NCBI GenBank assembly: GCA_903813345.2
Contig: CAIIXF020000010.1
Span: 19,169,181-19,233,180 of the forward strand
Source: Owenia fusiformis
Taxonomy: Eukaryota; Annelida; Polychaeta; Sabellida; Oweniidae
Length of the DNA: 64,000 bases
Direction: 5' to 3'
Below are positions 1-64,000 of this stretch, in pieces (position 1 is the first letter of the stretch; the number at the start of each line of letters is the position of its first letter). The notes beneath the pieces are model-generated. The model was given only the letters and a program-made list of their open reading frames with translations, had not been told where the DNA came from and ran no database searches. The position numbers were made by a program, and so were the translations under genes.

Positions 1-2278
1 TATATGTAAACAATGTGATAACTTTTTTAACTTTAATTAATATTGGGTCAAAACAGTGAGGAAATCCATGACAAATATTATTTTGTTTTTATGTTTTACA
101 GGGAATTAGATAATTGTAAAAACAAAGTATTTGATATGTTTTTTGGAAAACTCAACGACAACACAGAATGAAATCCTGTACTTGGGGCTGATTTGAATGT
201 CATGCTTAACTTTTGAATTATTTGAAATTAGATTTTTTATTTCCATATGAAGTTTTTGGCCTGTTTTTCTCAGCTTTAACCATGACATAATGAAAAGTAC
301 CATTGTACACATATTACTAAAAATGAATTCTTAAATCCGCATAATAATAGCATACATATCGAGTCATTATTTGTATGCAGTATATCAATAATGTATTGTT
401 TTGTCATGTAGAATTTGCTTGTTTACTGATGAATAGTTTAAATTATTGTTTCCAAAATCCAATTGTTTTTTGTAGTACTTTCACTTTCACTTTAACTGTT
501 TAGAAAGTTAAATAAGTTAATGTAGTATTTATTTATGTCAGTTGTTTGTTTGAAACATTTGAGTTAAATGTTTGTTATTTAGTGATATGTTATGTTTTTA
601 GAGTACTATTTAATGTTTAATGCTTAGTTATGTACTCCTTGTGATAGTAATGTATAATGTAACAAATATGATACCATGTATAGCTCATAAATGCAAAAAT
701 ATTTTGTATTTATGAGTAAACTAGTTTCAAACTAGGTATAAGTCTTTAGATACAAAGCTTAATATGATAGTAAAGTCAAACAAATTCTCAAGGCTATAGA
801 AAAAAGGATATCACCAAGCTGTTATCTCTGGCGTACTTACTCCTTTGAATCTGGTAATTTTGATTTAGAGCACATGCTCTTGACTATTGAATTACTCCTC
901 ACTATAATTCACTTGTTTTGGCTTCTTCGGATATATTAAAACTTTGCTGGACCATTCTCAAATTCAGTGTTGGTAAAGTGTGATACTAACATATCAGTCA
1001 TCACTTGTAAATGCCAAATAATGCATTTTTAATACATAAAGCACATTTTAATTGCCAACATTTTCATTATCTCTTTGTATAATTCCTATCAGTGGAATAC
1101 ATCATAGCTATTCACGGTGCTTTGTGTAATTTCAATTGGATCTTGATAACTTTTGAGAGAGAGATGGGAAATGTTTCTCATGAACTTTTTAAGTTAAAAT
1201 GAATGTAATTTACAGTGAGAAATGATGTATGGTGGTATATAAATATGTAATAAATGTTCCATATGTTAAAAAACTATGCCTTCCGTTGATAGATGTCACT
1301 TGGTGTGCATGATGTAATAAAGTAAATCCTGCGTATATTGAACATTTTTTGCAGAGAAAAATTGTACAGTGTTGGTATGTGTTCACTAGAGGGAGGGTAA
1401 TTTATACATAAGTAAGTGGAGTATGTTTGGTGTCTAGAAGAGACTGGCGTTCACTTGAGAGAGATGTTCACTAAGACAGATTTTACTGTACATTCTTGCC
1501 TAAAATATACTAAAGTAGTAAAACTGAAACATTTTTTCAATTTGCTCATGAATTGGTTTTGGAAAACTTAATAATAGGCTGATTCACACAAATCTCAATA
1601 TGAAACCAAAAAAGTGTTTTTTGTTCGAAAAAATCGTTGATTTATTTAAAACTAACATTCAGAGGTCACACGTATCATTTAATAATAGGCTGATTCACAC
1701 CAATGCATTGCATTCATCCTCACGTGTTTTTGCCGAGAAATTAACTCATGGATGCATGGAAATGATTCAGAGAAAATGCATTTCAAAATTTTAGTTCTAA
1801 TAGAAACCAATGAACCCATACTATTTAAAACATAATACATTTTTCCTTTTAATCTTGTTAGACAACTAAAATTGGTTTATTTTTGAAGTTTATCATATTT
1901 AAAAAAGATTGACATTGATTTTTTTTTCAATATTTTGCCATCTGTGGGATGTCATGATGATGTCACCTAGGTTGCAAAAACACTGAAGTGGCACATTAGA
2001 TATGAGATTTTGTTGTTGAAATAATGTCCTTTGTTCAATCTTTACATTTGGTGTTAAAAAGATAATGTTTTTGCACAGGGATGATCAAGAAATTTTATTT
2101 TACTTGAGAAATGGCGGGATAAATATTCTTAAAGTCATGAAAAATAGTAAATGACTGATAAAACATATTTTCAAACTTCACATGGGGACCTAAGTGGACG
2201 TGGGTGTGATAAGTACAAATACAACCATCTGGCTAGTAACTAAATAAAAGAAATAACTGAGTTTGTAATAATTTACAT
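1..2278. other. AT-rich non-coding flank, no gene seen
   Basis: No open frame here shows a recognisable domain, good codon use or convincing splice sites. The sequence is AT-rich with scattered AATAAA-like strings. A 23-bp stretch beginning aataataggctgattcacac occurs twice, near 1569 and 1679, about 110 bp apart, which suggests a small local duplication. The right edge is the presumed 3' flank of the minus-strand lyase gene. Confidence 0.5.
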
Positions 2279-2284
2279 TTTATT
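2279..2284 (-). terminator. poly(A) signal of the minus-strand lyase-like gene
   Basis: On the minus strand an AATAAA lies about 175 bp beyond the stop codon at 2459-2461, in the context TATAATAAAATG. This is a plausible cleavage/polyadenylation signal; no transcript evidence is available. Confidence 0.55.
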
Positions 2285-2458
2285 ATATGAACAATATATA
2301 CATCGATATACAGACCAGACATTTCAAACCAACAAATTGTCATGATGAATTAAGAACAAAGTAAATATTTACATTGCCGCATAGTTTGGAGTATTTACAC
2401 TAAGACGTTATAAATTGACAGTCTGAAAATCTGAATTAATCCCATTTATCATTTCGCA

Positions 2459-2628
2459 CTAAATGTCTTTTGAACCGATCATTTTGAATACTTCAAGCAT
2501 GACTGATTCAATCTCAAGTGACTCTATGCTGTTGTATATTTTGGAGACACTGGCGTCCAAGGATCTCTCGCCTCTGTTGAATGGGATTTGGAGGGTGTTT
2601 CTTACGTACCCGTACAACCTGGAGGTAC
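2459..2628 (-). CDS. last exon of the minus-strand lyase-like gene (PAL-type C-terminus)
   Basis: Acceptor CTTTCAG/GTACC, phase 1. It encodes 56 residues plus the stop, including TSRLYGYVRN and PFNRGERSLDA, and is clearly paralogous to the last exon of the plus-strand gene (KKMYLFIRDEL, PFNRGQRALDA). Plant and fungal PALs end in a comparable LYRFVREEL segment, which plain histidine ammonia-lyases lack. Confidence 0.85.
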
Positions 2629-5600
2629 CTGAAAGCAAAAACACAGATGTTACATGTATAATGAAAAAGCATAAATGGCAACATTAGAAAACACAAATCA
2701 ATCCAGTCCTGAAGTATTTAATTACACAAATATTGTTTTTGTCATTTCGCAGTACTCTGTCTAATTGTCATCGACAGACTCGGGTTTCTGTTACCAACAT
2801 TTATTACATATCTCCATTACTCATATCAACGAATTAGTTTATTACAACTATTGCCTTTCATTTTATCATTTACACTACGCGTATTTGGATATGATATTCA
2901 TTTCTCAACTTACCATCTCCCATGTCAGCCTGGATCTTAGCTGGTGATGAGACAACGACAGCGATAATATTCTTCAGATCAGTTCTCAAAGAGTTGATAA
3001 ACGCCTCTCTCTCGTCCTCGGGTAGAGCCTCTGCTACTAATGACGTCGTGCTATCGACCTGATAGACAAACTTCCACCATTTGTTCTTTGCGACAAGTCG
3101 GGCGATACCTGAGTTCTTCTCGACGCGCGCTGCGAGGATTTCTTGTACTCTAAATGAGAGCCATCTCAGATCAACCGCCTGGGCAAGAAGGAGGATGTGG
3201 GAGGCGAGCATCATACGAATGATCTCAAGGGCTTTGATAGTGAGCCTAGCGGAGAAGAGCCCCATGGAATTTGTGGACTGGTTGTGTGATTCTGAACCTT
3301 GGATGTGGTTGCTGGTTGGGTTGGTAACGTGATCCAGCTCGGTCATGTATGAAGCCATGGCGATGTCAAGTCCGATGAAACCCTGGTCGTTTGCGGGGTC
3401 ACTTCCGGCGAGGTTATGTGGGAGTCCGTAGTTTAGTTTATCGTTGACGACTTCTTGGAACTGTGCGAATATGAGTTTGCCGCAGATTTGTAGTGCTTGT
3501 CTGGTTTGGTCCATGGTCATGGCCATCATCATTCCTTGGGCGTTTCCCCCTGTCAGAAGATCAGTGCAGTGGTCAGTGACAGGTTTCTCTGTTGAGGCAT
3601 TCAGCTGAACTTCGACCCGCTGTGTGGCGAGTGATAATGTCTCTAATACAGGACTCAACCACTGTGGGGAACTTCTCAGTGAATACCTATCTTGCTTCAG
3701 TTTACCTGGTTCGTCTGGGATGTACATATCAAGGATACTGATAGCAATTTTTGTGTTCTTCATAATGCCTAACATGTTACGACCGGTTTCTTTCTGACCT
3801 AGATGTGGAAGACAGTCGTGGAGAAGATGGTGGAATGATTCTGTGCGCCCAAAGAGAGCCTCGACCGCCATCCCTGTGGCAACCTGGGTCAACATTGCCA
3901 TGATGTTAGCGTTGTAAACCGCACAAGCAGCGATACCAGTACAGAAAGCATCAGAGTTGATCAAGCTGACGGTTTCATTCGGGGTCAAAGTAACTGGCTT
4001 CAAACCGGCGTCTTTGAGGGCTTCATCTGCAGATTTACGTTCACCATTATCATTAACGTAAACATCAGCGTTGCCAGCCAAGCACGAGGCCACGTATGTC
4101 ATCTGGACTAGATCACCAGTGGCTGAGGTAGACCCTCTTTCGGGGACATTGGGGATGATGTTTCTGTTGAGAAGTTCGACAAGGAGTTTGATAGCTTCTC
4201 CTTTGATTCCTGCTTCACTTGCGCAATTGTGATTGGCTCTCACCAACATGGCTGATCTGACCATCTCCGTTGGGAGGTTGCGACCCATACCTTTAAGTAC
4301 AAGACAATGTAACTATTAAACTATAAATCTAGCTATCAAAACCATTGATAATCTGGTATCATGTATTTTTAGTAAATAATGTTGAGGTTTCAGTTTTAGC
4401 AAAAAGACTTTTGATTATGAGGGGAACGTACGCCTTGAGCATTGTGTGTGTCCATTTGATTGATAATTATATTGAAGTATCTATTAATATTTTCAAATAT
4501 AAAGCTCAACAAAAGACATGAACGTTGTAAATCATTCACAGAATGACTCTCGATGGTGAATGTTTAAATTCTGTACACACCACATATTTATTATCTTGTG
4601 CGCCTATTATACTTGTATCTTGGAGAAAATGAATAACCCATTGCATCTTGGAGAAAATGAGTAACCCATGGTACCCTGATGCCCCCAACACCAATGCTCT
4701 CTGTGCACTCGTCTCACGTGACCATAGAACAATTAAGTAGTAAGAGTGCACCGTGTCATAATTACCAAAGTCCATAGCACAATATTATCAATAAATCAAT
4801 TACATTATCCAACTCATAATCAGTCATTACATAGATTGACCTTTTTAATCTTGCCACCTTTTTGGCCTCCTTGACCGTTACACTTGTGTCAACCTTACGT
4901 AATACTCGTACCCAGGTACCCAGATAGCCCAAATCTTCACACCTGATCATGGGAAGACAGTGCATTACTGATAATGATTTGTTGAGAGACAGTGAAGTGG
5001 TCGGTAGTGGTAAATTTCATCCTTCATTCAAAGGACTTCATTTATTACTCAGTTCAATGGGATTGATACAATTGATAGGATTCCCGTTTGAACAAGGATG
5101 GTAAATGTAGAATTATATTAGTGGTATTAAATGAAATTGCATTTAGTCAAGGAAGGAATATGTCACACGTTATTGTTAGCTTGTAACTTCCAAGATAAAA
5201 TCTTGGTATGTTGCTTTTATTTTAACTTTGGATGCAATTATGTGAATCTTTTGTCTGGCGGCTTCAATGCCACCATGCGCGATCCCATCACATGAACAAA
5301 AGTTCGCCATAATACCAAAAGTGATACAATTAAGCAAAAAGGTTGCCAACATGCAAATAGCACTCCGCCATTGATGTCATCAATTAAAGTTCCAATGATA
5401 TTCTAGTCTTTAGTTTATCAAAATACAACCCAAACGACTTAAGAATGATTTCCTTCTCATATCTACATTTTTAGGTTAATAGTTTTACTAGTGTTTCCAC
5501 AAGTAAAATTTCCCGATGGTGATAAACTATTTCAAATGCATTTATTGATATTTTACGAATATAGTTTTCGCAATGAAAAGTGCTTAGCCCCGGGTGCCAT

Positions 5601-5873
5601 GCAAACATTAAACCAGAAACAGATAGGCCACTTACCAACTTGGAAAAAACGCCTTTGATCTGTGACATCCTCTTTGCTGGCGCCATTCTGCATCCCTTTT
5701 TCCTTGTTGTCATCTTTCACTTGAACTTGGACGTTCTTGTTGCGGCTTACTTCAAATACTTCTGGGAGCGTAAGTTTGTCGCCATCAATGGTCACTTGTT
5801 TAGTGATCGCACTATGGTTGTCCAACAATCTCACGCAATTCAAGCGATGGTCTGTGGTATTTCTAAAACTCAT
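2459..5873 (-). CDS. PAL/HAL-family aromatic amino acid lyase-like protein, probable pseudoenzyme
   Basis: Three recognisable exons, all in phase: 5873-5636 (starts at an ATG, ends at GTAAGT), 4290-2914 and 2628-2459 (stop TAG). Joined, they give 594 aa. The family is MIO-dependent lyases (HAL/PAL/TAL and aminomutases), which normally deaminate aromatic amino acids as cytosolic homotetramers. Conserved stretches include PERGS, QDRYSLRSSPQW, MDQTR and ESHNQS, plus a PAL-type C-terminal segment (RLYGYVRN). Several catalytic elements are abnormal. The cofactor triad Ala-Ser-Gly reads Ala-Thr-Gly (residues 136-138, codon at 4120-4118 is ACT). The family NDNP motif reads TEKP. The active-site Phe of NFQG is Ala (residue 330). 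No exon for the Tyr-loop (YGxNTGFG) was found between 5635 and 4291. The frame is otherwise open, so this is either a pseudoenzyme, a recently dying gene, or a gene with an unrecognised exon. It is divergent to the plus-strand paralogue. Confidence 0.85.
2914..4290 (-). CDS. main catalytic-domain exon of the minus-strand lyase-like gene
   Basis: The acceptor is AAAG/GT, giving a phase-1 start, and the donor is GATG/GTAAGT at 2913, also phase 1. The exon carries the altered MIO triad, the QDRYSLR motif with the catalytic Tyr present, MDQTR and ESHNQ. There is no intron after LRWLS, where the plus-strand paralogue has one. The exon begins after the region that holds the substrate-selectivity residues in the paralogue. 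Confidence 0.9.
5636..5873 (-). CDS. exon 1 of the minus-strand lyase-like gene
   Basis: This exon encodes 79 codons plus one base. Its second half (VTIDGDKLTLPEVFEVS) aligns with the N-terminal segment of the plus-strand paralogue (HGNGLTIPEVVSVS). The start ATG at 5873-5871 has A at -3. The donor reads GTTG/GTAAGT at 5635. Relative to the paralogue, coding similarity stops just before the catalytic-Tyr loop. Confidence 0.8.
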
Positions 5874-6159
5874 GATTCTGTATGTGACTTTGTTGATTTT
5901 GTGTATGAGTTGGTCGACTTCACAATTGCAAATGATCTAGTTCCCAGATTTTATCCCATTTGGTGGTATCAGTATCGTGATGGTCGTGACAAGTGTGGGA
6001 GGGCCTTGTGAAATGATTGACAGGTAAACAGGATCCAGGGTTATTGTGTGGCTGCTAAGGTTATGTAAGTCAAAGTTACCTAAGTGGAGCAGATAATGAT
6101 TGGCGGGTGTCAATGAGTATAAACTCCAATAAAGTTATACAATTATACGAATAAATATA

Positions 6160-6320
6160 TACAATTATTTTTTATTTCAGTTTAAGCAGAATTGCATTCT
6201 TTTTTAATTCAATTTAAGCAGAGCAGTTCATTGCACTTCTTTTTTATTTCAGTCTAAGCAGAAAATTTCAATGCACTTCTTTTTTATTTCAGTTTAAGCA
6301 GAAAATTTCAATGCACTTCT
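6160..6320. repeat. short tandem repeat, about four degenerate units
   Basis: The core ttttttatttcagtttaagc is repeated about four times with a spacing of roughly 40-45 bp between 6168 and 6320, the last two units being nearly identical. It lies upstream of the minus-strand lyase start. No coding function is apparent. Confidence 0.7.
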
Positions 6321-7099
6321 ATTCAGCTCGATATTGGATATGGGATGGAGGTGGGATTCGTTCATGGATAAGGGATGAAGTCCTTACATTTAAGAGTTGT
6401 ATTTTCAAAATGAATCACCGCGTCTATTACCCGGTCTATTATCACTTATTACTTAAATTATTGGTGCAAGTTGACACGAAGATAGCAAGGGATACAATAA
6501 GAGATAGAAGGGCAATAAAGATCCTTGGTGACAATCACCAAAATGATAATTTTAAGCCCCAGAACTTATCAAGACTTTTAGATTATGATTCTAAATATAG
6601 CAAGCGATTGTGTAAGCTTATCTCGTGAGAAAATATAATCGGCGAATCGATTAATGAATTGCACCTACTTCAATAAATAATGCATGTCATTCATTTAAAT
6701 TTCTGTCATTTATAATATTAATGATTGAGCTTTTATTTGATGACTCCGAATTTAATAAAACTTAAAATAACAAAAAATTATTGCAGGCACATTCTAGGAA
6801 TAGTACTACACGGGTGTATAATTGTCCTATGTCGTAGTAAGATGTATAGCGTTTCACACTGAGTTTCAAATGTTTCCCAAATTACAAATCTACAAGTCAT
6901 TTTTGGAGGCAAGGGCAAAAAGATCCCACGCGCGACGAGAAAACGCATGTGACAGGACACATGCCTAAATAGTTTAAGTAACTGTTTACAAGTAGAAGCA
7001 AGACACACGTGGCTAGAAAAACACGTGTATTACTTGTTTCATTACTGTTCGTAATTCAGATAGGGTTTGAGATTTACATGCTGGATAATGGGTGTGGTG

Positions 7100-8296
7100 T
7101 ACAGGGTGTCAGAAATATTTTGTTTTAATTAAAACAAATTTTTCTAAATCTTCTATAACAATTCGGAAATGAGAATGTTGCATTTTCTGCTAGGCATTAG
7201 ACAGACAATGAATATCATTTTAGTTCAAAGTACTATACACCATCAGCAGCCTTAGCATGACACGTAAGCTTACGTGAATGTAGTTTCGGCCAAATGCTAA
7301 GGTGAATCACGGCAATAGAGTTTTTAAACATGTCAACTTTTCAAAATGGCATATTAAAAGTGCGGAAGCGCCTTTTATATTCTTCTTCGCCATTACTCGC
7401 TGTGTACATATGTCCTAATTATTAGAAAATACATGCCAGTTCTTCACTTTGTAAAAATGCGACATTTGTTTATTTGAGTCTGTAAAATGGTTTTAATAAA
7501 TTCCATTTTTGGAAAGAACGTAGGTTATTGCAAACAATTTTAAACAATTCTAACTTGAAGTATGAATATTTTCTGATCATGAACATGGGTGTATCCTTTA
7601 GATCCATTCATTATCTTCAAGAAAACTATATATAATGATAATTTAGTTAATAAGACCTAAGTGATATTGAAGGGGCAATGGACCAATCAACATACTTTTT
7701 CAAAAATGTTGACCTAATTTTCACCAAAAATGCAACCTTTTATTATATTGTTGAATGCATAATTAGAAAGAATTAGATTATAGAATTTGCTTTGAGACAT
7801 GTTCGATTTCCCTAAAGGAAAAGTTGATTGCTCTAGGGACTTTAAATATACTGAATTTGGATGACCAAAATGAACTGAAACCAATGGATATCATGATATT
7901 TTACAATGGAGAAATAACATGGGGAACATTTATTTTAAAGCAATTAATTTTTTTTTCAAGAACTATTTGATACATCAACATAAAGAATAGTAATGCAAAT
8001 ACATTGTAAAAAATGATTGCATTTTGGTAAAAATGGGGTCAACATCTTTGAAAAGTGTGTTGATGGGTTGATTGCTAGTTAAATATCTCGAGTTTGTTTG
8101 ACTTTATTATTACTGTATATCAATAATGAATTGATCTAAAAGATAAACCTGTCTTCATTGTCAGAAAATAGTCATAATCCAAGATATAACCTTCTGAAAT
8201 TGTTTGCGATAACCTACGTGCTCCTTTGTAAAAACTTAAAAACGTAAATCTTAACGTAATACAGCGTCAGTACCATTATACAGGGACACCCTGTAT
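7100..8296. mobile_element. non-autonomous DNA transposon with TACAGGGTGTC termini
   Basis: The left end reads TACAGGGTGTC and the right end GACACCCTGTA, a short terminal inverted repeat bounded by TA at both sides, as expected for Tc1/mariner-type target duplication. The roughly 1.2-kb interior has no transposase-like frame. The right end also contains a local palindrome (tatacagggacaccctgtata). Confidence 0.5.
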
Positions 8297-8734
8297 AAGA
8301 TACGTTTAATGTCCATGTGATCACGTAACTTCGAAGTCATTATACATTATATTAGACAATAGTCTACGACATGAGTGTGAAGAAGATACCCTGGGGCAAG
8401 GGTCACGTAGACAGTTCATATAAGCTTCTGTCATATAATTCATCTTACGTATGCTGCGTATATGTAGTGACATGTAATAGTTAATGGACGAACTTTACTC
8501 TTTACTTTATTTAATTATTGGACAATGAGATAAGGGTAGTTAGATTATCACATCTTGTGAAACCATAATTTTGTCAGTGTCCAATTATATTAAAATCCAA
8601 GATACTTGAACTTTACTTGATTTGGTGAATTATATTACCCTTAAATTTTGTAAAATTCCCCGCGAATTCAGCAATTTTTGGACACATTTAGTATTTTAAT
8701 GAGTTTCAACAAAAACCAAATCTAGATTGTTAAG

Positions 8735-8945
8735 GCCAAACCGAGGGCGTAGGAGCGCTTTACGTGTTTTCAAAATAAAACATTTTATCACAGAGATCTA
8801 TTTACATAATATATGATTTGTATTGTTTTTAGTGTATTTTACTAAAAACACTAAAAAATACAAATCTTATGTAGATAGTTCTCTGTGCCTTTTATCAAAC
8901 ATGTAAATGAAATCAAAATAAAAACAAAACACCGACTTGGGCAAA
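8735..8945. repeat. foldback (hairpin) element
   Basis: Two imperfect arms around 8790-8840 and 8845-8890 are reverse complements. The core is tgtttttagtg...cactaaaaaata, extended outward by the paired strings acagagatctattta and gtagatagttctctgt. This is a typical MITE-like hairpin with no coding content. The rest of the 8.3-9.9 kb interval shows nothing recognisable apart from the presumed promoter of the plus-strand lyase. Confidence 0.6.
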
Positions 8946-10039
8946 AAAGGGCAATACTAGTATGTCAAAATTGAAATTTGCAACCCAAAACCTACGAATT
9001 CGAATCCAAAAATGCACAACCTTTAATAAAAATCAACTTTGATTCAGCGGGTCATTTATTTCAACAGAAACAATACCCACTGCCAATGGGCCACTGGTTA
9101 ATGTTAAAGTTACATAAGTTATATATTCTGTAGAAATCAATCAGAGATTATAGGCGAAGTCATTGACTGGAGATATCTGAGTGCATTTGTTCGTACGATG
9201 TAATCCTGATAAGCAATAGGACAATGTATAATGGTTTAATGCCATAACATAAACCCGGACACTATATTGATATCATTTGCCGTAAGATAGGCTTCTTTGC
9301 CTTCTTGCTAACAATCACCTTCCAATTATACATGTGTACGTCACGCCTCATAGGTCTTCGTTTAATGGGCTCTTGATCATGGTCAAAAATAGATATTGGA
9401 CATATTTACCAATAACATCGTCTTTAAAAAATGATGGTTAAACTCAGAGTATTCAAAAGGAATGATTAATATTGCAAGGGTTCTGTTCCGTAAGATGTGC
9501 ACTATCTGTAGTATCTTAGTTGTACTCGCACCATTTATCTTGTCGAACTATATTTAGAAGATCATGTGACAAAAATGGTTTATTTTTGGGAACTAACAAG
9601 ATACAGTTCTATTCTGAGACAATTTATTTAATAAAACCGGATGGTACGACAAATCGAGATGACCCAAAACAATAATATTTTGATCATGCGGATGTAAAAA
9701 CCACACCTCTGCGATATCGCGTGCAAGATAAAAATTCAATTGTCGTTGATATTTGTGTTTTGAAGTTATCTGTACCGATAGGCTTAATGTTGGAAGCCAG
9801 TTTTGTATTTCGTACTTATTCTGTAGCTCCTCCCATTTTCAATTGATGATGTAAGCACATGGTCAATGGGCGGAGCTTATCTATGCACATTCGTCAGGAA
9901 GAGTGATAACGGCTCACGATTCACCAATGGGTTCAGTTATATCTAGAGTGCTTCTGGAGACTTGACTGTCATAGCTCTGCCTCACTCCAAGCAAAGAAAT
10001 CATAGAAGATACATCTTAATTTCTAACCACAAATTCAAA

Positions 10040-11488
10040 ATGGGCTCAGCATGTACAGAAACACCTCATCTTGACAAAAGCATTGATTTCATCAAATCAA
10101 GAATTGGTCAACCAGATGAGATCGTTATTCATGGAAATGGACTCACTATTCCCGAAGTTGTATCTGTCAGTGAGGACACGACCAAGAGAGTGAGAATTGA
10201 TGATTCGGCTCACGAGGAAATGAAGAAAAATGCCGAATATCTCACTGAAAAGATCGGAGAAGGCCTCGTCGTATACGGCATTAACACAGGCTTTGGAGGG
10301 AGCGCCGATGTCCGTTCCTGGGAAATCGAAGAGGTACAGCGATCTTTGATTCGTCACAGCAAGGTTGGAATGGCTACGTATTTTGATAATGAGGTCACAA
10401 GAGCTGGTATGCTTGTCCGCGCCAACAGCGACTCCAGAGCGTACTCAGGTATCAGAAACACAGTCCTCCAGCGCATGGTTGATCTCATCAACCATGATAT
10501 CGTTCCCCGTGTACCCGAGCGTGGCTCTGTGTCTGCCAGTGGGGATCTGAATCCCCTCTCTTACATCGGGGCGGCCATGTGTGGTCAAGATGATTCATGG
10601 GTAGTGGCTCAAGGTAAGCTCATGAAATCTCACGAAGCACTCACAAACGCTGCCCTCGAGCCAGTCACGCTTAGGTTCAAGGAAGGTCTTGCCATCATCA
10701 ACTCTGATTCTTTCAGTGCTGGCAACGCCGCAAGATGTGTCTACACAGCCAATGTTAACGCCCTCTTGACACAGGTATGCGTCGCCATGGCAGTAGAAGC
10801 CCTTCAGGGGCGCACAGAGACATTTGATGAAAAGATCCAAAAGAGGGTGCCACATGTAGGACAAAAAGAAGCCGCTAGCAATATTAGGAGACTCATTAAG
10901 GGCAGCCGATTTGCAAGAACCTCTGAGAGCAACAATGTTGAAAGACAAGACAGATTCGCCCTGAGAAGCTCTCCACAATGGCTGTCACCTATCTTAGAAA
11001 CCCTACAAGATTCAATGAGGCGAATGAAAATAGAAATGAACTCTTCAAATGATAACCCAATCATTGATCACCGTACTGATACTGTCCTTCACGGTGCAAA
11101 CTTCCAAGGTATGACCATGTCAGTAGCAATGGACCAAACAAGGCAATCCATGCAGCTCTGTGGTAAACTCATCTTCGGCCTCATCCAAGAATGCATCAAC
11201 GGTAAGCTCAACTACGACCTGCCGGCAAATGTTGCAGGCATGGACTGTAATGTTGACTTTGGCTTCAAGGGGGTTGACATCGCCTCCGCTGCTTACATGT
11301 CCGAGATGGACCATACTGCTAATTACACAAGTACACACGTGTTGTGCGCTGAAACACACAACCAGAGCATCAACTCATTAGCTCTTGTATCTTCAAGACT
11401 CACAGACAAAGCCTGCCATATACTCCGACTACAGATCACCAACCACCTCTTTGTTGTGTGCCAGACCATTGAGCTCAGATGGCTTCAG
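10040..11488 (+). CDS. exon 1 of the plus-strand PAL-like gene
   Basis: This exon encodes residues 1-483, ending LRWLQ at the donor CAG/GTATGT in phase 0. It holds the MIO triad and all assigned catalytic motifs. The homologous position in the minus-strand paralogue is uninterrupted, while that gene has at least one intron inside the region encoded here as one exon. Confidence 0.93.
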
Positions 11489-12625
11489 GTATGTTTCGTT
11501 TCGTATAGATAAATTAGTTCTCAATTCTGTTCTACTTTTAATACGATCCAATCAGGTTCAGATTAAATGTTCTTGTCCAATCGGTAGAAATAAACAAATG
11601 AAGTCAACAGTACTCGTATGCATGTATATTTATTAATTTAACGTTAGATGGCTAACATGTGTTTATAAAAATAAAGTCAGTTCGAACACAAGTTGACGAG
11701 GAAAGCAAAGCACTTATTTATATATTTCCACTCGTTATTGCAGATCCGCATGAAGACCGTGCTGAACAACATCATCAACCAATTTCCGGAAACCGAGGAT
11801 GCCCTGGAGGATATTCCATGGTGGGACTGTATCTACCATGCCAAGAGCACTGCAGAGGAGGTTGCGGCAGTATTACCCGACAGCCAGAAGGAGAAATTCT
11901 CCAAGCAGTTGTTGGAGAAAACCTCTGAACTATATGAAAAAGTGTCGAATGATTATCAAACAATTGCTGAAGACCTTGGGCAAGGTAAGATTAATTCTGT
12001 TTATTTCGAATCTTTTTATTCTTCCAATGTGTATGAGGACCCTTAAAGATGGCAGATTAGGCCTACATGCGTACTTTTAGGATTTCTAAAATCTAAATAT
12101 CTATATGCATATTTTATGCCATCTATTGGCAGTTAAGACCATTACTGAACTCCCACGAGTCACGTGTCGAAATGAATAAATCCTAACATCAACAATTCTA
12201 TTGGATCACAGTGTTCATTTTGTTAAGGTTTTACTGTAATTTATTCAGTTTTGGGAGAAGACAAAAGACAGCCTCTGTTATTGCAATCTCGAAACCATAT
12301 TGTTCCCAAGCATCTTTCTTTTTTTATTTGATTCTCGGGTTTTCTTTATTTGTTTATTAGTGGTTCCAACTTAGGGACGAGAACTACGCATTATATGTAG
12401 CAACCGTTTGAAGTCATAAAGAGAAGTCATTTAGATGCAGTTACACCCAGTAATATATTTTTATATTTTTTAGGAACTAAGAAGATGTACCTCTTTATCC
12501 GTGATGAACTAAAAGTTCCATTCAACCGCGGACAGAGGGCGCTAGACGCGGATCTCGAAACCATATTCGCAAGCATCAAATCTCGCAGGATCGAAGAGGT
12601 CCTGGTTTCGATATTTCAGGATTAA
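10040..12625 (+). CDS. PAL-type aromatic amino acid ammonia-lyase/aminomutase-like enzyme
   Basis: Exons 10040-11488, 11744-11984 and 12474-12625 join in phase (0, then 1) into 613 aa. The start ATG has a strong context (AAAATGG); the open frame extends 5' only through a TTG. Family members eliminate ammonia from, or isomerise, aromatic amino acids using an MIO group autocatalytically formed from Ala-Ser-Gly, present here at residues 166-168 (SASGDL). The catalytic Tyr loop YGINTGFG (Tyr79), Asn221, Gln303, Arg309, Phe355 and the EtHNQ motif (Glu438, Gln442) are present. The C-terminal part (IRDEL region) is PAL-like rather than HAL-like. Two points stand out. The second catalytic Tyr (QDRY in the family) is Phe306. 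The substrate-selectivity pair is His106-Ser107, with His where tyrosine lyases carry His. I cannot say whether it is a lyase, an aminomutase or has lost activity. Confidence 0.93.
11744..11984 (+). CDS. exon 2 of the plus-strand PAL-like gene
   Basis: Acceptor TATTGCAG/ATCCGC, donor CAAG/GTAAGA. It encodes a helical, charged segment (IRMKTVLNN to EDLGQ) that corresponds to the C-terminal shielding helices of PAL-type enzymes. Confidence 0.88.
12474..12625 (+). CDS. exon 3 of the plus-strand PAL-like gene
   Basis: The acceptor TTTTTTAG/GAACT follows a T-rich tract. The exon encodes KKMYLFIRDELKVPFNRG and the final helix, then TAA at 12623-12625. The intron before it is at the same position and phase as the last intron of the minus-strand paralogue, so that intron predates the duplication. 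Confidence 0.88.
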
Positions 12626-12880
12626 ATAGACAATTGAGTTGCGAAATGTATTTATTGTTTCACCCAAACTTTGAGCAGTGTCCAATAGATCGTAAGACCT
12701 TATTTGGCCTTGTTTATTGCCTCAGTATGGTAAGGTTAGAGGCCATTATCTTTGGAATATTATCCGTTCAGAATGGCATCAACGTTGTTGATGTTAATGT
12801 AAATAGTAAAAGTTGGAAAATCTTATTCATTGTTTCATTTGTTTTAACTTGCTGAATATATTTGTACATAACAGTTTATG

Positions 12881-12886
12881 AATAAA
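12881..12886 (+). terminator. poly(A) signal of the plus-strand PAL-like gene
   Basis: AATAAA lies about 255 bp after the stop codon, in the context TTTATGAATAAAAAATAAA. Plausible 3' end; not confirmed by transcripts. Confidence 0.6.
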
Positions 12887-13116
12887 AAATAAAAAAAAAT
12901 AATATGATATCAACATATTTTGTATATTTGTTTAATGTGCATTTCAAATTTGAGCTGTTTAACAAATTGTTTTTTCCACCTTATCGGGATATTCTGTGAT
13001 GTCAGATCTTGTAAATCTTCGTTAGATAGTGCTCAACTTCGCAATAAAAATACAAACTATTTGCCTTATCTAGTGGAAAATAAGAAAGTATTTATCGTGA
13101 ATCTTCTTATTTATCG

Positions 13117-13291
13117 TGAACCGAAGTTCAATACTGGGGCATACGTATTTCAAATTTTGACATTGAGTTTCTTACCATGTAAATATATGATTTAAATATC
13201 GGGAAATTTTAGAAGGCGAGCATACCCATGTAAGAAATTAGAACTTCAAAAATTTGAAATATGCCCAAGTACTGAATTTCGGTTCGCATGC
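13117..13291. repeat. inverted repeat, ~65-bp arms with short loop
   Basis: The stretch at 13117-13182 (starting tgaaccgaagttcaatact) is the imperfect reverse complement of 13228-13291 (ending agtactgaatttcggttcgc). The loop is only about 45 bp. It abuts a second, larger foldback on its right. Confidence 0.75.
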
Positions 13292-13295
13292 ATAG

Positions 13296-13959
13296 TGTTC
13301 AATTTACCTAGTTTGCACAAAGCTATCTCTTGGGAGATAGCTTTGCATATCTTGACATACCAAGTCCATGTTAAAGGTCTTTACAGAAATGTAAGAAATC
13401 GTTGGAACACTTACACTACTTCAATCGATGTACTGTATAACATCATAAAATATCGGATTAATATTCGTAGAACGCTAGCTGGAGTCGTACAGTAAATGAA
13501 TTGATGAAAACGTGTTAAGAACTGGTTATTTTCAAAATAATATTTTCTCTTTTAATTCTCTTTTTCCAAGTATTCGCCCAGCAATAAGATTTATAGCATA
13601 ATACAGACGATATATACTTGAAAAAAGAGAATTAAAGAGAAAAATATTATTTTTGACTTCTTACCGGAAGTTCGAAACCTCACACATGCGTATTAGCGAC
13701 TTCCTGTAAGAAGCCATTTTGAAAATAACCAGTTCTTAACACGTTTTCATCAATTCATTTACTGTACGAGTCCAGCTAGCGTTCTACGAATATTAATCCG
13801 ATATTTTATGATGTTATACATCGATTGAAGTAGTGCAAGTGTTCCAACGATTTCTTACATTTCTGTAAAAGACCTTTAACATCGATGGGCTAGGAATATC
13901 GAGTTTTGCAAAGCCATCTACTAAAAGATGGCTATGTGCAAATTTAGTAATGTTCAATA
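13296..13959. mobile_element. large foldback element, ~240-bp arms
   Basis: The left arm 13296-13537 and right arm 13717-13959 are near-perfect reverse complements, including ctagctgga, catcaattcatttactgta and ttaagaactggttatttt. A second inverted pair (tctcttttaattctctttt near 13545, its complement near 13625) sits inside. Both arms contain short hairpins. No transposase frame is present, so this is a foldback-type or MITE-like non-autonomous element. Confidence 0.8.
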
Positions 13960-14301
13960 TTTCTCACAACGTGAGACACAAAAATGGCACCCACACATTT
14001 TGGAATAACTTTATCAATAATGAAGGAATCTTCATGTGATAATGGATAAGAAATTGATATGCCTGCAAAGCATCAGTAACTTGGAAATTAAGAGTCTCAT
14101 TTTTCGAACGAGGAAGCATGCTCTTACACAAAATCACTCAAAAATGTAAATTAGAAAATCGGTCGTTTTTTAAATTCACCCAATAATCGAGTCGGTTCAC
14201 CAAATTTGACAAAATTGTAAATGAAAAATGGATAGATATGACATATTATTGATACTATATGTGAACTCACTCCAGAAACTCAAGTAATGGCGTAAAGTAA
14301 T

Positions 14302-14541
14302 TATTCAAAAAATTAAAACAAACCCCCCTCAAATAGATAAAAATCAAGAAAACCCTTTTATTTCATTACCAAGATACTTTTTTAAAATCAACCAAAATTT
14401 CCTTTGTATAACTATAATGTTGAGAGGTCTAAGAAAATGTTGTATATGCTATTTTGTTCCAACAAGGTTCGGAAAGACATTTTATTTCATTCTCAAGATT
14501 TGGTAGAAAGGAGCAAAACAATGCACTAAAAAACAAAAAAT
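14302..14541. mobile_element. partial copy of the TATCGATATGG foldback MITE family
   Basis: This is half of the element seen complete at 48889-49622: tattcaaaaaattaaaac, then tcctttgtataactataat, gagaggtcta, ttttgttccaacaaggttcgg and gaaaggagcaaaa. The terminal TATCGATATGG ends are missing, so the copy is truncated at both sides. Confidence 0.75.
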
Positions 14542-15399
14542 GATACCCCTCATTCGGTATTTTCTAAGTATGTTACATGACATGTTCCTAGTTTTAGTTC
14601 TCAAGAAGAACGCTGGTGGTGCTGTGATCGTTTTATTGAAAATGTCACTGATGTTCGAAAGGTGATACATGCAACCCATTTTATTAATATTAATTACACG
14701 AATCTACCTACCAAAAAGTACTTTTTCTATGCTCAGGAGTTGTTTCATTACCGGGAGGATCTATAGTTTTGTAATTAAAGTAGTTCTTCTTTGACTATTG
14801 CGCAGTCAGTTCGCGCATCGTAAATCCTACTATCGTTTAAGTTGAAGCTAGAAGTGTCTGCAATAGGCCTATCGTCTAAATAGTCTATATCATCTTGTGA
14901 ATTTCCGTCTTCAAGCGTTTGATCCTTAATTCGACCGACGGGTGCTTGGTGAACAAAGATGAAGAATTTGGTAGATTGGTCCATTATTCGGACCTAGAAT
15001 AAAAATACTAATTCTAGATCGGACCTACATTGCTTTCATCGTTCTTGTTTTAAACGAATTACAAAACTAAATGATAAGTGCCCATGGTTGAAAAAAAATT
15101 TATTTTAGTTTTAATAACTATAACAAAATAAGTTAAATCAAGAAGCAAAAGTCTTTTCTGGGTCACCGTGAATGGCATGATTTCCTCGAGTCTCTTCAGT
15201 TGCTAGGCAACCATACTGGGACCGATTCGTGTCGTTCCACTACTGCCCTTGGTGGGGGCTCACTACCATACTGTATGACTCCCGGCGTCTACTATAGCCC
15301 GTCAGTGGAGGAACCAACCACAGTCTCACAATCTGTCTCCGACAAGAGCAGTCAGAGAACCGGCCCAAGCCAAGGGTCGGAGGTTGGACCTTCGGACCG

Positions 15400-15515
15400 A
15401 GTGTCCTGTAGAACTATTATCAAGAACGCCGTACCCGAGGCTCGAACGCGGGACCTTGTATCCCTCGGTACGCACGACCACAGTCTCTAACCACCCAGGC
15501 TACACTGCTCAGGTG
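15400..15515 (-). repeat. tRNA-derived SINE copy A
   Basis: On the minus strand it reads tagcctgggtggttagagac followed by cccgcgttcgagcctcggg. This resembles a tRNA D-arm/box A and a T-arm/box B (GTTCGAGCC) with the correct order and spacing of about 50 bp. The 3' tail (ttgataatagttctacaggac) is shared with the next copy. It is a retroposed element rather than a functional tRNA gene, because the cloverleaf stems are not clean. Confidence 0.65.
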
Positions 15516-15544
15516 TCAACATTGCTCAAAAATGTAATAATTAT

Positions 15545-15675
15545 ACCGGGTGTCCTATATAACAATAATCAAAAATACGCCGTACCTGGGGCTCGAACGC
15601 GAGACCTCCGTATCCCACTACGCTCGACCACGACCAGCTTCTAGTCTCTACGCCTTGAGGCTACATTGGTTTGGT
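15545..15675 (-). repeat. tRNA-derived SINE copy B
   Basis: A second copy of the same family, same strand, offset by about 145 bp. Box-B-like ctcgcgttcgagccccaggt precedes the tail ttgattattgttatatagga. The two copies form a short direct tandem. The preceding 15200-15400 stretch is GC-richer than its surroundings and may be the body of a longer composite SINE. Confidence 0.65.
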
Positions 15676-16372
15676 GTCAGTACTGCTAAAACATAATGTA
15701 GTTGTTACAATTATTTGCCTGAGTTAACATAATGTAAAAGTATTTTAATTAATTAACCCTATTTAAAAGTTGGAGTCGAAGTTTACATTTTAGATCGAGG
15801 AAACGCAATGAACTCAAACATGACCTCTTGCAAATGATAACACTTATCACAAAGCAAGGGCTAAGGCTGTACAGAAAGTACATGTCCCTGGGATACATGT
15901 TTGGCATAATATTTAAGATCCACCGGGGAAGAAAAACATCGCAATATATAGAGAAAAACATTTTGAACGTTGTTGTATATATGCTAATATGAAATTTCAA
16001 TTTCAATCTCAAAGAAATGAAAAAGGACAATTGGCTACTGAATAGTAAGCGTATGGGTGAAACCAACTAATTAGAATATGTCCAGATCGGTCAATATAAT
16101 GGAAAGAAAAAATAAGGTATTTTTGTAATTTCGGCGCATTGAATTAATTAATCGGATTACGTTCAGTACTAATTAGTATTACGCGTGGCTAACACAATCG
16201 CTGCGATTTATTCAAGTTCAAGAAGGACAAAATGAAAAATACCTTCTTCTTCGAATCTGAATGAAACGTAACATTCAATCATGACATTAATATTCAGTTA
16301 AGACGTAACTGCATAAAAAATTTAACCGTTAACTGAACTGAACTGTGGCATAAACCATTCAATTAAAGAAAG

Positions 16373-17164
16373 GAAGTAGTGCGCTCTCCATTATGATCTC
16401 CCCGTGAAAAAAATTGTTCATCTGATTTTTCAAAATGAGTATCCTGCTTTTATTTTTACATTTATATGCACACTATCTTGTTGACCTATATTGAACACTG
16501 TATTGATGAATGGGCCACTTATTAGGGTCATAATTCAATCATGAAGTATAGAGGCATAGATTCCAAACCAGGAAGTATTTTTGTGTCTCTCAAAATCTAT
16601 TTGCATCCTACACATCACTTAATCTTATCCAAATATGTTATTAATTAATGAAATATAACAGTATAATCTTTGGATTTACAAAGTTGTATGGCATTTCATA
16701 AGTGTAAAAGTTGCTCTTGAAGCATTTTTCTATGTGCATTTTGTCGGAAAAAAACTATGAAAAAATCTGTAATCATTCAATTTGAAGTATGACCTGAATC
16801 GATTGCAAACTTCATAATTGCACATCTGATGTGATATACCATTTGTGTCATATTGTGAAATTATTTAATTTGCAATCGATTCAGGTCATATAGTGTATTT
16901 TAGGTATTTTTGTGACAATCAAGAGAAACCAATGGCCCCCATTGGAATCTGATTATATCTACATGTTAAGTCAATGGAACACTTCCAATGTTAAGTCAAT
17001 ACACTCTTGCTGAACTTAGTGACCTCAACCTCTGCCAAAATGGTTCCAAATGCTTAGATATTTTCCACAGTATTATGTGACATTGTATTCTTTATGTTAC
17101 ACCTAAAATGATTAATTTCGTTCATGGAGAAATCATAATGGAAAGTGCACTAGATCCTTTTCAA
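16373..17164. mobile_element. small non-autonomous DNA transposon (internal-deletion derivative)
   Basis: The ends are inverted. The left end tagtgcgctctccattatga matches the reverse complement of the right end tcataatggaaagtgcacta, with TA possibly representing the target duplication. Its left ~440 bp matches 32185-32535 and its right ~350 bp matches 40648-40950, in the same order and orientation. The join falls near 16815. It therefore looks like a larger element with its middle deleted. It has no coding capacity. Confidence 0.75.
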
Positions 17165-18600
17165 AGTTCGTCTGCAAAAATAAAATCTTGCACAGACTCT
17201 CAATAATATTATATCATTTCAATAGTGTCCCTATTCGCACACACTCCCCTCTATAAGTTTGGCAACCGAACGTTTTTATTGAATATAAAATTAAAGCCTG
17301 GCAATATTCATCCTCCTAAGCAGGTGTCCAGAATCCGTACCTCCTTCAAGTAAAAAGAAAGAAGATATTCTGGATTTTGAAGCCCTGTGATCGGAGGATG
17401 GGCAATATTTGAATCACAATGTTGTGACCCTGGTTTTGATTTAATTAGCCTTGCCTAAGTCGGTGTATTTTTTTTTTATTGATTTTGATTTAAAGGCAGA
17501 ATCTTATCTATGGGTGACAAAATTACAAGCAACATGTATAATTAACCTACCAATCTATTCCTTACAATCTCAAATACAATATCTCCCAAAAGATTCACAA
17601 TATGTCATAAATTGGTGAAGTTATTCATGATTCAATGTGCAAAAATGGGTGAAAAATGTTTAAATTCTCCCAGTGATTTTTAGTAAATAGACGTGATAAG
17701 GAATGACATGAGCCAAAGATTGAAACAATTTTTTGTTTAGCCTGCTCGCTATGTAGATGATTCTCTCTTTAAAGTAGTACTTCACAGTGTTTTTGTTTTT
17801 TCTCTACAAATCAGATTTCCTTGAAAAAATATTGGTAAAAGATATACCGATGATTAACAAAATATATGAAAATTAGAAAGATTGACCGTTTTGTTATTTC
17901 TAAAAATGTTTTAATTAAACATTATCCTCAATATGAAATTCTTTTTATCTTTTAAAAATCCCACAATTCAATTTCTCTTTAAAAAGATTGGATCACTCTC
18001 TGAGACAACAGATGTATAGATAAAAATATTTCAGAAAATTCACCCTCCGGATCTTGAGAAAAAAATAATTGATTTAATTAAAATGATAAATTATGTTCTT
18101 CTCCACTGTATATAATGACTAAATCTACCGTATAAAAGTCTAAAATTAATAAATATGTGTCACTTAAAAAGTTTCAAAAATATAAATACAAAAATGATCA
18201 TCACGTTTCTTTCTTGGAAACCCGGTGTAAAAGGTTTGGAGGTCCTATCAGTTTATGGTCCTACTCTCCATTGGTCCTGTTTGCCATGGACCTTTTTTCC
18301 ATTTTTACGCTCACACCGGATCTCAATTCAATAGCCGCCAGATCATTTTATCATTCGAATATTATCGTTCCTCAGTAGAAGTAGTACAGTACGTATACAT
18401 GTATATTGTATATGCTAGGAATATCTGCTAACATGAGATTTCATCATCCGATGACTCATGTTCATATCATCTGATGACATTTTGATTAATTCAACCGATC
18501 ATGAAGTATATTTTGAACATTGTGTATGTTATGATCATGTGATGGCGTATTTTTTCTTTATACCGGTCAATTTCAGGAAAGAAAAATGAGATTTGAATTT
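17165..18600. other. intergenic, no gene seen
   Basis: AT-rich sequence between the small transposon and the 3' end of the methyltransferase gene. A weak inverted pair (caatattcatcctcc near 17302, ggaggatgggcaatattt near 17393) is the only structure noticed. Short open frames have no recognisable domains. Confidence 0.45.
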
Positions 18601-18605
18601 CTTTC

Positions 18606-18611
18606 TTTATT
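18606..18611 (-). terminator. poly(A) signal of the methyltransferase gene
   Basis: Minus-strand AATAAA in the context AATGAAATAAAG, about 160 bp downstream of the stop codon at 18771-18773. Confidence 0.6.
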
Positions 18612-18770
18612 TCATTGAGAATACATAAATCAAACATCTGTATTACAAAAAATCACAAACATTATCAGTTGTTTGTGCAATATGCAGGCCACTAGCAAAT
18701 GGATCTGACTTCTCCAGGTCCGTGGGTGTAGTATCATCGCTATAAAAGCTGTCACTTAATTTTGTCATAC

Positions 18771-18991
18771 TCATTTCTTTTTACAAATAATAGCATCATA
18801 CCATAAAGCATTTTCAACCACTTTCGATTTAATGTCAGTAAAACCATGCTTCTCCAACTTTTCTTTGTATTCAGAGAGCGATCTTTCCCGCCCTTCTGCA
18901 CACAGCAACATGTCCATATCGAGGAGTAAAGACTCCATTGGGCCACTTTTGTCTTCGTCCAAGAATTTCTCCAACACCAGAAGCGCACCAC
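18771..18991 (-). CDS. exon 7 (last) of the ASMT-like gene
   Basis: Acceptor TTCTTCAG/GTGG. It encodes ALLVLEKFLDEDKSGP through CKKK and stop TGA, covering the last SAM-pocket strand and the C-terminal helix/strand pair of the Rossmann fold. Confidence 0.92.
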
Positions 18992-21900
18992 CTGAAGAAC
19001 ACAAGGGGATAGATACATGTTACATTGGCTTAGCCTTTATTTAATATATATCTAATGTATATGTTCTTTTATTTTTACATTCTTTTGGATGGATCGATGG
19101 GGATTTTGAATGAAGAACTTAGCCTGTTTGCGGGAATCGTTCCGTGACGCTTGAATGTTGGTTTAATTGGTCGTTTTTGTGATATTTATTGTAAATGAAC
19201 AAAAGCACTGAGATACTTCTAATTTTGCTTGTCCTTATCTGTATCATTTTCTATGTTCATATTATTATTATGATCTGTAAAGTGTATTGCCGCACAGGAT
19301 TATTATGCCCCCATTTAAAACGTAAGTACCAAATAGATAGAATGCAAACCTGATTTCATTGTTGCCATTATTTTGTCTAGTAAAGCGTCGAGTTTCTCTG
19401 GACTCCAATTATGAAAGGTATGTGCGAGAATATAGAGGTCTGCGTCGGGGAATGCATCAACGAAGAAATCTCCTAGAAATACAAAATTGGACTCCAATTA
19501 TGAAAAGTATGTGCGAGAATATAGAGGTCTGCGTCGGGAAATGCATCAACGAAGAAGTCTCCTAGAAATACAAAATTTGACTCCAATTATGAAAAGTATG
19601 TGCGAGAATATAGAGGTCTGCGTCGGGGAATGCATCAACGAAGAAGTCTCCTAGAAATACAAAATTGGACTCCAATTATGAAAAGTATGAGCGATAATAT
19701 GGAGATCTGCGTCGGGGAATGCATCAACGAAGAAATCTCCTAGAAATACAAAATTGGACTCCAATTATGAAAAGTATGTGCGAGAATATAGAGGTCTGCG
19801 TCGGGAAATGCATCAACGAAGAAGTCTCCTAGAAATACAAAATTGGACTCCAATTATGAAAAGTATGAGCGATAATATGGAGATCTGCGTCGGGGAATGC
19901 ATCAACGAAGAAATCTCCTAGACATACAAAATTGGACTCCAATTATGAAAAGTATGTGCGAGAATATAGAGGTCTGCGTCGGGAAATGCATCAACGAAGA
20001 AGTCTCCTAGAAATACAAAATTGGACTCCAATTATGAAAAGTATGTGCGAGAATATAGAGGTCTGCATCGGGAAATGTATCAACGAAGAAGTCTCCTAGA
20101 AATACAAAATTGGACTCCAATTATGAAATGTATGTGCGAGAATATAGAGGTCTGCGTCGGGGAATGCATCAACGAAGAAGTCTCCTAGAAATACAAAATT
20201 GGACTCCAATTATGAAAAGTATGAGCGATAATATGGAGATCTGCGTCGGGGAATGCATCAACGAAGAAGTCTCCTAGAAATACAAAATTGGACTCCAATT
20301 ATGAAAAGTATGTGCGAGAATATGGAGATCTGCGTCGGGGAATGCATCAACGAAGAAATCTCCTAGAAATACAAAATTGGACTCGAATTATGAAGGTATG
20401 TGCGAGAATATAGAGATCTGCGTCGGGGAATGCTTCAACGAAGAAATCTCCTAGAAATACAATGGTTGGTGTGGGAGGGGTGTATTAGTCATTGTATCTT
20501 TACACCTTAGATGATTGTTTGGGATATTTGGGGTTTATTTTCCTTATGACCGGTTGTGCTCTTAAACGTTTCATTTTATTAGTCTGTTTTTGTAGCACCT
20601 TTTAGTCCTTTACCTTTGATACTTGTGCATATACATAATCCTTTTATCTGAGCATGCTTATTTTTTAAGGAGTCCCTCTCAAATAATTCGATTCGATTTT
20701 CCTGAAAAAGTTTGAGCTATGAGTGCTATAAACATCCTTTTTGTATACATTTCACTTATTTTATCCTAGAATGAATGCACTAAACGGCCATGGGACTCAA
20801 GTTGTGGTGGTATGGCAAATAGTTCTAATACAAACCTCCGCTGTAAGATATAGCTTCCGATCTTCCTTCTGACATGAAATCTCTTGACTGTTGTACGACA
20901 TCTGACCTGTCCATTACTGTCACCTTCATGGTAGGATATGCCTTGACGAGAGCTTTCGCCAGTGATCCAGTTGACCCTACAGCATATGATAAGTCGAAAA
21001 TGATTTGGAATATGAATGTGTATTGTTCCTTGAAAAAAGATTAGTCTCAGGTGAACATGAAAAACCACTTTGATACATTATTTGTATGTGATGGAACCAA
21101 TTAAACAAAACAACTCATTATATGATTGGGTGATCACCAGACTGAGCCTGTATTCGCGAATGTAGCTAACGCCTGTCGGCTACCGGATTAACCTACTACT
21201 TTATGACCAACTCATTTAAATATGAATGGAATAGTGGCAGATACTATTCATATTTAAATGAGTTGCGCATAAAGTAGCAGGTTAATCCAGTAGCCGACAG
21301 GCGTTAGTTGCATTTGCGAATACAAGCTTAGTTTGACAAGATTAGGCCATTAAAACACGTCCTACCTCCGAGGTCACAGGCCACAGAATAGGAGCTGAGA
21401 TCGAAGACATTTACAAGTTTAGGAGCGTCCATACTGCAGATAATGTGCATGCTTCTCATAAACTCAAGCTGTGTGGTTGGAGTGACATAGTAGTTGAAAA
21501 ACTCCTCGCTACTAACTCGGTCGCCTAAAAACATAGTATGAAAATTGATTCAACAGGTTCTACCGTAGTTTTTAAAGTGCCCGATAAAGTATAAAATGCG
21601 CATGCGTCCAGGTGTTGATAAACTATAAATAGCGAAAATCCAGGGTTTGTCACCACAAGGTAAGCCAGGACGTGTTGAGAGAACAGCTAGTGTTGATATT
21701 GAATTTATATGTAGCCAGATAAGTTTCCTTATTGAAATTACATATGGTTATTAGCAATACTTCGTAGGTGCTAAATAATAAGATATTTAGAGTATATATG
21801 AGAGAAATCGGTCATTTCGAACCTGTTGAAAAGTTTGTGGCTCTCGGCTACACCGGGGAATTTACTTCCATGAGTACACACATAAATGTGGGGTTCCCCA

Positions 21901-23542
21901 AGAGGTACGCGACAAGGTGACCTGGCATCAAATGTGCGACTAAATGCTACTATCGAGAAGATAAAATAACGAATACGACAATAAGTTATTGCATGTGACA
22001 ATTCCAAGCCTTCATCTCACTGAAGTATTTTGAAGTGAAAATAGGGTTTTTGTTTTGATACATGGATTCAGATGAACGTAACTTTATTCTGACAACAAAT
22101 CAAAACTGAACAAAATTGATTGTACGTAACAGACAATTTATTGTTTTCCAATGTTTTGATTGGCTAAACGAATGAAACCAACAAATTATGACATGTAAAA
22201 TGACAATTTTGAAATGTAAAATTTAAAAGTGACAAACACAACCTCCCTATCCACTCTTTGGGAGCCCTAGTAAATTAGTAATATGTACATGCAGCAGTGG
22301 TAGTGTGCAGCCTATTATCACATTACGCTTTGTATTCTAAAGCCTGTTGTTTGTAATTACACTGTTCACTCAACGTATGTTTTGTGTGTGGGCAGTCAAC
22401 GATAATCATTGTCTTATCCCGGTTATATGACCTCGGCAATTATAACAAAACCGTACTAAACGAAAAAAACGCAAATAAGAGAAAGCTTTCACACACATAA
22501 AAAAAATGAACTAGTCTAATCCGCCAGTATAAACTCTGTGCTATACGTAGCCGGGTCAGGCGCACACTTTAAGAGGTAGAACTTTACCGAACTTTAACGA
22601 AAGCTACCGATCTAGAATTAATCGTTGTGTAAAGTTGTCTACTAACATTTGGTCAACTTGACATGGGCACTATTTCATTAAAATAAGAAACACATATTAT
22701 TTTTACAATACAATCACCAAGCATATTATAACCTAGTAAATACAGAAATAACTATTTCCCAAGCTTAAGAGCAGAGGAACACATACTGATGAACATGGAT
22801 ATACCTTTAACCACGCAGTCCTTCAGCTGACCCCACATTGGGTACACAACATTCAGATTGGTCATCCATCGGACAGAGTCTGGACTAGATTTAGTGAGAT
22901 ACTTTGTTGTACTATCGGGGTTATTGTAGATCGCTGAAACAGAAAAGCATGCGTTTACTTTGTAGAAATCACGGGGAGTGAGTCGACAGATAGGTGGCAG
23001 TTGTGGTCTGTCTATCCTATGGTAAATATAAAGTCGCATAAGGCAATTGATTATAATACCTATTGAAAGTCCGTGATAACTCCTATTTTTGAACCTCAGC
23101 TATCAGACTAGAAACAGTTACCAGTCTACAATTAAGTACATAAACTTACTTTCCCCATCTTTAAGAGTTTTGTTCAAAAGTTTTAACCCGACACATGCGT
23201 TGAGAAGTCTCTCTGTGGCATCTGGATTGGCTTTGATTTTCGCTGCAATGGCTTTGGACGATAGAGGACCATTTGTGAGCTCTTCAAATACACCGAGCTC
23301 TCCTGCCGAGAAGAGAATCTGAAATTCAGAAAAAGTTCCATTGAACAGCGTGCAGAATGATTGGATGGGAATTTAGAATAAAAGTTCAAATTGCAGATGT
23401 TATCTACGACTGTTTAAAATTGTTAATTGTAATGTTATTTACGAATCCAGATTTGGGTTACGTATAACTTAATTAAAGGTCCCACCTGTGTTTTCTGGAA
23501 GCCATACAAGATGTCCACAATTTCCTGCTTTTCAAGTGCCAT
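18771..23542 (-). CDS. acetylserotonin O-methyltransferase-like SAM-dependent methyltransferase
   Basis: Seven exons join without a frame break into 332 aa, the usual ASMT size: 23542-23486, 23318-23150, 22933-22805, 21524-21366, 20976-20836, 19472-19350 and 18991-18771. The start ATG begins MALEKQEIVDILYGF. The SAM-binding motif I is DLGGSTG (residues 169-175), the acidic residue after beta-2 is Asp194 (VTVMD), and the catalytic-base His is His239 in FHNWSPEK. The C-terminal LEKFLDEDKSGP and WYDAIICKK strings are typical of animal ASMT. The family methylates hydroxyls of small aromatics (N-acetylserotonin in vertebrates, caffeate in plants) and acts as a cytosolic dimer. The substrate here is unknown. 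Exon 6 is embedded in a 12-unit tandem array of its own 5' end. Convergent to the PAL-like gene, 6.1 kb away. Confidence 0.92.
19350..19472 (-). CDS. exon 6 of the ASMT-like gene (catalytic His)
   Basis: The acceptor TATTTCTAG/GAGATTTC lies inside the first unit of the 89-bp array; the donor TCAG/GTTTGC is outside it. It encodes DFFVDAFPDADLY, then AHTFHNWSPEK with the catalytic His, then LDALLDKIMATMKS. This is the only array unit that continues into a complete exon with a donor. Confidence 0.88.
19400..20463 (-). repeat. 12 x 89-bp tandem array made of a splice acceptor plus half an exon
   Basis: Units begin at 19400, 19489, 19578, 19667, 19756, 19845, 19934, 20023, 20112, 20201, 20290 and 20379. 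Spacing is exactly 89 bp and divergence is low. Read on the minus strand, each unit holds an intron end (TATTTCTAG) and the first ~70 bp of exon 6, through the codons for FHNWS. Three units (19667, 19845, 20201) carry a variant block (gataatatggagatctg) that would change Tyr-Ile-Leu to His-Ile-Ile; unit 20290 carries part of it. 89 is not a multiple of three and the units lack a consensus donor. They are therefore decoy acceptors and not repeated cassette exons. Confidence 0.93.
21145..21330. repeat. palindromic foldback element in the ASMT-like gene intron 4
   Basis: The left arm (about 21150-21225, containing aacgcctgtcggctaccgga) and right arm (about 21243-21322, containing agtagccgacaggcgttag) are reverse complements, meeting around tcatttaaatatgaat. 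A diverged relative lies near 45795-45895. It is positioned between exons 5 and 4 and does not touch coding sequence. Confidence 0.8.
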
Positions 23543-26500
23543 GTTCCTGTGGAGTAGTTAAATAGTATTCAATATATCATGGAACATAAATTGATGTTTT
23601 TATTTAATTCAGAGGGGTTACTCTGAAATATACTCTCAAAATATATATCAAATATCTTTATCGAAAGATATAAATCACGCAATGCATCCAATAAAATATT
23701 GTAATGACCAGGCACCCTTTAGTTAGTTAATTATAAATAGATAATTAGTCAGACAAGCTTTTTCATTTTCATTTTTTCTGTTTAAGCTGTAAAACGTGCC
23801 CAAAAGTGGGATACCGGTGTATAATAATGCTCACAACAATAAAACCACATGTAAAAGGTGCGGCAAAGACAAGAATAGACAAGACAACATTCCACGTTGT
23901 GTCTATTTCAAAAAAATGTTACACAGTTATGACTATATCTCAGGATCATTCGGTAGTAATTTTGAGACAGAAGACCTTCCTCCTAACATGGGCTTGAAAG
24001 CAACTGCAACTTAAATCTTAAATAACTAATGTATTTGAAACATATTAGATGCAAGGGAAATATTACCATAACTGTCGAAAACTGTCGAAAAACATTTTAT
24101 CCTGCATTTTTTGCTTCCACTTTAACTTCTTGTTCATCAACAGCCATTGTATTTGTTAGAATTCTTAAAATTACACTATTTCTTATCATATACGAATCAA
24201 AACATCGATATAGCTGATATATTAAATATAACAAAAATGTTACCTACCTTATACTTATGATATTTAGATAAAATCCTGCACGGAAGCAATCCTTTGTTAA
24301 TGGGAAATGTACTTGCACTGAGCATTTATCAAGTCTTCAGATTACATATAATTGTGAAGGGGCAAGGGTGACAATCCCAATGCAAACAACACCTGTGCAG
24401 ATAAGCCAATGTGCTATTTCTGGTCTTTTATCTGGTCTTGGCAAATTGTTGTATCACCTTTTCTCGAAAACTTAATACTTATTTTCATATTCGCATTTGA
24501 ACAACAGATCCAGATATGAATTTACTAGTAATATACAGATCATTTGGTATTAATGTCTAGTATTGTATTTTTCGGGTGGTGTTTTTTCTACACGATTCGG
24601 GGGTCTCGGACTGATGAACATGTGTTTGGGAGATGCGTAACCTAAATCTGGATATATGAATGGTATTATCAATAACGGTAGACAACATCTAACACCTCGT
24701 TACATCTAACTATTAAGCTGCAACTCATGCAGCTCATACAACATGAAACGTTTCCAAAACCATTTAAATTACTGAGTAATGGTCACATTATTTCGCCATT
24801 TCTGCATCTACCATTTAATAATTTAATGCAAACGTTCAATTTTACAACATCTAAATGTTTTGCTTGAAGCACAGTTTTTGTGAGTTCATATTACAAATAA
24901 CGAAAAAAGTTTCTTTGCGGTTTTAACAGCGCTGTACCATTGTAAATAAACTTTTGAAACTGATCTTTGTAAGAACTAAACCTCTTGCTTTTCCTCATTT
25001 TTAACACATTATTTTCCTCTAAAACATTCCCCCATAATATTGGCAACCGGAAATCACTCATCGATCATTTTCAAAGCCTCTTTATGTTTGGCGATTTAGG
25101 CGAATTGTGTTAGGCGAGTATGGCGAATGGCGAGCTTGGCGAATTATGTGAGACGAGTTTGGCGAATTCTGTTAGGCAAGTTTGGCGAATTATATTATAT
25201 TACTCAAATTGGTGTTGTTTTTAACATGAAGATGGCAGGAAATCTTTTAACTAATTATTATATACACCATCCTTCTTCAAAGGACTTTTAAATATAAAAT
25301 TCATACTAGGAAATATTTACATCTGCATTGATAAAGCTCGTACAAGTAACGATCGAATATTTCACGTACACAATAAAAAAGAAGATAGTATTTACAAAAT
25401 GTTGTTTTAACGATTTGTCGTCCCTGATGAAGCTATCTATGGTTTAAGCCAACTGATCGATCCATCCAGTCATTTTGAAAACATCGTTTATACAAATTAC
25501 TTCCTAGATGACTATAGATCTACAAGTAATAATTCTAGAAAATGTATAATCATATCATTCCATCCTGACAGCGCCCACTGACTAACAGCCTTATATTATA
25601 AGATGATTTTATCAAACATTCTTGTGTGTAGAAAAGACAATGAAATAAAAGAAAATACTGTATTATATAGTATTGAAGTGTTTTGTTATTGATTATGCTT
25701 TGTGTAATAGAAACGTGTAATTACTTGATAAACGAAAAGAAAAGCGCGTTTCTAAGTGATAGTCATAGAGATGAAGCTATAGAATCTCGCTAATCTATTT
25801 ATCTTAAAAGGGTAAGAACTCCAAGAAAATACATAAAAATCATTAAAATGGATGTTCGTCAATGGGTTAATTTAAGCTAAATTAACAAAAGCTTTGGTTG
25901 AACAAAAAAGCTAGATTGAAGGCAAACACTACGAACGTAGCAATGACATATTCGGAGTTGCTTACGGTTAGGTAAGTCGCATTTTAAATTGTAATATACC
26001 ATTCTACAAAATCTTCAAAACCACAAAAGCCAAATCAAGATCATTTCAAATGAATTCAGTTAGTTTTTAATTTTTGTTTACAATTATAGTTTAAGTTTCA
26101 CACTTTTTATTCCCATCATTAATTTAACATATATAAACAAGATGTTTGGTTCAAACAGGCCGTCTGTTGGACTTTGATTAAATATATTTATGAGATAGTA
26201 TGTATAATGTACTTAAAAGTATTTTTTGAAACAAAAACGTAACATTTCATAGGCAAATGTTTGAATGCTCATAAAAATACATAGTACCTCACACTTAAAC
26301 TCCAATTTAAGTTTTTAGTGCTTTCTCAATCATATATCTTCATGATATTTAGCATAATTGAACTTGAAGATACAATCTATCTGTCATTTGTCAAATGTTT
26401 ACATTGTTTTTATCATAAATTTGTGTAAATACACTAAAAAAACATGAATTTAAGATTTTCTAGAACAGTTTTTGAGCATATCAAAAAGGGAGATATAGGA

Positions 26501-26850
26501 CTCAATTCCGAATTTTTCGTAACAGCAAAATATTAAAGCTGAGCTATGTCCATTTCGTTATGATTTTTCAATGGACGCAGATTTCTCTATTTATTGTTTC
26601 AAAAATAAATTCAAATCTCAGTTTAAAATTGTAATATAATAATTGCTTGTCACATGATGTAATTCAAACAATTTGATTGGTTAAAATGCTACAAGGGACA
26701 AAGTTAAATTGTGTTTTTGAATTTCTTATGGAGTTAGGACAACTGAAAAACAGGCTATCGAGATGAAATAAATGAAAGGGAATATCACAGGAAGAAAGAG
26801 GATGATTTAAATAGTGAAAATCTCAATTTTTCAAGAATGACACTTGGGAC
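23543..26850. other. intergenic, no gene seen; degenerate short repeat at 25080-25195
   Basis: This is upstream of the ASMT-like gene, so its promoter should lie just right of 23542, but I see no unambiguous core motif. Around 25090-25195 the words ggcgaatt and aggcgagt recur every ~20 bp as a degenerate minisatellite. No open frame here has a recognisable domain. Confidence 0.45.
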
Positions 26851-26879
26851 ATTATCATTCTCATAGGACGATGTATAAA

Positions 26880-27197
26880 GCTTCTTGGAATTAAAGGATT
26901 AGTATCGATATGGAGAACTGAATTCAACAATGTTTTTCTCTTAAACCAATTATTGAAAACATTCTGTAAAAAACACTTGATGTAATGTTGACTGATTGAC
27001 AACAATCTAATGCGAAAATGATTTGTATATATTTTATATAACTGTTTTTGTTAACATTTTTTGTTTTTTTAGTGCAGTTGTTTTTTGTTCCTTTTTACCA
27101 TTTTTTGAGAATGAAATAAAACATCTTTCCGAAGCTTGTTTGAACAAAATAGCATATACAAGTACAACATTTTCTTAGACTTCCCGATACTGTAGTT
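26880..27197. mobile_element. foldback MITE (TATCGATATGG family), left half interrupted by a second copy
   Basis: Begins attaaaggattagtatcgat and runs through the family interior up to tgtacaaaggaaagg, where a second complete copy starts. The expected continuation of the family resumes at about 27937 on the other side of that copy, which suggests a nested insertion. Confidence 0.7.
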
Positions 27198-27936
27198 GTA
27201 CAAAGGAAAGGAGTGGTATCGATATGGAGAACTTTTTGAACACACGTTTCTCTTAAACCAGTCATAAAAAAATCTAGAAATTTAACACATCGTCAATTTA
27301 ATGGTAATCTTTTGAATGGTAACAATACCATTTGAAAGATATATATATACTTTCGTCTTTTTATTGATTTAGAAAACACATCAAACACTTGTTTTGTTCT
27401 TTGAATCACGTTTCCAGAGTGAAATGAAATATCTTTCCGAACCTCATTGGAACAAAACGACATAAACACAACATGTTTAGGTCTCTCAATATTGTAATTG
27501 TACAGGAAATCTTGGTTGATTTTTAAAAAGTATCTTGTTAATGAAATAAAAGGTTTATCTTGATTTTTGTCTATTTTGGGGGGATTTTGTTTTAATTTTT
27601 TGAATACTTTTTATAATCAACCAAAAATTCCTTTGTATTACTATGATATTGAGAGGTCTAGAAACATGTTGTATATGCTATTTTGTTCCAACAAGGCTCG
27701 GAAAGACATTTTATTTCATTCTCAAGAATTGGTAGAAAGGAGCAAAAGCAATTGCATTAAAAAAATGTTAACAAAAACAGTAATATAAAATATTTCTAAA
27801 TAATTTTCGCATTAAATTGTTGTCAATCAGTCAACGTTACATAAAATACCGTGTTTTTTACAGAATGTTTTCAATGATTGGTTTAAGAGAAAAACATTGT
27901 TGAATTCAGTTCCCATATCGATACCACTCCTTTTGG
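27198..27936. mobile_element. foldback MITE (TATCGATATGG family), complete copy nested in another
   Basis: It starts aaaggagtggtatcgatatg and ends ccatatcgataccactcctt, giving ~25-bp terminal inverted repeats. The two halves of the ~740-bp element are imperfect reverse complements of each other (for example tggaacaaaacgacataaac against tatgctattttgttcca), so the whole element can fold into one long hairpin. Confidence 0.8.
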
Positions 27937-28312
27937 TGAATTGAACAAAAAGTATTCAAAAAATTAAAACAAAAACCCCCGAAATAGATAAAAACTAAGA
28001 TAACCCTTTAATTTCATTAACAAGATCCTTTTTTAAAATCAGCCAAATTTTCCTTTGTATAATTACAATATTGAGAGACATAAACACGTTGTGTTGTGTG
28101 TATGTATGTATATATTTATTGCCCTTTATATAAAGGAGATGTATACAAATTGTGTAAATGTTAAATTGAAAATAATCATGATCATGTCATTATGTTCCAA
28201 TGAGGTTCGGATAGATGTTTCATTTCTTTCGGAATTTTTGGATGACTGGTTTAGGAGAAACGTGTGTTCAAAATCAAAAAGTTCGCCATATCGATACCCA
28301 TCCTTTCAATGT
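27937..28312. mobile_element. foldback MITE (TATCGATATGG family), right half of the interrupted copy
   Basis: Resumes with aagtattcaaaaaattaaaa and ends at gttcgccatatcgataccca, the family terminus. Together with 26880-27197 it reconstitutes one element split by the nested copy. Confidence 0.7.
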
Positions 28313-28904
28313 ATTTCATTCGGTTCACAGATTTCATTTCTTCAACATCCTCGCATATATGAATGTGCAAGTTTCTATCTACCATCTAGCGCTTCGAGGA
28401 TGATCAACATGTTTTAAAAAACTTCCTGGAGTGTAAATAAAAAATATATGCTATAATATACAGGGTGGGCCAAAAACCAATACCCAAGTTTAAGGATGAA
28501 TGATTCATATGATACTGTATATCTTAAACCATGCCATGCATTATTTAGCATTTAAAGATAAATCATTTCCTAACAATATGACACCTGACACCATCAGATT
28601 TAAAGGCTAAAATTGACACCGGGGGTGTCATGAGCAACAAAAAACAAAAAATGAAAATTCCCCAATTTAATTCCCTTCACATTGCAGTCACAGCTACACT
28701 CAATATGCTTGACTAAATCATTATGAATCTATTTAAGAATAATACACAATTGATAGTTAATAAAAAAGATATAAGTACTATTGGTGAATTTTGCACTAAA
28801 CTTGTATAAATGTACCTCTTTTGAAGGTTCAAATTTCCTTTCATTTTCCATAATTTGGAAATCCGCAGTGAATAATTTTGTGGTCGCTCATAACACTCAA
28901 GTGT

Positions 28905-29535
28905 CAATTTTAGCCTCTAACTCCTCAAGAAAGCAACGGGTTTTCTGAGGATCTAAACAGGTGCATATGTTAGGGCAATGCATTATCTCCAGGAAAAGCA
29001 CTCTTAGAGGTGATAAAATTATTTCGACTTTGAGACAGGGGAGATGCAAACAACCCACGCACATGTTTTTCTGAAATGTTGTCCTGATTTTCAACCCCTT
29101 CCACCCGAGTCTACCCCTCTTTTTCAATTTTTGTTGCATCAATATGCTGCGTTTTGATATACAGTTAACCCCTTTATTTTAAGGAATAAGTAATTCCTCT
29201 TCGATAAAGTGGAAAACAATATTTCCCATGTTATTTTCTCATAGGGAAAACTCGTGCAATCCGTTGCTTTAAGCTAATTTTGGTCACCCAGAATGGATAT
29301 CTTTAAAACCCCTAAAGGAATTACTTATTCCTTTAAAGGGGTTAATTGAGTGTCAACACGCAACATATTGATTGATGATATCAGGATAACATTTCAGAAA
29401 AAAACATGTGCGTGGGTTGTTTGCATCTTTCCTGTCTCAAAGTCGAAATTATTTTATCATCTCTATGAGTGGTTTTCCTGTAAGTAATGCATTGGCCAAA
29501 CATATCCACCTGGTTAAATCCTCAGAAAATAGCCA
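28905..29535. mobile_element. foldback element with ~290-bp arms
   Basis: Left-arm landmarks (gcaacgggttttctgagg, aatgcattatctccagg, gggagatgcaaacaaccc, ggaataagtaattcct) recur in reverse complement on the right (aggaattacttattcc, gggttgtttgcatcttt, cctgtaagtaatgcatt, aatcctcagaaaa). The centre lies near 29235. No transposase-like frame is present. At 28458 a string cagggtgggccaaaaa resembles a mariner-type end, but its partner was not found. Confidence 0.75.
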
Positions 29536-30559
29536 AAATTCAACACAAATCTGTCCGAAATCTGTTGCGATACTTTCCCTCTTCCTTTTAGTCATTTCGG
29601 ATCACGATCAAATAGAAGGTCGCCCTAATTGTGATGCATTTATAGTCGACATGGTGAATAGACGATTGAGTAACAACACCATTGATTTCTTTGTTTATTT
29701 GCCTAATGAGTGTATCTTTGTGATATATTCGGACATCAGGCCATTAGCATGTTGTTCAATAAAGTAGCGCACTCGAAATCAATCACAATTGATAAAAGCT
29801 GTGATTTCTTAATATGCCACACGACACAAAATCTAAATCCAACGATTTGAAATATACATAGATGTTCTTCACCTAAAATCAAAATAATTAGCCTCGAAAA
29901 AAATCAATTTATTTTTCAAATGTTTTTAGTTTCATACATTTCAAATGTATAATTCTAGTTTGACACTTAATTTTTCATTCATGGAATCAGGATAACTTTG
30001 AAAGTTTGAAATAACTTTTAAGTTTGAAATAACTGCTTGAAATGAGCTTGAAATTTAATGAATCAAATAAAATTATCGATTGGCCAACTTTGGGACCAAT
30101 GAAGTGAATGAACCTCTGCACACACGTCACATCCTTATCCCCACAAATGGTATATTGGAACTCGAGGACACATTGCGTCAATTATTTTCCATTATCTGGT
30201 ACTGAAGCTCAAGTTCGCTAATGGTATGTTAAATCGAAAGGATTTCATAAATAGAGCATCATCATCTTACTTTGATTTTCACCAGTTTATGTAATGAGTC
30301 CTGCTCGATCACGTTCCATATACACACACATTGGATACTGAAGAGCTCAAGTCAATACATTTGGAAAACCTCTTGAAAGGCTTTCATTAAGAAAGCATCT
30401 TCTTCATATGCCAGTTCATAATCGGATGCTCGATAACGTTGCATATACATACATTAACGAGATCATTATTTCCTTTCAGGTTTATAATCGAAGACAACCT
30501 AATTTAGCATCCGCTTATAGAAGGAAACTGAAGTCAACACAGATGGAAACAGCTTAAAA

Positions 30560-30785
30560 ATGATTATACAATATCACCTGCTCTTTCAAAGTTCTTTGAT
30601 GTACACTGTGATGTTGTTTATGGTCGTCATGGAGGTGCATTCTAATGTACAGGATATCAACTTTTGTGCCAACAATATCGAATGCACAGAGTCAAATTCA
30701 AAGATTTGCTCCGATGATTTTCTACTAGAGTACAAAGTTTGCCACTGTGGGGAATTTCATGTTGGGCCCAATTGTACTGAAAAGG
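30560..30785 (+). CDS. exon 1: signal peptide and EGF-like module
   Basis: The ATG in context TTAAAAATGA opens a strongly hydrophobic stretch (MYTVMLFMVVMEVHS), followed by six cysteines spaced C-x5-C-x7-C-x10-C-x-C-x8-C with the EGF signature CHCGEFHVGPNC. The donor AAAG/GTATGG at 30786 leaves phase 1, matching the acceptor at 46954. A 258-bp transposon begins 55 bp after the donor. Degenerate direct repeats (~115 bp) lie just upstream in 30220-30540. Confidence 0.8.
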
Positions 30786-33700
30786 GTATGGTATTTCATT
30801 TAGCTGTTGTCACAATTTAAAAAAACACACTGCACTCACCAGTGGCGGATCCAGGAACCAACAGGGGGGGGGGCAAATTTGAGGTCAGAGAAAAAACCGC
30901 CGCGCTTGCGCGGAAAAAGATTTTGGGCCCCTAAAACCGAAAAGTGGGCCCAAATGTTGCCCTTTTTGCCTTCTAAGGCCTAAATAAGGCCTTAGAAGGC
31001 CCAATAATGACCAAAAGGCCCACTTTTTTGGGCCTTTTTTCTGGGCTAACCTTAGGGGGGGGCGGGCCCCATGCCCCCCCCGGATCCGCCATAGCTCACA
31101 GGGACTATATCAATACACGCGTGACTGCTTAACGCTAAGGATACGGTACAACAAGAGGGTAAGGGAAATGGAACAAATTAAATATTTTCATCCTTAGTGA
31201 AGATTAGGTTGATCCTTACCCCGAGCCCAGAGTTTTTGTATATTAGATCTAAGGCTGTGTTCGCGAAACAACTACCGGCGACCGATGTGACTTTCAACTA
31301 AAAGGCTTTCAAGCTCAGTGGAACCTCCCATAGGTAACTCTGATCACTATGCTATCATTACTTAAGTTAGGGTCAACATTCCCTGGGAACCATCCCACCT
31401 TATATTGATGTCACTAATGCACGTGGTCCCGAAGAGATATTCGATAAAATGCTCAAATTATGTGCACATTCTATAGCAGAACCACTTTCATTACTATTTA
31501 ACATAATGTTTCACGTTTTCTCTTATATTTGGAAGGAGGGTACAATAGTTCCAATTTTTAAAAAGGGAGACAGACTACTAGTTACTAACTACAGACCAGT
31601 TACCCTTCTAAGTTTGGGGGGGGGGCGTGTATAGGGGGTTGTGGAAATCCATATACAATATTTTTCAGCTCTCTTTTACCATATACAATATTTTTTCACC
31701 CCTTTTATACAATATACAATATTTTTCACAGCTCTCATACCATAAACGATATTTTACAAAAGTTCAGGTGAAATACAATAAACGATAATTTTGAAACTGC
31801 TGTTTGGATATTTATAAGGAAATAATATAAAGAGAACCAATGTACTAGAGTAAATGTATTATCATAAGACAAATAGATTGCACATACAGACCACAAAGAC
31901 ACCAATCAGGTATATCCGATTGTAATCAGAAATTCTGTGATCCAATTTAATTATCAGGTATTTATGGAATAAGATTCATGACTTCTCTTTAGTGATTTCA
32001 CAACCTACTTTGACCAAAACACTCATGCCATAAAGATATTGACACTCAGTGTTAGTGTACCTGTTACTTATGACTTACTTTTCCATGAATTACATCCTTC
32101 ACAGGGAAAAAAATCCTTTAAACATAATTGATGCAAAATCGAGAATGTGGAATAAAAGATTCATCATGTGTTCTTTGAAAATAAAAGGAAGTAATGCGCT
32201 CGCCATTATGACCTCCCCATGAAAAAAAATTCATCTGATTTTTCAAAATGAGTATACTGCTTTTATCATTACATTAATATGCACACTGGTATCTCGTTGA
32301 CCTATTTTCAGCACTGTATTGATGTATTGGCCACTTATTAGGCTCATGGTTCAATCCTGAAGTGTAGAGGCGAGATTCCAAACCAGGAAGTATTTTTGTG
32401 TCTCTCAAAATCCATTTGCATCCTACGCATCTCTACGTCTTATCCAAATTTGATACTAAATAATGGAATATAATATTATAATCTTTTGAAAAAATGTCCA
32501 ATTTTTTAATTCAAAGTCGATTGCAAACTTCATATTCATTTATGTCACCCAATATTTCTGTATTTTCACAGTCCCCACAGCATCCACATAGTTCAGTACA
32601 AACTAGTCCGGATCCAACTTTTCTGCACTGGCATCTATTGTGTTGAACATAACAGGCAAGGTGGTATACTATGCTTTTGCTCTGTAGCCTCACTGACCAT
32701 TCTGAATTTGACTTAGCAATTTTTGTCAAATATTTCCTGACATCTTCACCAGCCCTTCTTAACTTTTTCCCAGATTTTGAGCAAAAAATACATGCTTCTC
32801 CTCTCCCTGCTTTAGTCTTATTTGAGGATCTCAGATAAACACTGGCACTTGTTTCAAGTGCTGGCACTGACTGTTGACTGGTTGATATTTTGGCTAGATT
32901 TTCTTGTTTTTTGTTGTACTTGTCTTCAAATCTTTTTAGTTTATTGATGTTCACTACTTCACTATAGCAGCCACGGCACCATAGATGACACATTTTTGTT
33001 CTCGTTATCTCTTTGGTTTGACAGTTTATCATTGATTTCAATGCATTTTGAATCTCCGTGTTGTACACGTACTTAAAGTCGTTGATAGAAGAGGTCACAT
33101 GATTTTGGATTTGGATTCTTGACTATGTTGGAAGAGTGGCAGGAAATGCAGAGTCTGACATGATTTAATTGGCCTTCCTGAAAAAAGGGAAAAGGAATCA
33201 CCATGTGTTTTAGGTGGGCAACATGTACATGATCTTTGATTGCTTTGTTCTGATGGGTCTTCAATACATATTTCTTAGAGGGTATTTGAAATGGTTCTTT
33301 AGATGGTTTAATTAGTCTGGCAGAAACTTCAAAGCTAATCGTTTTCTTCGGATTACAATGTTTTTTTAACTTATCAGCATGAATATTGGATTGGGATCTC
33401 AAAACCATTGGATGCCGGAGCGGCACCCTTGGGCAACTCTCTACAGAGCATTTCTTATACCCCCCTGATAAAATATACAGGGGGTACTATAAGACACCCT
33501 CATATCTCAGACACTAATAAATATATTAACTTGAAATTTTCAGGAATTGGTTTTAGTATGATGCTTGACACATGTGACAAAAATCAAGAAAAAATCTTAA
33601 TGCGTTGCTATAGCAACAGAAATAGCCACTATTTGTTACCGTAGAAATGCATTATTTTGCTGATTTTCATAATTTTCTTTATATTCTTGATTCTTAAAGC

Positions 33701-36700
33701 ATCTGAAGTATATACGTATCTGTTATATACATGATTAGAAGTAAAAATGAAATAATTCATCATATGGTTCATGTAATATATCTAACATTTCAGTTGCTAT
33801 GGTAACATCACTTAATAATCAAGTTTTTACATTTCACTTTCTTTAAAAAGGTGGTCCAAAATAACACTTCTTGAAAAGGTTATGCTCCCTAGGTAAAAAA
33901 AAAGTGCTGCTTTAGAGATAAATAGTCACATGAATTTGAAAAGAAAATTATAATTTAATTTTACCCCACCTCCACAGCCACCAAATCTGGCAAAATAGAT
34001 TAATTTTCAAGGTTCAAATAAAAAAATGCCCCCATTGGCCCCCAGAAGCTATATCGTAGACCCCAGTGGCCCCAGAAGCTATACAGGGGCCCCTAGTGGC
34101 CCCAAGATGCTATAAGGTGGCCCCCAGAAGCTATATAGGGACCCCTATTAGCCCCCAGAAGCTATATGGTAGCCCCCAGAAGCTATACAGGGGCTCCAAA
34201 TGGCCCCTAGAAGTTATATGGTGACTTCCAGAAGCTATACAGGGGCCCCCAGTAGCCCCCAGAATCTACACAGTGGCCCCTAGTGCCCCCTTAAAGCTAT
34301 ACGGTGGCCCCAGAAAGCTATATGGTGGCCCCCAGAAGTATATCCAGCAGCCCCTAGTAGCCCCCAGAAGCTATATGGTGGCCCCCAATGGCTCTAAGAA
34401 GCTTTACAGTGGCCCCCAAAAGCTATACAGGGGCCCCTAGTGGCCCCAAGAAGCTATATGGTAGGCCCACGAAGTCATATGATGGCACCCAGAAGCTATA
34501 CGGTGGCCTCAAGTAGCCGCCAGAAGCTATAGGATGGTATCCAGTGGCCCCCAGAAGCTATATTGTAGCCCCAAGAAGCTGTACGGTGGCCCCCAATGGC
34601 CCCAAGAAACTATACAGGGGCCCCCAGAAGCTATACTGTGGCTCCCAAAAACTATATGGTGGCCCCCCAATGTCTCAAAGAAGCTAAACAGGAGCCCCCA
34701 GAAGCTATACAGGGACCCCTAGTAGCCCCCAGAAGCTATATGGTAGCCCCCGGGAGCTATACAGGGGCTCCAAATGGCCCCTAGAAGCTATATAGTGACT
34801 TCCAGAAGCCAAACAGGGGCCCCTTGTAGCCCCCAGAATCTATACAGTGGCCCCTAGTGCCCCCCTTAAAGCTATATGGTGACCCCCAGAAGCATATCCA
34901 GGGGCCCCTAGTAGCCCCCAGAAGCTATGTGGTGGTCCCCAGTGGCTCCAAGAAGCTTTACAGTGGCCCCCAAAAGCTATACAGGGGCCCCTAGTGGCCC
35001 CAAGAAGCTATATGGTAGGCCCCAGAAGCTATATGATGGCACCCAGAAGCTATACAGTGGCCCCCAGTAGCCGCCAGAAGCTATAGGATGGCATCCAGTG
35101 GCCCCCAGAAACTATATGAATATTTATATTGTATGGTAGCCCCCAGAAGCTGTACGGTGGCCCCTAATGACCCCAAGAAACTATACAGGGGCCCCCAGAA
35201 GCTATACGGTGGCTCCCAAAAACTATATGGTGGCCCCCCAGTGTCCCCAAGAAGCTAAACAGGAGCCCCCAGAAGCTATACAGGGGCCCCTAGTGGCCCA
35301 TAAAAAAAGCTATATGGTGGCCTTAGAAGCTATACAGGGGCCCCCAGAAACCATACGAGGGCCCCCAGTGGCCCCCAGAAGTAAGCCCAAATTTTCACTG
35401 ACAAAAAATTCACGATGTTGTCAATCTGAAATGTTTCATGGCCATTAAATTTCACTGTGAGAGAAATATCCAATTGAATTCAATGTTAAATCAAATATTC
35501 ACAGTGCCTTTAAAAGCTATACGATGGTCCCCAGTGCCCCTTAGAAGCTATACAGGGCCCCCCAGTAGTCTGATTGCTCAGATGAGGAAAGCCAATGCTT
35601 ATAAAATTTAGACATTATGCCAAAATCTAGACTATGCCAACCTCTCTATTGTATTATTACATTAGATTTTATTATGATGCATGTTCTAAATGCCAAAGTC
35701 AAGACTATATGCCAACCTCACTACTGTATGAATTCATTAGATTTCATTTGATAAACATGTACAGTATATAAAATATGCAGTATCCTATATACTAATGTAA
35801 TACTATATACTAGTTTAAGAATCAACTATATGAAGAAATGTTGAAAATCAGCAAAATAATGCATCTCTACGGTAACAAATAGTGTTCTGTTACTGTTGCT
35901 ATAGCAACGGATTAAGATTTTTTCTTGATTTTTGTCATACATGTCAAGCATCATACTAGAACTAATTCCTGAAAATCTCAAGTTAATATATTTATCAGTA
36001 TCTGAGATATGAGGGTGTCTTATAGTACCCCCTGTATATTTTATCAGGGGGGTATAAGAAATGCTCTGTAGAGAGTTGCCCAAGGATGCCGCACCGGCAT
36101 CCGGTGGTTTTGAGGTCCCAATCCTATATTCATGTTGATAAGTTAAAAAAACATTGTAATCCGAAGAAAACGATTGAATGTCAAAATACCCTATATTTCT
36201 GCCAGACTAAATGGTTCATTAATTTTGAAGCTAATATTTCAAATAACAACTAGAAATTGGAAAAAGTTCAATTTCAGACTCCAGATGACTGATTTTTTTT
36301 TTTAAATTGTCTTTAGTTTTTAGATAGATAGATAGGTTTTAAATAGGTGATGTATGATATGATATATGATATATGATATGAAATATGAGATGATATTATA
36401 CTATATGATATGATATATGATATAATAGGATGTGATATATGATATGATATACAGTATGATGTACGATATGATTTAATATGATATTTGATATGATATGCTA
36501 TACGATATGATATACCATATGATATATGATATGATATACAGCATGATGTACGATATGATTTAATATGATATTTGATATGATATGATATACGATATGATAT
36601 ATTATATGATATACAATATGATATACGATATGATATACGATATGATATATCAAATGATGTTATATGATATTAAATGATATGATATATAATATGTTATATG

Positions 36701-39700
36701 ACATGATTTAATATAATATATGATATGATATGATTTGCTATATGATATGATATATGATATGATCGATATGATATAATAGGATAAGATATGATATACAGTA
36801 TGATGTACGATATGATATACGATATGATATGATATGAGATGTGATCTCATTTTTAGGCAGCATCTTTTTACACATAACTTCAAAAATATTCCAAATGCCA
36901 AATGTAAATGTGGTCATTCTACTGAATCAACCAAACACCTATTGCTCCATTGCCCTCTTTTTAATACTCAAAGACTCAATTTTCACAGAGAACTAGGGGG
37001 ACTGCCATCCTTTAATTTAAACTCTTTTAATAATAGAAAACAGGAAGACAGGGTAGACTTTTTACTTTTTGCAGATCCTTCTCTTGACACAATTACAAAT
37101 AAAAAGGCTATTGAATTAACAGCCGAATTTTTACACTCTATTGTCAAGGAAGTTAAATAGTCCAATATTCATTAATTTATACATACATTGGTATATCTCT
37201 GACCTGTCTTCATGTTTTCAAGATTATTTTCATGTTCATAAATATGTTCTATATCTATCATTTTTACATTGTGACCTATTTTAACTTATATTGTAACTAC
37301 TTCAACAGGGCCAATAATGCTTCGGCGTAGGCCCTGCATCTGTTTGTATGATGTATTATGAAATAAAGGAAATATAAAAAATTGAATTGAATATGATATA
37401 CGATATGATATACAATATGACATATCATATGATGATATATGATATTAAATAATATGATATATAATATGTTATATGATATGGTTTAATATGATAATGATAT
37501 GTTATATGATATTATTTGATATGATATATGATATGATATGATCAATATGATTGATATGATATTATATGATTTGATTTTTTGATTTGATACATTCATTACA
37601 TTGATCATAGCTCATAAACTGGAAGTAGTACTTTTTTCGGACCTCGTTTTCAGACACTGATATCTCGAAATCGGCTACAAATCTACATTATGTTACTTTT
37701 TTATGAGGAACACAATGAAAAAAACCGGAGTGAAAATATAGAAGGATGACCATGAAAATTTAATAAGTGACAAAGTACTGGATTTGACCTAGTTATTGAC
37801 CTATATAAAACATTGAACAAATTTCCTAGGAACTAGATATAGTACTTTAATTGACCATATGATTGTCTTTACTGAATGTCTTATGGTTGTTGAGAGAACG
37901 TGCTATGTTTAAGAATAACTAGAATGGTAAATTGTGAACTAAGTTAAGACTCAAGATTGTAGACTGTCTTCGAAACCGGCATTCTAATAATAAGAATACT
38001 GGCAAAAACAATAGACTCCAGACTTCATCTGGAGTCTAATAACAAGAAAAGAAGCAAAAACAATAGACTCTGGACTTCATCTGGAGTCTAATAAGAAAAG
38101 TAGCAAAAACAATAGACTCCAGATTTGCATCTGGAGTCTAATAAAAGAAAAATAGTAGCAGTCAGTTGGGGCATTTTTCACATTCAGCATTCAGTCAGAA
38201 TACCAAGAGCACATTACTTTTTTACCTCTTAAAAATAATATCAAAAGTAAGAATTATTTATTTGAACTAAAAAAATTAAATTGCACAAACTAGCATGAAA
38301 CTTTAATGAGATTGCAATATCGCAGGAAAGGTGAAAATTATTATATATCAACATGGTTCTTACTCTTATTTGAATTATTTCAATGTTCATAGATTATAAG
38401 AGATCTGACAGATTTTCAAGATTTTTAAAGTGTTTCAGACACTCTACGTAATATACAATGGATCCACACTAAGGGATGTACATGTAAGAAACACACAGTG
38501 TATCAGTTCATATGACGACATTCCTTCTTTTAAACAGGTAAAGGGAATCTTTAGGAAATTGCAGTGTTTTGAATTTTGGAGAAGAGAAAATGCACAAGAA
38601 CAGTTTGGCCATTATGGCCAATTGTAGGCATACAATTAAATATTGACTAATATAACAATATACAAAACAGAATTGAAATGAACAATAAGACAAAAATTTG
38701 ACATATAGCCTTAGGCAAACCCGAATGGATCTTCTTATTACAACATCAAAATAAACCATTATAGATAGAGCAAAATTTGGCATAGCCTTCGGCCACACTA
38801 AGGGATTTTCCAAGCAGACTTTTGAAATAAAATTAAAATTACAGAAAATTTGGGCATAGCCCACCCCAAAGGGATTTTCCCCACTAGATTATCAAAATAA
38901 GTCATTAAAAATACAGCAAAGACATACTAGCTTTTGGCATTGGGCCTTTATACTTTGAAGAAAAGGGTGACATAAGGAAATATGGGCATATGGGAGCACG
39001 TATTCTGTAACGTTGTTGGAGAAAACCTGCTTTTGTTGATGATGCTGATTTTGATGGTATATTAGATCATGAATTTGAAAATGGACAAATGAATTACTAT
39101 AAAATTATAAAGATACTTACATTATCATTTGAATTCGATATGTCTGCTAAAGCTTTCCTCTTGTTACCCCTTGGTTTAATAGGAGTGCTGCATGCAATGG
39201 GACAAAACGTTTCCATTTTTGATCTTTTTTATTTTCATGCTCAGTTATTTTGAAATTTTCTTCTTATATGATGTCACAAATAAAGAGAGAACAATTAAAA
39301 TTAAACAATTGAAAATAAACAAGTAAACACATAAAAATATAGTAAATCTGAAACATAGGATTAAATCCTATGCTAAGGGCTGGTGTGAAAAAACACTCCA
39401 TCTCGGTGGGAATCGAATCCACAACCTCCCAATTACACGCCTGAATCATGTTAAGCAATCGCCCAGTCAATTAATGAAACTCCATCCATGTTATTCTTTA
39501 ATTTTTCCTGTTGTCATGTGGTTGCTTGGCAACAATAATACAAGTTAAAACCTTAACATACATAATATCCAACCATCTATCCTGATTAAACATATTAATA
39601 ATATAAATTATTAATTATACTGCTGTTCATCCAGGCATGTTTTATTCAGTTGATCAAAATGACTTAGCATTATAAAACCACTTATTAACCAATTGATGAA

Positions 39701-42700
39701 AGCGCGTTTGTCAAAGTACTGGTCCATAATGACATCATAATGGGGTTTTATTACAAAAAATTGAGATGCTGTCATTACATATACTTTTTAGTTTGACTGG
39801 ATATCATCGTCAACATGTACCTTAAAAATTGTAAACAATAACTTTATTTTAGTAAAAGTTTTCAATCTCAACATCAAGCTTAAAGGACATGGTCATGGCT
39901 GGTTGCTAAGGAAATAGTCTCCATAGCAATGGTGCTCAACATCATACCCAGCAACATGAAACTCCTGTTTACCACAATAAAATATTTATTAACCACTTTG
40001 AAACAAAAATTGCAATAGTAATGAAAACATTTCTTGCATATAGCCGCAAATACATAGAATCAAAATATTTCGAAAAGTAGGGTTGTCATTAGGGTAGATT
40101 AACGTCATTCTATTCAGATACCACCCTAGTTTCAATTATTCCTAAGACAAGATTGTTTTATTTTCATGCAAATCCAAAGCCATCGCTGGAAAGAGCACAT
40201 CAGAAATAACAAATGTAGCAAATGGCTTACCTACTTCCGGTATTTTGAAGAGGTAAAAAAAGTAATTGTAATGTGGAATTATATGTAAATTAGAGAAAAT
40301 AACAAAATTTGGGCTATTATGACATCACAATAGCTCAAAAATCAATTGTTAACCAAATTGTGTTGAATAACAAATTCCCCTATTACTTCCCTTTACTTCA
40401 CAATAAATATTATCAAAAATGATTATAATTAAAAAAATCTACAACAACTTTTGTATTTTTAGGCCCGTTGCAAGGTAAAATTTGTGGTTGCTATGGAAAT
40501 GGTTGCCCCTAGCAACAACATTCATGTTACAGATTTGGCAACATCAAAATTCTTATTCAGCACCTCAAACTCTATAAAGTACACTATGTTGCCAAGCTGT
40601 AACAAAAATTTCCCACGAGACCACTTAACAGCCCGGACTAATTTGCACATTTGATGAGATTAACCATTTGTGTCATTTGTGAAATTATTAAGTTTGCAAT
40701 CGATTCAGGTCATACTGTATTTTTGGTATTTCTGTGACAATCAATGGAATTCAATGGCCTCTATTGAGATCTGATGATAACCTCATGTTAAGTCAATGGT
40801 GCACAGCCTCATGTAAGTCAATACAATCTTACTGAACGGAATGACCCCTATCTCAGCTTATGTGTGCCCAAGCACTTTAATATTTTCCAAAGTATTATAT
40901 AACATTCTATTCTTCATGTTACACCTAAGAATGATTCATTTTGATCATGGGGATATTTGCCAATAATCGCACCTCTCCTTTGCTGAGGAAAAAATATGTT
41001 CACATAACACTATCAGGAGATAGTGATCATTCATAATGCACAATAATTTAGTAAAACAGTCACACGGGAAATAATAAGTATCAAAAACAATTTCGGAAAC
41101 AAAGGCCTTCACAAACTTTTCATGTAGATAATTCATTTTTGATTGGACTCTTTGAAGTAAAGGCAAAATGAGACTTGATTGTTAATGACAATGCACAATA
41201 ATTTTGTAAAACAGTCACCTGGGAAATAATAAGATTTGAAAACAATTTCAGAAACAAAGGACTTCACAAACTTTTATGTACAGATAATTCATAATTGATT
41301 GGACTCAGTCTTTGAAGTAAATCAAATGAGGAATGGGAATACAATTCCCTGGGAAACAAAACACAAATACTTTTTTATATGTTCAAAATGAACCATTTTA
41401 TTGATGCATACACTTAATAGTTTCATAAATAATATCTACAAAGCATGTCTAATAGTAATTTTCAATTCCAATGGTGAAACTTGCCTGGTTACGATAATAC
41501 GGGAAATCAACACGGGACGAGGATTGTTCACTGCCCTGGCTTACCTCTGAAGCCTGTACCTTGTAATCTCTTTATATAAGTCAGCGAGAGCCTGCGCAGT
41601 TTTAAACTTTGGCGAACACTTTAAAGACAGTCTAAGTCAAACAAAAGTGTGCCAAAATTGAGGAAATTTCCATAAAGGTCAAACCACTTGTTTCACCAAT
41701 GATTTCAAGGCAAAGATATCTAGTGATGCTTCTACTAACACATACGCTGTTTGAACACTTTATACTCAAATATTTTAATGATTTATCCCACAAACCCAGA
41801 AACACGAGAAGCCACAGGACCATATTTTTCATCAAAGTTGAGAAGAGTCAATGGCATTTGGCATTCTTATTCGAGATTTAGAGTGATTTTCTCTCAAAAC
41901 TTATTGATCTGGAATGTGGAACCAATTACTGAGATGCAAGTAGGTAGTTTCCAGTTATCGTAACCAGGCAAGTTTCACGTATTTCAAGCAGTTATTTCAT
42001 ATATACTAGGCACTTAGAGATAATATACAATACGTGTATCATGCCTCATTTTGATTATTGTGATATAATTTACAACAGAGCTTCCAATCTGACACTACAA
42101 CTTCTTGACAGACTCCACTACCAAGCAACTTGCCTTGTATCTGGGGCTATTTATGGCTCCAATACTATTAAAGTCTTAAATTCTTTGAATTGGAAGCCCT
42201 TATCCGATAGAAGAGTCGAACACCTAAAAATTTTCATTTTTATATGTAGTAATAATATCAATCCACCTGTGATTTACTCCGTAAATCAGTCAAGCCAGGT
42301 AACTAAGTCAACATTCGAAAATAAAAAACTCAAAAATCGTACATCTTTGATTTCCAAAATAATTTATGAGGTAGTTATTAAGATGATAATACACATTTTA
42401 AAGTATTAATTTTGAGTACATCTCGAATCCATTCTTAACAAAGCGTTCTCAAAATAAGTATTCGAAATGTTTGAGTTCGGGATGATAAAAGTACGTTAAG
42501 ATATACCGCTCCTTAACAAACTCCTTTGGGAACAAGATATAGGATCAAATGTATATTCTTCTTATTTACACCCTGACACATGCCAATGAATGTTACATAA
42601 GTAAATATCTCCGTTTTAAATAATTTTGTTAACGTTGTTCTCTACAGGTGCGATTTTTTATAATTGAAAAACAAAATTGAACATTTTGCATTTCTAAATT

Positions 42701-45700
42701 GATACGTTTCTTGGAATACAACTTAACCGTGAACGATTTAAGTCATTAATAATATTTCCCTTAGTGATCCCATGCTAAATAGATAGTAACTGGGTCAATG
42801 TTTTGTGTTCAACCTTGTTTTCATGACTTTTAAACATGAGTCGGCAATTATGTAGGAAATTTCATTTCCAAATGTAAGCGTGTCAACTCCTGTTTTTGCA
42901 CAATATTTAGCCTTTTATAATGATAGATCGCCAAAATCTGCATGTACCTCTCAATGAGGCGATATGTTTTTAAATATATAGATGTAAGCTCTTAACTCAA
43001 ACAAAAATTCAAACCACCCGCTATTATTTTGATTACACAAGACGAAATTTCCACTCCCGGGGAGCACTTTGGTAACACTTTGAAGGAGGATTCTTGAAAA
43101 ATCGTTCGAATTTTCACAAAAGGTTTCATGCAATTTTATTGCTTTGTTTAAGCCTCGACTAATATCATACTCAAATCTGATACCATAATTATAAATCAAA
43201 ATGTAACATTAAACTCACCAGGTAATATGATAAACCGTTTAGAGAATTGATGATTTGAGTTAACTGTGGATATTTATGTAAAATATAAGTCGACATGTAT
43301 TCGACCGTTAATGTACACACGTGATGTATGCATCAACGTGTGACTTAAATATCAATTCGTGACTGTCATATTTGGCTTTCAAAAATTAAGTTGGAAGTGA
43401 CAGTGGTTGGAGATTAACGAAAACGTCAATCACATCCAAATATCCAAACGACGTCAAGTATTAACAATACACTTTTCGTGCATCACGAACAAGGCAAGGT
43501 TCTGCGATCCAGCAATGTGCATTCCGAAAGAAAAAACTCACAAATATCAACAAACTTCATTGAGTTGGATATTACATTCGAAATCACAACTTTCGAAATA
43601 TTTGTTTCAACCAAGAATTGTAAGAACTTAAAACATGTTGTTCGTTTTTCAAACCACATATCCTCATTAACGTTCTTTGACAAGAATGAATTCATTTGAA
43701 AACATTGATTTTCTTGATTATTCTTCAAAACAACCCTTGAAATATAAGTATGTGGGATATTACAGTATAAATTGACACGCATTTGTTTGCTCCATATCAT
43801 GAAAAAATAAAAGTAGTACCATCTTTCAATATTTGAAAACAGAAAGTTCATTCTGTATGTAGACAAGAAAAAATACATTTATGGTTGATTCATAATGAAA
43901 AATGACAAATAACATACATCTTTTGAAGTAGGGTTATACAGGGACATAGTAGAAATCCAGAAATTTAGGCCATATCCCCACGATTGCTTCACCAATATGT
44001 AACAGAACATCAAAATAATCATTTACACGTTTGCTGAAAGGTTTATTGAAAATAATTTAACAGAGCTTTACTTCAATTGTGGCACCATTCTTAGTTAATA
44101 TTGATGAACATACGAATATCGAATGTTGACTAAGTTACTTGGCTTGACCGAAATACGCGCATGCCTGTACGTCATTTAAGTGACCAAAGAGATATTGCTA
44201 TTGCTATATTGCTAGCTACTATATACATACAGGTCTTGATTTATTATCTATCTTGTAGTTATCAAACAAGTTTTTTCTGCATTGATCAACATCTTCTTCA
44301 ATTTTTGTTAACATCCTGGCCCATGGGATAACCTTCGGGGATTTTGGAATATAAAAACCCAAACAAATATCTAAGCACAAGTGCCAAGGTGAAAGGACCA
44401 AAAGTTGTAATGGAACTTAGCAAGAAAAAGAAAACTCAAAGAGCATACCAGTCAAGAAAAACAAACCCCATATATCCCAAAACCATGATCTAAAGTGAAA
44501 AGGAACAGTGTTTAATACCCCCTTTCCCCCACCATTCAAGAACCGATATCGCAATCAAAGACCAGAACACCAAGGGACATTTATTCATACTGAAGTCATT
44601 ACAATACATGTTGAAGAAAAAATTCGAAATTAATAGCCAATACTCATAACAACCTTTTTATTGTATATCTAATATTTGCAAACATATATTTATTAAATTG
44701 CCGCTAATGTTGTAAAACCTTGAAATCGATTGTAATTGTTTATATTAGAAATAAATTGATAACATGAAAAAAAGTTATTTGCATGTATAATAAACTCGCC
44801 GTCTTAAAGTTGAAAGTACGAACAATCCGTTAGTCGACGAACGTGACTTTTTATGCTAATGTAAGGATCGATTATAATAAAGCTGCTCGGTTGAATAGTA
44901 CAATAACGTCATTTCTAAGGGCAATATAGTGAAATATTGGACCGAGGGCCGAAGGCCCAAGGTCCAATATTTCACTTTATCCCACGATTAATGTGTTATC
45001 TGTACAATAACAGCTATTGATATTTCTGATATCATTGAAATCCGTGTGATATTTTCCAGAAAATCGTTTATCAAACTCATATGCGTGTGATATCGTTTAT
45101 CTCACGCATATCCGTGTGATATCACATTTGCATTTGCATTTCGCGCCACAATATTGTTGGAAATTAGGTCAGATAATTTATTCTCTTTTGAGAAAATAGG
45201 TCCGTTAATTAATTCTCTTTAAGTTTCATAATTTGATTAGAAGGCTGCTAAATAACGATTAAAAAATTGTATTTATGACGAATCATGGGATAAACCCAAT
45301 ATCACATAATTTCTCGTGATATCATTTTATCGCCTCGTAGATATCAAATATCAACACTCATTCGCTTCGCTCACTCGTGTTGATATTTGATATCAACTCG
45401 GCGATAAAAATGATATCACTCAAAATGATGTGATATTCTGTATATATTGCTCGCAGAAATGACGTTATTAGTATTATTACCACCGTTAACGACCAGGACT
45501 GAAACAACAAGAAAATCTTACGCATTGAACGATATCTAATTCCCCGGGGAAATTGCCGGTCCAGAATATATTCTAGACCGGTCCATATGGACCACCACTA
45601 TGACGTCAAACATTTCTCAGGTCGATATAGTAAAATGAATGCCTTCTAAACTAGCACTAAAACCCCTAGAACTGGCCCGGCAAGGTGGTAATATATTAGC

Positions 45701-48700
45701 ATTAGTGTTACTAGTTGTTTAGAAAGGAAGATTAACTTCGTTATTGAGGTAAGCGGTTGGGTTTGACGCGATAGCTTGCAGCTGTCGTGATGTGCAGCAG
45801 GTACTATTCATATTTAAATGAGTTTTCCATCAAATTGCAAACAACCCAGTAGTCGGTAACCGATAGTTACATTCGCAACCTAGGCAGCCTAAACTTACTC
45901 TAAACAGGTTAGACAATTTCACAGTTTAACACCCCCGCACCCATTTTGGTGGTCATCATACCTGGATTCATAAATCAATCTAAACCCATCGCGCTGACAT
46001 TTTCTCAAAGAATCAGCAAGAAGGCACTTTAAAACAATGACGGCAAAATAGCCTTGTATATAGAATCGTTGTCCTGGAGAATTCAGAGATTTCGACGTTC
46101 TGGGTCAAAGGAATGCAAAATGTATTTAACACCAGATTAATAGCCAGGAAGCTCACAAATGATTTATTAGGCACTTTTATTTTCAAGTATGAACAACTGA
46201 AACTGGAGCCAGAGAGTTGTTGGAATCAATTAAAAAAATAAATAATCTGTGCCTTTCCAAAGGATTGGTATCGATATGGCGAACTGAATTCAACATTGTT
46301 TTTCTCTCAATCCAATTATTGAAAACATTCTGTAAAAACACTGTCTTTTGTGTAATGGTCACTGATCAATTTATTGCGAAAATTGTTTGTTTTATTTTTG
46401 TTTTTTTAATGGAATTGTTTTTTGTTCCTTCTACCAATTCTCGAGAATGAAATAAAAGATCTTTTCGAACCTTGTTGGAACAAAATAGCACATACAACAT
46501 TTTCTTAGACCTCTCAATATTATGGTTGTACAAAGGAAAATTTGGTTCATTTAACAAAAAGTATTCAAAGAATTAAAACAAAACCTCAAAATAGAGAAAA
46601 ATTAAAGTAAACCTTTTATTTCGTTAACAAGAAACTTTTCTAAATGAACCAAACGTTCATTTGTACAATTGCAATATTGAGAGACTGCACAGTATGTCGT
46701 TTTGTTCCAATGAGGATCGGATAGATGTTTCATTTCATTCATACGATACAGAGAACAAAAGAAGTGTCTGATGTATTTTTAATACAATAGAGGCATATAT
46801 TTCAAATTAAATTGTTACCATTCAAAAGTTGCTCATTAAATTGACGATATGTAAAAAAAATTCAAGAGAAACATGTGTTCAATTCAGTTCGCCATATCGA
46901 TACCATTTTTCAAGAGTAACACCCAAAACGTAAGAAATTAATGTTATATTTCAGTCCATTACTACCTTGTGGATAAAGACTTGTTGTACGAAGAGGGGAG
47001 AGTCTATTGTGAATCAGCTGGCCTTGGGAAGATGGCTCTCATACACAGTGCTCAACACTCTCTTGTTGCACAGCATGTCTTAGAGTAAGTAAATAAATGT
47101 CACACTTACTGTATTTGCACAGTTTAAATACCTAGTATGGACTTCACACATCAAGACGTTCATCTTGAACATTCTCTGTTGTATATCGAATTTTCAGATA
47201 TACATACACATTTGATTAGATTCAACTGGATGGAAGAGACAGCATGATGATTATATTTAGGATTAAACTCTTTTTGTACGTCAATTTGTATGTTGTTTAT
47301 TTTCTAGTGGTAGAAATGCTTTCGTCGGAGGGAAGATAGAACCACCAGAATCGAATACATGGGACAATGGTATGTGGTTAGACTACAGTCCAATATCTAC
47401 ATGGGTCGATTGGTCTGAGAATTTGCAGCCAGAAACTGATAAAGTCATCTATATGTTAAAAGAAGGTGGTTGGGAAGATAAAAAGTTTTCTGAGAAGAAG
47501 AGAATATTGTGTCAAAAGAGTGAGTAAATTTCTGTCTATGTATACTAGAAATAAAATTGTACGATAATTTACTCGTGGATTCCGATCAATGAATGATGTT
47601 TTTGTAGGTGCTTCAATTGTTACCAAAATTGATTTTATTTTGGTGTTTGTATGACTATAGTTTCCTAAGGTCGTGATTTATAGATATCGTATATGTATAT
47701 TTAATGTTACATAGCTATTGAAGATTGTTTGTCTGAAAACAAACTTTTCTACCATCAGACTATCGGGTTGAGTAGTTCTGCATATCAACATAGTACAGCG
47801 TCAAAATAGAGCCTTGTGGAACACCTGTGTTAATGCGATTTAAATAAATAGGTTTTCTAGGAACATATGTTTACTTGTGGTGTTTCCTCAATTGAAACAT
47901 GAACTTTTAATTTTATATGAATGGGCAGTTAACCATTATGTTCAGAGATATATGAGGTACGGTACGGGTACAGTGAAATGTGGTACTTAAATCCAAATGA
48001 TTGACTCGCTAAGATTCATGGTTATTTAATTGAAATGAAAAAAGTTACCCTCTGTAAAGAAAAAGGGTGCAATGTCTTTTACCCATCATATCTTTTATAT
48101 TTTTTGTTATTATCATTTAATTTTATTATCATAGAATTTCGTAAATTAGTGAAAGTTAGAAAGGATTGAACAGAACAACTCCCAAAATCAGAGTGTGACC
48201 TTTTACAATAAATTGACGTCATAAATTCGAGAAATCCTATACCCAGCAATATGCTCCAGAAGGGGATCTTCTGAGGCATGAAGTTAAATTGTTAGTTAAG
48301 TTTAGAAGAATACTCTATTTTAAAAAGTTTTCAATCCAATAAAACTTTGTGAAAAATATCAGTTATATAATGAAATTCGGATTAATTACAATCACTTTGT
48401 TATAAAATCTGAGGTAATATCCTTCAGATTCGGAGGTCTCTTCTCAGTTCAAAATTAGGGGTAGGGGTAACATATATTACAATAAACTGGAAATTGTAAT
48501 CTTTCTCAATGACACATAAATATGGTATACATCCTAAATTTAGCTTATGTATACCAAATTTATGTCAGATGTGATATATAAACGTGTTAATTGAGAAAAA
48601 TGGTTACATCCTATCCCTAATTTGACTGCTATTTGAGGCGTAAAATTGTCTAAAAATCATGTTGTAGGCGGGTTTTGGCACTTCCATAATTTTTTGTCAG

Positions 48701-49859
48701 TGTGTCAATGTTTATTTTAAACCTGCCAGTTATGACCAGTTTGGAACAGGCTTCATAATGGTATGAAGAATATAACATATAGAAAATTTTATGTTAGGCT
48801 TGGAGGAAAATGTATACGCTGTATAATAGCAAATTGTTATTTATGACGTAATTTAATGGAAAAGGTCATTTTCATCTAATTTTTTCAAAGGATGGGTATC
48901 GATATGGCGAACTTTTTGAACACACGTTTCTCTTAAACCAGTCATCAAAAAAGTCTGAAAAATTTACACAGTGTCAATCTAATGGTCATCTTTTGAATGG
49001 TAACAATATAAATTGAAATATATATATATACTTTCATCTATATTGTTTTAGAAAACACATCAAACACTTGTTTTGTTCTTGGTATCATGTTTCCAGAGTG
49101 AAATGAAACATCTTTCCGAACCTCATTGGAACAAAACGACATAAACACAACATGTTTAGGTCTCTCAATATTGTAATTGTACAAAGGAAATTTTGGTTGA
49201 TTTTAAAAATGTATCTTGTTAATGAAATAAACGGTTTATCTTGATTTTTATCTATTTTGGGGGGATTTAGTTTTAATTTTTTGAATACTTTTTTAAAATC
49301 AACCAAAAATTCCTTTGTATAACTATAATATTGAGAGGTCTAAAAACATGTTGTATATGCTATTTTGTTCCAACAAGATTCGGAAAGACATTTTATTTCA
49401 TTCCCAAGAATTGGTAGAAAGGAGCAAAAACAATTGCACTAAAAAAACATAAAATGCTAACAAAAACAGTTATATAAAATATTTCTAAATAATTTTCGCA
49501 TTAAATTGTTGTCAATCAGTCAACATTACATAAAATACCGTGTTTTTTACAGAATGTTTTCAATGATCGGTTTAAGAGAAAAACATTGTTGAATTCAGTT
49601 ATCCATATCGATACCAATCTTTTCCACCGTCATTCACTATTTTTACACCATGTGCCTCCAAGAGTTAAGTAATATCATACACAATTTTGAATTTTGAATT
49701 TCTTTACAGAGGGTATATATCGGTAAATTTGGTTTAGCATTCATGAAAAATATTCGAAAGTATGTTACAGAATGGTTACTATGAAAGGTCATAGGTCACA
49801 TTTTGCCGCGTGACCCAATAAAAAAAATGCGCCCACCCACACGATGTTTCATAACTACT

Positions 49860-49902
<43 letters not shown>

Positions 49903-52900
49903 TCACACATTTATTTCATATATACATACTACAGCATTCTATAAATATTTTTTGTGTTTACAATTGATGGGCTAAAGGTTGTCGCCAACATAAGTTATAT
50001 ATCAAGAAGTAATACAAAAAGCTTATTCTTATGATGCTTTATCTACAAAACAAGTTCTTATGATCTTTTTATCTACCAAATTTACTGTTGTTTTTTTTAT
50101 TGATCCAGTATTATTTATGGATACTGTGCTTGTTACGTGTATTTCATATGTAGTTGTATGCATCTATGGAATAACCTCATTCATACATCCCTCATTCATA
50201 CATTCATTCACTCATTCAATCATCTTTTCATTCGTTACACATTTTACAATATGTTAAATATGATCTTTGGTTACATATCTATTTATTAGACTCCAGATGA
50301 AATCTGGAGTCTATTGTTTTCGTCAGTTTTCTTATTAGACTCCAGATTGAAAATCTGGAGTCTATTGTTTTTGCCTGTATTCTTATTATTATTATTATTA
50401 GAATGCCGGTTTCGAAGAAACGGCATTCTATAGTTTTCGCCTTTTTCTTATTTTTATTATTATTATTATTATTCCACGCAAGATTTCTCCGCACACACCG
50501 ACATGTCAGTTAATTAGCATATACCATCAACCTTGACATGTTCCTGGGCTACAGGGAAATGCCTTCATTTTTTTAATTAGCCACTCCCTAATTAGCCAAG
50601 GTCAAATCGCAAATTTTTACATTTTTGCACGTACAAGGAGTAACCATTTTTATTTTTTACCCAAAATTTGCATATGCCATCCCTCACAATTGCCATTTCA
50701 CATATATTCCGGGTTTTAAAATTGGGTGCCCCAAATTTGAAAAATGGGGCACCCCAGTGGGGCAAAATTTGAAAACTGTGTATCCGATCCCAATTCTGAG
50801 CAGATATAAAGAATAGAAGCCCCTGATTCCAAATATGCTTTCGGTTTTGGAATCCGACCTCTGAGTGACCTTGAAAAGGTCAACAAGTTCAAAAATCAAA
50901 ATCGCTCAAATTGATTCCAAATTGGTACCATTGTATTACACTGTACTCGGATAGAGTAAATTAGGTCACCATTTTGACCTTGACCTTTGACATTGACCTT
51001 CAAATGACCTCAAAGTTGAAAACTAGGATTTTCATTCCAATTCTTTGCAAGTATGAAGTATGGATGTCCCTGATTCTAAATATGCTTGTGGTTTTGGAAT
51101 TTGACCTCCGGGTGACCTTGAAAAGGTCAAAAAGGTTAAATTGCTAAAATTGCTCAAATTGATTCGAAATTGGTACCATTGTATTACACTGTACTAAACT
51201 AGAGTAAATTAGGTCAACATTTTGACCTTGACCTTTGACCTTCACCGTAAAATGACGTAAAACTTATTTCTTGTTTTACCTGTTCAAGGAGCCACTGTAG
51301 TTATTTTTTGCATGCCTTACTCTTCCCATTCAACATATCTCTAGGGTTTATAATTTGGGTGATTTTCATTTTCATTCCAATTCTTTCCTAATCTATATAG
51401 GGGGCACGCGACAGCGCTTTAAAGCGCGTCTGGGAGGATAAGGGTACGGGTTTTTAAATTGAGTGCCAAAATTTCAAAAATATGGCAAAATATGATATCA
51501 AATATGCTTTCGGTTTTGGAATTCGACCTCTGCGTGACCTTGAAAAAGGTCAATTGTGCACCGAATTTGCTGCTGCGGCGAGGAACGGCATTCTACGAAA
51601 TCGCCCCCGTGGCGATTTTAAATGTCTAGTTATTTTTCTTAGCAAGATATCTCAATAACTAGAAGACTTAGGGTAAATCTGTTTACATGGTCAGTTAGGG
51701 TATGTGACCTAGTTTCTGGGAAATGAGGTCAAATTTTTATCTAGGTCAAAGGTCAAAATCTAGGTCAAATCTACAAATTGTCAATTATCTTTGTTATGGT
51801 TAATTATTTTTTCTCAATTTTTTTTTCATCGTGTAGCTAAGAAAGAGCGCTTTTGAGTGAACTAATTTTTTTTAATGTAACTTTTAAGAATTTTGAGAAA
51901 TTTGACTTTAAAAAAGGTGGAATTTTTCAAATGTTCCAAATCCATTAAAATTGGTATTAATTTAATAGGAAATTGTCTCAAGATTCTGAATCTGAAAACG
52001 AAATTGTGATCCGACTCCCGGTTCAGGAGTTAAGACATTTTGAAATTTTGAAAAAATGATTTGATGATATCCCCATGTCATGTCAATCGGACCGATATTT
52101 TTTTATTTCTCATTAATATCAAAGTTCTAATTAAGGTTTTAATAGAAAATTTTCTCAGGATTCCGAATCTGAAAACAAAATTGAGATCCGACTTCCGGTT
52201 TACAAGTTATGGGCTTTTGAAATCTCAAAAAAATCCCACCGCTGCCACCAAATTGTAACAATCTCAACCCTTTCATTAATATCAGATCTCAAAATGGTTT
52301 TGAGATAAACAATCTATATCTGGAGTCTTGAATTGAACTTGTTCAATTTCTCCAATCTAGTTCTTCTTCTTCTTCTTCTTCTTCTTTTTCTAAACCAGTT
52401 TTCTCAATAACCATAAGGTCTTCAGTAAAGTCAATCATTTGGTCAATTTAGGTTCAGTATCTAGTTCCTCGGAAATTGGGTCAAATTTTTATCTAGGTCA
52501 AAGGTCAAGAACTAGGTCAAATCCAGTACTTTGTCACTTTTTTAGATTTTCTCAGTAGTCCTTCAATATTTTTGATCCGGGTTTTTTTCATTGTGTTCCT
52601 CATAAAAAAGTAGGAAACCTAGGGTCGATTTAGTTTTTTGATATCTCAAACCGATTTCGAGATATCATTGTCCGAAAACGAGGTCCAAAAAAAGTTCTCC
52701 GAATCAAATGTCCAGGTTATTAGTCTTATAGGAAATTCTCTCAGGATTCCGAATCTGAAAATCAAATTCAAATCAGACTTCCGGTTCGGAAGTTATGGCG
52801 TTTTCAAAGCTCAAAAATTGCTAAATTTGGTACCCATGTTAAGTCAATGGGAAAAAAAGATTTTTTTGAAGTAAAAAATACGAAATATAGACTGAGTTCA

Positions 52901-55900
52901 GCTATATAATGAAAGCTTTTAAAAGAATGGGACCTCAAAAGTTATCTAGCTTTAAAATTTGGACATCAAAATGCCTAGGTCAAAATCAAGGTCAAATTCA
53001 AAGTTTTTTCTTATTTTTGCGATTCTGACACTACAAATTAATTAAATTCTTCGAAATTTTGTATACATGTAGCCAAGAGTGTGCTAATAGTGTTAGCTTT
53101 TTGCCGTCAGAAAGTATTTTGCCCCACTTTTGAGATATGGTGTCCGAAAAGTAGGTCAAAATGAAAAATTCTCCAAATTTGACGTTTGAATTATGAATTA
53201 AGTAAAAAATTTTCTCAGGAGTCCGAATCTGCAAACCAAATTTCAATCCGACTTCTGGTTCGGAAGTTATGACATTTTGAAAGCTCAAAAATCGCTAAAT
53301 TTGGTGCCCCATGTTATGTCAATGGGAAAAAAGATTTTTTTGAAGTGTAAAATACAAGATATAGACTAATTACAGCTTAAAATAATGAAAGCCTATGAAA
53401 GAAGGGAACCTCGAAGGCTACCTAATTTCAAAATTTGGACACCAAAATCCCTAGGTCAAAATCTAGGTCAAATTCATAGTTTATCCTTATTTTTGCGATT
53501 CTGATACTACACTTTAATTATATTCCTCGAAATTGTGTATACATGTAGCCAAGAGTGTGCTTATAGCGTAAGCCTTTTGCCGTCAGAAAGTATTTTGACC
53601 CACTTTTGAGATATGGTGTCCGAAAAGTAGGTCAAAATAAAAAGTTCTCCAAATTTAACGTTTGAGTTATGAATTAAGAATAGAATTTTCTCAGAAAACC
53701 AAATCTGCAAACCAAATTTCGATTCGACTTCCGGTTCCGAAGTTATGACGTGTCCGAAAAGTAGGTCAAAATAAAAATTCGCCAAATTTAACGTATGAGT
53801 TATGAATTAGGGGTAGAATTTTGTCAGGAATCCGAATCTGCAAATCAAATTTCGATTCGACTTCCGGTTCGGAAGTTATGGCGTTTTGAAATTTCAAGAA
53901 AAATCGATCTGATATGGTATATTGGTAGAAAGTCAAGAGTAGAGAAGAAAATATTGAAAAATGCATTCATCCTTCCTTTCTGATCCTATCCTATCTTTCC
54001 TATCTACCCTTGCTCCGTATCCTCTCCTTCCTATCCTTCCTATTCTATCCCTTCTTCCTATTCTATTCTATCCTTCTTTCCTATTCTATCCTATCGTTCC
54101 TTCCTATTCTATCGTATCATTCCTTCCTTTTTCATCCATCCATCCATCTTTTTCTGGATAACTAAGCTTATTTTGGATGACTTGGCTTATTCTGGATGAC
54201 TCGGCTAAAAAAAGTCTAGATCTGGAGTCTGAAATTGAACTCGTTCAATTTCCAAAATCTAGTTTTTATTACTGTTACACATAATTTTTTTATTATGTCA
54301 ATGGAAAATATAAAGTTAATACAAAAATAAAAACAATACATATTCTTATAACTTTTCATAAATGACTGCTAATTCATCATTCTTATTAAAAAAAGTGGAC
54401 CTCTCTATATAATCTTTGATATATGATTTGAACTCATAAAAGGTTACATTTGTTTTTTCTAGAAAACTTTTGTATATACAATATTTCATAATAATGATTG
54501 CTAAATTCATTACATTATGCTCATCGTCTTTAGGTTTATGACCATATAAAATATCTTTGTCATGTAGTTTTACTTTATCATTAATTACAAATTTAGAAAA
54601 TTCACTCCACATTTCTTTTGCTTTTTTACAATCAACAAACATATGTTTCAGGGTATGGATTTCATTGCAATACAAACATTTTTGTGTATCAGCTAATTTC
54701 ATTTTAAACAATTTATCTTGACATATAAGTATATTATGGAGTATTTTAAATTGAAATATTTGTAATTTTGGATCTTTAGTAATTTTCTTTGCTAACATAA
54801 AATGTGATTGAATATCTTCTTCTTCAATAAATTGTTTTACTCTTTCGAGTGAAACAGGTATTTCAAAATTACTTTGTATCAAAGCATTATGTGCTTTTTT
54901 GCATGTGACATTTTCTACAGTGACATTACTCTTTCTTTCAACTCTAGCAATATTTGTAATTTGACCTCTTAAAATTTTTTTCCAAACCGCAGGTATTGCT
55001 GATTTTAAGCCATTAAAATCCATATCTTTGATTCTTAAATTATATTTTTCTTGTATAACATTCTTCTGTAAAAATTGACCATTTTCATCCACAATATGCT
55101 TTATTTTACAAATACCATGTTTGTACCAATCCTTATGAAAAACTGATTTATTTGCAATTAATATATTTTGATTGTTCCATATTATCTCTTCCTGGATTTC
55201 CTCTACTTCTTCTGGTTGACTGTTATCCTTTATTTTGTTCCAATCTTTTACAACATTCTTGTAAAATGGATAAATTTTAGTTAAATCTAAATGTTTAAAA
55301 TCATAATTAGACTTAAAAAGGAGATCTTGTCCAAATTGTGATAGTAACATTCTTGGTATTGCTTTCCATGCACCATCTTCATCGTTGGATAATCTTTTAA
55401 CCCAAACTGCTTTAAGCGCCTGGTCTAACAATTGGAATTCTGTCATTTTCAGGCCTCCGTCTTGAAGTTCACCAATTAACGTTTTTTTCTTAATCTTTGG
55501 AGTCTTATTTCCCCATACAAAATTCCATATAACATCATCAATTTCTTTAATATATTTCTCTGGGATTATTGATATTGCTGATATATTTGTTATTTGGGAA
55601 ATTCCAATAGATTTTATCAAAAGTATTCTTCCTTGTAAACTTAAGTTTCTGTATGTCCACATATTTAGCTTATTCTTTATCTTTCTTATTTTATCTATAA
55701 CATTGAATTCTAACTCAACATTTTGATCATATGAAAAACAATATCCCAGTGCTTTAGCTTGCCTAACATTTTGTATATCATTAAATGTTTCTGTGTTATT
55801 TTTTGACTGTCCAATCCACATTAATTCTGTTTTACTTTTATTAAGTTTTAATCCTGAACATATTTCAAATCTATCTAAAATATTTATAGTTTCTTGCACT

Positions 55901-58900
55901 GACTCTTTATCACTTAGGGTTGCTGTGATGTCATCAGCATATTGAACTGACTTTATTTCTAAGTCTTGCACTTTTATACCATGTATGTTTTTATTTCTTT
56001 GAATTTCTAGACTTAGTATTTCTATTATCATTATAAATAACATGTCAGAAAGTGGATCTCCATAACTACTAAATGTAGAAATTCAATTTTTTCGCACATT
56101 GAAACTACACTCAATTATGCAACTCCACAATAAGTTTCAGATGGCTTGCTCACCTTGGTGCACATTTATGAGCTGGCATAACTGGATTTTACACAAAAAC
56201 GACACTCACCTTTGTAAAATAATTTTTGAAATAAGTTATAATGATTTTATCAACGACAACTACATTGTTTTGTGTTAATCAAATGGACCTTATTTCTCTG
56301 AAAGTACAAGTCAAAGTCATATTAGTATTTACAAAGTTATGTTACAAAATTTGAGTGGCATTTTTTGTGTAGAATCCATGTGTCGTCCACTGCAAAGCAA
56401 TGGACGACATTTAGAGTAAATATTGTAACGCTTATAAAATTTGACCCACTTGAGCTACACACTTGAGCATACAAATTTTTGAAGGTGCTTTCGCATTATG
56501 TCTCCTTTAAATGTGACAAGTCTATGTTAATAAACAAACAAGTCATGCAACGTAAGGTGGGTGTCATTTTTGTGTCACCCTTTATTAAATGATTTAAGCC
56601 GCAATTGTAGCAAGTAAATGTGTAAATATTAAATACATAAGGTATTTTGCAATTAAAAACTTATATTGAAATCAGTGTTCATTCGTGAAATTGTCTACCC
56701 TTTGCATTCGTTTGACTTCACTTCTTAAAAGAGAGCTTAACTAGACTCTGCACGCAGGGTAGAAATTGTCCACATTGTCATAAAAAGCAAGCATCGTGTA
56801 TATAAAGCCATCTTAACATAATCATGTCATATTTATTTTTCTAGTTAAATTGACTATCGTTAAATTATCTAATTTACCTTTAATGCATTAAAAATACAAG
56901 ACATATTTGGTACATTCATCATTTTGTATTCCAGTTTACGAGTGTAATGGAGTGCCTTCAAATGTTGCCCATGCCACAAGGACGTTTAGTACCATGAACA
57001 CATATTCCGACACATACGAATACAGGTGTGACATAGGCTACCGTATTGACGCATCCAACAATGACTTCCAATATATCCGTTGCCGTGGAGGGGTATGGCA
57101 GTCTCCGAAACCGTGTTACTTGAAGGATTGTGGAACGCCTCCATCTGATTCGAATGCAGTGGTTACTTATACAAACACAACTTACGGAAGTTCAGTTAAT
57201 TATATGTGTCATTTAGGATACAGCACTTTTGGTTCAATATCCATTAACATCTCGTGCCTTGATACGTCCCTCTGGGAGCCTTATATCTCCTGTGGACCAC
57301 TGTCATGTGGCCCGCCACCATTGGACTATATGAGTACGGTGGACTCTGATGGAACGTCAATTTCTGATATAAGCAATGTTCCAGAAGCGTTAACTCTGTA
57401 CGATGCCCATTTAACATACACTTGTAAAGTAGGCTATGGAATAAATGGATCCGCTGATATACTTCTCGAATCAATCCGCTGTATGGCCGACGGAAACTGG
57501 CAGACCCATATCTATTGCTCCCATTGGCATTGTGGTCTACCGGATGTCGATAATAATGCAACACAATTTGGACTAGCAGATTATTATTTCTCCAAAGTGC
57601 GATTTGTGTGTCTACCCGGGTATCTAACAGGAGGGGACGGTGGTTTAACGTCATATACTATCACTTGCGATGTTAACGCGACGTGGGGATCGCATACACC
57701 GTGTTTAAAGACATCTTGTCCCGGTGCATATGATATGGATTCCAATGCAATAATAACCGTTTATGGTAATTTATTTGGGGACATTGTGAGGTACACCTGT
57801 CATCCTGGTTATGGTTTGTCTGGATTAAATATTCAGAGTGAAGATATATATTGTCTTGCTAACAGGACGTGGTCAAGTCATATTCTCTGTGAGAGAAGAT
57901 ACTGTGGCTATCCCGCCGATGATGATAATGCCGCGTATTCTTTCATCGCAGGATGGTACGGGGACAATATAACCTACACATGCCACAGTGGGTATAGACT
58001 TGGCATTAATCAGATCGTTAGTGAGGACGTAATTTGTCAAGAAGATGGCACGTGGTCTGTTCACCAACAATGCTATAAACTTTCGTGTGGTGAACCATGG
58101 TTTGACCCATACGCCACAATGAATACAACTGATCCGGATTACTTGTTCGAAGCAGATGTAACATACAATTGTGTTAATGGATATGGGATTGGATATAATG
58201 GTCTGAGCACGGAAACAATTACCTGTTTAGACACAGGTGACTGGTCACATCATACCCATTGTGTACGGACGCCATGTAATATCCCACCGGCCGATACTAA
58301 TGCTAACATAACGTATCTGTCAACATCGTACTCGGATGTTGCAAACTACACATGCAATCTCGGATATCGACTATTTGGGAATGGAAGCAAAATGGAGTCA
58401 ATCGTTTGTGGAGCAGATGGCAACTGGTCACCACATGCTCCTTGTCTAGAAGTATCGTGTGGAACTCCAGTTGATGACCCCCTGGCCAATGTTTCTTGGA
58501 CATCTGAGTTATACCTCAGCATAGCGAGGTACGATTGTCTATACGGCTATGTGACTCTTAATGGAGCTACATATGAAATAACTAGTTGCTCTGCATTCGG
58601 CAACTGGTCTATTCATACACCTTGTACAAAAATCTCATGTGGATTACCAGTAATTGATCCAAACTCAATTTCAACAGCGAGTAATAATAGTAACCTGTAC
58701 GGATCTAATGTTACATACATGTGTAACCATGGTTTTAGAATAGGAGACGAGACTAATTACACGTTTGATGTAATTACATGCCAAGGAAATGGGAGTTGGA
58801 GCATCCATACGCCCTGTCAACGTATTTCGTGTGGGACTCCACCTAAAGATTATAACTCTGTACTGTATGCAAGTGACAACTTGTTTGAATCAGTTACACG

Positions 58901-61900
58901 TTATTCATGTAACACTGGCTTTTACATTGGCAATACTTCAAACCAGTATGAGAATATAACGTGTCAAGGAAATGGCACCTGGAGTAGTCATACCTCTTGT
59001 GAAAAAGTACCATGTGGAATTTCTTTACCCGACCCCAATGCTGTTCTAACAACTGGTGATAACTTATATGGATCAAACACTACCTATACATGTAATGATG
59101 GTTATCTAATTGCCGGTACAGATGATCTACAGGAAATCATAAGTTGCCAAGCAGATGGGACGTGGACCAATCATATAGGATGCCAGCGAGTTACATGCGG
59201 AAGTCCAGTAATTGATGAGAATTCTCTCATGACTCCAAGTGACAATTTGTACGAATCTAATGTTACATACACCTGTAACACTGGTTACCTTATTGGAGGA
59301 GATATGGCCAGTCAGATTGAAACAATCACATGCCTAAAAAATGGTTCTTGGACAGATCATACAGTATGTTTGCCTATCTCGTGTGGTATACCTCCAATCG
59401 ATGACTTCTCAACATTGACACAGTCAAATAATCTTTTTGAATCCAATGTAACATACACTTGCCACCCGGGTTACCTCATTGTAGGTTTTAATCAATCTCA
59501 AGACACAATCACGTGTCAGTCTGATGGAAATTGGACATCACATATACCATGTCAGCGTTTGTCATGCGGGGATCCCATTAGTGACCCGAACGCAGCAATA
59601 GTCTCAACTGATAGCTTGTTCGAATCAACTATAACATATATTTGCAACGCTGGATATTTAGTTGGAGGAAATACCAACAGCTCAGAAACGATCACTTGTC
59701 AAGAAGATGGTCGATGGAGCATTCATACGATGTGCTTACCAAGATCTTGTGGAACGCCAATAATTGATGTGCACTCAAATATGACAACAAATGAAAACCT
59801 TTATGGATTGAACGTAACCTATACTTGTGACACTGGCTACCTTATAGGTGGTAACCTCACTAAGAAGGAAATGATATTTTGTGATTTTGATGGGAATTGG
59901 ACAAATCACTCATTTTGTGAGAAACTTTTGTGTGGACAACCACCGATCGATGATAATGCAAATACCACCGTTGGTGATAACAGGTTTGGAAGTGTTGTTA
60001 CATACACATGCCTCGAGGGTCATATTTTAAATGGCACCAGTACTATAGAAGAGAATGCCACATGCAATAGTGATGGTGATTGGACAGCACATACACCGTG
60101 TGTCCCAGGATTATGTGGAGGTATAAACATATCTCAGAATGTAACCGTTACTGTTGACAGTATGTTTTACACCGACACAGCTCATTTCTCATGTAGTATT
60201 GGATACGTGTCACTTTCTAGTGGTTCATCGTCAGGAACTGTCACATGTTTGTCTAATGGAACCTGGAGTGATGACATTCAGTGTGTACCAGTATCATGTG
60301 GTCCTCCACCTATAGATCTAAATTCAACTGTTACATATGCAGATACAGTGTATAACTCAGTAGCCATATATGAATGCCATAGTGGGTTTCAAACACAGGG
60401 CTCTAGCAATGATTCAATTATATGTCAGTCTGATGCAACTTGGAGCAGTCGTGTGAATTGTACTCATGTGTTTTGCGGGCCACATCCTTCAGATCCATAT
60501 GCAGACAGTTTGCTTATAAATAACTCAATAACAGATGAGGCAATCTATACATGCAAGCCGGGAACTGCTTTATCAAATGGAGCTGTAAGCAACAACAGTA
60601 CATGCCTCGTCAATAACACGTGGTCATCGCGTGACCGCTGTTATCCAATCAACTGCAACAATCCACCAGAAGACGTAAATGCAAACACCAGCCGAAGCTT
60701 TTCTGAAGGATTGCATCTTGTAACATATACATGTATCAAAAACTTCTACATTGGTGGAACTGGGAACGACTCAGAAACAATATCATGTTCTAATTCAGAA
60801 GGTTGGACAATACATACTCCCTGTTCCCTTGCTGATTGTGGCCCATGGCCAGTAGACCTTAGGGCTTCAGCAATAAAGTCGTCTGGGACATTGCTATATG
60901 CTGTAGTGGATTTCAAATGCCACGAGGGATACACTCTAACTGGAAGAGAGGACGGACCAAAATACAAAACGAGCACCTGCCTCCCCACGAGACAGTGGAT
61001 GGCCATTCCATATTGCAAAGGTTCGTAAATAAATAACCATATGTAAACCAAACGGGACCTACAAAGAAAATGAAAAGTACTTATCTTTATTGAAGTTCTT
61101 TATATTCTGAAAGAATGGGTATCGATATGGCGAACTTTTTGAACACACGTTTCTCTTAAACCAGTCATCAAAAATTTCTGAAAATCTTACAAATTGTCAA
61201 TTTAATGGCCACCTTTTAAATGGTAGCAATATAGTTTGAAATAGATATACATACTTTATCTATATTGTTTTAAAAACACATCAAACACTTGTTTTGTTCT
61301 TGGTATCATGTTTCAGAGTGAAATGAAAAATCTTTCCGAACCTCATTGGAACACAACGACATAAACACAACATGTTTAGGTCTCTCAATATTGTAATTGT
61401 ACAAAAGAAATTTTGGTTGATTTTAAAAAAAGTATCTTGTTAATGAAATGAAAAGTTTTTCTTGATATTTATCTATTTTGGGGGATTTTGTTTTAATTTT
61501 TTGAATAGTTTTTTAAAATCAACCAAAAATTCCTTTATATAACTTTAATATTGAGAGATCTAAAACATGTTGTATATGCTATTTTGTTCCAACAAGGTTC
61601 GGAAAGACATTTTATTTCATTCTCAAGAATTGGTAGAAAGGAGCAAAAACAATTGCACTAAAAAAAAAAAAAAATGTTAACAAAAACAGTTATATAAAAT
61701 ATTTCAACATTACATAAAATACCATGTTTTTTTACAGAATGTTTTCAATGATTGGTTTAAGAGAAAAACATTGTTGAATTCAGTTCTCCATATCGATACC
61801 TATCCTTTCATGGCTTGTTTACGGTAATGTTGTGTGATGCTCAACAAGCAATACTATGTTCAGTGATATTAAGTCTACCATTACAATCCATTTAAAACAA

Positions 61901-62980
61901 CACTGCTCTAACGGGAGGAAATATTAAAAAAATTCAATTCCTTTAGTACTAAATCTCGAGCAAGTTCCCGCTGACATCGCGAGCAATGAGCTCATGCGGA
62001 GTCTTTAGAGATATGATAAAATATAGTTATAGCTGAAGAATGCCGTTGCCCTGCAAATGTACTTGATAGCCCCCGTGTTCATAATAAATACACGGGAATG
62101 GTCTACGCTTTGCATTGATTTAGAAATAACGATCAAGTTCCCGCTTAAAACGCGAGCGTAGTCATGATCCTTTTTATAGCCCTGGAACATGGACAAAAGG
62201 CATGGGTACATTGCTCGCGATGTCAGCGGGGCCTTGATAGCTCCCGTGTTCATAGTAGTAAATACACGGGAATGGTCTACGCTTTGCATTGATTTAGAAA
62301 TAACGATCAAGTTCCCGCTGAAAACGCGAGCGTAGTCATGATCCTTTTATAGCCCTGGAACACGGACCAAAGGTTAAGAACACACATTACCATTACACCA
62401 CAGTAATACTTATAAGATATACGTTAACAATTACCGTTCGAGTATTACTTTTATAGTTAAAATAGAGACAAGCATTAGGATATACATACCTCATAATCAC
62501 GGTGTACAGCCCAAATGCTTCTACATTCACATCAAAGAGTTTTATCACTGAATCCAAACTCAAATAACGAGACCCTAAACAACAGCCTGTGATACTTTAT
62601 TTGCTCACGTTTTCAACGGAAACTTGCTTGCGATTTCGAGATTTACTACGGGGCCTGGATCATACAGGTAGGCTTAAGGTGAATCGCACTTGAGAGCGAT
62701 TAAGATTGATATGAGCATATATCTTAAATATTTCAAATGTTACATGTAAATCCATAACGTTCTTGTTTTAGCTGCCAAAGAAAGAAGCTACAAGCGCGCC
62801 AGGAAGATCGAGTTCCCACCAGAGGAAGCCGAGTATGCAGTAGTTCTAGGCGGTTCCTCACTCGTTATAGCTATTAGTTTTGTGGCGTTTATCGTGATTA
62901 TGGATACACCTGCCCTCTTCAAGGATATGAGGGATAAAATGTGTAGATCTCTAAAAACTCAGATAACACAACATCGATGA
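30560..62980 (+). CDS. selectin-like membrane protein: signal peptide, EGF, C-type lectin domain, 22 sushi modules, TM, tail
   Basis: Five exons with matching phases: 30560-30785, 46955-47084, 47308-47519, 56935-61020 and 62772-62980. Joined they give 1620 aa. Order: hydrophobic signal peptide (1-28), a six-Cys EGF-like module (about 34-75), a C-type-lectin-like domain (76-189), 22 CCP/sushi modules (about 190-1551), a transmembrane helix (1574-1595) and a 25-residue cytoplasmic tail ending TQITQHR. The same module types make up vertebrate selectins, where lectin precedes EGF; here the order is reversed. Many N-x-S/T sequons in the sushi region fit a glycosylated cell-surface protein, probably an adhesion or recognition receptor. 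The individual exons are secure. Linking exon 1 across a 16-kb repeat-filled intron rests on phase agreement and domain logic only, so it is the least certain join. Confidence 0.75.
30841..31098. mobile_element. GC-rich MITE with AGTGGCGGATCC termini
   Basis: Left end agtggcggatccagg, right end ggatccgccat: an inverted pair characteristic of a widespread invertebrate MITE type. The interior is GC-rich with nested hairpins (ggccttagaaggcc, gggcccaaa...tttgggcc). It sits 55 bp after the exon 1 donor of the selectin-like gene. Confidence 0.75.
31401..31618 (+). pseudogene. LINE reverse transcriptase fragment (N-terminal RT block)
   Basis: The frame reads ARGPEEIFDKMLKLC, then EPLSLLFN, then WKEGTIVPIFKKGD and NYRPVTLLS. 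These are RT blocks 0-1 of jockey/CR1-like non-LTR retrotransposons. It ends abruptly in a G-run near 31617; no YADD block follows. A dead fragment inside intron 1 of the selectin-like gene. Confidence 0.85.
31640..31800. repeat. short tandem repeat (catatacaatatttttca)
   Basis: The word catatacaatattttt recurs about four times with small changes (atatacaatatttttcaca, ataaacgatattttaca), spaced 30-40 bp, directly after the LINE fragment. Confidence 0.6.
32511..33426 (-). pseudogene. element-encoded Cys/His-rich protein, frameshifted
   Basis: Two overlapping minus-strand frames: 33426-33073 (117 aa) and 33098-32511 (195 aa). They overlap by 26 bp, suggesting one gene broken by a frameshift near 33085. 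Features seen: LCISCHSSN, CHLWCRGCYSEV, ACIFCSKSG about 35 residues before IVYHLACY, and a C-terminal CQCRKVGSGLVC...CGCCGDCEN block. CxxC...YHxxC followed by a CxC-like cluster is a pattern I associate with transposon-encoded proteins of invertebrates; no named family is assigned. The stop lies just inside the left terminal region of the large element, as expected for an element gene. The N-terminus (RHPMVLRSQSNIH) is repeated in inverted orientation at about 36090-36180. Confidence 0.6.
33330..33685. repeat. left arm of an inverted repeat flanking the GC-rich minisatellite
   Basis: Strings such as ctacagagcatttcttatac, cagggggtactataagacac and gttgctatagcaac recur as reverse complements at 35835-36180. 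The outer part of the arm overlaps the start of the Cys-rich frame. Confidence 0.85.
33990..35570. repeat. GC-rich minisatellite (gcccccagaagctatac)n
   Basis: Several dozen degenerate units of ~21-24 bp on the theme ggcccccagaagctatacag, with a higher-order repeat of roughly 640-690 bp (for example 34534 onward resembles 35130 onward). It interrupts AT-rich DNA and is bounded by the inverted arms. The long frames through it (PQKLYxGP-type repeats) are consequences of the repetition, not genes. Confidence 0.92.
35835..36180. repeat. right arm of the inverted repeat
   Basis: Reverse complement of 33330-33685 with moderate divergence. On the plus strand it encodes a second copy of the start of the Cys-rich protein (PHRHPVVLRSQSYIHVDKLK), so the two copies face away from the minisatellite. 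Confidence 0.85.
36340..36840. repeat. TATGATA-type microsatellite, left block
   Basis: About 500 bp of degenerate (gatatgatat)n with variants such as tatacgatatg. The same repeat resumes at 37394 after a LINE tail. Confidence 0.93.
36841..37393 (+). mobile_element. 5'-truncated LINE tail inserted in the microsatellite
   Basis: An open frame through 37160 reads FRQHLFTHNF, then CKCGHSTESTKHLLLHCPLF, the Cys/His C-terminal motif of CR1/L2/jockey-like LINE ORF2, and stops at TAG. A 3' UTR of about 230 bp follows, ending atgaaataaaggaaatataa and aaattgaattgaa, directly joined to the resumed gatatgatat repeat. The 5' end starts inside the microsatellite. Confidence 0.85.
37394..37590. repeat. 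TATGATA-type microsatellite, right block
   Basis: Continuation of the 36340-36840 array after the inserted LINE tail; includes tgatcaatatgattgatatg variants at its right edge. Confidence 0.88.
37600..38165 (-). repeat. copy of the hairpin-rich repeat family (reverse orientation)
   Basis: The reverse complement of 37620-37960 matches 52400-52680 (cctcgttttcagacactgat against atcattgtccgaaaacgagg). The 37980-38140 part holds three perfect or near-perfect hairpins of the type agactccaga-N-tctggagtct and one half of the ccggcattct hairpin also seen at 50400. Confidence 0.75.
39355..39480 (-). repeat. tRNA-derived SINE-like element
   Basis: On the minus strand, tgggcgattgcttaacatga is followed by gggaggttgtggattcgatt and cccaccgag. 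The GGATTCGATTCC box-B match and spacing are tRNA-like. The following agatggagtg and ataggatttaatcctat region may be its tail. Not a functional tRNA. Confidence 0.55.
41030..41335. repeat. two-unit direct tandem duplication of ~157 bp
   Basis: Both units contain aatgcacaataatt, aaaacagtcac, gggaaataataag, aaacaaagg, cttcacaaacttt and attggactc, in the same order, offset by about 157 bp. Confidence 0.8.
41473..41980. mobile_element. MITE with 24-bp perfect terminal inverted repeats
   Basis: The left end gtgaaacttgcctggttacg continues to ataa; the right end 41957-41980 is its exact reverse complement. The ~0.5-kb interior has no recognisable coding sequence. Confidence 0.8.
42041..42409 (+). 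pseudogene. LINE reverse transcriptase C-terminal fragment
   Basis: The frame reads YCDIIYNRASNLTLQLLDRL, then GAIYGSNTIKVLNSLNWKPL and RRVEHLKIF. This is the post-RT segment seen in CR1/L2-like LINEs (YCS.IY... L..LQ ... L.WLPL..RR). It starts and ends without the rest of ORF2. Confidence 0.8.
42410..44893. other. intronic, nothing recognised
   Basis: AT-rich sequence inside intron 1 of the selectin-like gene. Open frames up to ~130 codons exist on both strands around 43400-43880 but overlap one another, lack recognisable domains and have no splice-site support. Confidence 0.4.
44894..45478. mobile_element. MITE with ~30-bp imperfect terminal inverted repeats
   Basis: The left aatagtacaataacgtcatttct and the right agaaatgacgttattagtatt are inverted. 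The interior is itself palindromic (atttgatatcaactcggcga; cattcgcttcgctcactcgt), and the acgtcatttct...gaaatgacgt ends are typical of an invertebrate MITE type. Confidence 0.75.
45795..45895. repeat. diverged relative of the foldback at 21145-21330
   Basis: Shares actattcatatttaaatgagtt and the following pattern cagtag-c-g--cgatagtt-cattcg with the right arm of the intron-4 foldback of the ASMT-like gene. Only one arm is present. Confidence 0.6.
46253..46907. mobile_element. foldback MITE (TATCGATATGG family)
   Basis: Starts aaaggattggtatcgatatg and ends cgccatatcgataccatttt. Complete copy, ~655 bp, ending 48 bp before exon 2 of the selectin-like gene. Confidence 0.8.
46955..47084 (+). CDS. 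exon 2: N-terminal half of a C-type-lectin-like domain
   Basis: Acceptor ATATTTCAG/TCCATT, donor TTAGA/GTAAGT. It encodes HYYLVDKDLLYEEGRVYC and then ESAGLGKMALIHS, the usual start of a CTLD (aromatic pair, first Cys, Gly). Phase 1 in, phase 2 out, continuous with exon 3. Confidence 0.85.
47308..47519 (+). CDS. exon 3: C-terminal half of the C-type-lectin-like domain
   Basis: Acceptor TTTTCTAG/TGGTAG, donor AAAGA/GTGAGT. It encodes NAFVGGK, the WDNGMWLDY and WVDWSENLQPET strings typical of the long loop, then GGWEDKKF and RILCQK. Only the outer disulfide cysteines (residues 94 and 187) remain. The inner pair is replaced by Val165 and Phe179. The EPN/QPD carbohydrate motif position reads QPE. 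Confidence 0.85.
47520..48888. other. intron 3 start, nothing recognised
   Basis: AT-rich intronic sequence after the lectin exons. No domain-bearing frame and no clear repeat family was noticed. Confidence 0.4.
48889..49622. mobile_element. foldback MITE (TATCGATATGG family)
   Basis: Complete ~734-bp copy, from aaaggatgggtatcgatatg to ccatatcgataccaatcttt. Its two halves pair along most of the length (tcaatattgtaattgtacaaaggaa against tcctttgtataactataata). Confidence 0.82.
49863..49900 (-). other. 38-nt poly(A) tail (poly-T on the plus strand)
   Basis: An uninterrupted run of 38 T on the plus strand, preceded on the minus strand by AATAAA 11-12 nt before the tail. It marks the 3' end of the minus-strand LINE insertion. 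Confidence 0.85.
51229..51241 (-). promoter_or_regulatory. perfect DR1 nuclear-receptor half-site pair
   Basis: The minus strand reads AGGTCA-A-AGGTCA. Direct repeats of AGGTCA spaced by one base are the consensus for RXR heterodimers, HNF4 and COUP-TF. It lies inside the hairpin-rich repeat; function is unproven. Confidence 0.35.
51743..51755 (+). promoter_or_regulatory. perfect DR1 nuclear-receptor half-site pair
   Basis: The plus strand reads AGGTCA-A-AGGTCA inside the hairpin-rich repeat, in the recurring phrase ctaggtcaaaggtcaa. Confidence 0.35.
52495..52507 (+). promoter_or_regulatory. perfect DR1 nuclear-receptor half-site pair
   Basis: A second copy of the ctaggtcaaaggtcaa phrase, again AGGTCA-A-AGGTCA, about 750 bp after the previous one. 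Confidence 0.35.
54346..56043 (-). pseudogene. LINE ORF2 C-terminal part: reverse transcriptase (YADD) and Cys/His tail
   Basis: 565 codons open from MLFIMIIEIL. It includes VQYADDITATLSDKES, the catalytic RT box, then SGLKLNKSKTELMWIG, NKTPKIKKKTLIGELQDGGL and a C-terminal KCLYCNEIHTLKHMFVDC zinc-like motif. The arrangement resembles L1/Tx1-type non-LTR elements. Upstream only GDPLSD remains before a TGA, so the endonuclease and the first half of RT are missing and the element cannot be active. The frame itself has no internal stop, pointing to a fairly recent insertion. Confidence 0.9.
56935..61020 (+). CDS. exon 4: 22 tandem sushi (CCP) modules in a single exon
   Basis: The acceptor TTGTATTCCAG/TTTACG and the donor CAAAG/GTTCGT frame a 4086-bp open exon, phase 1 at both ends; the frame extends 5' of the acceptor only through a TTG, so it is internal. 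It encodes 22 modules of about 60 residues. Each has four Cys and a Trp, in the pattern CGxPxxD...YTCxxGY...ITCxxdGxWsxHxxC. Modules 10-17 are especially alike (NLYxSNVTYTCxxGYLIGG), suggesting recent internal duplication. CCP modules mediate protein-protein recognition in complement regulators, selectins and adhesion proteins. Confidence 0.95.
61110..61809. mobile_element. foldback MITE (TATCGATATGG family) in the last intron
   Basis: From aaagaatgggtatcgatatg to ctccatatcgatacctatcc. Complete ~700-bp copy starting 89 bp after the sushi exon donor. Confidence 0.82.
62060..62375. repeat. two-unit direct tandem repeat (~167 bp)
   Basis: Both units contain tgatagc-cccgtgttcata, aatacacgggaatggtctac, gctttgcattgatttagaaa, cgatcaagttcccgct and gcgagcgtagtcatgatcct. 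A third partial relative (gcaagttcccgctgacatcg) lies at 61966. Located in the last intron of the selectin-like gene. Confidence 0.85.
62772..62980 (+). CDS. exon 5: transmembrane helix and cytoplasmic tail
   Basis: Acceptor CTTGTTTTAG/CTGCC in phase 1, in agreement with exon 4. The exon encodes a basic stretch (KERSYKRARK), FPPEEAEY, then a 22-residue hydrophobic helix (AVVLGGSSLVIAISFVAFIV and two more), then a short basic tail with stop TGA at 62978-62980. It is too short to show in a length-filtered frame scan but has the right phase and content for the membrane anchor. Confidence 0.8.
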
Positions 62981-64000
62981 ATTTAAAATGGTATAACTAC
63001 CACAAATAAATTACAATGCAAATGATCTCCACAGCATTCAATTGCTATGTGAGAATGGTTCCGATTTCCTGAAAAGCAACACCAGTGTAATGCGTGGACC
63101 CCGTTGACTATTTTCCTGCATCATGCATGAACTCTCTATACTAAAACATCACGAGGATTCCGTCATGCGAAATTAAAAAAAATATTTCAGACTTCAACTT
63201 CAACAGGCCTTCCCCATCAAGGCAATCTTACGTATAATATTCTTTATTATAGTCCTAACAATTGCAATGGTTAAAACAATCGATGATTTAAAGTTTTACT
63301 AAAACAGTACTAGAGTGGGAACATTTTATTGGACAAGTTTTTGTATTTTCATACAAAATATACATGTCAGAGATAAAGATTTTATTTCAACCATATAATG
63401 AACCGTGTTCATTGAACGATCTTAGCCAAATGGTATTATCAGCGAGTCTTACAAATACGAAGGAGATCGAATACAAAAACAAGCAAAAAGAATTTGCCAA
63501 AATATTCAATATCAGATATGCGCAATGAGACTTCCATTATGTTTAACACAGAAAATATTCTTCCCGAGAAGGTAGATGTATTTCACGCTGCGCTAGCAGA
63601 ATGAAATACAGACTTTCAAGGGAAGAATAAGGTTTTTATTCCATGATTACTCAGATAAAACTAATTGAAGGAGGATTTTAAGTCGAGTGTATTTAATTAT
63701 AAATACATTATCTACTAATGTATGTTCCTTATGGGAACCAACATTATTTCCTTTTAGAGGAGGTTTAAGAAGTCCAGTAGATTTAATTTGATATAGTCTT
63801 TAATTTGCTCCTTATTGGTTCAATTATTTGACACTTTTGGGAAATTATGATCGCCTCTTTTCTGGAATTTTTCCCCTGCATACTTCATATACTTTCGAAT
63901 TCTTCTAAGTATCGTATCAGAAAATCATCGACAACGTACAGTGATATATACTATTGTATACTTTAGCTGTACGTTGTCATGTTTGAATCAAACGTATGAT
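62981..64000. other. 3' flank, no gene seen
   Basis: AT-rich sequence after the selectin-like gene with no domain-bearing frame. A short terminal inverted pair (cgacaacgtacag near 63929, ctgtacgttgtc near 63967) is present close to the window edge. Confidence 0.45.
63005..63010 (+). terminator. possible poly(A) signal of the selectin-like gene
   Basis: AATAAA only 25 bp after the stop codon, in the context CACAAATAAATT. Other weaker candidates lie further right, so the assignment is tentative. Confidence 0.35.

Follow-up and report, generated by a model that had tools for sequence, protein, structure and literature searches.

A predicted Owenia fusiformis membrane receptor with an EGF-like module, a C-type lectin-like domain and 22 sushi modules

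Introduction

Selectins carry their extracellular modules in the order C-type lectin-like domain (CTLD), EGF, complement control protein module (CCP, or sushi), with up to nine CCPs, and the lecticans, which are secreted proteoglycans with an Ig/link head, a GAG region and one CCP, carry in their G3 region the order EGF, CTLD, CCP. The module set described for vertebrate selectins comprises the CTLD, EGF and CCP modules, a transmembrane (TM) segment and a short tail. A Fugu versican fragment is listed with EGF, CTLD and CCP, and versican G3 has itself been termed selectin-like.

Several invertebrate proteins have been brought into the same circle. The Furrowed/CTL-X proteins of insects, termed selectin-like, are exemplified by beetle TcCTL15, a homologue of fly Furrowed with a CTLD, many CCPs (11) and one TM segment; the recombinant beetle protein bound bacteria and caused them to agglutinate, and the second CCP of Furrowed is said to mediate homophilic adhesion (PMC9954269). 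A ghost-moth paper likewise compares fly furrowed to selectins. Bivalve "P-selectins", assigned through SwissProt similarity and SMART, include a type A whose text description gives mostly CCPs together with a CTLD or EGF (PMC9484242), and CTLD proteins that contain sushi domains also appear in a survey of bivalve lectins. In rotifers, proteins surveyed as secretory lectins place EGF directly 5' of the CTLD, an arrangement that their authors say was previously undescribed in Lophotrochozoa (PMC8878817).

Here we analyse a predicted gene within a stretch of 64,000 nt from the annelid Owenia fusiformis. The whole stretch is referred to as the window, and all coordinates are counted from its first letter. 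On balance, the sequence favours one gene encoding a type I membrane glycoprotein of the plan EGF-CTLD-CCP22-TM, which would probably act as an adhesion or immune-recognition receptor.

Results

Joining five exons on the + strand (30560-30785, 46955-47084, 47308-47519, 56935-61020 and 62772-62980) gives 1620 codons closed by a lone stop. Each of the four introns begins with GT and ends with AG, and successive junctions fall in phases 1, 2, 1 and 1; every exon junction between modules is in phase 1, and the single phase-2 intron sits within the CTLD. The claim of the first-pass annotation that the five exons have compatible phases and keep the frame at every join is thus confirmed. The anatomy it proposed is also borne out in the sequence, the EGF by cysteine spacing only: the predicted protein runs from a signal peptide through an EGF-like module, a CTLD and 22 CCPs to one TM helix and a tail of 25 residues. 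The window contains a conspicuously long open reading frame at 56892-61028 (1378 codons). Given the open frame and the codon-position pattern described below, a pseudogene is unlikely.

The first coding exon (30480-30785, counted from a candidate acceptor) has its ATG at 30560, 42 bases 3' of an in-frame stop at 30518. Because the candidate acceptor at 30480 is strong (score 10.4), a further non-coding exon upstream is suggested. The N-terminus is hydrophobic, as judged by hydropathy and with no predictor, and a signal peptide of about 28 residues (30560-30643) was placed by eye. It is followed at 30665-30775 by six cysteines with EGF-like spacing, a pattern matched once across the six frames of the window. 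This spacing was reached by 867 of 200,000 shuffles of the 47-residue mature part of exon 1, and by 6 of 200,000 once a PROSITE-type C-x-C..G..C motif was also demanded. Neither Pfam nor a search of PDB sequences to E 10 reported an EGF; the domain search suggested at first pass recovered the sushi and lectin families, with the E-values given below, but missed this module in Pfam. The EGF-like call, made from cysteine spacing without profile support, is a weaker point of the predicted architecture.

The CTLD is encoded in two halves, the N-terminal one by exon 2 (46955-47084; phase 1 in, phase 2 out) and the C-terminal one by exon 3 (47308-47519). A single Pfam Lectin_C match (E 1.4e-6 on the 114-residue CTLD, positions 5-107 of the 107 in the profile) crosses the join of the two exons; within a 326-residue piece the E-value is 2.8e-5, and both matches lie above the gathering score. 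The domain has two cysteines only. Aligned to E-selectin and aggrecan by MAFFT, it shows lysine at the C2 position, phenylalanine at C3 and WED opposite WND; a QPE at the EPN/QPD position was placed by eye only, as MAFFT did not align it there, and the alignment is poor in the middle of the domain. With C2 and C3 absent and the motifs non-canonical, sugar binding may have been lost. Oyster CgCLec-4, with QPE/WHD, is tabulated as Ca-dependent in a review whose text does not contain WED (PMC12842671), and ligand binding by the predicted CTLD is therefore possible. In a PDB search with the domain the CTLDs among the matches listed were collectins, at E 0.17 or worse and ranked under chance-like matches; among its 40 matches up to E 1 there was no selectin or lectican.

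Exon 4 (56935-61020; 4086 bp, flanked by phase-1 introns on both sides) encodes the 22 CCPs, the first and last of whose cysteines fall at 56943 and 61016. Every module has the four cysteines and a tryptophan between the third and fourth, and the array is regular: all 21 linkers are of 4 residues (those of human factor H are given as 3 to 8 residues; PMC2806952), 21 of the 22 modules share a C3-C4 spacing of 11 residues, and 16 a C1-C2 spacing of 25. Pfam matches Sushi at E 4.6e-120 over the exon, with 20 stretches passing singly, and module 1 with the start of module 2 matches at 1.7e-5. Matches to StcE_b-sandwich, Nab2-zf4, Bacteriocin_II, DUF7626 and DUF515 all fell under the cut-offs and were discarded as noise. 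When all six frames of the window were searched with a profile made from these 22 modules, the next best match reached only E 0.14, and one scan of viral contigs with exact peptide patterns found no relatives of the exon 4 protein.

Amino acid identity between modules ranges from 16 to 60%, and its mean falls slightly with distance, from 0.376 at lag 1 to 0.34 at lag 11. Across modules 10-17, identity at codon positions 1, 2 and 3 is 0.60, 0.60 and 0.41, and where residues are identical the codons coincide in 45% of 763 pairs, where codon usage predicts 44%. Saturation of the silent sites alongside retained residues indicates that the CCP array is old and coding-constrained. Recent tandem amplification of the stalk was rejected, since Tandem Repeats Finder reports no array in exon 4, silent sites are saturated and identity is nearly flat with distance. 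The modules are also rich in N-glycan sequons: 47 lie inside modules, compared with 33 ± 3.5 after column permutation (none of 2000 permutations reached 47), and the array including linkers has 48, compared with 21 ± 4 in plain shuffles, figures that are not strict probabilities because the modules are related to each other.

The fold of the stalk was modelled with AlphaFold for modules 13-15, using an alignment of 18 other three-module stretches from exon 4. The model has a mean pLDDT of 93.8 and a pTM of 0.73, and Foldseek returned 457 matches for it at E up to 10. The best 50 of the 457 are all CCP-containing proteins, including complement regulators and beta2-glycoprotein I as well as PAPP-A, factor XIII B, C1s and MASPs, with E-selectin at rank 49; the best TM-score among the matches listed is 0.69, for 5o35_C (a complement complex) and 2wii_C (factor H 1-4 with C3b). 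By sequence, the CCP array matches 17 PDB sequences at E up to 1e-10, namely beta2-glycoprotein I and complement regulators. The three-module model and its fold matches suggest that the stalk would be extended.

These matches bear on the main rival reading, according to which the protein is a complement-type regulator or receptor, its CCP array binding an activated C3/TEP-like protein as CR1 and factor H do, and its lectin head either targeting that activity or vestigial. A tandem CCP array is common to the complement regulators (RCA) and to the predicted protein, and the number of modules lies in the range spanned by factor H, with 20, and CR1, with about 30. The match of the array to beta2-glycoprotein I and complement regulators, and the frequency of regulators among the fold matches listed, fit such a role, and an oyster CTLD-CCP protein is reported to work with MASP and C3. 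However, the PDB matches to complement regulators do not discriminate, because these proteins are so well represented among solved CCP structures that any CCP array would be expected to match them, and the fold matches listed also hold PAPP-A, factor XIII B, C1s, MASPs and, at rank 49, E-selectin. We consider a complement-type role unlikely, and prefer an adhesion or immune-recognition receptor.

The array of this predicted receptor is followed by exon 5 (62772-62980), with a juxtamembrane stretch, the TM helix (62834-62902), the tail and the stop codon. Mean hydropathy over 19 residues reaches 2.55 in the helix, the maximum of the protein, compared with a maximum of 1.0 in the sushi array. 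A terminal-exon search of 61060-63900 gave 53 phase-1 candidates, the seven most hydrophobic of which all include the exon 5 TM segment and differ in their acceptors; the acceptor given for exon 5 is provisional, further in-phase AGs lying within the same exon. Any signalling would require a partner, since the tail of 25 residues contains no tyrosine and charged residues are missing from the TM helix. A candidate polyadenylation signal AATAAA stands at 63005-63010, just 3' of the stop codon, a hexamer that is frequent by chance at 35% GC. Reading through donor 4 (61021-61034) gives Gly-Ser-stop with an AATAAA at 61028-61033, likewise common by chance at this GC content; a secreted isoform through intronic polyadenylation at this site is conceivable.

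Whether these exons belong to one gene was judged from several kinds of evidence. Splice and codon scoring, which used generic splice matrices and included a control strand, was only moderately informative. On this score alone, exon 2 ranked 17th and exon 3 15th of 238 candidates. Several of the candidates outscoring exon 3 are overlapping variants of it; exon 2, whose acceptor is weak (percentile 0.79), was equalled or outscored by 8 of the 189 control-strand candidates. Because these ranks are mediocre, the predicted joins are based on the Lectin_C match that crosses from exon 2 into exon 3, on compatible phases and on a lack of better partners. Between the acceptor and the next upstream stop there is no in-frame ATG for either exon 2 or exon 4, and both therefore require an upstream exon.

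Searches for that start exon covered 12.1-30.5, 30.8-46.9, 47.5-56.9 and 15.0-46.9 kb. Hydrophobic first exons ending in phase 1 were exon 1 and two others. One of these (19195-19321) has a donor score similar to that of exon 1 and a more hydrophobic core, without the EGF pattern, and the other (40654-40708) codes for 18 residues. Exon 1 is the best of a few phase-1 start candidates within the stretches searched. Under the thresholds used, 47520-56900 contains no hydrophobic phase-1 first exon. Pfam reported no family at E up to 0.1 in the three + strand frames of 30786-56934, nor did it report exons 2 and 3, which lie unspliced inside that interval; these intron negatives are weak, because domains split over short exons, such as exons 2 and 3, escape detection.

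These observations also speak to the possibility that two or more genes have been merged in the model, exons 4-5 coding for a membrane protein with CCPs only and exons 1-3 forming an EGF/CTLD gene of their own. Intron 1 measures 16.2 kb and intron 3, which holds a reverse-transcriptase fragment, 9.4 kb; such long introns, the mediocre exon scores and intron scans blind to short split exons all leave room for a merger, and CCP-only "type-B P-selectins" are described as the commoner form in bivalves (PMC9484242). Against it, exon 4 starts in phase 1 and lacks an ATG in its frame between the acceptor and the stop upstream, no alternative first exon of the kind sought was found in 47520-56900, and exon 3 requires a phase-1 exon downstream, the next domain-bearing exon recognised being exon 4. 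We regard a merger as improbable, and a single gene as the better description of the locus.

Compared with vertebrate selectins, the predicted single-gene product has its EGF-like module before the CTLD, and the selectin order CTLD-EGF-CCP-TM is not found. Its CTLD comprises two exons with a phase-2 intron, whereas that of Fugu selectins is described as encoded by the 5' exon, and it has two cysteines, WED and (by eye) QPE where the E-selectin CTLD has four cysteines, EPN and WND. By its sequence features the predicted protein thus falls outside the vertebrate-type selectins, in module order as well as in the exon structure and the cysteines of the CTLD. The first-pass description of the protein as selectin-like with swapped EGF and CTLD was apt as regards a membrane-anchored, selectin-like module set, but the order itself is already that of lectican G3.

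That EGF-CTLD-CCP order is common to the predicted protein and the G3 of aggrecan and versican, whereas the aggrecan CTLD has four cysteines and WND rather than two and WED. A true lectican relative, tethered to the membrane and with a head descended from the G3 module set, would account for the module order and would fit an intron-split CTLD, but it is highly improbable, since Pfam finds no Ig or link domain in the predicted protein (the + strand intron scans are empty too, but weak) and the CTLD, without C2 and C3, matches no lectican among its 40 PDB matches up to E 1.

The predicted receptor also has counterparts of architecture in invertebrates. TcCTL15 shares with it a CTLD, many CCPs and one TM segment, and differs in having a coagulation factor 5/8 C domain, WND and half the CCPs; its description includes no EGF, and its authors report no signal peptide (PMC9954269). 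Pfam finds no coagulation factor 5/8 C domain in the Owenia protein. The bivalve type A proteins resemble it in their CCP-dominated composition, as far as a text description that omits order, counts and TM segments allows the comparison (PMC9484242). The rotifer proteins share the EGF directly before the CTLD, and no CCP array or TM segment forms part of their description (PMC8878817). The first-pass suggestion of an undescribed receptor therefore stands for the exact EGF-CTLD-CCP22-TM plan, for which we found no paper in the open-licence PMC literature, supplements excluded, but comparable invertebrate CTLD/CCP proteins have been published.

Other features of the window lie in the introns and flanks of the gene. 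The motif GGTATCGATATGGCGAAC has 9 matches with up to 3 mismatches, compared with 0.02 expected, mostly as facing pairs; the sites lie at 46267-46904, 48895-49615, 61118-61800 and 27215-28298, with pairs in introns 1, 3 and 4, and one pair ends about 50 bases 5' of the exon 2 acceptor. The pairs probably represent an inverted-repeat element family, with one element per pair inferred. The reverse-transcriptase fragment of intron 3 (54349-56082, - strand) has a zf-RVT domain, is LINE-like and runs antisense, and intron 4 contains a 93-bp direct repeat (62082-62174 and 62256-62348; 98% identical). Two overlapping frames at 32514-33486 (- strand), the first with a cysteine-rich end, have no Pfam match and give the impression of being transposon-derived. 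Further upstream, divergent genes at 2873-4312 (- strand) and 9947-12043 (+ strand) encode aromatic amino acid lyases of histidine ammonia-lyase-like type; their two long frames match PF00221 at 6e-104 and 1e-131, and the short frame 11675-12043 has no match. No Rfam family reached the gathering score within the window, and no tRNA gene was found in it using the bacterial code.

Discussion

According to the model that we favour, the CCP array would form an extended, N-glycosylated stalk, roughly 60-90 nm long as estimated from usual module sizes, that lifts the EGF/CTLD head well away from the membrane. The head, the outer CCPs or both would bind glycans or protein partners carried by microbes or by other cells, and the role may be adhesion or immune recognition by analogy with that reported for insect Furrowed/CTL15. 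The model predicts that joint skipping of exons 2 and 3 would keep the frame, and that retention of intron 4 would yield a secreted form.

A bolder proposal is that the gene represents an undescribed old receptor class, assembled independently of selectins for adhesion or recognition at very long range, with an EGF-first lectin-like head devoid of the C2-C3 disulfide carried on a rod of 22 CCPs, ancient and encoded by one exon, whose linkers are uniform and whose N-glycan sites have been selected. Taken as a whole this proposal is doubtful, and the sequence points instead to a credible new arrangement of familiar parts, not a new kind of system.

If transcribed as modelled, the gene would extend the selectin-like proteins by an EGF-first form and would bear on whether selectin architecture had a single or a repeated origin. 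Its uniform linkers and glycan sites would make the stalk a testable case of a rod that projects a lectin-like head.
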